64,000 nt of DNA from Thunnus maccoyii (Eukaryota; Chordata; Actinopteri; Scombriformes; Scombridae). The stretch covers positions 16,580,501 to 16,644,500 of the forward strand of contig NC_056540.1 of assembly GCF_910596095.1 (NCBI RefSeq), given 5' to 3'. Positions 1 through 64,000 of the stretch are shown here, in pieces. How positions within the stretch are numbered: the first letter of the stretch is position 1; the number at the start of each line of letters is the position of its first letter. The translations under genes were made by a program, and so were the position numbers. The notes beneath the pieces were generated by a model, which did no database searches, was not told the DNA's origin, and was given only the letters and a program-made list of their open reading frames with translations.

Positions 1-114
1 GTGATACCAAAATAAATCATGAAAAGTGTTAGGGTTTGCCTCTACAATGTAAATTACTTTATTAATTCATTCTCACCAATGTGTTTAGTGATTGTTTCTT
101 TTCTTCATCTGCAG

Positions 115-272
115 AGGGAACAGGAGCAACTTTTGTCAGTGATTTTGAAAATCGAAGAGGTGCGTTAAACACTTATGCCAATATGGGTAAATATTTCACC
201 CTGACAGCATGGTGAGGTACAATTAGAAATTGTTGTCTTGTAAAGTTTGTGTATTAGGCTCAACTGACATTT

Positions 273-312
<40 letters not shown>

Positions 313-631
313 CTGGAAAGGATAAGGGTCGATTCATACCAAACTCTGCATCAGTAGAAAGTGCTGATTGTACACTAACTTGGATGGTCTTGTATTCTCT
401 CCTTAGGTTTCTGTAATTTCCTGAAAGACAACCCCTGCTTGTGGATACCTGAAGAAGCTGTGTCTGCTCATCTTTCAGAACTACTGTGCTGGTGAGTAAG
501 TTAAGTTGAATCATCTTTTATGTGACAGCTTAGTAGAAATGTACATTTCATAAGAACAAAAACCGGGATGTTGACAAATTGAAAATCATTTCATATTTTA
601 TCACATAGGCACTCTATCTTGAAAGTGTGAT
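115..631 (+). other. possible 3' end of an unrelated spliced gene
   Basis: A good acceptor (pyrimidine tract, then ctgcag) precedes 115. An open stretch runs to donors at 160 (gtgcgt) or 187 (gtaaat), both leaving one base over. A second acceptor (ctctccttag) ends near 407. The next open block reads FCNFLKDNPCLWIPEEA and ends at a strong donor (gtgagt) near 492. A third acceptor (tcacatag) near 609 gives a short exon ending in TGA at about 631. Phases agree across all three blocks. I recognise no family, and blocks this short could arise by chance, so this is a hypothesis only. Confidence 0.22.
279..311. repeat. (TA)n microsatellite
   Basis: About 16 uninterrupted TA units. It lies inside the putative intron between 187 and 407. 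Confidence 0.95.
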
Positions 632-1667
632 ATGTCGGCATTATTTCTGTGATGACAAGGTAACTTAATGACCAGTATGATATTGCTGGAGTGAAGTTTG
701 TTGATGCTGAAAGAGTGAACAACTAAGATGACCCTTGCAGCAGTTTTGGCAGAAGTGCTGAACTGTGACATTTACCATTTGGAAGTGAAAAAGAAAAGAA
801 TGGAGAAGAGGAGACAATCATAGTGGTACAGAGTTACTGCGACACACACTGTTACCTGGGACACATTAGAGTTTAGGACTTACAGTTGCTATATAGAAGC
901 TATCAAGTGGAGAATTTGAAACTTTCTGACTCAGGCACTGGAGCAGACAGCAATGTAATCCAGCTCTCCGGTTTGGCACAGCCTGAGGGATCGGTCAGGC
1001 AGCTGAGTGGAGGCATAGGTGTGAGGAGATGGAGGAGCTGCTGGCCAGCTTGTTCCACTGAAACTAAAATATCAAGTGACTAACAGCTGAAAAGCAAAAC
1101 AGATGGTGTTTGTTTACAGCTTGGAGACTCACAGCTAATTGGGAATGCTTCAGGCCATGGTTTCCAGAACCAGCGGCAAACAACATAATGAGTTTTTTTT
1201 TGACATACAGGAAATTTACCTGCAACCCGTATAGAGAAAAAGTTTGGAGTAAATGCCTTAATAATGCATTTGAATAGATTAGATTTTTATCATGTTTAGA
1301 GTGTTTACTGTCTTGTTTTTAAGCTAATTTTAAGTGATACTGTTCACTTGCAATGTTCAATGACTTGAAGGTAAATCTTCACTTTTACTTTTTAATTGTA
1401 TATACATGACCATGCATTTAGTTCCACATCCATGTATTTACCATTTGACTCAACTGATGTTTATGAGGACTGCATGGACAGACAAGAGGAAATGTTTGGT
1501 CAATAAGTGACGCTTTCCATGGTGCTTAAACAGTTCATTTCTATCTAGTACTCACAGATCTGTGTGGTTGTTCCTGCTGTCTTATGACTGGAAACAAAAT
1601 GGTAACCCAGGAGACCCAGACTTTTTTTTTTTTGGTAGAAAAAGCCATTCAATATGAGCCTCCTGTT

Positions 1668-1688
1668 GTCTCTGTCCGTGGTGCTGAA
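1668..1688 (-). promoter_or_regulatory. RE1/NRSE site (REST/NRSF), distal site of E1
   Basis: The core ctgtccgtggtgctgaa is the exact reverse complement of the RE1 consensus start TTCAGCACCACGGACAG. It lies about 880 bp before the E1 start codon. Flanking sequence (gccattcaatatgagcc before it, a pyrimidine-rich run and agccatg after it) resembles that of the RE1 copies in later spacers, so it is an ancestral part of the repeating unit. Confidence 0.8.
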
Positions 1689-2067
1689 ACAAGTGCAACT
1701 GGGAACAATTTTTCTCCCTTTTAGCCATGACTTCTGGATCATTCATTCATAATTTTTAATAATACTACTACTATAGTAGTAATGATAATAATTATGTAAA
1801 TATTTTAATGTCCCCTCAGTGATAGTATCAATCTTGAATATTTTGTTAAACACTGTAAGATCATCTTAAAATCAAGTATATCTAAAGGCATACACATGCA
1901 GTATTTTATTTTAAATGCATCTTCCTAATAAACATTTTAGTAACACATATTTTAAAGCATTCTGTGTGTGAATTGATTTCATCCATATGGTCAAGACTTT
2001 ATAGCTGTAACATATCGCCAAACCAATGGCACGTTATATCAGATCCTGACTGTATAAGGAGCGGCTG

Positions 2068-2088
2068 TAGTTTATCCATGGTGCCGAA
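2068..2088 (-). promoter_or_regulatory. degenerate RE1-like site, proximal site of E1
   Basis: The sequence tatccatggtgccgaa keeps most of one half-site but has several mismatches to the consensus. Its place, 480 bp before the start codon, matches the proximal RE1 of E6 and E7. It is probably a decayed copy. Confidence 0.4.
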
Positions 2089-2344
2089 TCATGCTTTATC
2101 AGTACAAATTATTATTTTTTTAAAAATGTTTTTATCAGCTATTCAGGTTTTTATCTGCAAGTAAATACGCTTTAGACGTAATGTCAATAAACACAATTTT
2201 TTCCACATTGAATACGCTACTCATTTATCTTTGAACATTATCCATTAGATTTGTGTTTTACAAATGGCACACAGTTCGCGTGAAAGGTGGATAAGGCAGG
2301 GTCAGTTCAGTATTGCTTGCATGCAGGTGCAAGGAATGAAAAGC

Positions 2345-2374
2345 GACTCATGGTGCCGCTGTGGGCTAGCACAA
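2345..2374 (+). promoter_or_regulatory. CSE promoter element of E1
   Basis: It reads gactcatggtgccgctgtgg and continues with gctagcac, aligned with the gactcacggcgtcgctgttg box of the neighbours. The CGCT core is kept at 2357, 211 bp before ATG, but the base before it is changed (gccgct instead of gtcgct). A CCACCC box follows at 2392. Confidence 0.8.
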
Positions 2375-2567
2375 AACCATCACAGACATCTCCACCCACT
2401 GTTACTGCATTACAGTTGTAATTTCTCACAAGAATCACTTCATTCCATGACTACTATTCGTCGTGTTTGCTTTTACGAAATATTGGATTACTGACTGCTT
2501 TTTGGAATTGGATTTTTTTTTTATCTGGACATTAATTTGTTCAAGCCGTAAACGTGTTTTTACGAGG

Positions 2568-4952
2568 ATGGGAGACAAAGGATTTTCAGCGCTAGGCCCG
2601 ATCTTCTGCTTTGCTTCCTTCTTTGTATCGCTGCACCTCGTTTATGGAGACCTGAGTTATTCTATTCCAGAAGAGATGAAACGTGACTCAGTCATTGGAA
2701 ATATAGCCAAAGATCTCGGTCTCGACCTGAGGACTCTATCTTCACGAAAGGCGCGTGTTGATTTTGAAGGGACTCGTAAACGGTACTGTGACATTAATCT
2801 AAGTACCGGAGATTTGATTATATCGGAAAGAATTGATAGAGAAAGCCTTTGCAGCAAGAGACCCTCGTGTGTGTTTAATGTAGATCTGGTGTTAGAAAAT
2901 CCTTTGGAGCTTCATCGTGTAACTCTTCATATTCAGGATGTAAATGACAACGCGCCGAAATTCAAGAAAAATTTGATTGAAATGGAAATAAGAGAGTCAG
3001 CAGACAAAGGCAACCGGTTCTCAATCGAGGAGGCCCATGACGCAGATATAGGTCAAAATGCTGTTCAAAGGTACAACCTACAGCAGAACGACAACTTTAT
3101 TCTCGCCGTTGACAGCAACAAGGTTGAACTCGTGCTAGAAAATACACTTGATCGAGAGAAACAAAATGAGCTGAATTTGCTTCTCACAGCTTTAGATGGT
3201 GGCTCTCCTCAGAGATCAGGTACAGTAGTCATACACGTCACTGTACTCGATGCTAATGATAACGCCCCAGTGTTTAGCCAGGCCGTTTACAAAGCCAGTC
3301 TGCCTGAAAACTCTCCTCCAGGTACCACAGTGATTCGTGTCAGTGCTACTGACGCAGATGAAGGAGTGAATGGAGATTTGACATATGACTTTGGCCATGT
3401 GTCAGACGATGATGTAAATGTATTTTCTATTGACCCTACAACGGGAGAAATTAGAGTTACTGGTGTGATTGATTTTGAAGACAGTAGTTCTTTTGAAATG
3501 AGAGTGGAAGCTAAAGATGGTTTAGGGTTAACCTCATACGCCAAAGTTATAATAGATGTTACGGATGTAAATGACAATGCTCCAGTGATATATCTGAAAT
3601 CACTGTCTAATCCCATACCTGAGAATGTGTCACCTGGTACAGAGGTGGGCATCATTAACGTGCAGGACAGAGACTCTGAGAACAATGGACAGGTCCGCTG
3701 CTCCATTCAACAAAATGACCCTTTTAAGTTGGTTCCTTCTATTAAAAACTACTATTCTCTGGTGACTACAGGACAACTGGACCGTGAACTAGTGTCTGAT
3801 TACAACATTACAATCACTGCCACAGACGAGGGCTCTCCACCTCTGTCCTCATCTAAAACTGTTCAGTTATCTGTAGCAGACATCAACGACAACCCACCTG
3901 TGTTTGAGGAACAGTCCTACAGCGCATATGTGACTGAAAATAACAAACCTGGCTCCACTTTATGTTCCGTTACTGCCCGAGACTCCGACTGGAGACAAAA
4001 CGGTACAGTAATTTATTCTCTGTTACCCGTTGAGGTGAACGGAGCCCCGGTGTCCTCCTATGTATCTGTTAACGGAGACACGGGGGTGATCCACGCTGTG
4101 AGGTCGTTTGATTATGAACAGTTCAAGAGTTTTAAAGTCCACGTGATGGCCAGAGACAACGGTTCTCCTCCGCTCAGCAGCAACGTGACCGTCAGTGTGT
4201 TCATATCGGATGTGAATGACAACTCTCCTCAGATACTGTACCCCGCCCCGGAGGGCAACTCCTTCATGACCGAGCTGGTCCCCAAAGCTGCACATGGAGG
4301 TTCTCTGGTGTCCAAAGTGATAGCGGTGGACGCGGATTCCGGACAGAACGCCTGGCTGTCCTATCATATAGTCAAATCCACTGATCCGGGACTTTTCAGT
4401 ATTGGTCTCCATAGCGGAGAGATCAGGACACAGCGGGACATTTCTGAATCTGACAGCATGAAACAGAACCTTATTGTGTCAGTGAAAGATAACGGACAGC
4501 CCTCTCTCTCTGCCACCTGTTCCATGTATTTACTTATTTCTGATAACTTGGCTGAGGTCCCAGAACTGAAGGATATTTCTTATGATGAGAAGAATTCTAA
4601 ACTGACCTCTTATCTGATCATCGCGCTGGTGTCTGTTTCCACGTTTTTTCTGACCTTCATTATCATCATCCTGGGTGTGAGGTTTTGTCGCAGGAGAAAG
4701 CCCAGACTGTTGTTTGATGGAGCAGTTGCCATCCCCAGCGCTTATCTCCCTCCGAATTACGCAGATGTTGACGGCACTGGAACTTTACGCAGCACTTATA
4801 ATTATGACGCCTACTTGACAACAGGGTCCAGAACCAGTGACTTTAAGTTCGTGACATCTTACAATGACAACACTCTGCCTGCTGACCAGACTCTGAGGAA
4901 AAGTCCGTCAGACTTTGCTGATCCGTTCGAAGATTTGGAGGCTTCTGTAGAG
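2568..4952 (+). CDS. pcdhg: protocadherin gamma-type variable exon E1
   Basis: This is the first exon of one clustered-protocadherin isoform, a neuronal surface adhesion protein; it supplies the whole ectodomain, membrane helix and variable cytoplasmic part. It has 795 codons from the ATG in agg-ATG-G, the start shared by E2-E7; an upstream in-frame GTG at 2463 is not used. Visible parts are a signal peptide (1-27), EC1 (28-130) with the CSKRPSC loop at 95-101, and EC2 to about 236, EC3 to 342, EC4 to 445, EC5 to 555 and EC6 to about 675. Each EC1-EC5 ends in DxNDNxP. The helix spans about 681-706, followed by [14 protein letters not shown]. In the family, EC1-EC4 give homophilic trans recognition and EC6 cis pairing. 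The frame ends GAG|GTAGGA at phase 0. A local oddity is ARDSDW where the other exons have DPDW. Confidence 0.95.
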
Positions 4953-5348
4953 GTAGGAACCATTCAAACACTCCTTACAACAGATATCATTTCTTGCGTC
5001 TTTTTTGAGTTGTCCTTCTTCCAGTAGTTATCTATGTTAACGAAATAGAAAAGTGGTTTATGGTTGTTGAAGTGTAATGTTATCTTAATGAAGGTGCATT
5101 TTCGTTCCAATTGTCACTATCTCATTTGTAAAACACCTCAGCAAATATTTAAATATTTTTTCCTGTTTATCTCCGCGACCATTGAACTCACCATTTCATT
5201 TATACTTGTGAAACGTGTCTTTTCTTCTTTTGCTCATGTAAAAACACAGTGTTTACTTATTGTAGACTGTGTTATTTCAGGGGTCTTGCTTTATAAAGAT
5301 AAACATTTATTTTGACTTCTGACAAAGAATTGTTGATTATATCTACTT

Positions 5349-5857
5349 CATATCAACATTTCTATAAACGTATCATGTTAACATTTCTACCCGTTGAATA
5401 ATGATGTTTTATGGTATAACAACGCTGTGGTTAAGGTATGGTTAGGTTTAGGCACAAAGACCACTTGGTTAGGGTTAGGGAAAGATCATGGTTTGGGTTA
5501 AAATTAAATAAAGAATAAAATAAAAACGGCTGCAAATGTCCCGATGTCTCACTAAAAACACCCGGTTTTCTCGCCAGAAAAACGGCTGCAAATGTCCTGA
5601 CGTCTCGCTAAAAACACCCACCCGCTTTTGTCGGTTGAAACGGGAAGCGGGCATTGGTTCCGAGTTGGTCTCGAACCGTGCTCTCTGCTGATTTCCAACT
5701 TTAAACTTTCTGCCAAGAAACTTCCTAACCGCCCACCGACCCCTCTTCCAAAGTCAGCTCATATAGATCGCATGTGAACTACGTCACTTGAAAAATGTTG
5801 AGATGATACGTATTTTGGAAATGTTGAGATGATACGTTTTGTAGAAATGTTAATATG
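5349..5857. mobile_element. inverted-repeat-bounded insertion in spacer E1-E2
   Basis: Arms at 5349-5387 and 5818-5857 are inverted copies with about 34 of 39 bases matching. Each arm contains tandem units of about 24 bp of the type gaaatgttgagatgatacgt, and one more unit lies at 5793-5815. Inside are two direct copies of an aacggctgcaaatgtcc unit (about 5523 and 5579), a TTAGGG-like run near 5466, and the reverse complement of a tRNA B-box (ggtctcgaacc, 5667-5677). There is no coding capacity. The element may be a non-autonomous DNA transposon, possibly with a SINE nested in it. Exact ends and target duplication are not resolved. Confidence 0.6.
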
Positions 5858-6233
5858 CTACGTATTACACGTGTTGAAACGTAGATATTCAACGTTTCTG
5901 TGGTTTGCAGAAACGTACAATGCCAACGTTTTATTCTGGCGACCAGGCTGGTCAAACAATTGTTTTCAAGGGGGAAAAAGGTATTATGAAAGAATGTATA
6001 ATTATAAGGATTTTTACGAAGAATCTGCGGTTGTGAGAATAGCAAACACATTTAATAGGATTTAACGGTTACTGCAGCCTATCCAAATATTGACGTACTT
6101 GTTCGCTTTATTTTTGTGACTTATCAACAGGTGAAACTCAAATTAGACGAGTTAAAGGACAAATCTTAGACTGGTCGTAATCAGTAGAGCAATGTAAAAT
6201 TTCTCTGTGCAACCAGCCCTTCAATGACTAATG

Positions 6234-6254
6234 GTATCTGTCCGTGGTGCTGAA
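6234..6254 (-). promoter_or_regulatory. RE1/NRSE site of E2
   Basis: It has a perfect ctgtccgtggtgctgaa core, 502 bp before the E2 ATG. The preceding caaccagccc matches the distal sites of E3, E5, E6 and E7, so it is that site brought closer by loss of the intervening segment. Confidence 0.85.
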
Positions 6255-6526
6255 ACACTTCTCCGGCACAAGTTCAATTGTATGTTGTAGTGTATGTTTT
6301 TTTTTCCTTCAGTCATGTCTTACTGAAGCTAATAAGCCCAGGGAGATTTTCTCATTAATGATAATATTAAGAATAATATTATCAACAACAATTATATAAT
6401 CGCAATTGTTGCTTTTTTTTTTAAACTTGGTGTGGACATTTTATATCAGCATCGGCAAATATTACATTAATGTGGTTTTGTACTCCGTGAAAAATGCTTT
6501 GTTACATACCAGTGTGAAAATAAAAA

Positions 6527-6556
6527 GCGACTCACGGCGTCGCTGTTGCCTGACAG
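6527..6556 (+). promoter_or_regulatory. CSE promoter element of E2
   Basis: It reads gcgactcacggcgtcgctgt and continues tgcctgacag. The CGCT core is at 6541, 215 bp before ATG. A CCACCCACT box follows at about 6577. In clustered protocadherins this box carries the promoter CTCF site. Confidence 0.9.
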
Positions 6557-6755
6557 AAAATATACACACACTACTCCACCCACTACTGCTGCGTGAGAAA
6601 TAGTTGCAGTTTTTCTGCTGAATCGGTCAAACCCTTGATTATATTTCATCGTATACACTGGTGTAGAGTGTTGATGCATTGACTCTTTTTGGACATATTT
6701 AATGTTTCGCACTGCGCAGTAAATTCTACAAGCTGAGGAGGTGCGTTCTGTCAGG

Positions 6756-9140
6756 ATGGGAGACAAAGGATTTTCAGTGCTTCGTCCGATCTTCTGCTTT
6801 GTTTCCTTCTTTGTAACGCTGCACCTCGTTTATGGAGACCTGAGTTATTCTATACCAGAAGAGATGAAACGCAATTCTGTTATTGGAAATATAGCCAAAG
6901 ATCTGGGTCTCGACATGAGGAGTTTATCTTCACGAAAGGCTCGTGTTGATTTTGAAGGGACTCGTAAACGGTACTGTGACATTAATCTGAATACCGGAGA
7001 TTTGATTATATCGGAAAGAATTGACAGAGAAAGCCTTTGTAGCAAGAAACCCTCGTGTGCTTTAAAAGTAGACCTAGTGTTAGAAAATCCTTTGGAACTT
7101 CATCGCATAACTCTTCATATTCAGGATGTAAATGACAATTCGCCCAAATTTAGGGATAATTTGATTGAAATGGAAATATGGGAGTCCGCTGAAAAGGGTA
7201 ACCGCTTCTCTATCGAGGAGGCCCATGACGCAGATATAGGTCAAAATGCTGTTCAAAGGTACAACCTACAGCAGAACGACAACTTTATTCTTGCTGTTGA
7301 CAACAAAAAGGTTGAACTCGTACTGGAGAATAAACTTGATCGAGAAAAGCAAAGAGAGATAAATTTGCTTCTCACAGCTTTAGATGGTGGCCATCCTCAG
7401 AGATCAGGAACGGTAGTCATACACGTCACTGTACTGGATGCTAATGATAACGCCCCAGTGTTTAGCCAGGCCGTTTATAAAGCCAGTCTGCCGGAAAACT
7501 CTCCTCTCGATACTATAGTGCTCACAGTGAGTGCTACTGATGCAGATGAAGGAGTGAATGGAGATGTGACATATCACTTTGGCCACATATCTGATGACGA
7601 TGTAAATGTTTTCTCAATTGATCCTAAAACGGGAGATATTAGAGTAACTGGTGAAATTGATTATGAAGACAGCAGTTCTTTTGAGATAAGAGTACAAGCT
7701 AAAGATGGTTTGGGGCTAACCTCATACGCCCAATTTATGATAGATTTTATGGATGTAAATGACAATGCTCCACTGATATATCTGAAATCATTGACTGATC
7801 CCATACCTGAGAATGTGTCACCTGGTACAGAGGTGGGCATCATTAATGTGCAGGACAGAGACTCTGAGAATAACGGACAGGTCCGCTGCTCCATTCAGCA
7901 AGGCGCCCCCTTTAAGTTGGTTCCTTCTATTAAAAACTACTATTCTCTGGTGACTACAGGACAACTGGACCGTGAACTAGTGTCTGATTACAACATTACA
8001 ATCACTGCCACTGACGAGGGCTCTCCACCTCTGTCCTCCTCTAAAACTGTTCAGTTATCTGTAGCAGACATCAACGACAACCCACCTGTGTTTGAGGAAC
8101 AGTCCTATAGCGCATATGTGACTGAAAATAACAAACCTGGCTCCACTTTATGTTCCGTTAGTGCTCGAGACCCCGACTGGAGACAAAACGGTACAGTGAT
8201 TTATTCTCTGTTACCTGGTGAGGTGAACGGAGCCCCGGTGTCCTCCTATGTATCTGTTAACGGGGACATGGGGGTGATCCACGCTGTGAGGTCGTTTGAT
8301 TATGAACAGTTCAGGAGTTTTAAAGTGCACGTGATGGCCAGAGACAACGGTTCTCCTCCGCTCAGCAGCAACGTGACCGTCAGTGTGTTCATATCTGATG
8401 TGAATGACAACTCTCCTCAGATACTGTACCCCGCCCCGGAGGGCAACTCCTTCATGACCGAGCTGGTCCCCAAAGCTGCACACGGAGGCTCTCTGGTGTC
8501 CAAAGTGATAGCGGTGGACGCGGACTCCGGACAGAACGCCTGGCTGTCCTATCATATAGTCAAATCCACTGATCCGGGACTTTTCAATATTGGTGTCCAC
8601 AGCGGAGAGATCAGGACACAGCGGGACATTTCTGAATCTGACAGCATGAAACAGAACCTTATTGTGGCAGTGAAAGATAACGGACAGCCCTCTCTCTCTG
8701 CCACCTGTTCCATGTATTTACTTATTTCTGATAACTTGGCTGAGGTCCCAGAACTGAAGGATATTTCTTATGATGAGAAGAATTCCAAACTGACCTCTTA
8801 TCTGATCATCGCGCTGGTGTCTGTGTCCACCTTTTTTCTAACATTCATCATCATCATCCTGGGTGTGAGGTTTTGTCGCAGGAGAAAGCCCAGACTGTTG
8901 TTTGATGGAGCAGTTGCCATCCCCAGCGCTTATCTTCCTCCTAATTACGCAGATGTTGACGGCACAGGAACTTTACGCAGCACTTATAATTATGACGCCT
9001 ACTTGACAACAGGATCTAGAACCAGTGACTTTAAGTTCGTGACATCTTACAATGACAACACTCTGCCTGCTGACCAAACTCTGAGGAAAAGTCCATCAGA
9101 CTTTGCTGATCCCTTCGAAGATTTGGAGGCTTCTGTAGAG
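6756..9140 (+). CDS. pcdhg: protocadherin gamma-type variable exon E2
   Basis: It has 795 codons, the same length and plan as E1, starting [15 protein letters not shown], with a signal peptide to about residue 27 and EC1 loop CSKKPSC. EC2 carries the [12 protein letters not shown] version of a two-state segment and GGHPQRSG where the others have GGSPQRSG. The EC3 end reads [12 protein letters not shown], with the calcium motif intact. EC5 has SARDPDW, a variant shared only with E3 and E4. The tail is [12 protein letters not shown], then GAG|GTAGGA. From EC4 on it is nearly identical to the other exons. An in-frame GTG at 6741 lies five codons upstream; the ATG is preferred by homology and by A at -3 with G at +4. 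Confidence 0.95.
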
Positions 9141-10513
9141 GTAGGAGCTGTGAAATTCCTCATCACAACTTACTAATTTTCTGCTTGTTTGTTGAATTCT
9201 TAAATGTCTGTCTGGCTGAAACAATTTAATGTGTCCGAATTTTCAAAGTGCTGTCTAGTTGTTGAAGATAAATTCGTTGTTTATTAGGAAAAAAAAAATC
9301 CCTTCTCATTATCTACTTTGTAAATTACGCCAGCAAATGTTAAACTTTTTTCTTATTTCCCCCAAGACATGGACCTGTTAATCAACGTTCTACATGTGAA
9401 ACATGTAATTTTCACTTTTTATTGTTGTCAATACACTTTGCTTATGTTCAGTGATAAGTTAATTTTGGTGGTCTAGTTTCAGAAAGATACATACTCATTA
9501 TGACTACTGACAAATACTCTTCACATCTAATTGGTTAATTTCAGAAAACTGTCAGTTAACGTGTGTGACTCCAATCAACTGTGATCCAATTTATGCTTAA
9601 ACCAGATGTTTTCAAGCGGAAAACATGGGCCCTATGAAAGAATTTTGGTGACAAGGACATTTTACCCAGAAACTGCATTAATGGGAATCGACATTAGTAA
9701 TAAAAATGATCTGTGCGCTCCTTCAAAAATATTTCACTTCCTGTTTTTTTATTTATTTTTCTCCGTTATCAGCAAGTCTCATTAAATGGTAGAAACACTG
9801 CAACTCGTAGTTCTCATTTAATTTAAGAATGGGAGGCAAAGCTTTTTAGCTCTAAAATGAGTAATACTTGACTTTGGTTAAGCTGTCTAACTCACATTAG
9901 ACCAGTGTAAGGACAAAAGGAGGACTAGTTTAAGTGAGTATAACAATGTGACACATGTCTTCTATGTGCAACCAGCCCTCAATATCTAAAGGTATCTGTC
10001 CGTAGTGCTGAAACAAGCATAACTGGCTATACTGTATCTTATTTCCCTTTAGTCTTATTTTCTGAATTTGAATAGGCTTAATGACATTTGTTGTACTACT
10101 ACTAATGCCGATTGGAAATGCCACACATGCACTTGTGTATTGATATTGTTGTATCATGACATGAGGTTACATCCCTCATTCAATAGTGAGATGCTGTATC
10201 TGTCAGTAATTCTGAGCTTTCGTCCCTGTTGAACTGCAGCGATGATTCTGGATCTTAACTTGTTCAGAACAAATTATGTTGTGCTTTTTGGATAATTACA
10301 TTTCTCTCTGTGTGATAGAACAGTATAACATCAGAGAAAACCTGCACTAGTCATATTTAATCAGCTCTGCTATTTTTCTCTCAGCCTTATCAATTGCAAT
10401 GTAGTAGGCTATATTTCAACATGTAGTGCGCACGAGGGTCAGTAAATATTACCTTAATGTGGTTTTAGAGTTTGTGCAGAACATTGCCTTGCATACCAGT
10501 GTGAAAATAAAAA
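9141..10513 (+). other. spacer E2-E3
   Basis: It is homologous along its length to spacers E4-E5 and E6-E7 (shared tttgttgaa, cattatgactactgac, gaatttgaataggctta and catcagagaaaacctgca). Reading through the donor stops at 9174-9176. Besides the RE1 site it has a decayed second RE1 copy near 10193-10216, where ctgtcagtaattctgag replaces ctgtcagtggtgctgaa. No gene is seen. Confidence 0.75.
9992..10012 (-). promoter_or_regulatory. RE1/NRSE site of E3
   Basis: It reads ctgtccgtagtgctgaa, one mismatch to the best core, 732 bp before the E3 ATG. It is preceded by gtgcaaccagccctcaatat as in the homologous spacers. Confidence 0.75.
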
Positions 10514-10543
10514 GCGACTCACGGCGTCGCTGTTGGCTGACAG
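10514..10543 (+). promoter_or_regulatory. CSE promoter element of E3
   Basis: It reads gcgactcacggcgtcgctgt and continues tggctgacag. The CGCT core is at 10528, 216 bp before ATG. The CCACCCACT box is about 35 bp downstream. Confidence 0.9.
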
Positions 10544-10743
10544 AAAATATACACACACGCACTCCACCCACTACTGCTGCATAAATTGCAGTCGCAGTTC
10601 TTCTCGTGAATCGGTTAAACCCTTGATTATATTTCATCGTATACGCTGGTGTGGAGTGTTGATTTATTGTCTCTTTTCGGGTATATTTGTTGTTTCGCAC
10701 TGGACAGTGAATTTCACAAGCTGGGGAAGCGCTCTGTGTCAGG

Positions 10744-13128
10744 ATGGGAGACAAAGGATTTTCAGCGCTTGGTACAATCTTCTGCTTTGCTTCCATTATT
10801 GTAACGCTGCACCTCGTTTATGGAGACCTGAGTTATTCTATTCCAGAAGAGATGAAACGCGACTCTGTTATTGGAAATATAGCCAAAGATCTGAGTCTCG
10901 ACCTGAGGACTTTATCTTCACGAAAGGCCCGTGTTGATTTTGAAGGGACTCGTAAACGGTACTGTGACATTAATCTGAATACCGGAGATTTGATCACATC
11001 GGGAAGAATTGACAGAGAAAGCCTTTGTAGCAAGAAACCTTCCTGCATTGTCAAAGTGGACCTGGTGTTAGAAAATCCTTTGGAACTTCATCGCATAACT
11101 CTTCACATTCAAGATGTAAATGATAACTCGCCGAAATTCAAGAAAAATTTGATTGAAATGGAAATATGGGAGTCAGCTGAAAAGGGTAACCGCTTCTCAA
11201 TCGAGGAGGCCCATGACGCAGATATAGGTCAAAATGCTGTTCAAAGGTACAACCTACAGCAGAACGACAACTTTATTCTCGCCGTTGACAGCAACAAGGT
11301 TGAACTCGTGCTGGAGAATAAACTTGATCGAGAAAAGCAAAAAGAGATAAATTTGCTTCTCACAGCTTTAGATGGTGGCTCTCCTCAGAGATCAGGAACT
11401 GTAGTCATACACGTCACTGTATTGGATGCTAATGATAACGCCCCAGTGTTTAGCCAGGCCGTTTATAAAGCCATTCTGCCGGAAAACTCTCCTCCAGATA
11501 CCACAGTGATTCGTGTCAGTGCTACTGACGCAGATGAAGGAGTGAATGGAGATGTGACATATGACTTTGGCCATGTGTCAGACGATGATGTAAATGTATT
11601 TTCTATTGACCCTACAACGGGAGAAATTAGAGTTACTGGTGTGATTGATTTTGAAGACAGTAGTTCTTTTGAAATGAGAGTGGAAGCTAAAGATGGTTTA
11701 GGGTTAACCTCATACGCCAAAGTTATAATAGATGTTACGGATGGAAATGACAATGCTCCAGTGATATATCTGAAATCACTGACTAACCCCATACCTGAGA
11801 ATGTGTCACCTGGTACAGAGGTGGGCATCATTAACGTGCAGGACAGAGACTCTGAGAACAACGGACAGGTCCGCTGCTCCATTCAGCAAGGCGCCCCCTT
11901 TAAGTTGGTTCCTTCTATTAAAAACTACTATTCTCTGGTGACTACAGGACAACTGGACCGTGAACTAGTGTCTGATTACAACATTACAATCACTGCCACT
12001 GACGAGGGCTCTCCACCTCTGTCCTCCTCTAAAACTGTTCAGTTTTCTGTAGCAGACATCAACGACAACCCACCTGTGTTTGAGGAACAGTCCTACAGCG
12101 CATATGTGACTGAAAATAACAAACCTGGCTCTACTCTATGTTCCGTTAGTGCTCGAGACCCCGACTGGAGACAAAACGGTACAGTGATTTATTCTCTGTT
12201 ACCCGGTGAGGTGAACGGAGCCCCGGTGTCCTCCTATGTATCTGTTAACGGAGACACGGGGGTGATCCACGCCGTCAGGTCGTTTGATTATGAACAGTTC
12301 AGGAGTTTTAAAGTCCACGTGATGGCCAGAGACAACGGTTCTCCTCCGCTCAGCAGCAACGTGACCGTCAGTGTGTTCATATCGGATGTGAATGACAACT
12401 CTCCTCAGATACTGTACCCCGCCCCGGAGGGCAACTCCTTCATGACCGAGCTGGTCCCCAAAGCTGCACACGGAGGCTCTCTGGTATCCAAAGTGATAGC
12501 GGTGGACGCGGACTCCGGACAGAACGCCTGGCTGTCCTATCATATAGTCAAATCCACTGATCCGGGACTTTTCAGTATTGGTCTCCACAGCGGAGAGATC
12601 AGGACACAGCGGGACATTTCTGAATCTGACAGCATGAAACAGAACCTCATTGTGGCAGTGAAAGATAACGGACAGCCCTCTCTCTCTGCCACCTGTTCCA
12701 TGTATTTACTTATTTCTGATAACTTGGCTGAGGTCCCAGAACTGAAGGATATTTCTTATGATGAGAAGAATTCCAAACTGACCTCTTATCTGATCATCGC
12801 GCTGGTGTCGGTGTCCACCTTTTTTCTAACATTCATTATCATCATCCTGGGTGTGAGGTTTTGTCGCAGGAGAAAGCCCAGACTGTTGTTTGATGGAGCA
12901 GTTGCCATCCCCAGCGCTTATCTCCCTCCTAATTACGCAGATGTTGACGGCACAGGAACTTTACGCAGCACTTATAATTATGACGCCTACTTGACAACAG
13001 GGTCTAGAACCAGTGACTTTAAGTTCGTGACATCTTACAATGACAACACTCTGCCTGCTGACCAGACTCTGAGGAAAAGCCCATCAGATTTTGCTGATCC
13101 GTTCGAAGATTTGGAGGCCTCTGTAGAG
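10744..13128 (+). CDS. pcdhg: protocadherin gamma-type variable exon E3
   Basis: It has 795 codons starting [15 protein letters not shown], with a signal peptide to residue 27 and EC1 loop CSKKPSC. EC2 and EC3 are close to E1 ([32 protein letters not shown]). The notable change is at the EC3-EC4 calcium linker: DGNDNAP replaces DVNDNAP. The calcium-binding Asp and Asn residues are kept, so function need not be lost. EC1 has [10 protein letters not shown] (Ser for Gly) and TSGRIDRES (Gly for Glu in the otherwise constant ERIDRES). The tail is [12 protein letters not shown] with donor GAG|GTAGGA. Its 3' flank matches that of E1, not its neighbour E2. Confidence 0.95.
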
Positions 13129-14190
13129 GTAGGAACCGTTCAAAACACTCTTTATTACAGATATCTTTTCTTGCGTCTTTGTTGAATTGTCCAATGTCTG
13201 TCTGGTTCTATTAGTTATCTGTGTTAACGAAATAGAAAAGTGGCTTATGGTTGTTGAAGTGAAATGTTTTATTAATGAAGGTGCGTTTTCGGTCCCATTG
13301 TCACTCTCTCTTTTGTAAAGTACGTCAGCAATTTTTTAAGTATTTTTGCCTGTTTATCTCCACGACCAATTCACTCACTATTTCATTTATACTTGTGAAA
13401 CGTGTCTTCTACTTTTGCTCTCGTGAAAACACGATGTTTACTTATTGTAGACTGGGTTATTTCAGGGGTCTTGTTTTATAAAGATAAACATTTACTTTGA
13501 CTTCTGACAAAGAATTGTTGATTATATCTACGTCTGTTGGTGTCAGTTGTAAAGTGTCCAAAATCGGACTAATTCGTTACTTGGTAAACTGCAAGCAAAT
13601 GTGACTATGGAATTGGGTCCAACAGTTATTTTTTAAGGGGAAAATGGTCTTCTGAAAGAATGTATAGTTATAAGGAAATTTTAAAAAGAAACTGCGGGTT
13701 TGAGAATAGCAAACATTTAATAGGATTTAACGGTTACTGCAGTCTATATAAACACTGACATCTTCGTTTGCTTTATTTTTGTGACTTATCAACAGGTGAA
13801 ACTCTCAAAGTAGCCAAAGGACAAATCTTAGACTAGCTTTAGTCAGTAGGGCAATGTAAAATTTCTCCTGTTTGTGCAGCCAGCCCCTCAATGTCTGATG
13901 GTATCTGTCCATGGTGCTGAAACACTTCTCCGGCACATGTGCAATTGTATGTCGCACTGTATATTTTTATTTTCCTTCAGTCATGTCTTACTAAAGCTAA
14001 AAAGCCTAAGGAGCTTTGCTCATTATTGATAATATTAAGAATAATATTAACAACAACAATAATGTAATTGCAAGTGTTGCTTTTTTAATCTTGGTGTGGA
14101 TATTTTATATCAGCGTCGGCAAATATTACCTAAGTGTGGTTTTGGACTCTGTTAAAGACATTTTCTTGCATACCGGTGTGAAAATAAAAA
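13129..14190 (+). other. spacer E3-E4
   Basis: It is the counterpart of spacer E1-E2 without the inverted-repeat insertion, so it shows the empty site (around 13530-13620). At 1.3 kb from donor to next ATG it is the second shortest of the array. It contains an AAT-rich run near 14030-14065 and one RE1 site. No gene is seen. Confidence 0.75.
13901..13921 (-). promoter_or_regulatory. RE1/NRSE site of E4
   Basis: It reads ctgtccatggtgctgaa, one mismatch to the best core, 499 bp before ATG, with cagcccctcaatg just upstream as at E2. Confidence 0.82.
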
Positions 14191-14220
14191 GCGACTCACG
14201 GCGTCGCTGTTGCCTGACAG
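14191..14220 (+). promoter_or_regulatory. CSE promoter element of E4
   Basis: The 30 bases are identical to the E2 element. The CGCT core is at 14205, 215 bp before ATG, followed by a CCACCCAC box. Confidence 0.9.
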
Positions 14221-14419
14221 AAAATATACACACAACACTCCACCCACGACTGCTGCATAAATTGCAATTGCAGTTTCTCTCGTGAATCGGTTAAACCCTT
14301 GATCATACTTCATCGTATACACTGGTGTGGAGTGTTAATTTATTGGCTCTTTTCGGATATATTTGTTGTTTCGCACTGGACGGTGAATTTAACAAGCTGA
14401 GGAAACGCTTTGTGTCAGG

Positions 14420-16804
14420 ATGGGAGACAAAGGATTTTCAGTGCTTCGTACAATCTTCTGCTTTGTTTCCTTCTATGTAACGCTGCACCTCGTTTATGGA
14501 GACCTGAGTTACTCTATTCCAGAAGAGATGAAACGTGATTCTGTTATTGGAAATATAGCCAAAGATCTTGTTCTCGATCTGAGGACTTTATCTTCACGAA
14601 AGGTCCGTGTTGATTTTGAAGGGACTCGTAAACGGTACTGTGACATCAATCTGAATACCGGAGATTTGATCACATCGGAAAGAATTGATAGAGAAAGCCT
14701 TTGCAGCAAGAAACCTTCCTGTGTTGTAAAAGTGGACCTGGTGTTAGAAAATCCTTTGGAGCTTCATCGCGTAACTCTTCATATTCAAGATGTAAACGAC
14801 AACTCGCCAAAATTTCGAGAAAATTTGATTGAAATGGAAATAACAGAATCAGCTGAAAAGGGTAACCGCTTCTCTATCGAGGAGGCACATGACGCAGATG
14901 TAGGTCAAAATGCTGTTCAAAGGTACAACTTAGAAAAGAACGACCATTTTATCCTATCAGTTGACAGCAACAAGGTTGAGCTCGTACTGGAAAACAAACT
15001 TGATCGAGAGAAACAAAAAGAGATTAATTTGCTTCTCACAGCTTTAGATGGTGGGTCTCCTCAGAGATCGGGTACAGTAGTCATACACGTCACTGTACTG
15101 GATGCTAATGATAACGCCCCAGTGTTTAGCCAGGCCGTTTATAAAGCCAGTCTGCCTGAAAACTCTCCTCCAGATACCACAGTAATTAATGTCAGTGCTA
15201 CTGACGCAGATGAAGGAGTGAATGGAGATGTGACATATCACTTTGGCCACGTATCTGATAACGATGTAAATATTTTCTCAATTGATCCTAAAACGGGAAC
15301 AATTAGAGTAACTGACGTGATTGATTTTGAAGACAGTAGTTCTTTCGAAATGAGAGTACAAGCTAAAGATGGTTTAGGGCTAACCTCATACGCCAAAGTT
15401 ATAATAGATGTTATGGATGTAAATGACAATGCTCCAGTGATATATCTGAAATCACTGTCTAATCCCATACCTGAGAATGTGTCACCTGGTACAGAAGTGG
15501 GCATCATTAACGTACAGGACAGAGACTCTGAGAATAACGGACAGGTCCGCTGCTCCATTCAGCAAAATGTCCCTTTTAAGTTGGTTCCTTCTATTAAAAA
15601 CTACTATTCTCTGGTGACTACAGGACAACTGGACCGTGAACTAGTGTCTGATTACAACATTACAATCACTGCCACTGACGAGGGCTCTCCACCTCTGTCC
15701 TCCTCTAAAACTGTTCAGTTATCTGTAGCCGACATCAACGACAACCCACCTGTGTTTGAGGAACAGTCCTACAGCGCATATGTGACTGAAAATAACAAAC
15801 CTGGCTCCACTTTATGTTCCGTTAGTGCTCGAGACCCCGACTGGAGACAAAACGGTACAGTGATTTATTCTCTGTTACCTGGTGAGGTGAACGGAGCCCC
15901 GGTGTCCTCCTATGTATCTGTTAACGGGGACACGGGGGTGATCCACGCTGTGAGGTCGTTTGATTATGAACAGTTCAGGAGTTTTAAAGTCCACGTGATG
16001 GCCAGAGACAACGGTTCTCCTCCGCTCAGCAGCAACGTGACCGTCGGTTTGTTCATATCGGATGTGAATGACAACTCTCCTCAGATACTGTACCCCGCCC
16101 CGGAGGGCAACTCCTTCATGACCGAGCTGGTCCCCAAAGCTGCACACGGAGGCTCTCTGGTATCCAAAGTGATAGCGGTGGACGCGGACTCCGGCCAGAA
16201 CGCCTGGCTGTCTTATCATATAGTCAAATCCACTGATCCGGGACTTTTCAGTATTGGTCTCCACAGCGGAGAGATCAGGACACAGCGGGACATTTCTGAA
16301 TCTGACAGCATGAAACAGAACCTTATTGTGGCAGTGAAAGATAACGGACAGCCCTCTCTCTCTGCCACCTGTTCCATGTATTTACTTATTTCTGATAACT
16401 TGGCTGAGGTCCCAGAACTGAAGGATATTTCTTATGATGAGAAGAATTCCAAACTGACCTCTTATCTGATCATCGCGCTGGTGTCAGTTTCCACCTTTTT
16501 TCTGACTTTCATTATCATCATCCTGGGTGTGAGGTTTTGTCGCAGGAGAAAGCCCAGACTGTTGTTTGATGGAGCGGTTGCCATCCCCAGCGCTTATCTC
16601 CCTCCTAATTACGCAGATGTTGACGGCACAGGAACTTTACGCAGCACTTATAATTATGACGCCTACTTGACAACAGGATCTAGAACCAGTGACTTTAAGT
16701 TCGTGACATCTTACAATGACAACACTCTGCCTGCTGACCAGACTCTGAGGAAAAGTCCATCAGACTTTGTTGATCCCTTTGAAGATTTGAATGCGTCTGT
16801 AGAG
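14420..16804 (+). CDS. pcdhg: protocadherin gamma-type variable exon E4
   Basis: It has 795 codons starting [15 protein letters not shown] with EC1 loop CSKKPSC. EC2 carries the alternative [15 protein letters not shown] segment (shared with E5 and E6) rather than [14 protein letters not shown]3 reads [19 protein letters not shown]5 has SARDPDW (as E2 and E3), and the last EC5 strand has VGLFISDVN where the others have VSVFISDVN. The tail is [12 protein letters not shown], changed from [12 protein letters not shown], with donor GAG|GTAGGA. The read-through stop is at 16838-16840. Its 3' flank is nearly the same as that of E2, consistent with duplication of a two-exon unit. Confidence 0.95.
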
Positions 16805-18168
16805 GTAGGAGCCATTCAATTCCTCATCACGACTTACTAATTTTCTGCTTGTTTGTTGAACTGTCAAATGTCTGTCTGGCTGCGACAATTTATTGTGTCC
16901 GAATTTTTAAAGTATCGTTTGGTTGTTGAAGATAAATTCGTTGTTTATTAGGAAAAATTGATATCTCTTCTCATTATCTACTTGTAAATTACGCCCGCAA
17001 ATGTTAAGCTTTTTCTTCTTTCCTCTGAGACATGGACCTGTTCATAGCGTTGTATATGTGAAACATGTATTTTTCACTTTTTATTGTTGTCAATACACTC
17101 TTCTTATCTTTTTTGATAAGTTCACTTTGGTGGTCTAGTTTCAGGAGGACACATATTCATTATGACTACTGATAAACACTCTTCACGTCTAATCGATTAA
17201 GTTCAGAAAGCTGTCAGTTAATGACTATGACTTCAATCAATCGTGATCCAAAGTATGCTTCAACCAGAGGTTTTCAAGCAGAAAGCATAGGCATTATGAA
17301 GGAATGTTTGGTGAAAGGACATTTTACCCAGAATCTGCGTTCAAGGGAATCGACATTAATAATAAAACCGAGCTGTGCGCTCCTTCAAAAATATTTCACT
17401 TCCTGTTTTTTGATCTATTTTGTCCTTTTATCAGTAAGTCTCATTAAATGGTTGAAACAATACAGCTCGTAGTTCTCATTTCGTTTAAGAATGGGAGACA
17501 AAGCTTTTTAGGTCTAAAATGAATAATACTTGACTTTGGTTAAACTGTCTAACTCACAGTAGACTAGTCTAAGGACAAAAGGAGGACTAGTTTAAGTGAG
17601 TATAACAGTGTGACACAAGTCTTTGTGCAACCAGCCCTCGATATTTGAAGGTATCGGTCCTTGGTGCTGAAACAAGCATAACTGGCTATGCTGTATCTTA
17701 TTTCCCTTTCGTCATGTTTTCTGAATTTGAATAGGCTTCATGGCATTTGTTGTACCACTACTAATATCGATTGAAAATGCCACACATCTACTTGTCTATT
17801 GACATTTGTGTATCGTGACATGAGGTTACGTCCTTCATTCAATAGTGAGCTGATGTATCTGTCAATGGTTCTGAGCTTTCATCTCTGTTGAACTGCAGTG
17901 ATAATTCTTGATCTTATCTTGTTCAGAACAAATTATTTTGTTCTTTTTGGATGATTACATGTTCTCTTTGTGTGATAGAACAGTATAACATCAGAGAAAA
18001 CCTGCACTCGTCATATTTAATCAGCTCCGCTATTTTTCTCTCAGCCTTATCAATTGCAAAGTAGTATATTTCAACACGTAGTGCGCACGAAGGTCAGTAA
18101 ATATTACCTTAATGTGGTTTTAGAGTTTGTGCATAACATTTTCTTGCATAGCAGTGTGAAAATAAAAA
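16805..18168 (+). other. spacer E4-E5
   Basis: It is close to spacer E2-E3 throughout. It holds one RE1 site and a decayed second copy near 17851-17874 (ctgtcaatggttctgag). The ORF at 17221-17472 has no recognisable features and is not conserved in the sister spacers. Confidence 0.75.
17651..17671 (-). promoter_or_regulatory. RE1/NRSE site of E5
   Basis: It reads cggtccttggtgctgaa, with two mismatches in the core, 727 bp before ATG, after gtgcaaccagccctcgatat. Confidence 0.65.
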
Positions 18169-18198
18169 GCGACTCACGGCGTCGCTGTTGGCTGACAG
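18169..18198 (+). promoter_or_regulatory. CSE promoter element of E5
   Basis: It is identical to the E3 element over 30 bases. The CGCT core is at 18183, 215 bp before ATG, with a CCACCCACT box about 35 bp further on. Confidence 0.9.
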
Positions 18199-18397
18199 AA
18201 AATATACACCCACCACTCCACCCACTACTGCTGCATAAATATCAGTCGCAGTTTTTCTCGAGAATCCATTAAACCCATGATTATATTTCATCGTATACGC
18301 TGGTGTGGAGTGTTCATAAATTGACACTTTTTGGATATATTTAATGCTTCACACTGGACAGTAGCTTGTACAAGTTGAGGAGGCGTGCTGTGTCAGG

Positions 18398-20782
18398 ATG
18401 GGAGACAAAGGATTTTCAGTGCTTCGTACAATCTTGTGCTTTGTTTCCTTCTATGTAACGCTGCACGTCGTTTATGGAGACCTGAGTTACTCTATTCCAG
18501 AGGAGATGAAACGTGATTCTGTTATTGGAAATATAGCCAAAGATCTCGGTCTCGACCTGAGGACTTTATCTTCACGAAAGGCCCGAGTTGATTTTGAAGG
18601 GACTCGTAAACGGTACTGTGACATTAATCTGAATACCGGAGATTTGATCACATCGGAAAGAATTGATAGAGAAAGCCTTTGCAGCAAGAAACCTTCCTGT
18701 GTTGTAAAAGTGGACCTGGTGCTAGAAAATCCTTTGGAGCTCCATCGTATAACTCTTCATATCCAAGATGTAAACGACAACTCGCCAAAATTCAAGAAAA
18801 ATTTAATTGAAATGGAAATAAGCGAATCAGCTGAAAAGCGTAACCGCTTCTCTATCGAGGAGGCCCACGACGCAGATATAGGTCAAAATGCTGTTCAAAG
18901 ATACAACTTAGAAAAGAACGACCATTTTATCCTATCAGTTGACAGCAACAAGGTTGAGCTCGTACTGGAAAACAAACTTGATCGAGAAAAGCAAAAAGAG
19001 ATTAATTTGCTTCTCACAGCTTTAGATGGTGGCTCTCCCCAGAGATCGGGTACAGTAGTCATACACGTCACTGTACTGGATGCTAATGATAACGCCCCAG
19101 TGTTTAGCCAGGCCGTTTATAAAGCCAGTCTGCCTGAAAACTCTCCTCCAGGTACCACAGTAATTAATGTCAGTGCTACTGACGCAGATGAAGGAGTGAA
19201 TGGAGATGTGACATATGACTTTGGCCATGTGTCAGATGATGATGTAAACATATTTTCTATCGATCCTACAACGGGAGAAATTAGAGTAACTGGTATGATT
19301 GATTTTGAAGACAGTAGTCCCTTTGAAATGAGAGTGGAAGCTAAAGATGGTTTAGGGCTAACCTCGTACGCCAAAGTTATAATAGATGTTACGGATGTAA
19401 ATGACAATGCTCCAGTGATATATCTGAAATCACTGTCTAACCCCATACCAGAGAATGTGTTACCTGGTACAGAGGTGGGCATCATTAACGTACAGGACAG
19501 AGACTCTGAGAATAACGGACAGGTCCGCTGCTCCATTCAGCAAGGCGCCCCATTTAAATTGGTTCCTTCTATTAAAAACTACTATTCTCTGGTGACTACA
19601 GGACAACTGGACCGTGAACTAGTGTCTGATTACAACATTACAATCACTGCCACTGATGAGGGCTCTCCACCTCTGTCCTCCTCTAAAACTGTTCAGTTAA
19701 CTGTTGCAGACATCAACGACAATCCACCTGTGTTTGAGGAACAGTCCTACAGCGCATATGTGACTGAAAATAACAAACCTGGCTCCACTTTATGTTCCGT
19801 TACTGCTTGGGACCCCGACTGGAGACAAAACGGTACAGTTATTTATTCTCTGTTACCTGGTGAGGTGAACGGAGCCCCGGTGTCCTCCTATGTATCTGTT
19901 AACGGAGACACGGGGGTGATCCACGCCGTGAGGTCGTTTGATTATGAACAGTTCAGGAGTTTTAAAGTCCACGTCATGGCCAGAGACAACGGTTCTCCTC
20001 CGCTCAGCAGCAACGTGACAATCAGTGTGTTCATATCGGATGTGAATGACAACTCTCCTCAGATACTGTACCCCGCCCCGGAGGGCAACTCCTTCATGAC
20101 CGAACTGGTCCCCAAAGCTGCACACGGAGGTTCTCTGGTATCCAAAGTGATAGCGGTGGACGCGGACTCCGGACAGAACGCCTGGCTGTCGTATCATATA
20201 GTCAAATCCACTGATCCGGGACTTTTCAGTATTGGTCTCCACAGCGGAGAGATCAGGACACAGCGGGACATTTCTGAATCTGACAGCATGAAACAGAACC
20301 TCATTGTGGCAGTGAAAGATAACGGACAACCCTCTCTCTCTGCCACCTGTTCCATGTATTTACTTATTTCTGATAACTTGGCTGAGGTCCCAGAACTGAA
20401 GGATATTTCTTATGATGAGAAGAATTCCAAACTGACCTCTTATCTGATTATCGCGCTGGTGTCCGTTTCCACCTTTTTTCTGACCTTCATTATCATTATC
20501 CTGGGTGTGAGGTTTTGTCGCAGGAGAAAGCCCAGACTGTTATTTGATGGAGCAGTTGCCATCCCCAGCGCTTATCTCCCTCCTAATTACGCAGATGTTG
20601 ACGGCACAGGGACTTTACGCAGCACTTACAATTATGACGCCTACTTGACAACAGGATCCAGAACCAGTGACTTTAAGTTCGTGACATCTTACAATGACAA
20701 CACTCTGCCTGCTGACCAGACTCTGAGGAAAAGTCCGTCAGACTTTGCTGATCCGTTCGAAGATTTGGAGGCATCTGTGGAG
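18398..20782 (+). CDS. pcdhg: protocadherin gamma-type variable exon E5
   Basis: It has 795 codons starting [15 protein letters not shown] with EC1 loop CSKKPSC. EC2 has the [12 protein letters not shown] segment. EC1 is almost the same as that of E3 and E4. Changes seen only here are [12 protein letters not shown] in EC2 (Arg for Gly) and ENVLPGTEV at the start of EC4 (Leu for Ser). EC5 has AWDPDW, an Arg-to-Trp change shared only with the next exon E6, which suggests conversion between neighbours. The tail is [12 protein letters not shown] with donor GAG|GTAGGA. An in-frame stop follows three codons after the donor. Confidence 0.95.
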
Positions 20783-21657
20783 GTAGGAGCTACTTAACCA
20801 AGTCCACTGGTTACAGTTGATGAATGTTGGCGTTTGTTAAGTACTTTTATGCCGTTCTGACAGAAAACTGCTTGTCTTTCAACTTAAAGAACGATGTCCT
20901 CTTTTTCGCTAAGTGAAATGTTTGCTTCATGACAGGAACACTTTTTTTCTCTTGTCACCATCAACCGTGTAAATCACGTTAGTTAATCTTCCAACATTTC
21001 TACATGCCAACCACAACTATGGAACTCATCACTGTATTTGTTAAAACACTCGTGTCTTTTCTTCAGTGTTCGTGTCACCACGTGGTGGTAATGTTTCTTT
21101 GGTGGATTTATTTCGATGGTTGCCTTTCACAAAGATCAAGGTTCACCATGACGTCCGACAAAGAGTTTGTCTTCATATATAAATCTAAGTATTTTGGTTT
21201 CAGAAAGTTGTCTTTTGTTGATTATCTAAAGCTGGACTAATTCGATGTTTATCAAATACAAGTATATGTGACCAAGAATATTCTTCAACCAGCTGTTTTC
21301 TGGCAGAAAATTGTGGCCTTTTAAAGGAAGATTTAGGTAAGAGAACAGTTTACTGGGGAAGTGCAGCTGTGAGAGAAGCCGTTACTGCAGCCTCTCAAAT
21401 TTCGTAACTTGCTCGCTTGCGCTACTGTTTTTTCTAGTAGTTTCAGCAATTGTCATTTACTCACTGAAACACTGCAGCTTGTAGTTCTGATGTAACTGAA
21501 GGCTGTGTGGCTAATTTTTGTAGATCTAAAATCATCCATTTATTTTTAATGGTCTCGCTCACATTCGACGTGTCTAAAAACAAGTCTGACCATCTGAAGT
21601 AAATGGAGCAAATGAACATGAATTATGTCTATACAACCAGCCCCTCAGTATCCTTAA

Positions 21658-21678
21658 GTGTCTGTCCGTGGTGCTGAA
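21658..21678 (-). promoter_or_regulatory. RE1/NRSE site, distal site of E6
   Basis: It has a perfect ctgtccgtggtgctgaa core, 865 bp before ATG, after caaccagcccctcagtatcc. Confidence 0.85.
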
Positions 21679-21791
21679 ACACATCTCAGGCACAAATGCA
21701 ACTGCAGATACTGTACCTTTTTTCCTTTTAGCAGTGTTGGAATTTGAATAGGCGTAATTATATTTTTGTACTACCACTACTTCTACAACAA

Positions 21792-21866
21792 CTAATAATA
21801 ATAATAACAATAATAATAATTATAATATTGATAACAATAATATTATTAATAATAGCAATAATAATA
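21792..21866. repeat. AAT-rich simple repeat
   Basis: Imperfect taataa units interrupted by caa and att, between the two RE1 sites of spacer E5-E6. Confidence 0.85.
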
Positions 21867-21890
21867 TATTGATAAAACAATCGCCACAAA

Positions 21891-21902
21891 CACACACACA
21901 CG

Positions 21903-21933
<31 letters not shown>
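21891..21933. repeat. (CA)n microsatellite
   Basis: About 20 CA units with one interruption (cgaa) near 21901. Confidence 0.95.
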
Positions 21934-21935
<2 letters not shown>

Positions 21936-21993
21936 ATATCAACATTGATGTATAGTGACATAAATGAAAATCACGTCCTTTATTCAGTAATGA

Positions 21994-22014
21994 GTTGCTG
22001 TCCATGGTGCTGAA
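21994..22014 (-). promoter_or_regulatory. RE1/NRSE site, proximal site of E6
   Basis: It reads ctgtccatggtgctgaa, 529 bp before ATG and 336 bp after the distal site. It is preceded by ttattcagtaatgag, as at the proximal sites of the sister spacers. Confidence 0.82.
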
Positions 22015-22314
22015 CCTTGGGTGTTTGAGGAGCTGTAGCCATAAGTCTTGGTCTTATCTAGTCTAGAAATAATTATGAAGTGATTACTATGGATATTTTA
22101 TGTTGTTCTATTTGAATGGTAGAATAGTGTAGCATCAGTAAATTCATGAAAGAGTTATATTGATTCAGCTTTTTGTCATTTTTCTCTGAGTCTTATCCAT
22201 TGCATTCTAGCTTTTTTCGACACAGAGCACAGTCCATATGAACACGACTGCATATTACTTTAACTTAGTTTAAGACTTTGTGGAGACAATGCACTGCCAA
22301 TGTCTATCTAAGTA

Positions 22315-22344
22315 GCGACTCATGGCGTCGCTGTTGCCTAACAG
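22315..22344 (+). promoter_or_regulatory. CSE promoter element of E6
   Basis: It reads gcgactcatggcgtcgctgt and continues tgcctaacag. The CGCT core is at 22329, 214 bp before ATG. The CCACCCACT box follows. Confidence 0.9.
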
Positions 22345-22542
22345 AAAACATACACACACCACTCCACCCACTATACTGCATTGATATCAGTCGACGCTTT
22401 TTCCGAGAATCGGTTAAACCCCCAGATATATTTCATCATGTATACCGCTGTGAAGTGCTGATCTATTAACACTTTTTGGACATATTGGATGTTTCGCACT
22501 GGACAGTAATTTGTTCAAGCTGAGAACGCGTTTTGTGTCAGG

Positions 22543-24927
22543 ATGGGAAACAAAGGACTCTCAGTGCTTCGACCGATCTTCTGCTTTGTTTCCTTCTTCG
22601 TAACGCTGCGCCTCGCTTATGGAGATCTCAGCTATTCTATTCCAGAAGAGATGAAACGCGAGGCTGTTATTGGAAATATAGCCAAAGATCTCGGTCTGAA
22701 CCGCGGCACCTTTTCTTCAAGACATGCCCGTGTTGATTTTCAGGGAACTCAGAAAAGGTACTGTGACATTAAACTGAACACAGGAGATCTGATCGCATCG
22801 GAGAGAATGGACAGAGAAAGCCTTTGTGGCAAGAAGCCCTCGTGTGTTTTAAAAGTAGATCTGGTGTTAGAAAATCCGTTAGAACTTCACCGTGTAAGTC
22901 TTTTTATCCAAGATGTAAACGACAACTCACCACATTTCAGAGAAAAATTGATTGAAATGGAAATAAGTGAGTTAGCTGAAAAGGGTAGTCGTTTTCCAAT
23001 CGAGGAGGCCCATGACGCAGATATAGGTCAAAATGCTGTTCAAAGATACAACTTAGAAAAGAACGACCATTTTATCCTATCAGTTGACAGCAACAAGGTT
23101 GATCTTGTACTGGAAAATAAACTTGATCGAGAAAAGCAAAAAGAGATTAATTTGCTTCTCACTGCTTTAGATGGTGGCTCTCCTCAGAGATCAGGAACTG
23201 TAGTCATACACGTCACTGTACTGGATGCTAATGATAACGCCCCAGTGTTTAGCCAGGCCGTTTATAAAGCCAGTCTGCCTGAAAACTCTCCTCCAGGTAC
23301 CACAGTAATTAATGTCAGTGCTACTGACGCAGATGAAGGAATGAATGGAGATGTGACATATCATTTTGGTCATGTTTCAGACGACGATGTAAATTTATTT
23401 TCCATTGATCCGAAAACAGGAGAAATTCGAGTAACTGGCGTGATTGACTTTGAAGAAAGGAGTTCTTTTGAGATGAGAGTACAAGCTAAAGATGGTTTAG
23501 GGCTAACCTCGTACGCCAAAGTTATAATAGATGTTACTGATATGAATGACAATGCCCCAGTGATATATCTGAAATCACTGTCTAACCCCATACCTGAGAA
23601 TGTGTCACCTGGTACAGAGGTGGGCATCATTAATGTGCAGGACAGAGACTCTGAGAATAACGGACAGGTCCGCTGCTCCATTCAGCAAGGCGCCCCCTTT
23701 AAGTTGGTTCCTTCTATTAAAAACTACTATTCTCTGGTGACTACAGGACAACTGGACCGTGAACTAGTGTCTGATTACAACATTACAATCACTGCCACTG
23801 ACGAGGGCTCTCCACCTCTGTCCTCCTCTAAAACTGTTCAGTTATCTGTAGCAGACATCAACGACAACCCACCTGTGTTTGAGGAACAGTCCTACAGCGC
23901 ATATGTGACTGAAAATAACAAACCTGGCTCCACTCTATGTTCCGTTACTGCTTGGGACCCCGACTGGAGACAAAACGGTACAGTGATTTATTCTCTGTTA
24001 CCTGGTGAGGTGAACGGAGCCCCGGTGTCCTCCTATGTATCTGTTAACGGAGACACGGGGGTGATCCACGCCGTGAGGTCGTTTGATTATGAACAGTTCA
24101 GGAGTTTTAAAGTCCACGTGATGGCCAGAGACAACGGTTCTCCTCCGCTCAGCAGCAACGTGACCGTCAGTGTGTTCATATCGGATGTGAATGACAACTC
24201 TCCTCAGATACTGTACCCCGCCCCGGAGGGCAACTCCTTCATGACCGAGCTGGTCCCCAAAGCTGCACATGGAGGTTCTCTGGTGTCCAAAGTGATAGCT
24301 GTAGACGCGGATTCCGGACAGAACGCCTGGCTGTCCTATCATATAGTCAAATCCACTGATCCGGGACTTTTCAGTATTGGTCTCCACAGCGGAGAGATCA
24401 GGACACAGCGGGACATTTCTGAATCTGACAGCATGAAACAGAACCTTATAGTGGCAGTGAAAGATAACGGACAGCCCTCTCTCTCTGCCACCTGTTCCAT
24501 GTATTTACTTATTTCTGATAACTTGGCTGAGGTCCCAAACCTGAAGGATATTTCTTATGATGGGAAGAATTCCAAACTGACCTCTTATCTGATCATCGCG
24601 CTGGTGTCTGTGTCCACCTTTTTTCTGACCTTCATTATCATCATTCTGGGTGTGAGGTTTTGTCGCAGGAGAAAGCCCAGACTGCTGTTTGATGGAGCAG
24701 TTGCCATCCCCAGCGCTTATCTCCCTCCTAATTACGCAGATGTTGACGGCACAGGAACTTTACGTAGCACTTATAATTATGACGCCTACTTGACAACAGG
24801 ATCTAGAACCAGTGACTTTAAGTTCGTAACATCTTACAATGACAACACTCTGCCTGCTGACCAGACTCTGAGGAAAAGTCCATCAGACTTTGCTGATCCC
24901 TTTGAAGATTTGACTGAGTCTGTAGAG
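22543..24927 (+). CDS. pcdhg: protocadherin gamma-type variable exon E6
   Basis: It has 795 codons starting [17 protein letters not shown]1 is the most diverged of the first seven exons ([37 protein letters not shown], loop CGKKPSC). EC2 from [12 protein letters not shown] onward returns to the E4/E5 sequence, so the exon looks like a mosaic with an independent EC1. It shares AWDPDW in EC5 with E5. Near the membrane it has [16 protein letters not shown], where the others read [16 protein letters not shown]. The tail is [12 protein letters not shown] with donor GAG|GTAGGA. A stop follows three codons beyond the donor. Confidence 0.95.
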
Positions 24928-25789
24928 GTAGGAACCAGTTAAATTCCTTATCACAATTGATATTTTGGCTCGTTTGTTGAGATGTCTGCCTGGCTACAAC
25001 AATCCAATTGTTATTAAAATGCTGTGCGGTCGTTGAAGTGAAATTTGTTGTTAATGAAGGAACAATTAATTTATCTTCTCATTATCTACTTATAAATTAC
25101 GCCAGCAAATGTTTAAAATATTCTTTTGCCTCCAAACCATGGAAGTGATAAGTGCTCTGTACGTGAAACATGTATTTTTTCAATTTTTGTTCCTGTCAAC
25201 CCACTGTGCTTAACATTTTTGATACATTTTGGTGGTCTAGATATAGAAGGACACATATTCATTATGACTCCTGACAAACAGTCTTCACATCTGATTGGTT
25301 ACTTTCACAAAGCTGTCAGTTGATGAGTATGAGAAGTGGGACTAGTTCAGTACTTGGTAAACTATCAAATGTGGTCAACACCATGCTTCATCCAGATGTA
25401 TTCCAACAGAAAACATAGACCTTATGAAATAATTTTCAGTGATAAGGACATTTTACCCAGAAACTGCATTAATGGGAATCAGCATTGGTAATAAAACTGA
25501 GCTGTGCACTCTTTCAAAAATATTTTACTTCTTGTTTTTTATTTTTTTTTTATCTATTTTTCTCTGTTATTAGCAAGTCTCATTTAATGGTGGAAACAAT
25601 GCAGCTCCTAGTTCTCATTTAGCTTAATAATGGGAGGAAAACCTTTTTAGGTCTAAAATTAAGTGTTTACTTTGGTTAAATTGTCTAACTCACATTAGAC
25701 TAGTCTAAGGACAGAAGGGGGACTAATTTAAGTGAGTATAACAATGTAACGCAAGTCTTCTTTGTGCAACCAGCCCTCAATACCTGAAG

Positions 25790-25810
25790 GTAGCTGTCCG
25801 TGGTGCTGGA
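25790..25810 (-). promoter_or_regulatory. RE1/NRSE site, distal site of E7
   Basis: It reads ctgtccgtggtgctgga, with one mismatch at the outer end, 686 bp before ATG. Confidence 0.72.
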
Positions 25811-25981
25811 TCACTTCTAAGGGAATTGGAGATACTGTGTCTTCTTTCCCTTTAGACTATTTGCTGAATTTGAATAGGCTTAATGACATTTGTTGTACTA
25901 GTACTAATATCGATTAAAAATGCCACAAATGCACCTGTGTATTGACATGAGGTTACATCCTTCATTCAATAGTGAGATGCT

Positions 25982-26002
25982 GTAGCTGTCAGTGGTGCTG
26001 AA
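25982..26002 (-). promoter_or_regulatory. RE1/NRSE site, proximal site of E7
   Basis: It reads ctgtcagtggtgctgaa, one mismatch, 494 bp before ATG. Equivalent positions before E3 and E5 carry decayed versions of it. Confidence 0.75.
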
Positions 26003-26292
26003 CCTTCCTCTCTGTTAAACTGCAGCCATAATTATTAATCTTATCTTGTTCAGAACGAATTATTTTGTACTTTTCGGATAATTACATTTCCCGCTTGTAT
26101 GGTAGAATAGTATAACACCACAGAAAACCTGCAACAGTCATATTTAATGAGCTGTACTATTTTTCCCTGAGCCTTATCCATTGCAATGTGGTATATTTCA
26201 ACATATACTGCGCATTTTATATGAACATGAGTGAATATTACTGAAATGTGATTTTAGACTTGGTGCATAACATTGTCTTGCATGTAAAAAAA

Positions 26293-26322
26293 GCAGCTCA
26301 TGGCGTCGCTGTTGACTAACAG
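26293..26322 (+). promoter_or_regulatory. CSE promoter element of E7
   Basis: It reads gcagctcatggcgtcgctgt and continues tgactaacag. The core at 26307 is only 189 bp before ATG, about 26 bp closer than in E2-E6, because sequence just after the CCACCC box is missing. Confidence 0.85.
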
Positions 26323-26495
26323 AACACAAACACATACCACTCCACCCTTGTTCCAGAGAATCCATTCAAACCCGGATTATATTTCATCGCGTGCACTGGT
26401 GTGGAGTTTTGATTTATCGACTCTTTTTGGATATATATATGACTTTTCGCACTGGACAGTGAATTTAACAAGCCGAGGAAGCGCTTTGTTTCAGG

Positions 26496-28880
26496 ATGGG
26501 AGACAAAGGATTTTCAGTGCTTCGCCCGATCTTCTGCTTTGCTTCCTTCTTTGTAACGCTGCACCTCGTTTATGGAGACCTGAGTTATTCTATTCCAGAA
26601 GAGATGAAACGCGACTCTGTTATTGGAAATATAGCCAAAGATCTCGGTGTTGATCTTAGTACTTTATCTTCACGAAAGGCCCGTGTTGATTTTCAGGGGA
26701 CTCGTAAACGGTATTGCGACATTAATCAGGGTACCGGAGATTTGATTATATCGGAAAGAATTGATAGAGAAAGCCTTTGCAGCAAGAGACCCTCGTGTGT
26801 TTTAAAAGTAGATCTGGTTCTAGAAAATCCTCTGGAGCTTCATCGTATAACTCTTCATATTCAAGATGTAAATGATAACTCGCCAAAATTTAGGGATAAT
26901 TTGATTGAAATGGAAATAAGGGAGTCAGCTGAAAAGGGTAACCGCTTCTCAATCGAGGAGGCCCATGACGCAGATGTAGGTCAAAATGCTGTTCAAAGGT
27001 ACAACCTACAGCAGAACGACAACTTTATTCTTGCTGTTGACAGCAACAAGGTTGAACTCGTGCTGGAGAATAAACTTGATCGAGAGAAACAAAAAGAGAT
27101 AAATTTGCTTCTCACAGCTTTAGATGGTGGCTCTCCTCAGAGATCAGGAACGGTAGTCATCCACGTCACTGTACTGGATGCTAATGATAACGCCCCAGTG
27201 TTTAGCCAGGCCGTTTATAAAGCCAGTCTGCCGGAAAACTCTCCTCCAGATACCACAGTGATTCGTGTCAGTGCTACTGACGCAGATGAAGGAGTGAATG
27301 GAGATGTGACATATGACTTCGGCCACATATCTGATGGCGATGTAAATGTTTTCTCAATTGATCCTAAAACAGGAGAAATTAGAGTAACTGGCATGATTGA
27401 CTTTGAAGACAGTAGTTCTTTTGAAATGAGAGTGCAAGCTAAAGATGGTTTAGGGCTAACCTCATACGCCAAAATTATAATAGATGTTACGGATGTAAAT
27501 GACAATGCTCCAGTCATAGATCTGAATTCACTGTCTAATCCCATACCTGAGAATGTGTCACCTGGTACAGAGGTGGGCATCATTAATGTGCAGGACAGAG
27601 ACTCTGAGAATAACGGACAGGTCCGCTGCTCCATTCAGCAAGGCGCCCCCTTTAAGTTGGTTCCTTCTATTAAAAACTACTATTCTCTGGTGACTACAGG
27701 ACAACTGGACCGTGAACTAGCGTCTGATTACAATCTTACAATCACTGCCACTGACGAGGGCTCTCCACCTCTGTCCTCCTCTAAAACTGTTCAGTTATCT
27801 GTAGCAGACATCAACGACAACCCACCTGTGTTTGAGGAACAGTCCTACAGCGCATATGTGACTGAAAATAACAAACCTGGCTCCACTTTATGTTCCGTTA
27901 CTGCTCGAGACCCCGACTGGAGACAAAACGGTACAGTGATTTATTCTCTGTTACCTGGTGAGGTGAACGGAGCCCCGGTGTCCTCCTATGTATCTGTTAA
28001 CGGGGACACGGGGGTGATCCACGCTGTGAGGTCGTTTGATTATGAACAGTTCCGGAGTTTTAAAGTCCACGTGATGGCCAGAGACAACGGTTCTCCTCCG
28101 CTCAGCAGCAACGTGACCGTCAGTGTGTTCATATCGGATGTGAATGACAACTCTCCTCAGATACTGTACCCCGCCCCAGAGAGCAACTCCTTCATGACTG
28201 AGCTGGTCCCCAAAGCTGCACACGGAGGCTCTCTGGTATCCAAAGTGATAGCGGTGGACGCAGACTCCGGACAGAACGCCTGGCTGTCCTATCATATAGT
28301 CAAATCCACTGATCCGGGACTTTTCAGTATTGGTCTCCACAGCGGAGAGATCAGGACACAGCGGGACATTTCTGAATCTGACAGCATGAAACAGAATCTC
28401 ATTGTGGCAGTGAAAGATAACGGACAGCCCTCTCTCTCTGCCACCTGTTCCATGTATTTACTTATTTCTGATAACTTGGCTGAGGTCCCAGAACTGAAGG
28501 ATATTTCTTATGATGAGAAGAATTCCAAACTGACCTCTTATCTGATCATCGCGCTGGTGTCAGTTTCCACGTTTTTTCTGACATTCATTATCATTATCCT
28601 GGGTGTGAGGTTTTGTCGCAGGAGAAAGCCCAGACTGTTGTTTGATGGAGCAGTTGCCATCCCCAGCGCTTATCTCCCTCCTAATTACGCAGATGTTGAC
28701 GGCACAGGGACTTTACGCAGCACTTATAATTATGACGCCTACTTGACAACAGGATCTAGAACCAGTGACTTTAAGTTCGTAACATCTTACAATGACAACA
28801 CTCTGCCTGCTGACCAGACTCTGAGGAAAAGTCCATCAGACTTTGCTGATGTATTTGGAGAGTCCGATGAATTTCCAGAG
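26496..28880 (+). CDS. pcdhg: protocadherin gamma-type variable exon E7
   Basis: It has 795 codons starting [15 protein letters not shown] with loop CSKRPSC. EC2 has the [15 protein letters not shown] version as in E1-E3. The EC3-EC4 linker reads [10 protein letters not shown] where the family has [12 protein letters not shown]4 has [10 protein letters not shown] (Ala for Val, and Leu for Ile as in E9 and E10), and EC6 has PESNSFMTE (Ser for Gly). The tail is [12 protein letters not shown], which belongs to the E8-E15 type and not to the ADPFEDL type of E1-E6, and its 3' flank is unlike any other. It therefore joins a first-subfamily ectodomain to a second-type end. The donor is GAG|GTAGGA. 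Confidence 0.95.
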
Positions 28881-31518
28881 GTAGGAATTATTTAATTTAT
28901 TGAAGACTCAATTTAAACATAATGTCACTCTGTTTTTCGGCGGGGTTTTCCATTATAGAAAGAATATTTTCATGTCTGTTCACAGATATAACTAAATTCC
29001 TTTGGTTATTCATGTCAGATTTTGCTGTTGTGGTGTTTAGTAAAATATCTCCAATGTCTTATATTTTAATGCGTTCCATTATCCGTTAGGCTGCAAAGAT
29101 CAGATATTTTTGTTTTTTCAAATAAATTGGCAAATCATTGATCCAATTCTCTCTTCAGCCACTGAGGGAACAGGGAATGTATTAGAGTATACTGTGTTGT
29201 GTGAAGTTGTACATTCAGTGTATCGATCTAGTGGTGTGGCAATAATAGTATCCTTTTGGACATTAATAATAATAATATTTATAACGATAATACTAATTAT
29301 TATTATTATAATACGTGAAAAAATGTGAAGTCACGGACAAGGATAGGATGCCTTGTCTCTAAATGTTAAACTTAGTACCCACAAAAAATATATAAAATAT
29401 AAAGCTAATTTGATTCGTGGGCCTGTTGAATCACAAGCTCCTTTTTGCTTTTAGAGCTGGCAGATTGTGAGGATCTACCTCTTGAGTTTTCTTGACAGAA
29501 TGTTCTCTCTACATCAAAACACTATTATACTACTTCAGCATTGTTTTCTTTTAGACTGAGTATGAGTATGATGACCATGACTTTGATCCACTGCTGTTTT
29601 TTCCCCACGCAGACTTTGGTCAGCTGATTATCTTTCATTCAAAATAGCACTATGTGGCACCACCTGGGTGATACAGAGAACATTTACAGTAAATTTTTGA
29701 GAATTTTTTTGGAGGTCTGGTCTGATACTGTGTACCACCATTCAATGTAGTGCTGGTCTGATATGCCCCAACATTACACTTTACTGTCACCATATACTGC
29801 TTACCAGAATTCACTGTTTCATTGTTTCACTAGAGTCAAGCACATGTGGTTTATTTTTGTCTTCAAAAAAAATTAAAAAGCCCTAATGATGAATGTTAAA
29901 ATGCTGGTACTAGCTTGTGAAAATCGAGTGGCATTTATAAAAGGCTGGTTAGTCTGAAATAATATTTTGATTAATAATCTTTTGGTAAATGTGTCTCATC
30001 AAGGCTTAAAAATGTTATTTTTTTAGCCACACCGCTAAGCTATACATATGCATTTGTTATGGTAATAAACAGCCATTGTCTCAACTATGGACACAAGTGA
30101 AGTGGCCTTGGATATGTTTTGTGCTTGTTTGATTACAATGAACTGTTGTTGTGACACATGGATTAATCTATTTTTCTACAGTCTTAAAGGATGGTAAAAC
30201 AAATGAAGAAAAGACCCTTGACTTCAACCAAAGACTGATTAACCAAAATGTAACTTAAAAAATGAACAATGCCAAGTATGCAAGTCATTGAAATGTTGGT
30301 AGCAGGAAATTCATGAGACCACATATATTGCTATGTACAAAGATCACAGTTACAAAACTAAATCAAAGCAGAAGTGCAAACCATACACTAGTAGAGTGAG
30401 AGAGACTGATTCCACCAGTTTACATCAATAATGAGCACACCAGCAAGCATAGACATAAAAAAATCTACCCAATCTTCATGCCTGTCCCCAAATGTGTTTT
30501 CAGTGGAGAAGATAATGCTCAGGTCTCCCACAAGCTAACACTAGAGGGATATGACGACACTCATTGACACATTCTAAGAACTGATCCCTATTCATGATAG
30601 CCCTTTTAAATTTTACAAAGTAGAACCTTAAAGACTCCTTGGGCCATCAAAACCTGCTTCTTACTCCTCGTTGTAAATATGCCCTTGCCCTGGATGTATC
30701 CAGATATGGTAGTTGTATGCAGTGCAATAGGGCTTTCGAGACTGATTCCAGGTAACCTCTCCTTTCTTGTCAATGTGTTGATTCTGAATAGGGATTAGAG
30801 ATAGTAGTAGATGTTTTGCGTGTACAACAATGGAAGTACATCATTAAAGTACACATGAGCATGATAGATCGCTAAGTTTATGAACATATTCTATAGCAAG
30901 ACACTTGATTAAGGCTATTTTTTCCAGTGTAGCTCTCAGGTATATGTTTATATTGTCTAAGGACATGAATGGCTGTCATGTGTTAATGTAGGCTTTGTGT
31001 ATAATTTTTCAATTGTAGCCTTTAGTTTGACTTTTAGCTCTATCCTTTTTACACTTCCTATTCTACTCTAAGATACCGCTACTGTTCATCTCTCTAATAC
31101 CTTGTGTGAATGTGGTTTATCTTTTCTGCACATCAGTGGTACCCTCGCCAGAAAGTATGACATTTTTACTTGATGCTGAATTTACAGAAAGTAATATTTT
31201 TCATCTGCAGCCAGAGATAAAATGGTTTGAGCCAACTTAAAGACGGTTGATTTGCAGGTTGGCTTCCTATTGTCTTTTTTCTTTCTAAATCGAATACTAA
31301 ACATGGCCTTTTTTAACCAATTTGTTTATTTTTTTCTCTCCATACATAGTATGTGTTTATTATAGTAAAACTCCTAAATAACTATTAATTGACTCAAATA
31401 TCCATTACATGTCCTTGTTCGTGTTTACGGTACCGAATTATGATGAAATTAACAAATAAACCAGTTAGTTATATTGTATATATTAAGTGTTGATCTTTCA
31501 CATGCAGAGATTAAATTG
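28881..31518 (+). other. spacer E7-E8, longest of the array
   Basis: It runs 2.9 kb from donor to the next ATG. It holds a (TAA)n-like tract and otherwise AT-rich unique sequence. I find no RE1 core and no cadherin remnant. It separates the homogeneous E1-E7 subfamily from E8-E15. ORFs here are short and featureless. Confidence 0.65.
29263..29311. repeat. (TAA)n/(ATT)n simple repeat
   Basis: Imperfect taataa units turning into ttatta units. Confidence 0.85.
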
Positions 31519-31550
31519 AACTCATAGTGTCGCTGTTCACCAGCAGAGGA
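31519..31550 (+). promoter_or_regulatory. CSE promoter element of E8
   Basis: It reads ctcatagtgtcgctgttcac then cagcagagg. The caccagcagagg part is a recognisable CTCF-type core on the plus strand, the clearest of the array. CGCT is at 31531, 215 bp before ATG. A ctccacccc box follows at about 31557. Confidence 0.9.
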
Positions 31551-31745
31551 AAACACCTCCACCCCTTGCTCGTGCTTTGTCACTGTAGGCTCAATCTCCT
31601 TGTCAAATTACAGTTCTGGAGGTGCTTTGGTCAACCATTCGCTACATATACGCTGTTTGCAAATGTAACAGATATTGGACCAGATTTTCATACCGGGATA
31701 ATTAACACCATTCAACGTTATTGAGTTGTTTTCCACTCTTGTCTC

Positions 31746-34148
31746 ATGATGGCAGACAATGGATATTCAGCGACGGGCCTGCTTTACAGCTTTGCTGTCT
31801 TTCTTCAGTTGATTCACATCGGTAATGGAGACGTGAGCTATTCTTTTCCCGAGGAAATGAAACCCGCATCTGTTATAGGAAATATAGCAAAGGACCTTGG
31901 GCTGAACGTGGGGAAGTTATCTGCTCGGAAGGCCCGCATTGACAGCGAACCGAACCGTAAACGGTACTGTGACATAAATCTTAACACTGGAGATTTGATT
32001 GTAGCTGAAAGAATTGACAGAGAAGCGCTTTGCGGCGAAAAGGCATCTTGTATCCTTAAATTTGACTTGATCTTAGAGGCACCTCTTGAATTGCACCGCA
32101 TTTCACTACAAATACATGATATTAATGATAATCCACCTGTATTTACTAAAGATGAAATCAAGATAGAAATAAACGAATTCGCTCTAAAAGGATCTCGTTT
32201 CCGTGTTTTGGAGGCGCACGATGTAGATATTGGCCAAAACACAGTTCAAAGCTATGCATTACAGGCGAACAATTATTTAGTGCTTAAAATTCAGTCAAAA
32301 TCAGATGGGGGTAAATTTGCAGAGCTAGTGTTGGATAAGGAGTTAGACCGCGAGGAGGAGCAGGAATTGAGACTACTGCTTACTGCACTAGATGGAGGCA
32401 GCCCTCAAAGAACTGGCACTGCAACTGTGCATGTGACTGTCCTGGATGCTAATGATAACGCTCCTGTGTTTAGCCAAACCGTGTATGAAGCTATTCTGCC
32501 TGAAAACTCTCCTCTAGATACTGTAGTTGTTACAGTGGCTGCAACTGATGCAGATGAAGGTCTAAATGGTGAGGTGACTTATGAATTAAGTCGCATTTCA
32601 GAATCAGGAAGAAGAGTATTTGCTTTAAATCACACCTCAGGAGAAATTAAAGTAATAGGGCCTTTGGATTTCGAGGAGGAGTCAATGTATGAAATGCGCG
32701 TTGACGCCAAAGATGGATATGGCCTCACCTCAGAGTCCAAAGTTATCATTCAAATCTCCGACGTTAATGACAATCCACCTGAAATAAATTTAAAATCTCT
32801 TAATAACCCCATACCTGAGAATGTGTCACCTGGTACAGAGGTGGGCATCATTAACGTGCAGGACAGAGACTCTGAGAATAACCGACAGGTCCGCTGCTCC
32901 ATTCAGCAAAATGCCCCTTTTAAGTTGGTTCCTTCTATTAAAAACTATTATTCTCTGGTGACTACAGGACAACTGGACCGTGAACAAGTATCTGATTACA
33001 ACATTACAATCACTGCCACTGACGAGGGCTCTCCACCTCTGTCCTCCTCTAAAACTGTTCAGTTATCTGTAGCAGACATCAACGACAACCCACCTGTGTT
33101 TGAGGAACAGTCCTACAGCGCATATGTGACTGAAAATAACAAACCTGGCTCCACTTTATGTTCCGTTACCGCTCGAGACCCCGACTGGAGACAAAACGGT
33201 ACAGTGATTTATTCTCTGTTACCTGGTGAGGTGAACGGAGCCCCGGTGTCCTCCTATGTATCTGTTAACGGAGACACGGGGGTGATCCACGCTGTGAGGT
33301 CGTTTGATTATGAACAGTTCAGGAGTTTTAAAGTCCACGTGATGGCCAGAGACAACGGTTCTCCTCCGCTCAGCAGCAACGTGACCGTCAGTGTGTTCAT
33401 ATCGGATGTGAATGACAACTCTCCTCAGATACTGTACCCCGCCCCGGAGGGCAACTCCTTCATGACCGAGCTGGTCCCCAAAGCTGCACACGGAGGCTCT
33501 CTGGTGTCCAAAGTGATAGCGGTGGACGCGGACTCCGGACAGAACGCCTGGCTGTCCTATCATATAGTCAAATCCACTGATCCGGGACTTTTCAGTATTG
33601 GTCTCCACAGCGGAGAGATCAGGACACAGCGGGACATTTCTGAATCTGACAGCATGAAACAGAACCTTATAGTGGCAGTGAAAGATAACGGACAGCCCTC
33701 TCTCTCTGCCACCTGTTCCATGTATTTACTTATTTCTGATAACTTGGCTGAGGTCCCAGAACTGAAGGATATTTCTTATGATGAGAAGAATTCCAAACTG
33801 ACCTCTTATCTGATCATCGCGCTGGTGTCAGTTTCCACCTTTTTTCTGACATTCATCATCATCATCCTGGGTGTGAGGTTTTGTCGCAGGAGAAAGCCCA
33901 GACTGTTGTTTGATGGAGCAGTTGCCATCCCCAGCGCTTATCTCCCTCCTAATTACGCAGATGTTGACGGCACAGGAACTTTACGCAGCACTTATAATTA
34001 TGATGCTTATTTGACAACAGGGTCTAGAACCAGTGACTTTAAGTTCGTGACATCTTACAATGACAACACTCTGCCTGCTGACCAGACTCTGAGGAAAAAT
34101 CCAACAGACTTTGCAGAAGTGTTTGGTCTGCCAGATGAGTCTCCAGAG
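31746..34148 (+). CDS. pcdhg: protocadherin gamma-type variable exon E8
   Basis: It has 801 codons starting [11 protein letters not shown]; the second Met (31749) has the better context (A at -3, G at +4). The signal peptide runs to about residue 28. EC1 has loop CGEKASC and ends [12 protein letters not shown]2 is four or more residues longer than in E1-E7 ([20 protein letters not shown]). EC3 is of the second type ([32 protein letters not shown]). From [12 protein letters not shown] on it matches all other exons, with ENNRQV (Arg for Gly) and DREQVSDY in EC4. The tail [18 protein letters not shown] and the 3' flank are the same as in E10. The donor is GAG|GTAGGC. No RE1 site was found upstream. 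Confidence 0.95.
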
Positions 34149-35430
34149 GTAGGCCACTTCATTTTTTGTATCTAACATGTAACGTTGATTGCGCCCTTCA
34201 AATAGTATCGCTTTTCATCTAATTGTTTCAGTAAACATGACCGATTCGTCATGACTTCGTTCCATAATATAGAAGGTGTCATTTAAATTTTGTCTGGTTT
34301 GACACATTTAGTCCACTGCTTGAGTATGATTTTGTAGTATTTAACAAATAATTAATGAATCCAATGCTATTGAAATAATAAAAAAAAAACACATATGCCT
34401 TTGAATTTCATATTCCAATCTATTTGTTTTTTGTTTTGAATCCACTAAAGGACTTCTTGAGAAAAAAGGAAAACAAGCAAGCTTATTATTTCCTCACTAC
34501 TTGTTAAGATACAAGCATTTTGTAGCCACTGATAGGTGGCATATTTTGTTTAAAATGGAAACAAGCTTTTGGCTTCTTTGTTTAATAATGTTGTAATATT
34601 TCCCCTGTCACTTGTGATGTTAACTCAGAATTACTTTTTATGCTATCATGTGTCCTAGAAATTATGCTTGTATGCTACTAATTTGTAACAGGAATACGTT
34701 TACAGGGGAACATAATCCCGTTTGCTGTCGACATAATGAGCAATGTTTTTTATGAAAGTATCTGGCAAGTCGCAAAAATGTTGATACAGAACAAACAAGT
34801 AAATGTTCAATGACAACGTAATATCAGATCTTGGGATACAATATCCGCTCGTAGTCGCTACAGCATTATTATACGTTTTTGTGGTTATGTTCAGGAACTG
34901 GCAGCACTTGATTACGGTTAGGGAAATATTATGGTCTTTGATTAATACATAAAAAGTCCGCAATGGATTTAAGCTCAAGACACGACGTATCTATTGACAT
35001 TTAACGGAAACCACAATCTTTCACGCGAAAATGTACTGCTTAATTTATTCGAAAACTCGTTGCCTGTGAAAATAATCCAGGCAGTCATTGCGTGTTCACG
35101 GCAACGTAATTGAAAACCTATTTAGTAATATATAAACGCAATTTTCAGGAGACAGTGTACTGCTAGTTGAATAGTCAGTGCAGAAACTTTAAGAGCATAA
35201 ATGTTACATGAAGGAAATCTGTTGGTCTACTCTTAATCGTTCAGACTCTGTCCATGGTGCTGAACGGTGTTTACTCTGCATACACCTATTACAAACATAT
35301 CAAAACCTTCCTGGCAAAACATTCTCTGTGTGTTAATAATGAAATATTACGCTGCAGTGTTGAGAACACCATGGCAGTACTGCGGCATCCTATGTTGGTC
35401 CAGTAGTTATAAATCTGTAATATTCCAAAT
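34149..35430 (+). other. spacer E8-E9
   Basis: It is nearly the same as spacer E10-E11 apart from about 600 bp present only there (the junction corresponds to about 34375-34392 here). The read-through stop is at 34173-34175. It has one RE1 site. No gene is seen. Confidence 0.75.
35244..35264 (-). promoter_or_regulatory. RE1/NRSE site of E9
   Basis: It reads ctgtccatggtgctgaa, 353 bp before ATG. The sequence cggtgtt follows as in the E11 copy. Confidence 0.82.
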
Positions 35431-35460
35431 AAACTCACGGCGTCGCTGCTTACTTGCAGA
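35431..35460 (+). promoter_or_regulatory. CSE promoter element of E9
   Basis: It reads actcacggcgtcgctgctta and continues cttgcaga. The CGCT core is at 35444, 173 bp before ATG, a shorter distance shared only with E11. A ccacctactccacc box follows. Confidence 0.88.
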
Positions 35461-35616
35461 TATGGGGAGGTTCATTTCTCCACCTACTCCACCAGCATTA
35501 AACAACAGGCCTGCCATTGTTGTAGGAGCGGCTATACGTACTGTAGCAATAACGTTTTGATTTAATCGGCGCCTGTATGAAGATTGGCGTGTTCGTATCA
35601 TAATACGAGAGAAACA

Positions 35617-38007
35617 ATGGACCTCAAAGGACAATCGTTGTGGAGCTTTGTCTATGGATTTGTTCTTTTAGTCGACACCACCGTTGCAGACCTCAGCTAT
35701 TCTGTTCCAGAGGAGATGAGACCCGGATCCATTGTTGGAAATATTGCCAAGGATCTCGGACTAGAAGTAGGAAAATTGTCTTCTCGTAAAGCCCGTCTTG
35801 ATACTGAGGAGAAGTACCAGCATTACTGCGATATTGATCTAAAAACGGGAAATCTTGTAATGAGGGAAAGGATTGACAGAGAGGAGCTTTGCGGGGAGAA
35901 GGTTTCGTGTATGCTTAAATTCGAATTAGTCCTAGAAAGCCCTTTGGAGCTGCACCGCATTTCACTGCTCATTCAGGATGTAAACGACAATTCACCTGTT
36001 TTTCCAAAGGATAACATTAAACTGGAAATAAGAGAATCAGCCGCCAAAGGAGCTCGATATCGTGTCAGTGAAGCACATGACGCTGACATCGGACAAAATA
36101 CAGTTAAACAATACAGTTTACAGAAGAATGAACATTTTGTTTTATCTGTTCGAGAGGATACTGATGGGTCTAAGAACGTCGAGTTGGTGTTAGATAACGA
36201 GCTCGACCGTGAAAAACAACACGATTTAAATTTCGTGCTCATGGCCGTTGATGGTGGTAATCCACAAAGATCAGGAACTGCCATTGTACACGTGACTGTG
36301 TTGGATGCTAATGATAACGCCCCTATGTTTGACCAAGCGGTTTATAAAGCCAGTCTACCTGAAAACTCTGCCCTTGAGACTGTTGTCATCATAGTAAGTG
36401 CCACTGATGCAGACGAAGGAGTCAATGGAGAAGTGACATATGAATTTAGCCGCATTTCAGAAAGGGCTAAAAAAGTTTTCTCATTGAACAGTAAAACTGG
36501 AGAGATAAAAGTCACAGGGCCACTCGATTTCGAGAGTGATTCTAAATATGAAATGCGAATCGATGCCAAAGATAGTTATGGACTTTCCTCTGATTCCAAA
36601 GTGATAATTGATATCACTGATGTTAATGACAACGCTCCAGTGATATATATGAAATCCTTGACTAACCCCATACCTGAGAATGTGTCACCTGGTACAGAGG
36701 TGGGCATCATTAACGTGCAGGACAGAGACTCTGAGAATAACGGACAGGTCCGCTGCTCCATTCAGCAAGGCGCCCCTTTTAAGTTGGTTCCTTCTATTAA
36801 AAACTACTATTCTCTGGTGACTACAGGACAACTGGACCGTGAACTAGTGTCTGATTACAATCTTACAATCACTGCCACTGACGAGGGCTCTCCACCTCTG
36901 TCCTCCTCTAAAACTGTTCAGTTATCTGTAGCAGACATCAACGACAACCCACCTGTGTTTGAGGAACAGTCCTACAGCGCATATGTGACTGAAAATAACA
37001 AACCTGGCTCCACTTTATGTTCCGTTACTGCTCGAGACCCCGACTGGAGACAAAACGGTACAGTGATTTATTCTCTGTTACCTGGTGAGGTGAACGGAGC
37101 CCCGGTGTCCTCCTATGTATCTGTTAACGGAGACACGGGGGTGATCCACGCTGTGAGGTCGTTTGATTATGAACAGTTCAGGAGTTTTAAAGTCCACGTG
37201 ATGGCCAGAGACAACGGTTCTCCTCCGCTCAGTAGCAACGTGACCGTCAGTGTGTTCATATCGGATGTGAATGACAACTCTCCTCAGATACTGTACCCCG
37301 CCCCGGAGGGCAACTCCTTCATGACCGAGCTGGTCCCCAAAGCTGCACACGGAGGCTCTCTGGTGTCCAAAGTGATAGCGGTGGACGCGGACTCCGGACA
37401 GAACGCCTGGCTGTCCTATCATATAGTCAAGTCCACTGATCCGGGACTTTTCAGTATTGGTCTCCACAGCGGAGAGATCAGGACACAGCGGGACATTTCT
37501 GAATCTGACAGCATGAAACAGAACCTTATTGTGTCAGTGAAAGATAACGGACAGCCCTCTCTCTCTGCCACCTGTTCCATGTATTTACTTATTTCTGATA
37601 ACTTGGCTGAGGTCCCAGAACTGAAGGATATTTCTTATGATGAGAAGAATTCCAAACTGACCTCTTATCTGATCATCGCGTTGGTGTCTGTATCCACCTT
37701 TTTTCTGACCTTCATTATCATCATCCTGGGTGTGAGGTTTTGTCGCAGGAGAAAGCCCAGACTGTTGTTTGATGGAGCAGTTGCCATCCCCAGCGCTTAT
37801 CTCCCTCCTAATTACGCAGATGTTGACGGCACAGGAACTTTACGCAGCACTTATAATTATGACGCCTACTTGACAACAGGATCCAGAACCAGTGACTTTA
37901 AGTTCGTCAGTACCTATAATGACAACACCCTCCCTGCAGACCAGACTATAAGAAAAAGTCCATCAGACTTTCTCGAAGCTTTTGGTGATTCTGACGATTC
38001 TTCACAG
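35617..38007 (+). CDS. pcdhg: protocadherin gamma-type variable exon E9
   Basis: It has 797 codons from ATG in aaca-ATG-G (the frame is open to a TTG at 35584). It starts [15 protein letters not shown] with a signal peptide to residue 24. EC1 has loop CGEKVSC. EC2 is of the long type ([20 protein letters not shown]). EC3 is [17 protein letters not shown] with [12 protein letters not shown]. It is a close duplicate of E11; differences include RERIDREE (E11 has Thr for Ile), ESAAKG and DYNLTI. The cytoplasmic end leaves the common sequence early ([18 protein letters not shown]) and ends [12 protein letters not shown] with donor CAG|GTAAGA, the only CAG donor in the window. Confidence 0.95.
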
Positions 38008-39773
38008 GTAAGAATTTAAGAATAAACGGTTTTGTATTTCACATGAGAGTTCAGCTACAATTCACCTGTGACTGTAAAGCACACATATAGGCTATATCAC
38101 ATAAGTCTACATATTTAATCAAAAGACAAGAAAAAATCAGTCATTACATTGTCTAACCATAGTCTTAAATTGTTTTCCTTATATAATCATTCAATGACTG
38201 AAGATTCATTATGTAAATTAAGCACAAGCTAACTCTAATATTAAGAGGTTGAATTTGTATATACTGAGAATGGGAAAACATGGACCGATGGTTTAAACTG
38301 TTTGCTTTTGTAACATTGCCTCTGCATCCTTTGCTAGCCTATTATACTTTCTATTATAAGTTGATGGAATTTTGTTTTACAGCCCTTTAATGAAGTGTCG
38401 CTGTCCATGGTCCCGCACACAAGACAAATTCAGACATTCTTACTTGATTATTTTGTTATTATTATAATTATACTGTTAATGGAGCCGACCATGGTCATAC
38501 TTTATAGCTATACCAAATACTTCTAAAACATCTTATTTTCCAGATGGTTTCAAGTTAAGCAAGTTACCATTAAAACAGTCTGCATTCAGATGTGAGTATA
38601 AATAGGTACATCTTGCAATGAAATCCATTCCAAAAATAGTAAATATTATATTTTCTGCTGTGTGAAACGTAGTTTTTAATTGTTGTTGATATTTTGCCTG
38701 AAAGTGGAGGTTGTGGCGAAGATACTAGGGTGCGTTGTATTAAGTGTTTCTAATAGGTTTGCTCATCTAAATATTTAAATAAACTGGATAAAACCCATTC
38801 AATGTAATGCAGCCTAAAACGCGTCTTAAATAACCTCGAGGACATTAGTTCAAATGTGTTTACATCTTTAGAACTCCCTTCCTTTTTTATAACATGTACC
38901 TGTAAATTATTCGGAAAGAAGTGGCTTAAAATCTTCACATTCATCAGTATAAGGCAGACAGCCATCTGCGGAATTGCAGAAATAACCCTCGTGATATATT
39001 GGACCCTTTATAGACCTACAATAGACAACACAATGCTCCTACAGTGCTACAACTCATCCGCAACAAGTTACTCAGTTTTTATGCTGGTTAAGAGTTGCTG
39101 CTTTAAGTATTATCAATTGTGCTTTCTCGTTAGTATGCTTAATTTCACACAAATTGGCCTTTTTTCTGCTTTACTGACTGTGTTAAATTGGACCCAGGCA
39201 TACTTTTGCGTACTAGCAACACCCCCAATATTTGTACAAAATTACAAGTTTACCACATTTCAGTGTTAAGTCCGACCAACACCAGTCTTTTTGTTCGTGG
39301 TCGCCGAGTTCTGCCACGGAAGCATTGACGTTATTCTGTTATTTTGCGCATATTTCTTTTGGAATATAAATGTTTTAACAGGCTGCTAAGTTTCGTGGGT
39401 CATTGAAGAAGAAATAAATTATTTTTTTTAGAAGCCATGCATGGTGGTTTTCTCTTGAAGTGTTTTTAGGAACAGGCGTTTTTGCTGATCTCCTGATTTA
39501 TCCTAATAAGCTCTGTCAATGGTGCTGAAATCATGGTAGGTTGTTACACGGGAGGCATTTCTAAGGCATGTCTGTATACGTTGCTACCGGTATATCGGTT
39601 CCCTTTAAAGACCCATATGTCAGTTAAATGTATACAGAAAACGGGAATAGTATTATTTACATTTTGCAAGTAAGTCTTGAAAGCCCCGTTCAGTATCTTT
39701 ACATCAAATGTCTATGCGTGTTATACATGTGTCAAACATGTGCTTCGCATTTTATCACCTGCTCAATTTCAAA
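38008..39773 (+). other. spacer E9-E10
   Basis: It is unlike the spacer after E11, so the E8-E11 duplication ends within or at the end of E9/E11. It contains a half RE1-like match at about 38396-38416 (gtcgctgtccatggtcccg) and one better site at 39509. The ORF at 38856-39269 (137 codons) starts at a non-ATG codon and has no recognisable domain. Confidence 0.65.
39509..39529 (-). promoter_or_regulatory. RE1/NRSE site of E10
   Basis: It reads ctgtcaatggtgctgaa, two mismatches to the best core, 479 bp before ATG. Confidence 0.68.
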
Positions 39774-39806
39774 CGAACACACTGTGTCGCTGTCTGCCAG
39801 TTTACG
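39774..39806 (+). promoter_or_regulatory. CSE promoter element of E10
   Basis: It reads acacactgtgtcgctgtctg then ccagtttacgag. The CGCT core is at 39788, 220 bp before ATG. A ccaccc box follows at about 39841. Confidence 0.85.
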
Positions 39807-40007
39807 AGAGATAGTACAATGTCGTGTAGCATACCGTCTCCACCCATTGTTCTCAAGCTGTGTTTCCAGTTATGTTGCGGCTGTGGAATAACGATGCTGA
39901 TTTCTGGCTTTGGATTTGTCTGATTTAGTCCATCTTAAACGAATTACCGAGTTAAACGAAGTACCTTTTAAATATTTTGTCTCAGCGGATATTTCTCATT
40001 TTATATA

Positions 40008-42392
40008 ATGGAACACGAAGGATTTTCAAAGCTTGGCCTGGTTTCTCGCTTTGTCGTCTGTCTCCTTGCGCTGCAAAATGTATGTGCCGAGGTGAGCTAT
40101 TCTATCCCAGAAGAGATGAAACCAAGAACTGTCATTGGAAATATAGCCAAAGATCTTGGTCTGGATATAAATACACTATCAACTCGCAAGGCTCGTATTG
40201 ATACAGAAGGGAATAACGAACGATTTTGTGTTGTGAACTTGAAAACCGGGGATTTAAGTGTCGCTGAGCGGATTGACAGAGAGAGTCTTTGTGGCACTAA
40301 ACCATCTTGCATTTTATCCCAGGATCTTGTACTTGAGAATCCACTGGAATTGCATCGTATAAATCTACATATTCAAGATATCAACGACAACTTCCCCCAA
40401 TTCAAAAGGGATTTAATTCGAATGGAAATAAGTGAGTCGGCGGAAAAGGGCACTCGTTTCGTAATAGAGGAAGCACATGACGATGACATTGGTCAAAATT
40501 CAGTTCAGAGGTACAGCCTACAAAAGAATGAAAATTTTATTCTAATGATTGATGCTAATAAAGCTGAACTTGTTCTAGAGAATAAACTTGACAGAGAGAA
40601 ACAACAAGAGATTAATTTGCTTCTAACAGCTGTTGATGGTGGTTCTCCACAGAGATCAGGTACTGTGATCATGTACATCACGGTACTGGATGCTAATGAT
40701 AACGCCCCAGTGTTTAGCCAGGCCGTTTATAAAGCCAGTCTGCCTGAAAACTCTCCTCTAGATACTGTTGTGATCACAGTGAGTGCTACTGATGCAGATG
40801 ATGGTGTTAATGGTGAGGTTAGGTATGACTTTGGTCATGTTTCAGAAACTGATGGAAAACTGTTTTCTATTGAAAGGGCTACTGGGGAAGTTAAATTAAT
40901 TGGCAGCATAGACTTTGAGAAGAAGAATTCATTTGAACTTCGTGTCATGGCAAAAGATGGTTTAGGATTAAGCTCCTACGCTAAGGTTTACATAGATCTT
41001 ATTGATGTAAATGACAATGCCCCTGTGATACATTTGAAATCTTTGACTAATGCCATACCTGAGAATGTGTCACCTGGTACAGAGGTGGGCATCATTAATG
41101 TGCAGGACAGAGACTCTGAGAATAACGGACAGGTCCGCTGCTCCATTCAGCAAAATGTCCCTTTTAAGTTGGTTCCTTCTATTAAAAACTACTATTCTCT
41201 GGTGACTACAGGACAACTGGACCGTGAACTAGTGTCTGATTACAACCTTACAATCACTGCCACTGACGAGGGCTCTCCACCTCTGTCCTCCTCTAAAACT
41301 GTTCAGTTATCTGTAGCAGACATCAACGACAACCCACCTGTGTTTGAGGAACAGTCCTACAGCGCATATGTGACTGAAAATAACAAACCTGGCTCCACTT
41401 TATGTTCCGTTACTGCTCGAGACCCCGACTGGAGACAAAACGGTACAGTGATTTATTCTCTGTTACCTGGTGAGGTGAACGGAGCCCCGATGTCCTCTTA
41501 TCTATCTGTTAACGGAGACACGGGGGTGATCCACGCCGTGAGGTCGTTTGATTATGAACAGTTCAGGAGTTTTAAAGTGCACGTGATGGCCAGAGACAAT
41601 GGTTCTCCTCCGCTCAGCAGCAACGTGACCGTCAGTGTGTTCATATCGGATGTGAATGATAACTCTCCTCAGATACTGTACCCCGCCCCGGAGGGCAACT
41701 CCTTCATGACCGAGCTGGTCCCCAAAGCTGCACACGGAGGCTCTCTGGTGTCCAAAGTGATAGCGGTGGACACGGACTCCGGCCAGAACGCCTGGCTGTC
41801 GTATCATATAGTCAAATCCACTGATCCGGGGCTTTTCAGTATTGGTCTCCACAGCGGAGAGATCAGGACACAGCGGGACATTTCTGAATCTGACAGCATG
41901 AAACAGAACCTTATTGTGTCAGTGAAAGATAACGGACAGCCCTCTCTCTCTGCCACCTGTTCCATGTATTTACTTATTTCTGATAACTTGGCTGAGGTCC
42001 CAGAACTGAAGGATATTTCTTATGATGAGAAGAATTCTAAACTGACCTCTTATCTGATCATCGCGCTGGTGTCCGTTTCCACGTTTTTCCTGACCTTCAT
42101 TATCATCATCCTGGGTGTGAGGTTTTGTCGCAGGAGGAAGCCCAGACTATTGTTTGATGGAGCAGTTGCCATCCCCAGCGCTTATCTCCCTCCTAATTAC
42201 GCAGATGTTGACGGCACTGGAACTTTACGCAGCACTTATAATTATGACGCCTACTTGACAACAGGGTCTAGAACCAGTGACTTTAAGTTCGTGACATCTT
42301 ACAATGACAACACTCTGCCTGCTGACCAGACTCTGAGGAAAAATCCCACAGACTTTGCAGAAGTGTTTGGTCTGCCAGATGAGTCTCCAGAG
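40008..42392 (+). CDS. pcdhg: protocadherin gamma-type variable exon E10
   Basis: It has 795 codons from ATG in tata-ATG-G, starting [15 protein letters not shown], with a signal peptide to residue 27. EC1 is distinctive ([15 protein letters not shown], loop CGTKPSC, linker DINDNFPQF). EC2 and EC3 are nearer the E1-E7 type ([32 protein letters not shown]). In the shared half it has [11 protein letters not shown] (with E12) and [10 protein letters not shown], the latter only here. The tail [18 protein letters not shown], donor and 3' flank are copies of those of E8, although EC1-EC3 of the two are unlike. This points to a crossover inside the shared half. The donor is GAG|GTAGGC. Confidence 0.95.
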
Positions 42393-42622
42393 GTAGGCCA
42401 CTTCATTTTTTGTATCTAATATGTAACGTTAATTGCGCCCTTCAAATAGTATCGCTTTTCATCTAATTGTTTCAGTAAACATGACCGATTCGTCATGACT
42501 TCGTTCCATAATACAGAGGGTCTATTTTAAATTTTGTCTGGTTTGACACACTTATTCCACTGCTTGTGTATGATTTTATAGTATTTCTTAACAAATAATT
42601 ACTGAATCCAATGCTATTGAAA

Positions 42623-43230
42623 TGCAGAAAATGACCACCCCATAGGCATAGATTTGCTAATTTGCAGGATAAAGGACGTCTGTGGGTCCAGGTTAAAGTT
42701 TGTTTACATGTCAGTGACCACCCTTTCACGTGTAACCAGGACCTGCTACACTCTGATATGTAGTCATCTAAACATGGTTGAAAGAGATATTAAATGTAAA
42801 CTAGACGTCGAAACCGCTTAATTTTTAAGCAAAATTCAGCGTACTTTGAGCCCTGACGTCTAGACGTCATTTGTCCCGTGCGCAACAACTCAGTGGTCAC
42901 TGGGCTGCAATATGTTGCTGCGTTTTTTTCTTTGTATGGTGTTAATCAGTTGGATATGGACGTAACACATGGTATTCCACCAAAGATTAATGTAACTAAT
43001 CAAAGTTTCAATTAATCTATATATTTTTTCTTGTAATCACAAACTGACCAAACACGATCAAGTGACAAAAGTGTTGTGTTTATCTTTAACATATTTCAAG
43101 CGACGTTAGTAAACAATACTGATTTTCTCAGGAACAAGATTAAAATGTTAAGTATTAAACATCAGCTGAGTTCATGAAAAACGTGTTTTTTCAACAGATG
43201 TAGCCTTCGGGTATATCTGCCTTAATAACA
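42623..43230. mobile_element. possible insertion in spacer E10-E11
   Basis: Alignment with spacer E8-E9 breaks at cttgctattgaaat-type sequence (about 42622) and resumes at acctttgaattttatattcc (about 43231). The extra block holds a perfect 14-bp palindrome gacgtctagacgtc (42855-42868) and a 10-bp inverted repeat, cagtgaccac at 42712 and gtggtcactg at 42893. No coding capacity or clear terminal repeats are seen. A deletion from the sister spacer is the alternative. Confidence 0.45.
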
Positions 43231-44028
43231 GATATACCTTTGAATTTTATATTCCAATCAATTTGTTTTATTTATTTTGAATCCACTAAAGGACTTCTAG
43301 AGAAAAAGGGAAAACCAACAAGCTTATTATTTCCTGACTAGATGTTGAGATACAAGCATTATGCAGCCACTGATCGGTGAACATGTTTTTGCCGTTGTTA
43401 ATTAATGTTGTGATATCGCCCCTGTCACATGTGATGTTAGGTCAGAATTGTTTTTATGTAACCATGTCTCCTAGAAATTATGTTTGTAGGCTACTAATTT
43501 GCAACAGGAATACGTTTACAGGGGAACATAATCCCGTTTGCTGTCAACATCGTGAGGAGTGCTTTTACTGAAAATATTTGGTAAGTCGCAAAAATGTCGA
43601 TACAGAACAAACCAGTAAAATGTTCAATGACAACGTAATATCAGATCTTGGAATACAGTATCCGCTCGTAGTCGCCACAGCATTATTATACTTTTTTATG
43701 GTTATGTTTAGGAACAGGCAGCACTTGATTATGGTTAGGGAGATATTATGGTCTTGGATTAAAACAGAAGAAAGTACGCAATGGATTTATTCTCAAGACG
43801 AGACTTATGTATTGACATTTAACTTAAACCACAGTCTTTCACTCATAAATGTACTGCTTCATTTACTCGAAAACACGTTACCTGTGAACATAATCCAGAC
43901 AGTTATTGCGTGTTCACCGGAACGTAATGGGAAAAACTATTCAGTAATATATAACACAAATTTCAGGAGACCGTATACTGCAGAAATGTTAAAAGAAGAA
44001 AATCTGTGGTTCTACTCCTCACTGTTCA

Positions 44029-44049
44029 CACTCTGTCCATGGTGCTGAA
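44029..44049 (-). promoter_or_regulatory. RE1/NRSE site of E11
   Basis: It reads ctgtccatggtgctgaa, 355 bp before ATG, the duplicate of the E9 site. Confidence 0.82.
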
Positions 44050-44218
44050 CGGTGTTCACTCTGCATACACCTATTACGAACATACCAAAACCTTCCCAGC
44101 AAACACTTTGTATTTGTGTGTTAATACTGAAATATTACACTGCAGTGTTGAGTACATCATGACAGTACTGCAGCATCCTATGTTGGGCCAGGAGTTATTT
44201 ATTTGTAATATTCCAAAT

Positions 44219-44250
44219 AGACTCACGGCGTCGCTGCTTGCTTGCAGATA
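44219..44250 (+). promoter_or_regulatory. CSE promoter element of E11
   Basis: It reads agactcacggcgtcgctgct then tgcttgcagata. The CGCT core is at 44232, 172 bp before ATG. It duplicates the E9 element. Confidence 0.88.
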
Positions 44251-44403
44251 TGGGGAGGTTCATTTCTCCACCTACTCCACCAGCATTAAAACCAGACCTG
44301 CCATTGTTGTAGGAGCGGCTATACTTACTGTAGCGATAACGTTTTGATTTCATCAGCTCCTGTATGAAAATTTGCATGTTCGTATCGTAGTACTGGAGGA
44401 ACA

Positions 44404-46794
44404 ATGGACCTCAAAGGACAATCATTGTGGAGCTTTCTCTATGGATTTTTTCTTTTAGTCGACGCCACCGTTGCAGACCTCAGCTATTCTGTTCCGGAGG
44501 AGATGAGACCCGGATCCATTGTTGGAAATATTGCCAAGGATCTCGGACTAGAAGTAGGGAAATTGTCCTCTCGTAAAGCCCGTCTTGATACTGAGGAGAA
44601 GTACCAACATTACTGCGATATTGATCTAAAAACGGGAAATCTTGTAATGAGGGAAAGGACTGACCGAGAGGAGCTTTGCGGGGAGAAGGTTTCGTGTATG
44701 CTTAAATTCGAATTAGTCCTAGAAAGTCCTTTGGAGCTGCACCGCATTTCACTGCTCATTCAGGATGTAAACGACAATTCACCTGTTTTTCCAAAGGATA
44801 ACATTAAACTGGAAATAACAGAATCAGCGGACAAAGGAGCTCGATATCGCGTCAACGAAGCACATGACGCTGACATCGGACAAAATACAGTTAAACAATA
44901 CAGTTTACAGAAGAATGAGCATTTTGTTTTATCTGTTCGAGAGGATACTGATGGGTCTAAGAACGTCGAGTTGGTGTTAGATAACGAGCTCGACCGTGAA
45001 AAACAACACGATTTAAATTTCGTGCTCATGGCCGTTGATGGTGGTAATCCACAAAGATCAGGAACTGCCATTGTACACGTGACTGTGTTGGATGCTAATG
45101 ATAACACCCCTATGTTTGACCAAGCGGTTTATAAAGCCAGTCTACCTGAAAACTCTGCTCTTGAGACTGTTGTCATCATAGTAAGTGCCACTGATGCAGA
45201 CGAAGGAGTCAATGGAGAAGTGACATATGAATTTAGCCGCATTTCAGAAAGGGCTAAAAAAGTTTTCTCATTGAACAGTAAAACTGGAGAGATAAAAGTC
45301 ACAGGGCCACTCGATTTCGAGAGTGATTCTAAATATGAAATGCGAATCGATGCCAAAGATAGTTATGGACTTTCCTCTGATTCCAAAGTGATAATTGATA
45401 TCACTGATGTTAATGACAACGCTCCAGTGATATATATGAAATCCTTGACTAACCCCATACCTGAGAATGTGTCACCTGGTACAGAGGTGGGCATCATTAA
45501 CGTGCAGGACAGAGACTCTGAGAATAACGGACAGGTCCGCTGCTCCATTCAGCAAGGCGCCCCTTTTAAGTTGGTTCCTTCTATTAAAAACTACTATTCT
45601 CTGGTGACTACAGGGCAACTGGACCGTGAACTAGTATCTGATTACAACATTACAATCACTGCCACTGACGAGGGCTCTCCACCTCTGTCCTCCTCTAAAA
45701 CTGTTCAGTTATCTGTAGCAGACATCAACGACAACCCACCTGTGTTTGAGGAACAGTCCTACAGCGCATATGTGACTGAAAATAACAAACCTGGCTCCAC
45801 TCTATGTTCCGTTACTGCTCGAGACCCCGACTGGAGACAAAACGGTACAGTGATTTATTCTCTGTTACCTGGTGAGGTGAACGGAGCCCCGGTGTCCTCC
45901 TATGTATCTGTTAACGGAGACACGGGGGTGATCCACGCCGTGAGGTCGTTTGATTATGAACAGTTCAGGAGTTTTAAAGTGCACGTGATGGCCAGAGACA
46001 ATGGTTCTCCTCCGCTCAGCAGCAACGTGACCGTCAGTGTGTTCATATCGGATGTGAATGACAACTCTCCTCAGATACTGTACCCCGCCCCGGAGGGCAA
46101 CACCTTCATGACCGAGCTGGTCCCCAAAGCTGCACACGGAGGCTCTCTGGTGTCCAAAGTGATAGCGGTGGACGCAGACTCCGGACAGAACGCCTGGCTG
46201 TCCTATCATATAGTCAAGTCCACTGATCCGGGACTTTTCAGTATTGGTCTCCACAGCGGAGAGATCAGGACACAACGGGACATTTCTGAATCTGACAGCA
46301 TGAAACAGAACCTCATTGTGGCAGTGAAAGATAACGGACAGCCCTCTCTCTCTGCCACCTGTTCCATGTATTTACTTATTTCTGATAACTTGGCTGAGGT
46401 CCCAGAACTGAAGGATATTTCTTATGATGAGAAGAATTCCAAACTGACCTCTTATCTGATCATCGCGCTGGTGTCCGTTTCTACGTTTTTCCTGACCTTC
46501 ATTATCATCATTCTGGGTGTGAGGTTTTGTCGCAGGAGAAAGCCCAGACTGTTGTTTGATGGAGCAGTTGCCATCCCCAGCGCTTATCTCCCTCCTAATT
46601 ATGCAGATGTTGACGGCACTGGAACTTTACGCAGCACTTATAATTATGACGCCTACTTGACAACAGGGTCTAGAACCAGTGACTTTAAGTTCGTCAGTTC
46701 ATACAATGACAACACTCTGCCTGCTGACCAGACTCTGAGGAAAAGTCCATCAGACTTCGCTGAAGTGTTTCAAGATTCCTTGGAGCCCCTGGAG
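44404..46794 (+). CDS. pcdhg: protocadherin gamma-type variable exon E11
   Basis: It has 797 codons starting [15 protein letters not shown], the tandem duplicate of E9. Differences from E9 include [10 protein letters not shown] in the signal peptide, RERTDREE in EC1 (Thr in the otherwise constant ERIDRE), [19 protein letters not shown] in EC2, DANDNTPMF at the EC2-EC3 linker (Thr for Ala), and GNTFMTEL in EC6 (with E15). With so few ectodomain changes the two isoforms may share part of their trans-recognition. The tail [12 protein letters not shown] is quite unlike that of E9, so the 3' ends have separate origins. The donor is GAG|GTAGGC. Confidence 0.95.
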
Positions 46795-47599
46795 GTAGGC
46801 ACATGCGCTTGTTTATAGCAGAGTCAATACCTCAATTCATTTTGAGGCCTTGCTCTTAAAAATAGAAATCAGAATTTGTTACATAACGTAAACACCACTT
46901 TTATTGTGTAGTTAATATTTAGTTCATTGGCTGGACTGATGCATAAAAACACGTGATTGCCATCAGAATAGTTGGCCTTTTGGCCTAAATTGCTTTTCTA
47001 AAACATTTAAAAGTGCATTGTTGTATATTTCTAAGAAAACATACAACATTTTGATACCTGTCAAAGAAACAGTATCAAATTAATTAGGTCATGCTATATA
47101 TATCAAACCGAGAAGTTTTTTCATGGATCCATCGTATTCCTCAGCTCCCTATTGCCAATATCATCCTTAAAATTTACCAATGTTGTACTCAATTTCTGTT
47201 ATATTTAACCGTGAAATACAAGTGCTTTTTCTCAATGTTTGTATTCAGAAAAAAGACCACAGCTGGGTCATTATTAATTTCGTTTTGCAGTACTGAACGT
47301 CTTATGACACCCGTGATAAACATGAGCTCTGGTCCATGGTGCGCGTTACACTATACTAAGGTATCTATCCATGGTGCTGAAACCAGTTTAACCCGTACAA
47401 TTCTCACCATCATCACTGATGTGCAATAAAAGCAGTTTTAAAGAGTTAAATACTGGCATTTAAAACAGAAAACTCATGTCTACATTTTCTTATAGTCTTC
47501 TATTGATGTTTCAATCTGACTGCAGCCTGGGCTATGATGTTCTATTCTTTCTCATCAGAATTCTTAGTTATTTAAGTCTTTTGTAATACCTACAATTTG
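46795..47599 (+). other. spacer E11-E12, shortest
   Basis: It is 1.0 kb to the next ATG. It contains a weak RE1-like half (ctggtccatggtgcgcg, about 47329-47345) just before a better site. No gene is seen; the ORF at 47091-47429 covers the RE1 area. Confidence 0.7.
47361..47381 (-). promoter_or_regulatory. RE1/NRSE site of E12
   Basis: It reads ctatccatggtgctgaa, two mismatches, 448 bp before ATG. Confidence 0.68.
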
Positions 47600-47624
47600 C
47601 TCACAGTGTCGCTCTCTACCAGGT
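47600..47624 (+). promoter_or_regulatory. CSE promoter element of E12
   Basis: It reads ctcacagtgtcgctctctac then caggt. The CGCT core is at 47610, 219 bp before ATG. No CCACCC box is seen downstream, unlike at most other exons. Confidence 0.85.
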
Positions 47625-47828
47625 TTAGTTAACTGTCCTACATTATGATCCACTACAGACATTCACATTTCAATATTACGATAGGTTGTTCTTTGGCGAG
47701 AGAAGCGAAGTCACATCATCTACAATCGTACATGCGCGTAGTGTTCGAAGAAGATTCCAGCTGGCTGGTATTTTTTTCTATTTTACAAGTCTTGGTTTTG
47801 GTGGAGTCGGAACTGGTCTACCAGGGAA

Positions 47829-50225
47829 ATGGGATACAAAGGATTTTCAGTGCTCGGCCTGGTTACCTCTTTGGGAGTTTTTCTTCTGCCGCTGCAAACC
47901 GTTTGTGGAGATGTGGCCTATTCTTTTCCAGAGGAGATGAAACGCGGCTCAGTTGTTGGAAATATAGCGAAAGATATAGGGCTTGATGTGAGCAAACTGT
48001 CTGCTCGAAAGGCTCGTATTGATGCAGACGGGAACAACAAACGGTATTGTGACATTAATCTCAGTACGGGAGATATCATTGTTGTCGAAAGGATTGACAG
48101 AGAGGGGCTTTGTGGCAAAAAGGCATCTTGCGTTTTAAAACAGGAACTTGTTTTAGAGAACCCTTTAGAGTTGCACCGCATTAGTGTTCACGTTCAAGAT
48201 ATCAACGATAATTCTCCACAGTTTAAAAAGAATACCATAAACTTTGAAATTAGAGAGTCGGCAACCAAAGGAAGTCGCTATCGTTTAGATGAGGCCCACG
48301 ATGCAGACATCGGACAAAACGCCATCCAGAGCTATAGCATTGAAGCAAATGAAAACTTCAGATTAAATGTTATTGCAAAAAGCGCAGGTGGAAAATATAG
48401 TGAGTTAGTTTTAGAGAAGGAGCTGGATAGAGAGCAGCAGCAAGAGCTAACGATTGTGATTGTCGCTACAGACGGAGGCACACCTCAGAGATCAGGTACT
48501 GCAGTCGTCCACGTCACTGTGCTGGATGCCAATGATAACGCCCCAGTGTTTAGCCAAACCATTTATAAAGCCAGTCTTCCCGAAAACTCTCCTTTAGACA
48601 CTGTAGTGGTCACGGTTAGCGCAACTGATGCAGACGAGGGAATAAATGGAAAAGTGACGTATGAGTTTGATCACATTTCTGATGAAAATAACGTGTTTGC
48701 TCTTGATCAGGCAACAGGAGAGGTCAGAGTGAGTGGACCAATAGATTATGAGGATTTGTCCACCTATGAAATGCAAATTACAGCCAAGGATGGTCTTGGG
48801 TTAGTGTCATCCTGTACATTAATAATTGACGTCGCAGATGTCAATGACAACGCCCCCCTAACGTTTATTAAGTCCTTGAGAAATCTCATTCCAGAAGATA
48901 CCCCTCCCGGTACAGAGGTAGGCATCATTAACGTGCAGGACAGAGACTCTGAGAATAACGGACAGGTCCGCTGCTCCATTCTACAAAACGCCCCTTTTAA
49001 GTTAGTCCCTTCTATTAAAAACTACTATTCTCTGTTGACTACAGGACAACTGGACCGTGAACTAGTGTCTGATTACAACATTACAATCACTGCCACTGAC
49101 GAGGGCTCTCCACCTCTGTCCTCCTCTAAAACTGTTCAGTTATCTGTAGCAGACATCAACGACAACCCACCTGTGTTTGAGGAACAGTCCTACAGCGCAT
49201 ATGTGACTGAAAATAACAAACCTGGCTCCACTTTATGTTCCGTTACTGCTCGAGACCCCGACTGGAGACAAAACGGCACAGTGATTTATTCTCTGTTACC
49301 TAGTGAGGTGAACGGAGCCCCGATGTCCTCTTATCTATCTGTTAACGGAGACACGGGGGTGATCCATGCTGTGAGGTCGTTTGATTATGAACAGTTCAGG
49401 AGTTTTAAAGTGCACGTGATGGCCAGAGACAATGGTTCTCCTCCGCTCAGCAGCAACGTGACCGTCAGTGTGTTCATATCGGATGTGAATGACAACTCTC
49501 CTCAGATTCTGTACCCCGCCCCGGAGGGCAACTCCTTCATGACCGAGCTGGTCCCCAAAGCTGCACACGGAGGCTCTCTGGTGTCCAAAGTGATAGCGGT
49601 GGACGCGGACTCCGGACAGAACGCCTGGCTGTCCTATCATATAGTCAAATCCACTGATCCGGGACTTTTCAGTATTGGTCTCCACAGCGGAGAGATCAGG
49701 ACACAGCGGGACATTTCTGAATCTGACAGCATGAAACAGAACCTTATTGTGTCAGTGAAAGATAACGGACAGCCCTCTCTCTCTGCCACCTGTTCCATGT
49801 ATTTACTTATTTCTGATAACTTGGCTGAGGTCCCAGAACTGAAGGATATTTCTTATGATGAGAGGAATTCCAAGCTGACCTCTTATCTGATCATCGCGCT
49901 GGTGTCCGTTTCCACCTTTTTTCTGACCTTCATTATCATCATCCTGGGTGTGAGGTTTTGTCGCAGGAGAAAGCCCAGACTGTTGTTTGATGGAGCAGTT
50001 GCCATCCCCAGCGCTTATCTCCCTCCTAATTACGCAGATGTTGACGGCACTGGAACTTTACGCAGCACTTATAATTATGACGCCTACTTGACAACAGGAT
50101 CTAGAACCAGTGACTTTAAGTTCGTGACATCTTACAATGACAACACTCTGCCTGCTGACCAGACTTTGAGGAAAAGTCCATCAGACTTTGTTGAAGAATT
50201 CGGTCAGTCAGACAATTCCTTAGAG
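47829..50225 (+). CDS. pcdhg: protocadherin gamma-type variable exon E12
   Basis: It has 799 codons from ATG in gaa-ATG-G, starting [15 protein letters not shown], with a signal peptide to residue 27. EC1 begins [10 protein letters not shown] and has loop CGKKASC. EC2 is of the long type ([20 protein letters not shown]), while EC3 is nearer the first type ([31 protein letters not shown]). The EC4 start is its own ([12 protein letters not shown] against [12 protein letters not shown]), so the shared block begins about 9 codons later, near 48909. Other own changes are [25 protein letters not shown] and YDERNSK. It shares [11 protein letters not shown] with E10. The tail is [12 protein letters not shown] with donor GAG|GTAGGT. 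Confidence 0.95.
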
Positions 50226-52778
50226 GTAGGTTCACATATATTTTACCTTTGCGCTTCGTGATTAACCACTATTGGTCCTGTTTATATAATTTGTCAAGTG
50301 CATCGGATTTCATAAAGGCATTTGAATATTTTGATGGTCATCTTTTGTACCATTCCATTGTCTCTATGAACTTTCACCTATTGTCTCATTGTACCTCGTT
50401 GCTCACTATGGTAACATGTTATGATGCAAGTTTTCAATATATTTCCACATTAATCTAAACAAGTTCTATCAAGTATAATTAATTTCAAGCTTGTTGACCT
50501 TGTGTTAGATCAAGACTAATATCTTTTTGACTGGTTTGGCTAATCTAAGAATAACAAAACCTTCTTTTTCTAGCAAATATTTCCTTCAGAAAAACTATAC
50601 ATCAATGAGATCGCAGTTATTTGCACAGTGCCTTTGAAATGTGTTAGACACTATATGTTTGTGTCCATACTGGCTGCAGTATAGGTAAACTACAGGAGTT
50701 ATAGCCACATTCTATAGTTTGTCTCTTGTTCGTTGAAATATGTTTGGTCAGTTATGCTTTCTGATTATTCCAGCACAAACATCATGCTGCAGACCTAGCT
50801 GCCATGAGAGTGGATTGCATTTGGACTGTCATTGTATTTGTTTCCCTTTTATACTTTCATGCACAAAGAAGTACAGTGAGGAAACCCTCTTCCTGTTCCT
50901 GTACATTTTGCACCACACTGTATCCTGGAACAGATTAAACAAATTGAAAGCAACACATGCAAAATTTATAATTTGGTATTTCAACCTTAAAATTCACCCT
51001 TTGTCATCTGGCAATAGGGTGAATGTAGACAACGCAAACCGCTGCCGAAAACTTGATCACAAGTTTCAAAATTTGTTGGATAATACAATTTAGTAGAGAC
51101 ACCTGTCGCAATTTACTTCATTTTCTTTTGGCGAATAGCATCAAGTCATATAATTACCTTGGTGCTCAGTGAGGCATGACATATCTATCATTTAGTAATG
51201 AAAAGTGTGGGTCCATGAATGGCACCAGTGCTGACACACTTTATATCTTGGTTTAGTACAATGTACATATATATATAATATATGTATATATATATATATA
51301 TTGTTTTTTACAAACTGCGAAGTCATAATGTTACACCAGTATGCCATCTTTTAGGGAGAGTTCTATCAACTTTCTACACAGCTGTATATTTTCATAGGAT
51401 AATACACAGATTAATACAGAAGAAGAAGTCATATGGATTCAATAAGGGTGTTGTGCTAAAATCATAAAAGCATAACAAACAGTAAAGTGTGTACTCTGAG
51501 GAAATCCCTCTGGCTAAGGCCATTTATCACCTCATTTTGACATTTTCAGGTGTATCAAAGCACAGGTTAATACCTACATTAGTAGTTTACTGACAATTGT
51601 CAAGTAGGGAAGGGTTTGTCTTTTCTTAGGAAAATGCCTCAGTTATTTCATGATAGGGGACTAAAGTTCTCTTAGTGTACCATGTACTGTACCCAGTGCA
51701 AGAATATACTTTACTAGCCTGGTAGTAGTTGTATTTGAATATACAAGTATGTGGTGTCAGTTGGAGTTCATTCTGTCCTTTCAGACGGCCAATTAATGGC
51801 TCAAATGTCTAAGGGCATGTGGGGGGCCTTGCCTACTTATGAATTAAGATTTTAAATTGGTGAAATGTTTCCTAAATATAGGCCTATATTTAGTATGATA
51901 ATGGATAATGTTTTTTGTTTGTTCAGTTGTATTATAGTGGTCTATTTAACAAGGTCAAAGCCATCATTTATATATCATTCAGCTTTAATTTAACCCAGTA
52001 CATACAACACAAAGGTTTCAATTGTAATATTTGATTTTGGTATATTTGATCAGCATTACAAGCAAATGTTTAATCAAACATATGCAACATATTCTGTTCC
52101 TACATAATACACAAAGACAAAACAAAAGCAAAAAACCCCTTTCAAACAATATTTTCACTGCAGAAATGTTGATGAGGATCTCTGTCTCTGTGTTTCCCTT
52201 TTTATTAACTCGTTTGTTACTCTTTTGTCTCTGTGATGCTGAGGGGAGTAGTGCTGGTCTCTAATCTGAAAGTCTCTTAAGGAGATGGTTGATACTTACT
52301 TAGTGCTGTGCTTTGTGTGCCATTGTTACTTAACCTTACTCTGTCTAGTTGAGGTTCATGGCACAATTTTCTGTCGCATTTTTTTCATGCATTTAATCAG
52401 AGTCTTTGTGTGCACATTATTTCATCTTAACGTGGATTAATCACTTTTTAAGTAAATAATCAAATGTAGCACTGAGTGCATTGGAGTACTGTGTCTTTTG
52501 CAGTATTGCAGATATTGAGGGTTGCTTTTATTTGCAGACAGCTTATGAAGAATGCAATGCAGAAAAATATTCAGTAGTCACTAAATAACACTGAATCCTC
52601 TTACTCAGACACAAAAGATAAAGCATTGACAACAGTTTGGTCATTCATAGTAGCAAATATATGCAATGTATTAGATTATCGTTATAATAAACAAATGACT
52701 AAATAATAAAAAACCTATGCCTTAACAATCAGTGCAGTTATCAATTTATTTTACTTTGCAGTGCTATAACTGGATAAA
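50226..52778 (+). other. spacer E12-E13
   Basis: It is 2.7 kb, AT-rich, with a (TA)n tract and no convincing RE1 core or gene. Weak look-alikes (gtgtccatactggctgcag near 50671; ctctgtgatgctgag near 52230) have too many mismatches or gaps. ORFs are short and featureless. Confidence 0.65.
51266..51301. repeat. (TA)n microsatellite
   Basis: Imperfect TA run with one ataatatatg interruption. Confidence 0.9.
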
Positions 52779-52810
52779 ACTCTTGGTGTCACTGTGCACC
52801 AAGAAAGGCA
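52779..52810 (+). promoter_or_regulatory. CSE-like promoter element of E13 (altered core)
   Basis: It reads actcttggtgtcactgtgca then ccaagaaaggca. The place of CGCT is taken by CACT (52790), 180 bp before the chosen ATG. The CpG of the core is lost, as would follow from deamination. Confidence 0.75.
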
Positions 52811-52969
52811 GAAAAGGTCAGCTGCTTCATCCCATTTTTTCCACCATTGCAAAGCTTTGTTGCGGTATTTCTGTCGGTTGAGGAGGGTACAAAAGGTCCA
52901 AGAAGGAATACAACCGTTCTTGATCAGTTTGAAATCATTTGTCGGGGAAGGATGAACGTTTGTTCTCTC

Positions 52970-55372
52970 ATGGGAAATACGGTGTACAGAGGATTTACTA
53001 TGAGTCGCTGTTGTGTTGTTTTCCTTTTCATCAGCCTGCATTTCGTGTATGGAGATGTGAGCTACTCTATCGCAGAGGAGATGAAACGCGGGTCTGTGGT
53101 TGGAAATATAGCCAAAGATCTCGGCCTTGGGATTCCCACACTTTCCTCGCGTAAAGCTCGCATTGACACAGACAGGAATGACAAACGGTATTGCGACATT
53201 AATCTTAGCACCGGAGATCTGATTGTTACTGACAGGATCGACAGGGAGGGTCTTTGTGGTAAGAAGGCGACTTGCGTTTTAAAAGAAGAGCTTGTTTTGG
53301 AAAACCCTTTAGAGCTTCATCGTCTCAGTATTCATGTGCAAGATATAAACGACAACGCCCCACAGTTTAGTGAGGACTTGATTTCATTTGAAATACTAGA
53401 ATCAGCCGTGAAAGGAGCTAGATTCTTACTCACGGAAGCCCATGATGCAGATATCGGTACAAATACTGTACAGCGCTACAATTTACAAAATAATGAGCAT
53501 TTCACCATTAATGTAGATACAGGGGGTAGTGGAAGGAAACACTCCGAATTGGTCTTGGTAAAAGAATTAGACCGGGAACAAGAGAAAGAACTAAAATTGC
53601 TGCTTACAGCTATAGATGGTGGATCTCCACAGAGATCAGGTACTGCGATCATACACATTACTGTACTGGATGCTAATGATAACGCCCCAGTGTTTAGCCA
53701 GGCCGTTTATAAAGCCAGCGTGCCTGAAAACGCACCTTTGGATACTCTAGTTGTTAGAGTGAGCGCTACTGATGCAGACGCGGGACCCAACGGTGATATT
53801 ATATACAATTTTGATCATGTATCTGATGAGCATGTCTCTTTGTTCTCGCTTGATCCTAAGAAAGGAGAGGTAAGAGTCATCGGCTCTATTGATTATGAAA
53901 CTGAGACCTCCGTTGAACTGCGAATAAGAGCAAAAGATGGACCAGGTCTTACCTCGTATTGTACAGTAATTATAGATATAACAGACGTGAATGACAACCC
54001 ACCTGCTATCAGCTTGAAATCACTGTCTAACCCCATACCTGAGAATGTGTCACCTGGTACGGAGGTGGGCATCATTAACGTGCAGGACAGAGACTCTGAG
54101 AATAACCGACAGGTCCGCTGCTCCATTCAGCAAAGCGTCCCTTTTAAGTTGGTTCCTTCTATTAAAAACTACTATTCTCTGGTGACTACGGGACAACTGG
54201 ACCGTGAACTAGTGTCTGATTACAACATTACAATCACTGCCACTGATGAGGGCTCTCCACCTCTGTCCTCCTCTAAAACTGTTCAGTTTTCTGTAGCAGA
54301 CATCAACGACAACCCACCTGTGTTTGAGGAACAGTCCTACAGCGCATATGTGACTGAAAATAACAAACCTGGCTCCACTTTATGTTCCGTTACCGCTCGA
54401 GACCCCGACTGGAGACAAAACGGCACAGTGATTTATTCTCTGTTACCTGGTGAGGTGAATGGAGCCCCGGTGTCCTCCTATCTATCTGTTAACGGAGACA
54501 CGGGGGTGATCCACGCTGTGAGGTCGTTTGATTATGAACAGTTCCGGAGTTTTAAAGTCCACGTGATGGCCAGAGACAACGGTTCTCCTCCGCTCAGCAG
54601 CAACGTGACCGTCAGTGTGTTCATATCTGATGTGAATGACAACTCTCCTCAGATACTGTACCCTGCCCCGGAGGGCAACTCCTTCATGACTGAGCTGGTC
54701 CCCAAAGCTGCACACGGAGGCTCTCTGGTGTCCAAAGTGATAGCTGTGGACGCGGACTCCGGACAGAACGCCTGGCTGTCGTATCATATAGTCAAATCCA
54801 CTGATCCGGGACTTTTCAGTATTGGTCTCCACAGCGGAGAGATCAGGACACAGCGGGACATTTCTGAATCTGACAGCATGAAACAGAACCTTATTGTGTC
54901 AGTGAAAGATAATGGACAGCCCTCTCTCTCTGCCACCTGTTCCATGTATTTACTTATTTCTGATAATTTGGCTGAGGTCCCAGAACTGAAGGATATTTCT
55001 TATGATGAGAAGAATTCCAAATTGACGTCTTATCTGATCATCGCGCTGGTGTCCGTGTCCACTTTTTTTCTGACTTTTATCATCATCATCCTGGGTGTGA
55101 GGTTTTGTCGCAGGAGAAAGCCCAGACTGTTGTTTGATGGAGCAGTTGCCATCCCCAGCGCGTATCTCCCTCCTAATTACGCAGATGTTGACGGCACAGG
55201 AACTTTGCGCAGCACTTATAATTATGACGCCTACTTGACAACAGGATCTAGAACCAGTGACTTTAAGTTCGTAACATCTTACAATGACAACACTCTGCCT
55301 GCTGACCAGACTCTGAGGAAAAGTCCATCAGACTTTGCAGAAGTGTTTGGGGATTGTGATAATTCTCCTGAG
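52970..55372 (+). CDS. pcdhg: protocadherin gamma-type variable exon E13
   Basis: It has 801 codons from the Met of MGNTVYRGF, chosen because it gives a 28-residue signal peptide ending FVYG like E1-E7. A Met at 52952 with better context (A at -3) would add six residues, and one at 53000 would remove ten. EC1 reads [10 protein letters not shown] with loop CGKKATC. EC2 is of the long type ([20 protein letters not shown]), EC3 nearer the first type ([17 protein letters not shown]). The EC3-EC4 linker is [15 protein letters not shown] in EC4 is shared with E8, E14 and E15. The tail is [12 protein letters not shown], close to that of E14/E15, with donor GAG|GTAAGA. Confidence 0.93.
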
Positions 55373-56988
55373 GTAAGAGTACCAAACATCTGATCCATTA
55401 TTTTATCAAAAAAACGACATCTTTTTTTCAAATTTGTGACTAGCAGTGTGAAATTTATGTTGATCATTTAAAAAAATATCAGAAAAGCATATTCCTTCAG
55501 TGTCTATACGTTGTAAAGATTTGTCATTAGATAAAAATTGGATTTAGAAAAAAAGTCAATCGTTGGAGTTCTAAAACAGTTATGACATTAGCAATTAATC
55601 AGGAATCCCAATTTTTCCCAGAAACATTTACTAATTCATTTCAATACTAAATCTTTTATTAGATTCAGTTTGTTTCCATTACTGAGTAGTTGTATTTGGT
55701 TGCATTTGTGGCTGCCTTTACAGCCATTTTTGTAGATGGACACACTTCGAGACTCCATTCTAGGTGAGGTTTTTAAATCTTCGCACATTTATTGAGTGCT
55801 GATATGTTTCATTTTCATAAAAGTTTGGTTATTTCCAACATGTTTACAGGAATCAGAGTCATATCAAATCTTCCTCTTTAAAGTATTGGAAATTTTTTCA
55901 CTGATGATAATTTCCTTGATTTTGTTGACTAATTTAACTTTTGAGGGAACATTTAAACTTGTCTCAGTGTTTGTTGTTGTGGGTAAGGATATGTTGTTCA
56001 GATAGACTCTTTTCTTTCTTTCTTTGCTCACAGAAAATAACCCATACCCTGTAAATCATGTTATAACCTATGTTTGAAGGGGTCTCGTTGGTTATCTTTC
56101 ATGTATGTAGTACATCATCTTCTACAGTAAAACTACATGTGTTTCAGTTTTGAGGAGCCTTCACGAGTAACAAATCCTCAATGTTTCTCTATATATTTCT
56201 AATGTCATATTCATATTTAGGTCGCAGATATGCAACCTATTTCCTTTTTACCTGTATGTTTTTTTATTTGCTAGTCTTTGAATGGTCATGAATTTGTTTC
56301 CATTTTCAGTAGCGCTTTGCAGTAAAGTCTAGCTCTTTGTCAGAGTTGTGGGATTTTGTAACCACTGCGTAGCCTGTGCAAGATTGTAGTGGAATTAATC
56401 AAAGTGATTGCAATTAAACCAATTTTATTCTTTTTGTGCCCTTAATAACTTGTTAATTTCCCCTTGTTTTTCCTCTCTAGAATTTAATGAAATGTCAGTA
56501 AAAAGTAATTTGTCAATAGGCTTAAATCATTCCTTACATTAATTAAACAAGTTAGTTGGTAATTTATTTAACAATTTCAGTGTTTGAGAAAAAAAAAAAA
56601 AAAAGATGTCATCTTTCTTACTTTTTACAAATAAATTATAATTTGAGGCCAACGCAGTTGTGTGGATAGCTGTCATATCATTTCAAGAAATATTTAAGCA
56701 CAAAGATCCAATCGCTAAAAGCTAAACGTGGTAGACATATTTTTTAAAACAGGGATATAAATGTTCATGCAAATATGAGTATTTTTCACACCTAAAAGCA
56801 GCACTCAATATGAGATCCCCCAGTGAAATAAGGCTGTTGATTTAGAAGTGCCCTGTAGGTTTGATCCTGTTAACAAGTCTCAGGACATATTTCCGTTTAA
56901 AATTAATGTTTTCTTCATAGATATCTGTGTTCATTATTGTACGGTTTGTAAAGACAGATAGAAAAACAGCATGTAATTTCTAGAGGAG
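55373..56988 (+). other. spacer E13-E14
   Basis: It is 1.8 kb of AT-rich sequence with a poly-A run. I see no RE1 core and no gene. Confidence 0.65.
56589..56604. repeat. poly-A run
   Basis: About 16 A; no tail of a recognisable retroelement precedes it. Confidence 0.8.
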
Positions 56989-57015
56989 ACTCACGATGTC
57001 GCTCTTCACTAGCTG
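56989..57015 (+). promoter_or_regulatory. CSE promoter element of E14
   Basis: It reads actcacgatgtcgctcttca then ctagctg. The CGCT core is at 57000, 204 bp before ATG. A tccacccactg box follows at about 57039. Confidence 0.87.
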
Positions 57016-57203
57016 TATATGATTGTGTATCCATATATCCACCCACTGTTGCCGACACATAATGTGACTTGAGACGCTGCAGTTGATCGTCCAGAGAGGC
57101 AGAGACTGGGACTTGTATTGTGTCGATTTGGGTCTAAATCCTTATTTTTTGGCTGTGTTCCTGTGCACTGACTAGGAAACGTGAACTGTCTCAGATCGGC
57201 GCA

Positions 57204-59585
57204 ATGATGGCTATCACTGCATTCCCATTACAAAACGGTGTCGTGGCTTTACTCCTCCTTTCTTTGTATTTTGCCAATGGAGATATAAGCTATTCTTTTC
57301 CGGAGGAGGTGAGACGCGGATCCGTGATCGGAAATATCGCCAAAGACCTGGGCCTTGATGCAAACAGACTATCCTTTCGGAAGGCCCGCATTGATACCGA
57401 TGGGAGCGCCAAACTTTATTGTGACATAAACCTAACGAACGGGGATCTGACTGTAGCCGAGAGGATTGACAGAGAGGGCCTTTGTGGAGACAAAGCATCC
57501 TGCGTGTTAAAACAGGAACTGATGTTAGAGAATCCATTAGAGTTGCATCGAATTAACCTTCATGTCCAGGACATAAATGATAACTCTCCACAATTTAATA
57601 AAGATCTGATTCATATAGATATTAGTGAATCAGCGGCAAAAGGTGCTCGTTTTCCAATAGAAGAAGCACATGATGCGGACATAGGCAAATATTCAGTTCA
57701 GACGTACAACCTGCAGCAGAATGAGAATTTTATTTTGGGCGTTGGAACAAATTCTGTGGAACTCGTCCTTAACAAAGAGCTTGACCGTGAAACTTTAAAG
57801 GAAATTAATCTGCTTCTTACAGCTGTGGATGGTGGTTCCCCTCAAAAGTCAGGTATTGTGGTCATTCACATCACTGTACTGGATGCTAATGATAACGTCC
57901 CAGTGTTCGACCAGGCTGTTTATAAAACCAGTCTGCCTGAAAACTCTCCACTAGGTACGGTCGTGCTTACAGTAAGTGCTACTGATGCAGATGAGGGACT
58001 AAATGGAGATGTTACATATGATTTTGGACACATTTCAGAGGATGTTAAGTCAATGTTTACAATAGATCACAAGACAGGCGGTATAAAATTGATGACTGCG
58101 ATTGATTTTGAATCAGTGTCATCATTTGAGCTGCGTGTCACAGCAAAAGATGGTTTGGGATTAACTTCTTATGCCAAAGTCATTATAGATGTTACTGATG
58201 TGAATGATAACGCCCCGGTTATATATCTAAAATCACTCAACAGTCCCATACCTGAGAATGTGTCACCTGGTACAGAGGTGGGCATCATTAACGTGCAGGA
58301 CAGAGACTCTGAGAATAACCGACAGGTCCGCTGCTCCATTCAGCAAAACGTCCCTTTTAAGTTGGTTCCTTCTATTAAAAACTACTATTCTCTGGTGACT
58401 ACAGGACAACTGGACCGTGAACTAGTGTCTGATTACAACATTACAATCACCGCCAGTGACGAAGGCTCTCCACCTCTGTCCTCCTCTAAAACTGTTCAGT
58501 TATCTGTAGCAGACATCAACGACAACCCACCTGTGTTTGAGGAACAGTCCTACAGCGCATATGTGACTGAAAATAACAAACCTGGCTCCACTCTATCTTC
58601 CGTTACTGCTCGAGACCCTGACTGGCGACAAAACGGCACAGTGATTTATTCTCTGTTACCTGGTGAGGTGAACGGAGCCCCGGTGTCCTCCTATGTATCT
58701 GTTAACGGAGACACGGGGGTGATCCACGCTGTGAGGTCGTTTGATTATGAACAGTTCCGGAGTTTTAAAGTCCACGTGATGGCCAGAGACAACGGTTCTC
58801 CTCCGCTCAGCAGCAACGTGACCGTCAGTGTGTTCATATCGGATGTGAATGACAACTCTCCTCAGATACTGTACCCCGCCCCGGAGGGCAACTCCTTCAT
58901 GACCGAGCTGGTCCCCAAAGCTGCACACGGAGGCTCTCTGGTGTCCAAAGTGATAGCGGTGGACGCGGACTCCGGACAGAACGCCTGGCTGTCCTATCAT
59001 ATAGTCAAATCCACTGATCCGGGACTTTTCAGTATTGGTCTCCACAGCGGAGAGATCAGGACACAGCGGGACATTTCTGAATCTGACAGCATGAAACAGA
59101 ACCTTATTGTGTCCGTGAAAGATAACGGACAGCCCTCTCTCTCTGCCACCTGTTCCATGTATTTACTTATTTCTGATAACTTGGCTGAGGTCCCAGAACT
59201 GAAGGATATTTCTTATGATGAGAAGAATTCCAAGCTGACCTCTTATCTGATCATCGCGCTGGTGTCTGTGTCCACCTTTTTTCTGACCTTCATTATCATC
59301 ATCCTGGGTGTGAGGTTTTGTCGCAGGAGAAAGCCCAGACTGTTGTTCGATGGAGCAGTTGCCATCCCCAGCGCTTATCTCCCTCCTAATTACGCAGATG
59401 TTGACGGCACAGGAACTTTACGCAGCACTTATAATTATGACGCCTACTTGACAACAGGATCTAGAACCAGTGACTTTAAGTTCGTGACATCTTACAATGA
59501 CAACACTCTGCCTGCTGACCAGACTCTGAGGAAAAGTCCATCAGACTTTGCTGAGGTGTTTGGGGATTGTGATCGCTCTCCTGAG
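57204..59585 (+). CDS. pcdhg: protocadherin gamma-type variable exon E14
   Basis: It has 794 codons starting [13 protein letters not shown] (two adjacent Met), with a signal peptide to about residue 26. EC1 reads [14 protein letters not shown] with loop CGDKASC. EC2 and EC3 are of the first type ([32 protein letters not shown]). In EC5 the Cys present in every other exon ([10 protein letters not shown]) is Ser ([10 protein letters not shown]), and EC4 has TASDEG for TATDEG. The tail [12 protein letters not shown], the donor GAG|GTAGGA and the following 111 bases, an open 36-codon read-through, are the same as in E15. No RE1 site was found in its spacer. Confidence 0.95.
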
Positions 59586-59970
59586 GTAGGAACAGGTGCC
59601 ACATATCGTTTGATGTACTTGTACATTAAGGATTCAGCGAATACCTTTTCGGTTACAATTTGCACTTCCCTTTCTTGTCTGTTTTCTTTATTTTAATTTA
59701 TTTAGACAGTGTAACATATGAGTTGATTCAGACTAAAGCAGACGTGACTATGCATTGTGGAGTATGTTAAATAGTAATGTTTTATTTGCTATTTTTCAAT
59801 CGCTTAGAGTTTTCCAACGTAGCATATTGATATTTCCAATTCTGTGGTCATTCGAGTAGGGGCTGTTCATGTTGTTACTCTTATCTTTTTTCTGAAAATA
59901 CCATTACTCTTAACACTGAATTGGGGTCTCGGCGTTGCCTCTCGAGTAGAGCTACATCTTGTTCTTTGTG
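59586..59970 (+). repeat. duplicated 3' flank, copy 1 (after E14)
   Basis: It matches 63520-64000 nearly base for base. Where copy 2 has 95 bases (63666-63760), this copy has two (attcag-ac-taaagcag). Confidence 0.9.
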
Positions 59971-59990
59971 TCTCTGTCCTTGGTGCTGAA
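59970..59990 (-). promoter_or_regulatory. RE1/NRSE site of E15
   Basis: It reads ctgtccttggtgctgaa, one mismatch, 1136 bp before ATG, the farthest of the set. Confidence 0.78.
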
Positions 59991-60918
59991 CCTCGCTGAT
60001 GCTTTTGTGATGCATTTTCAAGAGCAACTTACCTGTCTTTTCTTTTTCCTTTTGAAATTGTTTAGACTATAGTTTTCATAACAACTTTGTCAATTTAACC
60101 TGAGAGGTCTATGTCCACGTTTAGAGTCACATTTGAACTCTGTATTGCAGCTACATTTTACTGTGAGGAAAAACAGGGAGGAGTGAAATCACGTCGGTGA
60201 AATAAGTGAAATGTTTCCGGTCAGCAAGTAAACTTTCATGTCTGTAATTGTATCTTATGTACGAATTACTTTAAATTTACAGTTATCAACTTTTGTCTAA
60301 TTTGCCAGAAGAATCGTTGCAAGCCTTTGTTTTAAATCCCACCGAAAAAAATGACAAAAGCGTATTCTTTCCACCGTCGCACCATAAAGTGCATTCTCTC
60401 TAGCATCTATTTGGCATTTTTGTATTTGTGTTGTTTTTGGATGCATCAGTGGTGTTTAATCAGATAGTGTTAAGCAATTCAAGTAGTCTTTTAAGGAAGC
60501 TGGAGGTAGAGATTTTCATGTTTCAACAAAAATAATGGAATGTATTATCTTTTATCCTGAGAAAGAGAGCGCGCGAGATTAGACTTGATATTAGTTTCTC
60601 AGCGAACCTGGAGTATTGAGCATGGAACTCAGAAGGACATGATCTGTGGTCAAACATCGTTTAATATTTGGGGAACGTTGTGTTATGAAATACTTTAGGT
60701 AGATTGCTTTAGGAGGAGACGCAATCTCTTTTATGAACCCTCATGAGACAAAGAACACATATCTCACTTAAAGAAATGAACAAAAAGACATAGCAGCTCC
60801 TCGTGACACTTTGATTACCTTATTAAAATCGTTTTTATTCAATCCTTAAAATCAAACGACGTGTTAATTTCTTAAAAAATTTGCATCACTTCAGTAAAAC
60901 TGTTGTTCTTGATTTGTA

Positions 60919-60947
60919 CTCACGGTGTCACTATAGACCAGCTAAGG
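60919..60947 (+). promoter_or_regulatory. CSE-like promoter element of E15 (altered core)
   Basis: It reads actcacggtgtcactataga then ccagctaagg. CGCT is replaced by CACT at 60929, 197 bp before ATG, as in E13. A ccaccc box lies near 60974. Confidence 0.78.
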
Positions 60948-61125
60948 AGTTAAATATTCAGCCTGTTTTGCACACCACCCATTACTGGATACGACCACCC
61001 CTGTGTTCACTATATCCTTTCACACAGACGACAAATGCTTGGGAGGAACATATAGGTAATCATCGAACAACGTATTTCTCATGCTTGAAACTACCGTGTT
61101 TTAATTTGTGTAATACTGTTTGAAG

Positions 61126-63519
61126 ATGATGCACAGGCGGCGCGTTCTTCAAAGCTTTGGCTTTGTCTTTTTCTTTGTTGTGGTGCATTACGCACACGGA
61201 GACCTGAGCTACTCTGTGCAGGAGGAGCTGAAACGCGGATCTGTTATTGGAAATATCGCCAAGGATCTCGGATTGGAGGTGGGCAGACTGTCTGCTCGCA
61301 AAGCTCGTGTTGACATGGAAGGAAACGACAGACAGTATTGCGGGATTAACCTTCGAAGCGGGGATTTATTCGTTGAGGAACGAATAGACAGAGAGGAGCA
61401 TTGTGGAGAAAAGCCTTCATGTGTTCTTAAATTCGACTTGCTTTTGGAGAATCCCTTGGAGTTACATCGGTTGTCCCTGCAAGTGCAAGACGTAAACGAT
61501 AATTCACCAGTTTTCCCCAAAGATGTGGTGAAGCTAGAAATCGGAGAATCAGCTGTAAAAGGAGCCAGATATCGCGTTAATGCAGCACACGATGCAGATA
61601 TAGGCAAGAATTCTGTTGAAAGCTACATTTTGCAACAAAACGACCATTTTGTATTCAATATTCAGACAACAACTGCTGGCAGTAAATATGGTGAGCTGGT
61701 TTTAGATAAGGAGTTAGACCGAGAGGAGCAGCAGGAAATGAAATTATTGCTTATGGCTGTAGATGGTGGCTCTCCTCAGAGATCTGGGACTGTAGTCATA
61801 CACGTCATTGTGCTTGATGCTAATGATAACGCCCCAGTTTTCACTCAGGCCGTATATACAGCCACGTTACCGGAAAACTCACCTTTGAAATCCCCAATTA
61901 TCACCGTAAGTGCATCAGACGCAGACGAAGGTGTCAATGGAGAGGTGACATATGAATTTAGCAGACTCTCTGATAAATCAAGAAAAATGTTTTCACTAGA
62001 TCAGAAAACAGGAGAAATTATTGTGATAGGTGACATAGATTATGAAGAGGGACGAATATATGAAGTGATTGTTGAGGCCAAAGATGGTTATGGTCTCTCT
62101 TCAGAAGCAAAAGTAATTATTGATATCACTGATGTAAATGATAACGCCCCTGTAATATATCTAAAATCACTCAACAGTCCCATACCTGAGAATGTGTCAC
62201 CTGGTACAGAGGTGGGCATCATTAATGTGCAGGACAGAGACTCTGAGAATAACCGACAGGTCCGCTGCTCCATTCAGCATAACGCCCCTTTTAAGTTGGT
62301 TCCTTCTATTAAAAACTACTATTCTCTGGTAACTACAGGACAACTAGACCGTGAACTAGTGTCTGATTACAACATTACAATCACTGCCACTGACGAGGGC
62401 TCTCCACCTCTGTCCTCCTCTAAAACTGTTCAGTTATCTGTAGCAGACATCAACGACAACCCACCTGTGTTTGAGGAACAGTCCTACAGCGCATATGTGA
62501 CTGAAAATAACAAACCTGGCTCCACTTTATGTTCCGTTACTGCTCGAGACCCCGACTGGAGACAAAACGGTACAGTGATTTATTCTCTATTTCCCGGTGA
62601 AGTGAACGGAGCCCCGGTGTCCTCCTATGTATCTGTTAACGGAGACACAGGGGTGATTCACGCTGTGAGGTCGTTTGATTATGAACAGTTGAGGAGTTTT
62701 AAAGTCCACGTGATGGCCAGAGACAACGGTTCCCCTCCGCTCAGCAGCAACGTGACCGTCAGTGTGTTCATATCGGATGTGAATGACAACCCTCCTCAGA
62801 TACTCTACCCCGCCCCGGAGGGCAACACCTTCATGACCGAGCTGGTCCCCAAAGCTGCACACGGAGGCTCTCTGGTGTCCAAAGTGATAGCTGTAGACGC
62901 GGACTCCGGACAGAACGCCTGGCTGTCCTATCATATAGTCAAATCCACTGATCCGGGACTTTTCAGTATTGGTCTCCACAGCGGAGAGATCAGGACACAG
63001 CGGGACACTTCTGAATCTGACAATATGAAACAGAACCTTATTGTGTCCGTGAAAGATAACGGACAGCCCTCTCTCTCTGCCACCTGTTCCATGTATTTAC
63101 TTATTTCTGATAACTTGGCTGAGGTCCCAGAACTGAAGGATATTTCTTATGATGAGAAGAATTCCAAACTGACATCTTATCTGATCATCGCGTTGGTGTC
63201 TGTGTCCACTTTTTTTCTGACCTTCATTATCATCATCCTGGGTGTGAGGTTTTGTCGCAGAAGAAAGCCCAGACTGTTGTTCGATGGAGCAGTTGCCATC
63301 CCCAGCGCGTATCTCCCTCCTAATTACGCAGATGTTGACGGCACAGGAACTTTACGCAGCACTTATAATTATGACACCTACTTGACAACAGGATCTAGAA
63401 CCAGTGACTTTAAGTTCGTGACATCTTACAATGACAACACTCTGCCTGCTGACCAGACTCTGAGGAAAAGTCCATCAGACTTTGCTGAAGTGTTTGGGGA
63501 TTGTGATCGCTCTCCTGAG
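61126..63519 (+). CDS. pcdhg: protocadherin gamma-type variable exon E15
   Basis: It has 798 codons from ATG-ATG in gaag-ATG, starting [13 protein letters not shown], with a signal peptide to about residue 25; an in-frame TTG lies two codons upstream. EC1 begins [14 protein letters not shown], has [11 protein letters not shown] (Gly for Asp) and loop CGEKPSC. EC2 is of the long type ([20 protein letters not shown]), EC3 of the second type ([17 protein letters not shown]). In the shared half it has several own changes: [36 protein letters not shown] and NYDTYLTTG. The tail and donor are the same as in E14. Confidence 0.95.
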
Positions 63520-64000
63520 GTAGGAACAGGTGCCACATATCGTTTGATGTACTTGTACATTAAGGATTCAGCGAATACCTTTTCGGTTACAATTTGCACT
63601 TCCCTTTCTTGTCTGTTTTCTTTATTTTAATTTATTTACACAGTGTAACATATGAGTTGATTCAGGTTTTTGATGGTTGTATTTGTCAAGCTATCTTGTG
63701 TAAATTATTTTAATTATAAATGGAGTGGTCCACTGTATAGTAATTGCGTTCATTTGTTTCTAAAGCAGACGTGACTATGCATTGTGGAGTATGTCAAATA
63801 GTAATGTTTTATTTGCTATTTTTCAATCGCTTAGAGTTTTCCAACGTAGCATATTGATATTTCCAATTCTGTGGTCATTCGAGTAGAGGCTGTTCATGTT
63901 GTTACTCTTATCTTTTTTTCTGAAAATACCATTACTATTAACACTGAATTGGGGTCTCGGCGTTGCCTCTCGAGTAAAGCTACATCTTGTTCTTTGTGTC
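63520..64000 (+). repeat. duplicated 3' flank, copy 2 (after E15), cut by window end
   Basis: It copies the sequence after E14 with 95 extra bases at 63666-63760. The window stops at ttctttgtgtc, the bases that precede the RE1 core in copy 1, so another RE1 and probably another variable exon follow outside. Confidence 0.88.

Follow-up and report, generated by a model that had tools for sequence, protein, structure and literature searches.

Candidate RE1/NRSE elements of REST in the spacers of a Thunnus maccoyii clustered protocadherin array

Are the RE1/NRSE-like sequences that recur along a protocadherin locus of Thunnus maccoyii built into the unit that duplicates, so that silencing outside neurons would be copied with every new isoform? 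The window (the whole 64-kb stretch of DNA that we analysed) contains 15 protocadherin variable exons, all on the plus strand, with open reading frames of 799-834 amino acids in the ORF listing: E01 (2568..5027), E02 (6756..9176), E03 (10744..13185), E04 (14420..16840), E05 (18398..20797), E06 (22543..24942), E07 (26496..28895), E08 (31746..34175), E09 (35617..38019), E10 (40008..42419), E11 (44404..46818), E12 (47829..50261), E13 (52952..55393), E14 (57204..59696) and E15 (61126..63630). Cadherin repeats and Cadherin_C_2 are present in all four of the 15 exons that were scanned, the best-scoring solved chain for E04 is protocadherin gamma B4, and a simple pattern finds a donor-like sequence close to where each of the 15 variable exons ends on its 3' side. 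Upstream of all 15 ATGs, 172-230 bp away, stands a CSE-type element with 0-2 mismatches to a pattern derived from the window itself, with no chance control and with the best match sought within 450 bp upstream of the ATG. These elements occupy 2347..2362 (plus strand) for E01 and start, from E02 to E15, at 6531, 10518, 14195, 18173, 22319, 26297, 31521, 35434, 39778, 44222, 47600, 52780, 56990 and 60919; in the alpha-type spacers of a wider 264-kb region the best CSE match has 3-5 mismatches. As a whole the locus is an array of clustered protocadherins, each unit having one large variable exon, its own promoter and a predicted splice donor.

We scored mismatches to the consensus core TCAGCACCnnGGACAG (16 bp, 14 specified bases, as printed in the excerpted text of PMC3531662) on both strands, in place of the JASPAR matrix. 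The canonical core, TCAGCACC followed by 2 nt and GGACAG, occurs 14 times in the window at one mismatch or fewer, exact in eight sites and with one mismatch in six; every one of them is on the minus strand and lies in a spacer, none in an exon frame. They are the 14 sites of the original prediction, whose listed starts each precede the 16-bp core by 4 bases (1668 for a core at 1672), and the one weaker copy that it listed is present as well. Distal-slot cores precede E01 (1672..1687, perfect, 896 bp before the ATG at 2568), E03 (9996..10011, one mismatch), E05 (17655..17670, one mismatch), E06 (21662..21677, perfect) and E07 (25794..25809, one mismatch), and perfect cores with distal-type flanks precede E02 (6238..6253) and E04 (13905..13920). 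Proximal-slot cores precede E06 (21998..22013, perfect) and E07 (25986..26001, one mismatch). The remaining cores belong to E09 (35248..35263, perfect), E10 (39513..39528, one mismatch), E11 (44033..44048, perfect) and E12 (47365..47380, one mismatch, with flanks like those of the E01-E07 distal site), with a last perfect one at 59974..59989, between E15 and E14, in whose 3' flank it lies. Weaker minus-strand copies occupy the proximal slot of E01 (2072..2087, three mismatches, the weak copy already predicted), of E03 (10200..10215, a degenerate remnant with four) and of E05 (17859..17874, two mismatches), and a further copy with two mismatches lies in the E01 spacer (1513..1528); the copies at 1513 and 17859 were missing from the predicted list. 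Site 9996 has its mismatch at the C that PMC8096226 places ninth, if position 1 is taken to be the first T of TTCAGCACC.

The expectation of one or two sites per variable exon holds for 12 of the 15 upstream spacers. It fails for E08, E13 and E14, in whose spacers (before 31746, 52952 and 57204) the best matches have 4, 4 and 5 mismatches. A placement 350-1140 bp before the start codon is roughly right, the distances being 369-1152 bp, but the last site, 59974, lies 278 bp past the stop of the preceding frame and is one of a family whose sites come after the exon of the unit before. Two candidate forms were tried and rejected. Wide-gap NRSEs for E08, E13 and E14 were sought by scanning gaps of 0-20 at one mismatch or fewer, and only gap 2 recurs, a single gap-13 match at 44022 overlapping the canonical site at 44033. 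Exonic NRSEs of the mammalian form were also sought, and the conserved match found 670-709 bp into each of the 15 exons corresponds to the VLDANDN codons, with 2 mismatches in one exon and 3-4 in the other 14, a fit too poor to be counted.

Could a window of this size hold so many matches by chance? The 14 cores compare with a mean of 0.03 per window in 100 dinucleotide shuffles scored in the same way, so the sites do exceed what shuffled sequence yields. Against the genome's own density of perfect RE1s the Poisson P is ~3e-15, a value that is too small because the copies are not independent. We found nothing in support of chance matching, and consider it refuted. Moreover, a motif-blind test of recurrence across spacer groups, which skipped low-complexity 16-mers, ranks RE1 first and CSE second, and each of its top 28 non-overlapping entries is one or the other. 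The host genome contains 710 perfect 17-base RE1s, against 0 matches to the backward pattern; 23 of the perfect sites fall in 284 kb of the locus, 89-fold over expectation with a further 20 kb that lacks a perfect site left out, and overall the enrichment, computed from perfect 17-mers, is about 90-140-fold. Relatives were also sought in viral and prokaryote collections, and none was confirmed there.

The sites do travel with the exon unit, as had been proposed: flanks are shared between units, and a further copy, predicted just beyond the end of the window, was then found at 64002. How much of the pattern would duplication by itself produce? The sites might be passive passengers, a single ancestral RE1-like sequence multiplied by recent tandem duplication, a reading that is silent on current function. 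Consistent with this, E01-E07, and likewise E09/E11, are closely similar copies whose spacers can be aligned, the proximal-slot copies have decayed to 2-4 mismatches in three units, and the substitution in the distal site is a different one in E03, in E05 and in E07. However, the core also recurs among spacers with no other alignable sequence in common, save for three pieces of 75-92 bp. The distal-slot core is, moreover, the most conserved stretch of its alignment, with 0.061 differences per position among the seven paralogues against 0.487 in the flanks, tying for best of 301 windows; the alignments were centred on the site, gaps were counted as differences and the overlapping windows are not independent. 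We conclude from this comparison that the distal site is held against drift among the seven paralogues, an incomplete constraint, since E03, E05 and E07 each differ by a substitution of their own. Conservation of the proximal-slot core is unremarkable, at rank 27 of 288 windows in four sequences, and the E09/E11 pair says little, its core being tied with 23 other windows.

The wider cluster, read apart from the stretch at window coordinates 184001-270000, extends the comparison. In the 264-kb region, in which the first spacer is truncated by the region edge, we find 43 sites, and the pattern of the window is repeated in that most units have a site outside the coding exon: 41 of 55 exon spacers hold one at one mismatch or fewer, and 14 of 55 do not. 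Three further exon frames, in a 20-kb stretch apart from that region, are without any site at two mismatches or fewer. Alone among the 43, the site at 141786 overlaps an ORF, in its final 80 bp; sites no more than 80 bp inside the end of an ORF were counted with the spacer that follows, and it is the one such case. In two of these 41 spacers the site lies 13.7 kb and 2.1 kb from the ATG of a C-type-like exon, so that its assignment to an exon there is by order only.

The prediction that all sites share one strand is borne out within the window and breaks down beyond it, where six of the 43 sites are on the plus strand, the orientation being opposite in the downstream gamma subcluster. The 14 of 14 orientation in the window looks strong, but most of the copies are non-independent. 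Many sites also stand just past the preceding exon. Each paralogue family thus passes on its own strand and position, and neither is an array-wide constant. A site in every unit, at a fixed place before the start codon and in one orientation throughout, finds no support in the 264-kb region or in the siteless spacers.

Comparing 24-base flanks at a threshold of 15 identities (in 20,000 random pairs the 99.9th percentile is 14 and the maximum 16), we obtain some 17 flank groups in the larger locus, at differing positions and in both orientations. These groups are approximate: E09/E11 are chained with E14-type sites, 21998 is split from 25986 although both align as one slot, and 141786 is not placed with the rest of the plus-strand sites, which a one-base shift apparently explains. 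Inversion of one family was considered as a source of the plus-strand sites and rejected, since flanks taken in the RE1 orientation still form separate groups at 15/24 identities. Neither the E09/E11 nor the E14-type sites are significantly like the E01-E07 sites in their flanks, and in 17 comparisons of flanks only that of E12 with the distal set is clear. Such variety of flank, position and orientation weighs further against mere passengers, and we regard that account as improbable.

The same variety leads us, tentatively and leaning slightly against it ourselves, to a stronger proposal: that a single protocadherin cluster acquired the RE1 repeatedly, in independent events, with selection acting on one REST site per repeat unit while position is free, and with gain, doubling and decay still going on. 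Paralogue families carry it at different places, either ahead of the CSE or directly after the exon of the unit before, and in opposite orientations; the 24-base comparison shows no common ancestry of their flanks, and in mammals the site lies inside the exon.

Might the 17-mer instead serve another factor, or be an architectural or recombination element that resembles RE1 by accident? A directional element would suit the strand bias of the window, and the 3' flank of the REST site is poorly matched there. The 21-bp RE1 consensus ends in CGCC after GGACAG. In the window this extended form is mostly missing, since a C follows GGACAG directly in only 3 of the 14 sites. However, that C is present in most alpha-side and second-gamma sites, i.e. 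outside the gamma family of the window, and orientation is mixed in the wider cluster. Fourteen specified positions and a 2-base gap are exact in eight sites, this gap alone recurs among those of 0-20 scanned, and the 710 genomic copies against none of the backward control also argue for RE1 itself; an accidental resemblance is thus very unlikely. The flank 3' of GGACAG falls outside the 16-bp core used in zebrafish (PMC3531662, in the passages available).

We therefore return to the sites as RE1/NRSE elements of a clustered protocadherin locus, co-duplicated with its units and silencing through REST, which, judged from the DNA, is very probably the correct reading as a whole. How might such an array work? 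Most units examined carry one or two RE1s between the preceding exon and their own promoter, and tandem duplication of the unit takes the RE1 along, as the shared flanks show. In the best-studied paralogue group selection keeps one site per unit, that of the distal slot, and the spare decays; the spare proximal site, we infer, would be dispensable. In progenitors and non-neural cells, REST would occupy these elements and repress the adjacent promoter. One possible route is that CTCF/cohesin looping is hindered, as reported for the human HS5-1 enhancer, where REST lowers enhancer-promoter contacts. Siteless units would be silenced from their neighbours, and loss of REST in neurons would free the promoters for stochastic choice.

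More generally, a neural identity locus with many isoforms could in this manner hold its tissue restriction during duplication: with the silencer inside the copied unit, new isoforms would begin silenced outside neurons. Intact, weakened and lost copies in one cluster would provide natural test cases for the number of REST sites needed per promoter array, and the same graded series would be a natural test of neighbour cover for siteless units.

The arrangement is largely known already, from pufferfish promoters and human exons. In fugu, Tan et al. 2010 are said to have found sites in 5' intergenic regions that bind NRSF/REST, to have proposed that genes without an NRSE are served by their neighbours, and to have scanned zebrafish and other vertebrates as well. 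A review citing that work (Nucleic Acids Res. 38:4985, doi 10.1093/nar/gkq246) places NRSEs in the promoters of fugu protocadherins, in contrast to the coding sequence in mammals, and relates that NRSE deletion turned the expression of a construct from neural to ubiquitous in Xenopus tadpoles. The original prediction named the mouse cluster alone as precedent, to which this review adds the fugu promoters. In the human cluster (PMC8096226) each alpha and gamma-b alternate exon has a single NRSE and each gamma-a exon a pair, gamma-a9 excepted, with REST binding to sites a, b and c by EMSA and ChIP-nexus sites in the variable regions; these alpha and gamma NRSEs lie inside the coding exon, whereas those of our window lie in spacers. 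In zebrafish, a living teleost, NRSEs on reporters confine expression to the brain (PMC3531662, in the excerpt available), and those brain-selective transgenes use the same 14-base core as here, although they are synthetic constructs and not a protocadherin cluster. The fugu cluster shares with ours the clustered protocadherins of a teleost and multiple promoter-side NRSEs, in a genome of 400 Mb against 782 Mb for the host assembly; for ours we describe, from sequence, the unit-by-unit slots, the flank groups, the reversal of orientation in the gamma subcluster downstream, and the turnover of sites.

Our analysis indicates that canonical RE1 (REST-binding) cores are strongly enriched in the spacers between the variable exons of this array, designated E01-E15 in window order. 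Searching with TCAGCACCnnGGACAG, the zebrafish form as printed in the available part of PMC3531662, we found, at a tolerance of one mismatch, 14 cores (8 perfect matches and 6 that differ at a single position), all 14 on the minus strand and all 14 in spacers, against 0.03 expected on both strands (mean of 100 dinucleotide shuffles). Such a site is present in 12 of the 15 exon spacers, while those of E08, E13 and E14 have no RE1 with at most one mismatch. The sites listed in the original prediction are thus real, although the starts it gave lie 4 bases ahead of the core. The enrichment also holds genome-wide: in 782 Mb (54 contigs) there are 710 perfect 17-base RE1s and no match to the reversed (backward) pattern, so that the window has 8 where 0.058 are expected (138-fold), and 284 kb of the locus have 23 where 0.26 are expected (89-fold), that is, 3.2% of the genome's perfect RE1s in 0.036% of its sequence. 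The 21-bp RE1 consensus extends 3' of GGACAG, and this end is poorly kept in the window, since the next base is C in only 3 of the 14 sites; among the flanks listed across the wider locus, most alpha-side and second-gamma sites have C there.

The window itself is a variable-exon array of clustered protocadherins. A search for frames of at least 250 aa gives 15, all on the plus strand and 799-834 aa long. Domain scans of four of them each gave five cadherin repeats, a cadherin-like domain at the N-terminus and a Cadherin_C_2 cytoplasmic segment, and protocadherin gamma B4 is the top-scoring solved chain for the fourth frame (E04). A simple pattern finds splice-donor-like sequence close to the 3' end of every frame, and 172-230 bp upstream of every ATG there is a CSE-type promoter element (CTCANNGNGTCGCTGT, 0-2 mismatches, a pattern derived from the window itself), starting for E01 to E15 at 2347, 6531, 10518, 14195, 18173, 22319, 26297, 31521, 35434, 39778, 44222, 47600, 52780, 56990 and 60919. 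The E08 copy (31521) continues into CACCAGCAGAGG, which may resemble a CTCF site. Same-strand protocadherin frames extend beyond the window on both sides, and the 56 scored among 429 candidate frames are all on the window's contig. Close paralogues form two groups, E01-E07 and E09/E11, the remaining exons being distinct; at the setting used, spacer alignments are confined to these groups except for three pieces of 75-92 bp.

Is the site conserved beyond recent copying? To discount such copying we scored each spacer 16-mer, blind to motif and skipping low-complexity sequence, according to how closely it was matched in the other seven groups. RE1 cores came out on top, followed by the CSE, and these two account for all of the 28 highest-ranking non-overlapping entries. 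Within E01-E07 a spacer can have two site positions, distal (1672 in E01) and proximal (2072 in E01). The distal slot is conserved: the seven aligned sites differ on average by 0.061 at the 14 core positions versus 0.487 in the flanks, and of 301 windows none scores better than the core, the only one to equal it being the core displaced by one base. The proximal slot ranks 27 of 288, with 0 mismatches in E06, 1 in E07, 2 in E05, 3 in E01 and 4 in E03; E02 and E04 lack it, and the one site that each of them does have shows distal-type flanks and lies 290-293 bp from the CSE. From these sequences we infer that the group had two ancestral sites per unit and has since been losing the spare one. 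The E12 site matches a distal site at 16 of 20 flanking bases, a match equalled by 1 in 4000 random positions (17 comparisons made), and therefore probably shares descent with the distal element; in these comparisons the E09, E10, E11 and E15 sites had no significant flank likeness to distal or proximal sites of E01-E07.

That the site belongs to the duplicating exon unit, as originally proposed, is borne out at the window's end. Two stretches, 59300-59970 and 63234-64000, comprise the 3' parts of E14 and E15 together with the 3' flank of each exon, and they remain almost identical as far as the last base except that the E15 flank has gained some 90 bases by insertion; this similarity is a recent duplication or conversion extending far into the intron. 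We therefore predicted a further site just past the window, before examining the sequence there, and found it perfect at 64002. Separately, the spacers that follow E08 and E10 (34176-35616 and 42420-44403) share long duplicated pieces, 84% alike over 1240 aligned bases and 93% over 203, and E08 and E10 have identical C-terminal ends, perhaps a unit duplication with an intra-exon breakpoint.

The array was also expected to be uniform in orientation and placement before each start codon, and neither expectation survives in the wider locus. The downstream gamma subcluster has six plus-strand sites close to the stop codon of the preceding frame, at positions ranging from 68 bp ahead of it to 97 bp beyond it. 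In E14-type units the sites follow the end of the preceding frame by 278-560 bp, which leaves 1.1-2.5 kb to the next start codon. The flanks of 48 sites, read in RE1 orientation, fall by a rough grouping into 17 groups, the largest of 12 (chained) and 8 members. Position and strand are therefore inherited family by family, and descent accounts for the strand bias seen inside the window. Different families have likely gained their sites independently, short of proof because old common flanks could have diverged past recognition.

In the window plus 100 kb on either side (264 kb), a site at up to one mismatch occurs in 41 of the 55 exon spacers. By class, assigned here from C-terminal motifs, the counts are 11 of 16 for alpha-type, 20 of 26 for window-type gamma, 8 of 11 for second-gamma-type and 2 of 2 for the remaining exons, whose sites are 13.7 kb and 2.1 kb away from the ATG. 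The 20 kb downstream hold five more one-mismatch sites, and a further 20 kb at the far end (window coordinates 270001-290000, three exon frames) no RE1 even at two mismatches. Between a C-type-like frame upstream of the window (-31402) and E01 lies a 31-kb gap (-28730 to 2568), which may hold alpha constant exons and whose sole RE1 at up to one mismatch is the E01 site at 1672. At 170954-184003, frames 170954 and 178117 match at their N-termini and alternate with a second such pair, 174534 and 181697, a pattern suggestive of a two-exon unit that was recently duplicated in tandem.

How might these sites act? REST would bind them in non-neural cells and repress the unit's promoter, a reading based on the fugu, Xenopus and human literature (PMC3601302, PMC8096226, each available in part). 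More speculatively, sites lying 186-675 bp from the CSE (945 bp for E15) might affect CTCF binding. VLDANDN codons resemble RE1 at 32437 (E08, 2 mismatches) and at equivalent places in the other 14 exons (3-4 mismatches); one could speculate that such sequence was raw material for mammalian exonic NRSEs.

The NRSE arrangement is of a kind already known in protocadherin clusters. Among the matches listed for protocadherin with REST/NRSE, which include few subscription papers, no title concerns NRSE turnover or orientation inside a cluster, and Tan et al. (fugu) may already cover parts of this description. What we add is descriptive: position and strand specific to families, a drifting number of sites, and an element that follows its unit. 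The C-terminal cytoplasmic segment is near-uniform across the 15 exons (e.g. 4750-4950, 59300-59590) and the N-termini more divergent, resembling the regional gene conversion reported for fugu and zebrafish clusters in the accessible part of PMC1852091. According to the portion available of the review PMC3601302, the NRSEs of fugu are located in promoters whereas those of mammals fall within coding sequence, and NRSE deletion leads to ubiquitous construct expression in Xenopus tadpoles. In human, the available text of PMC8096226 has REST binding one or two sites per alpha or gamma alternate exon in vitro, and lowering enhancer-promoter contacts at the HS5-1 enhancer.
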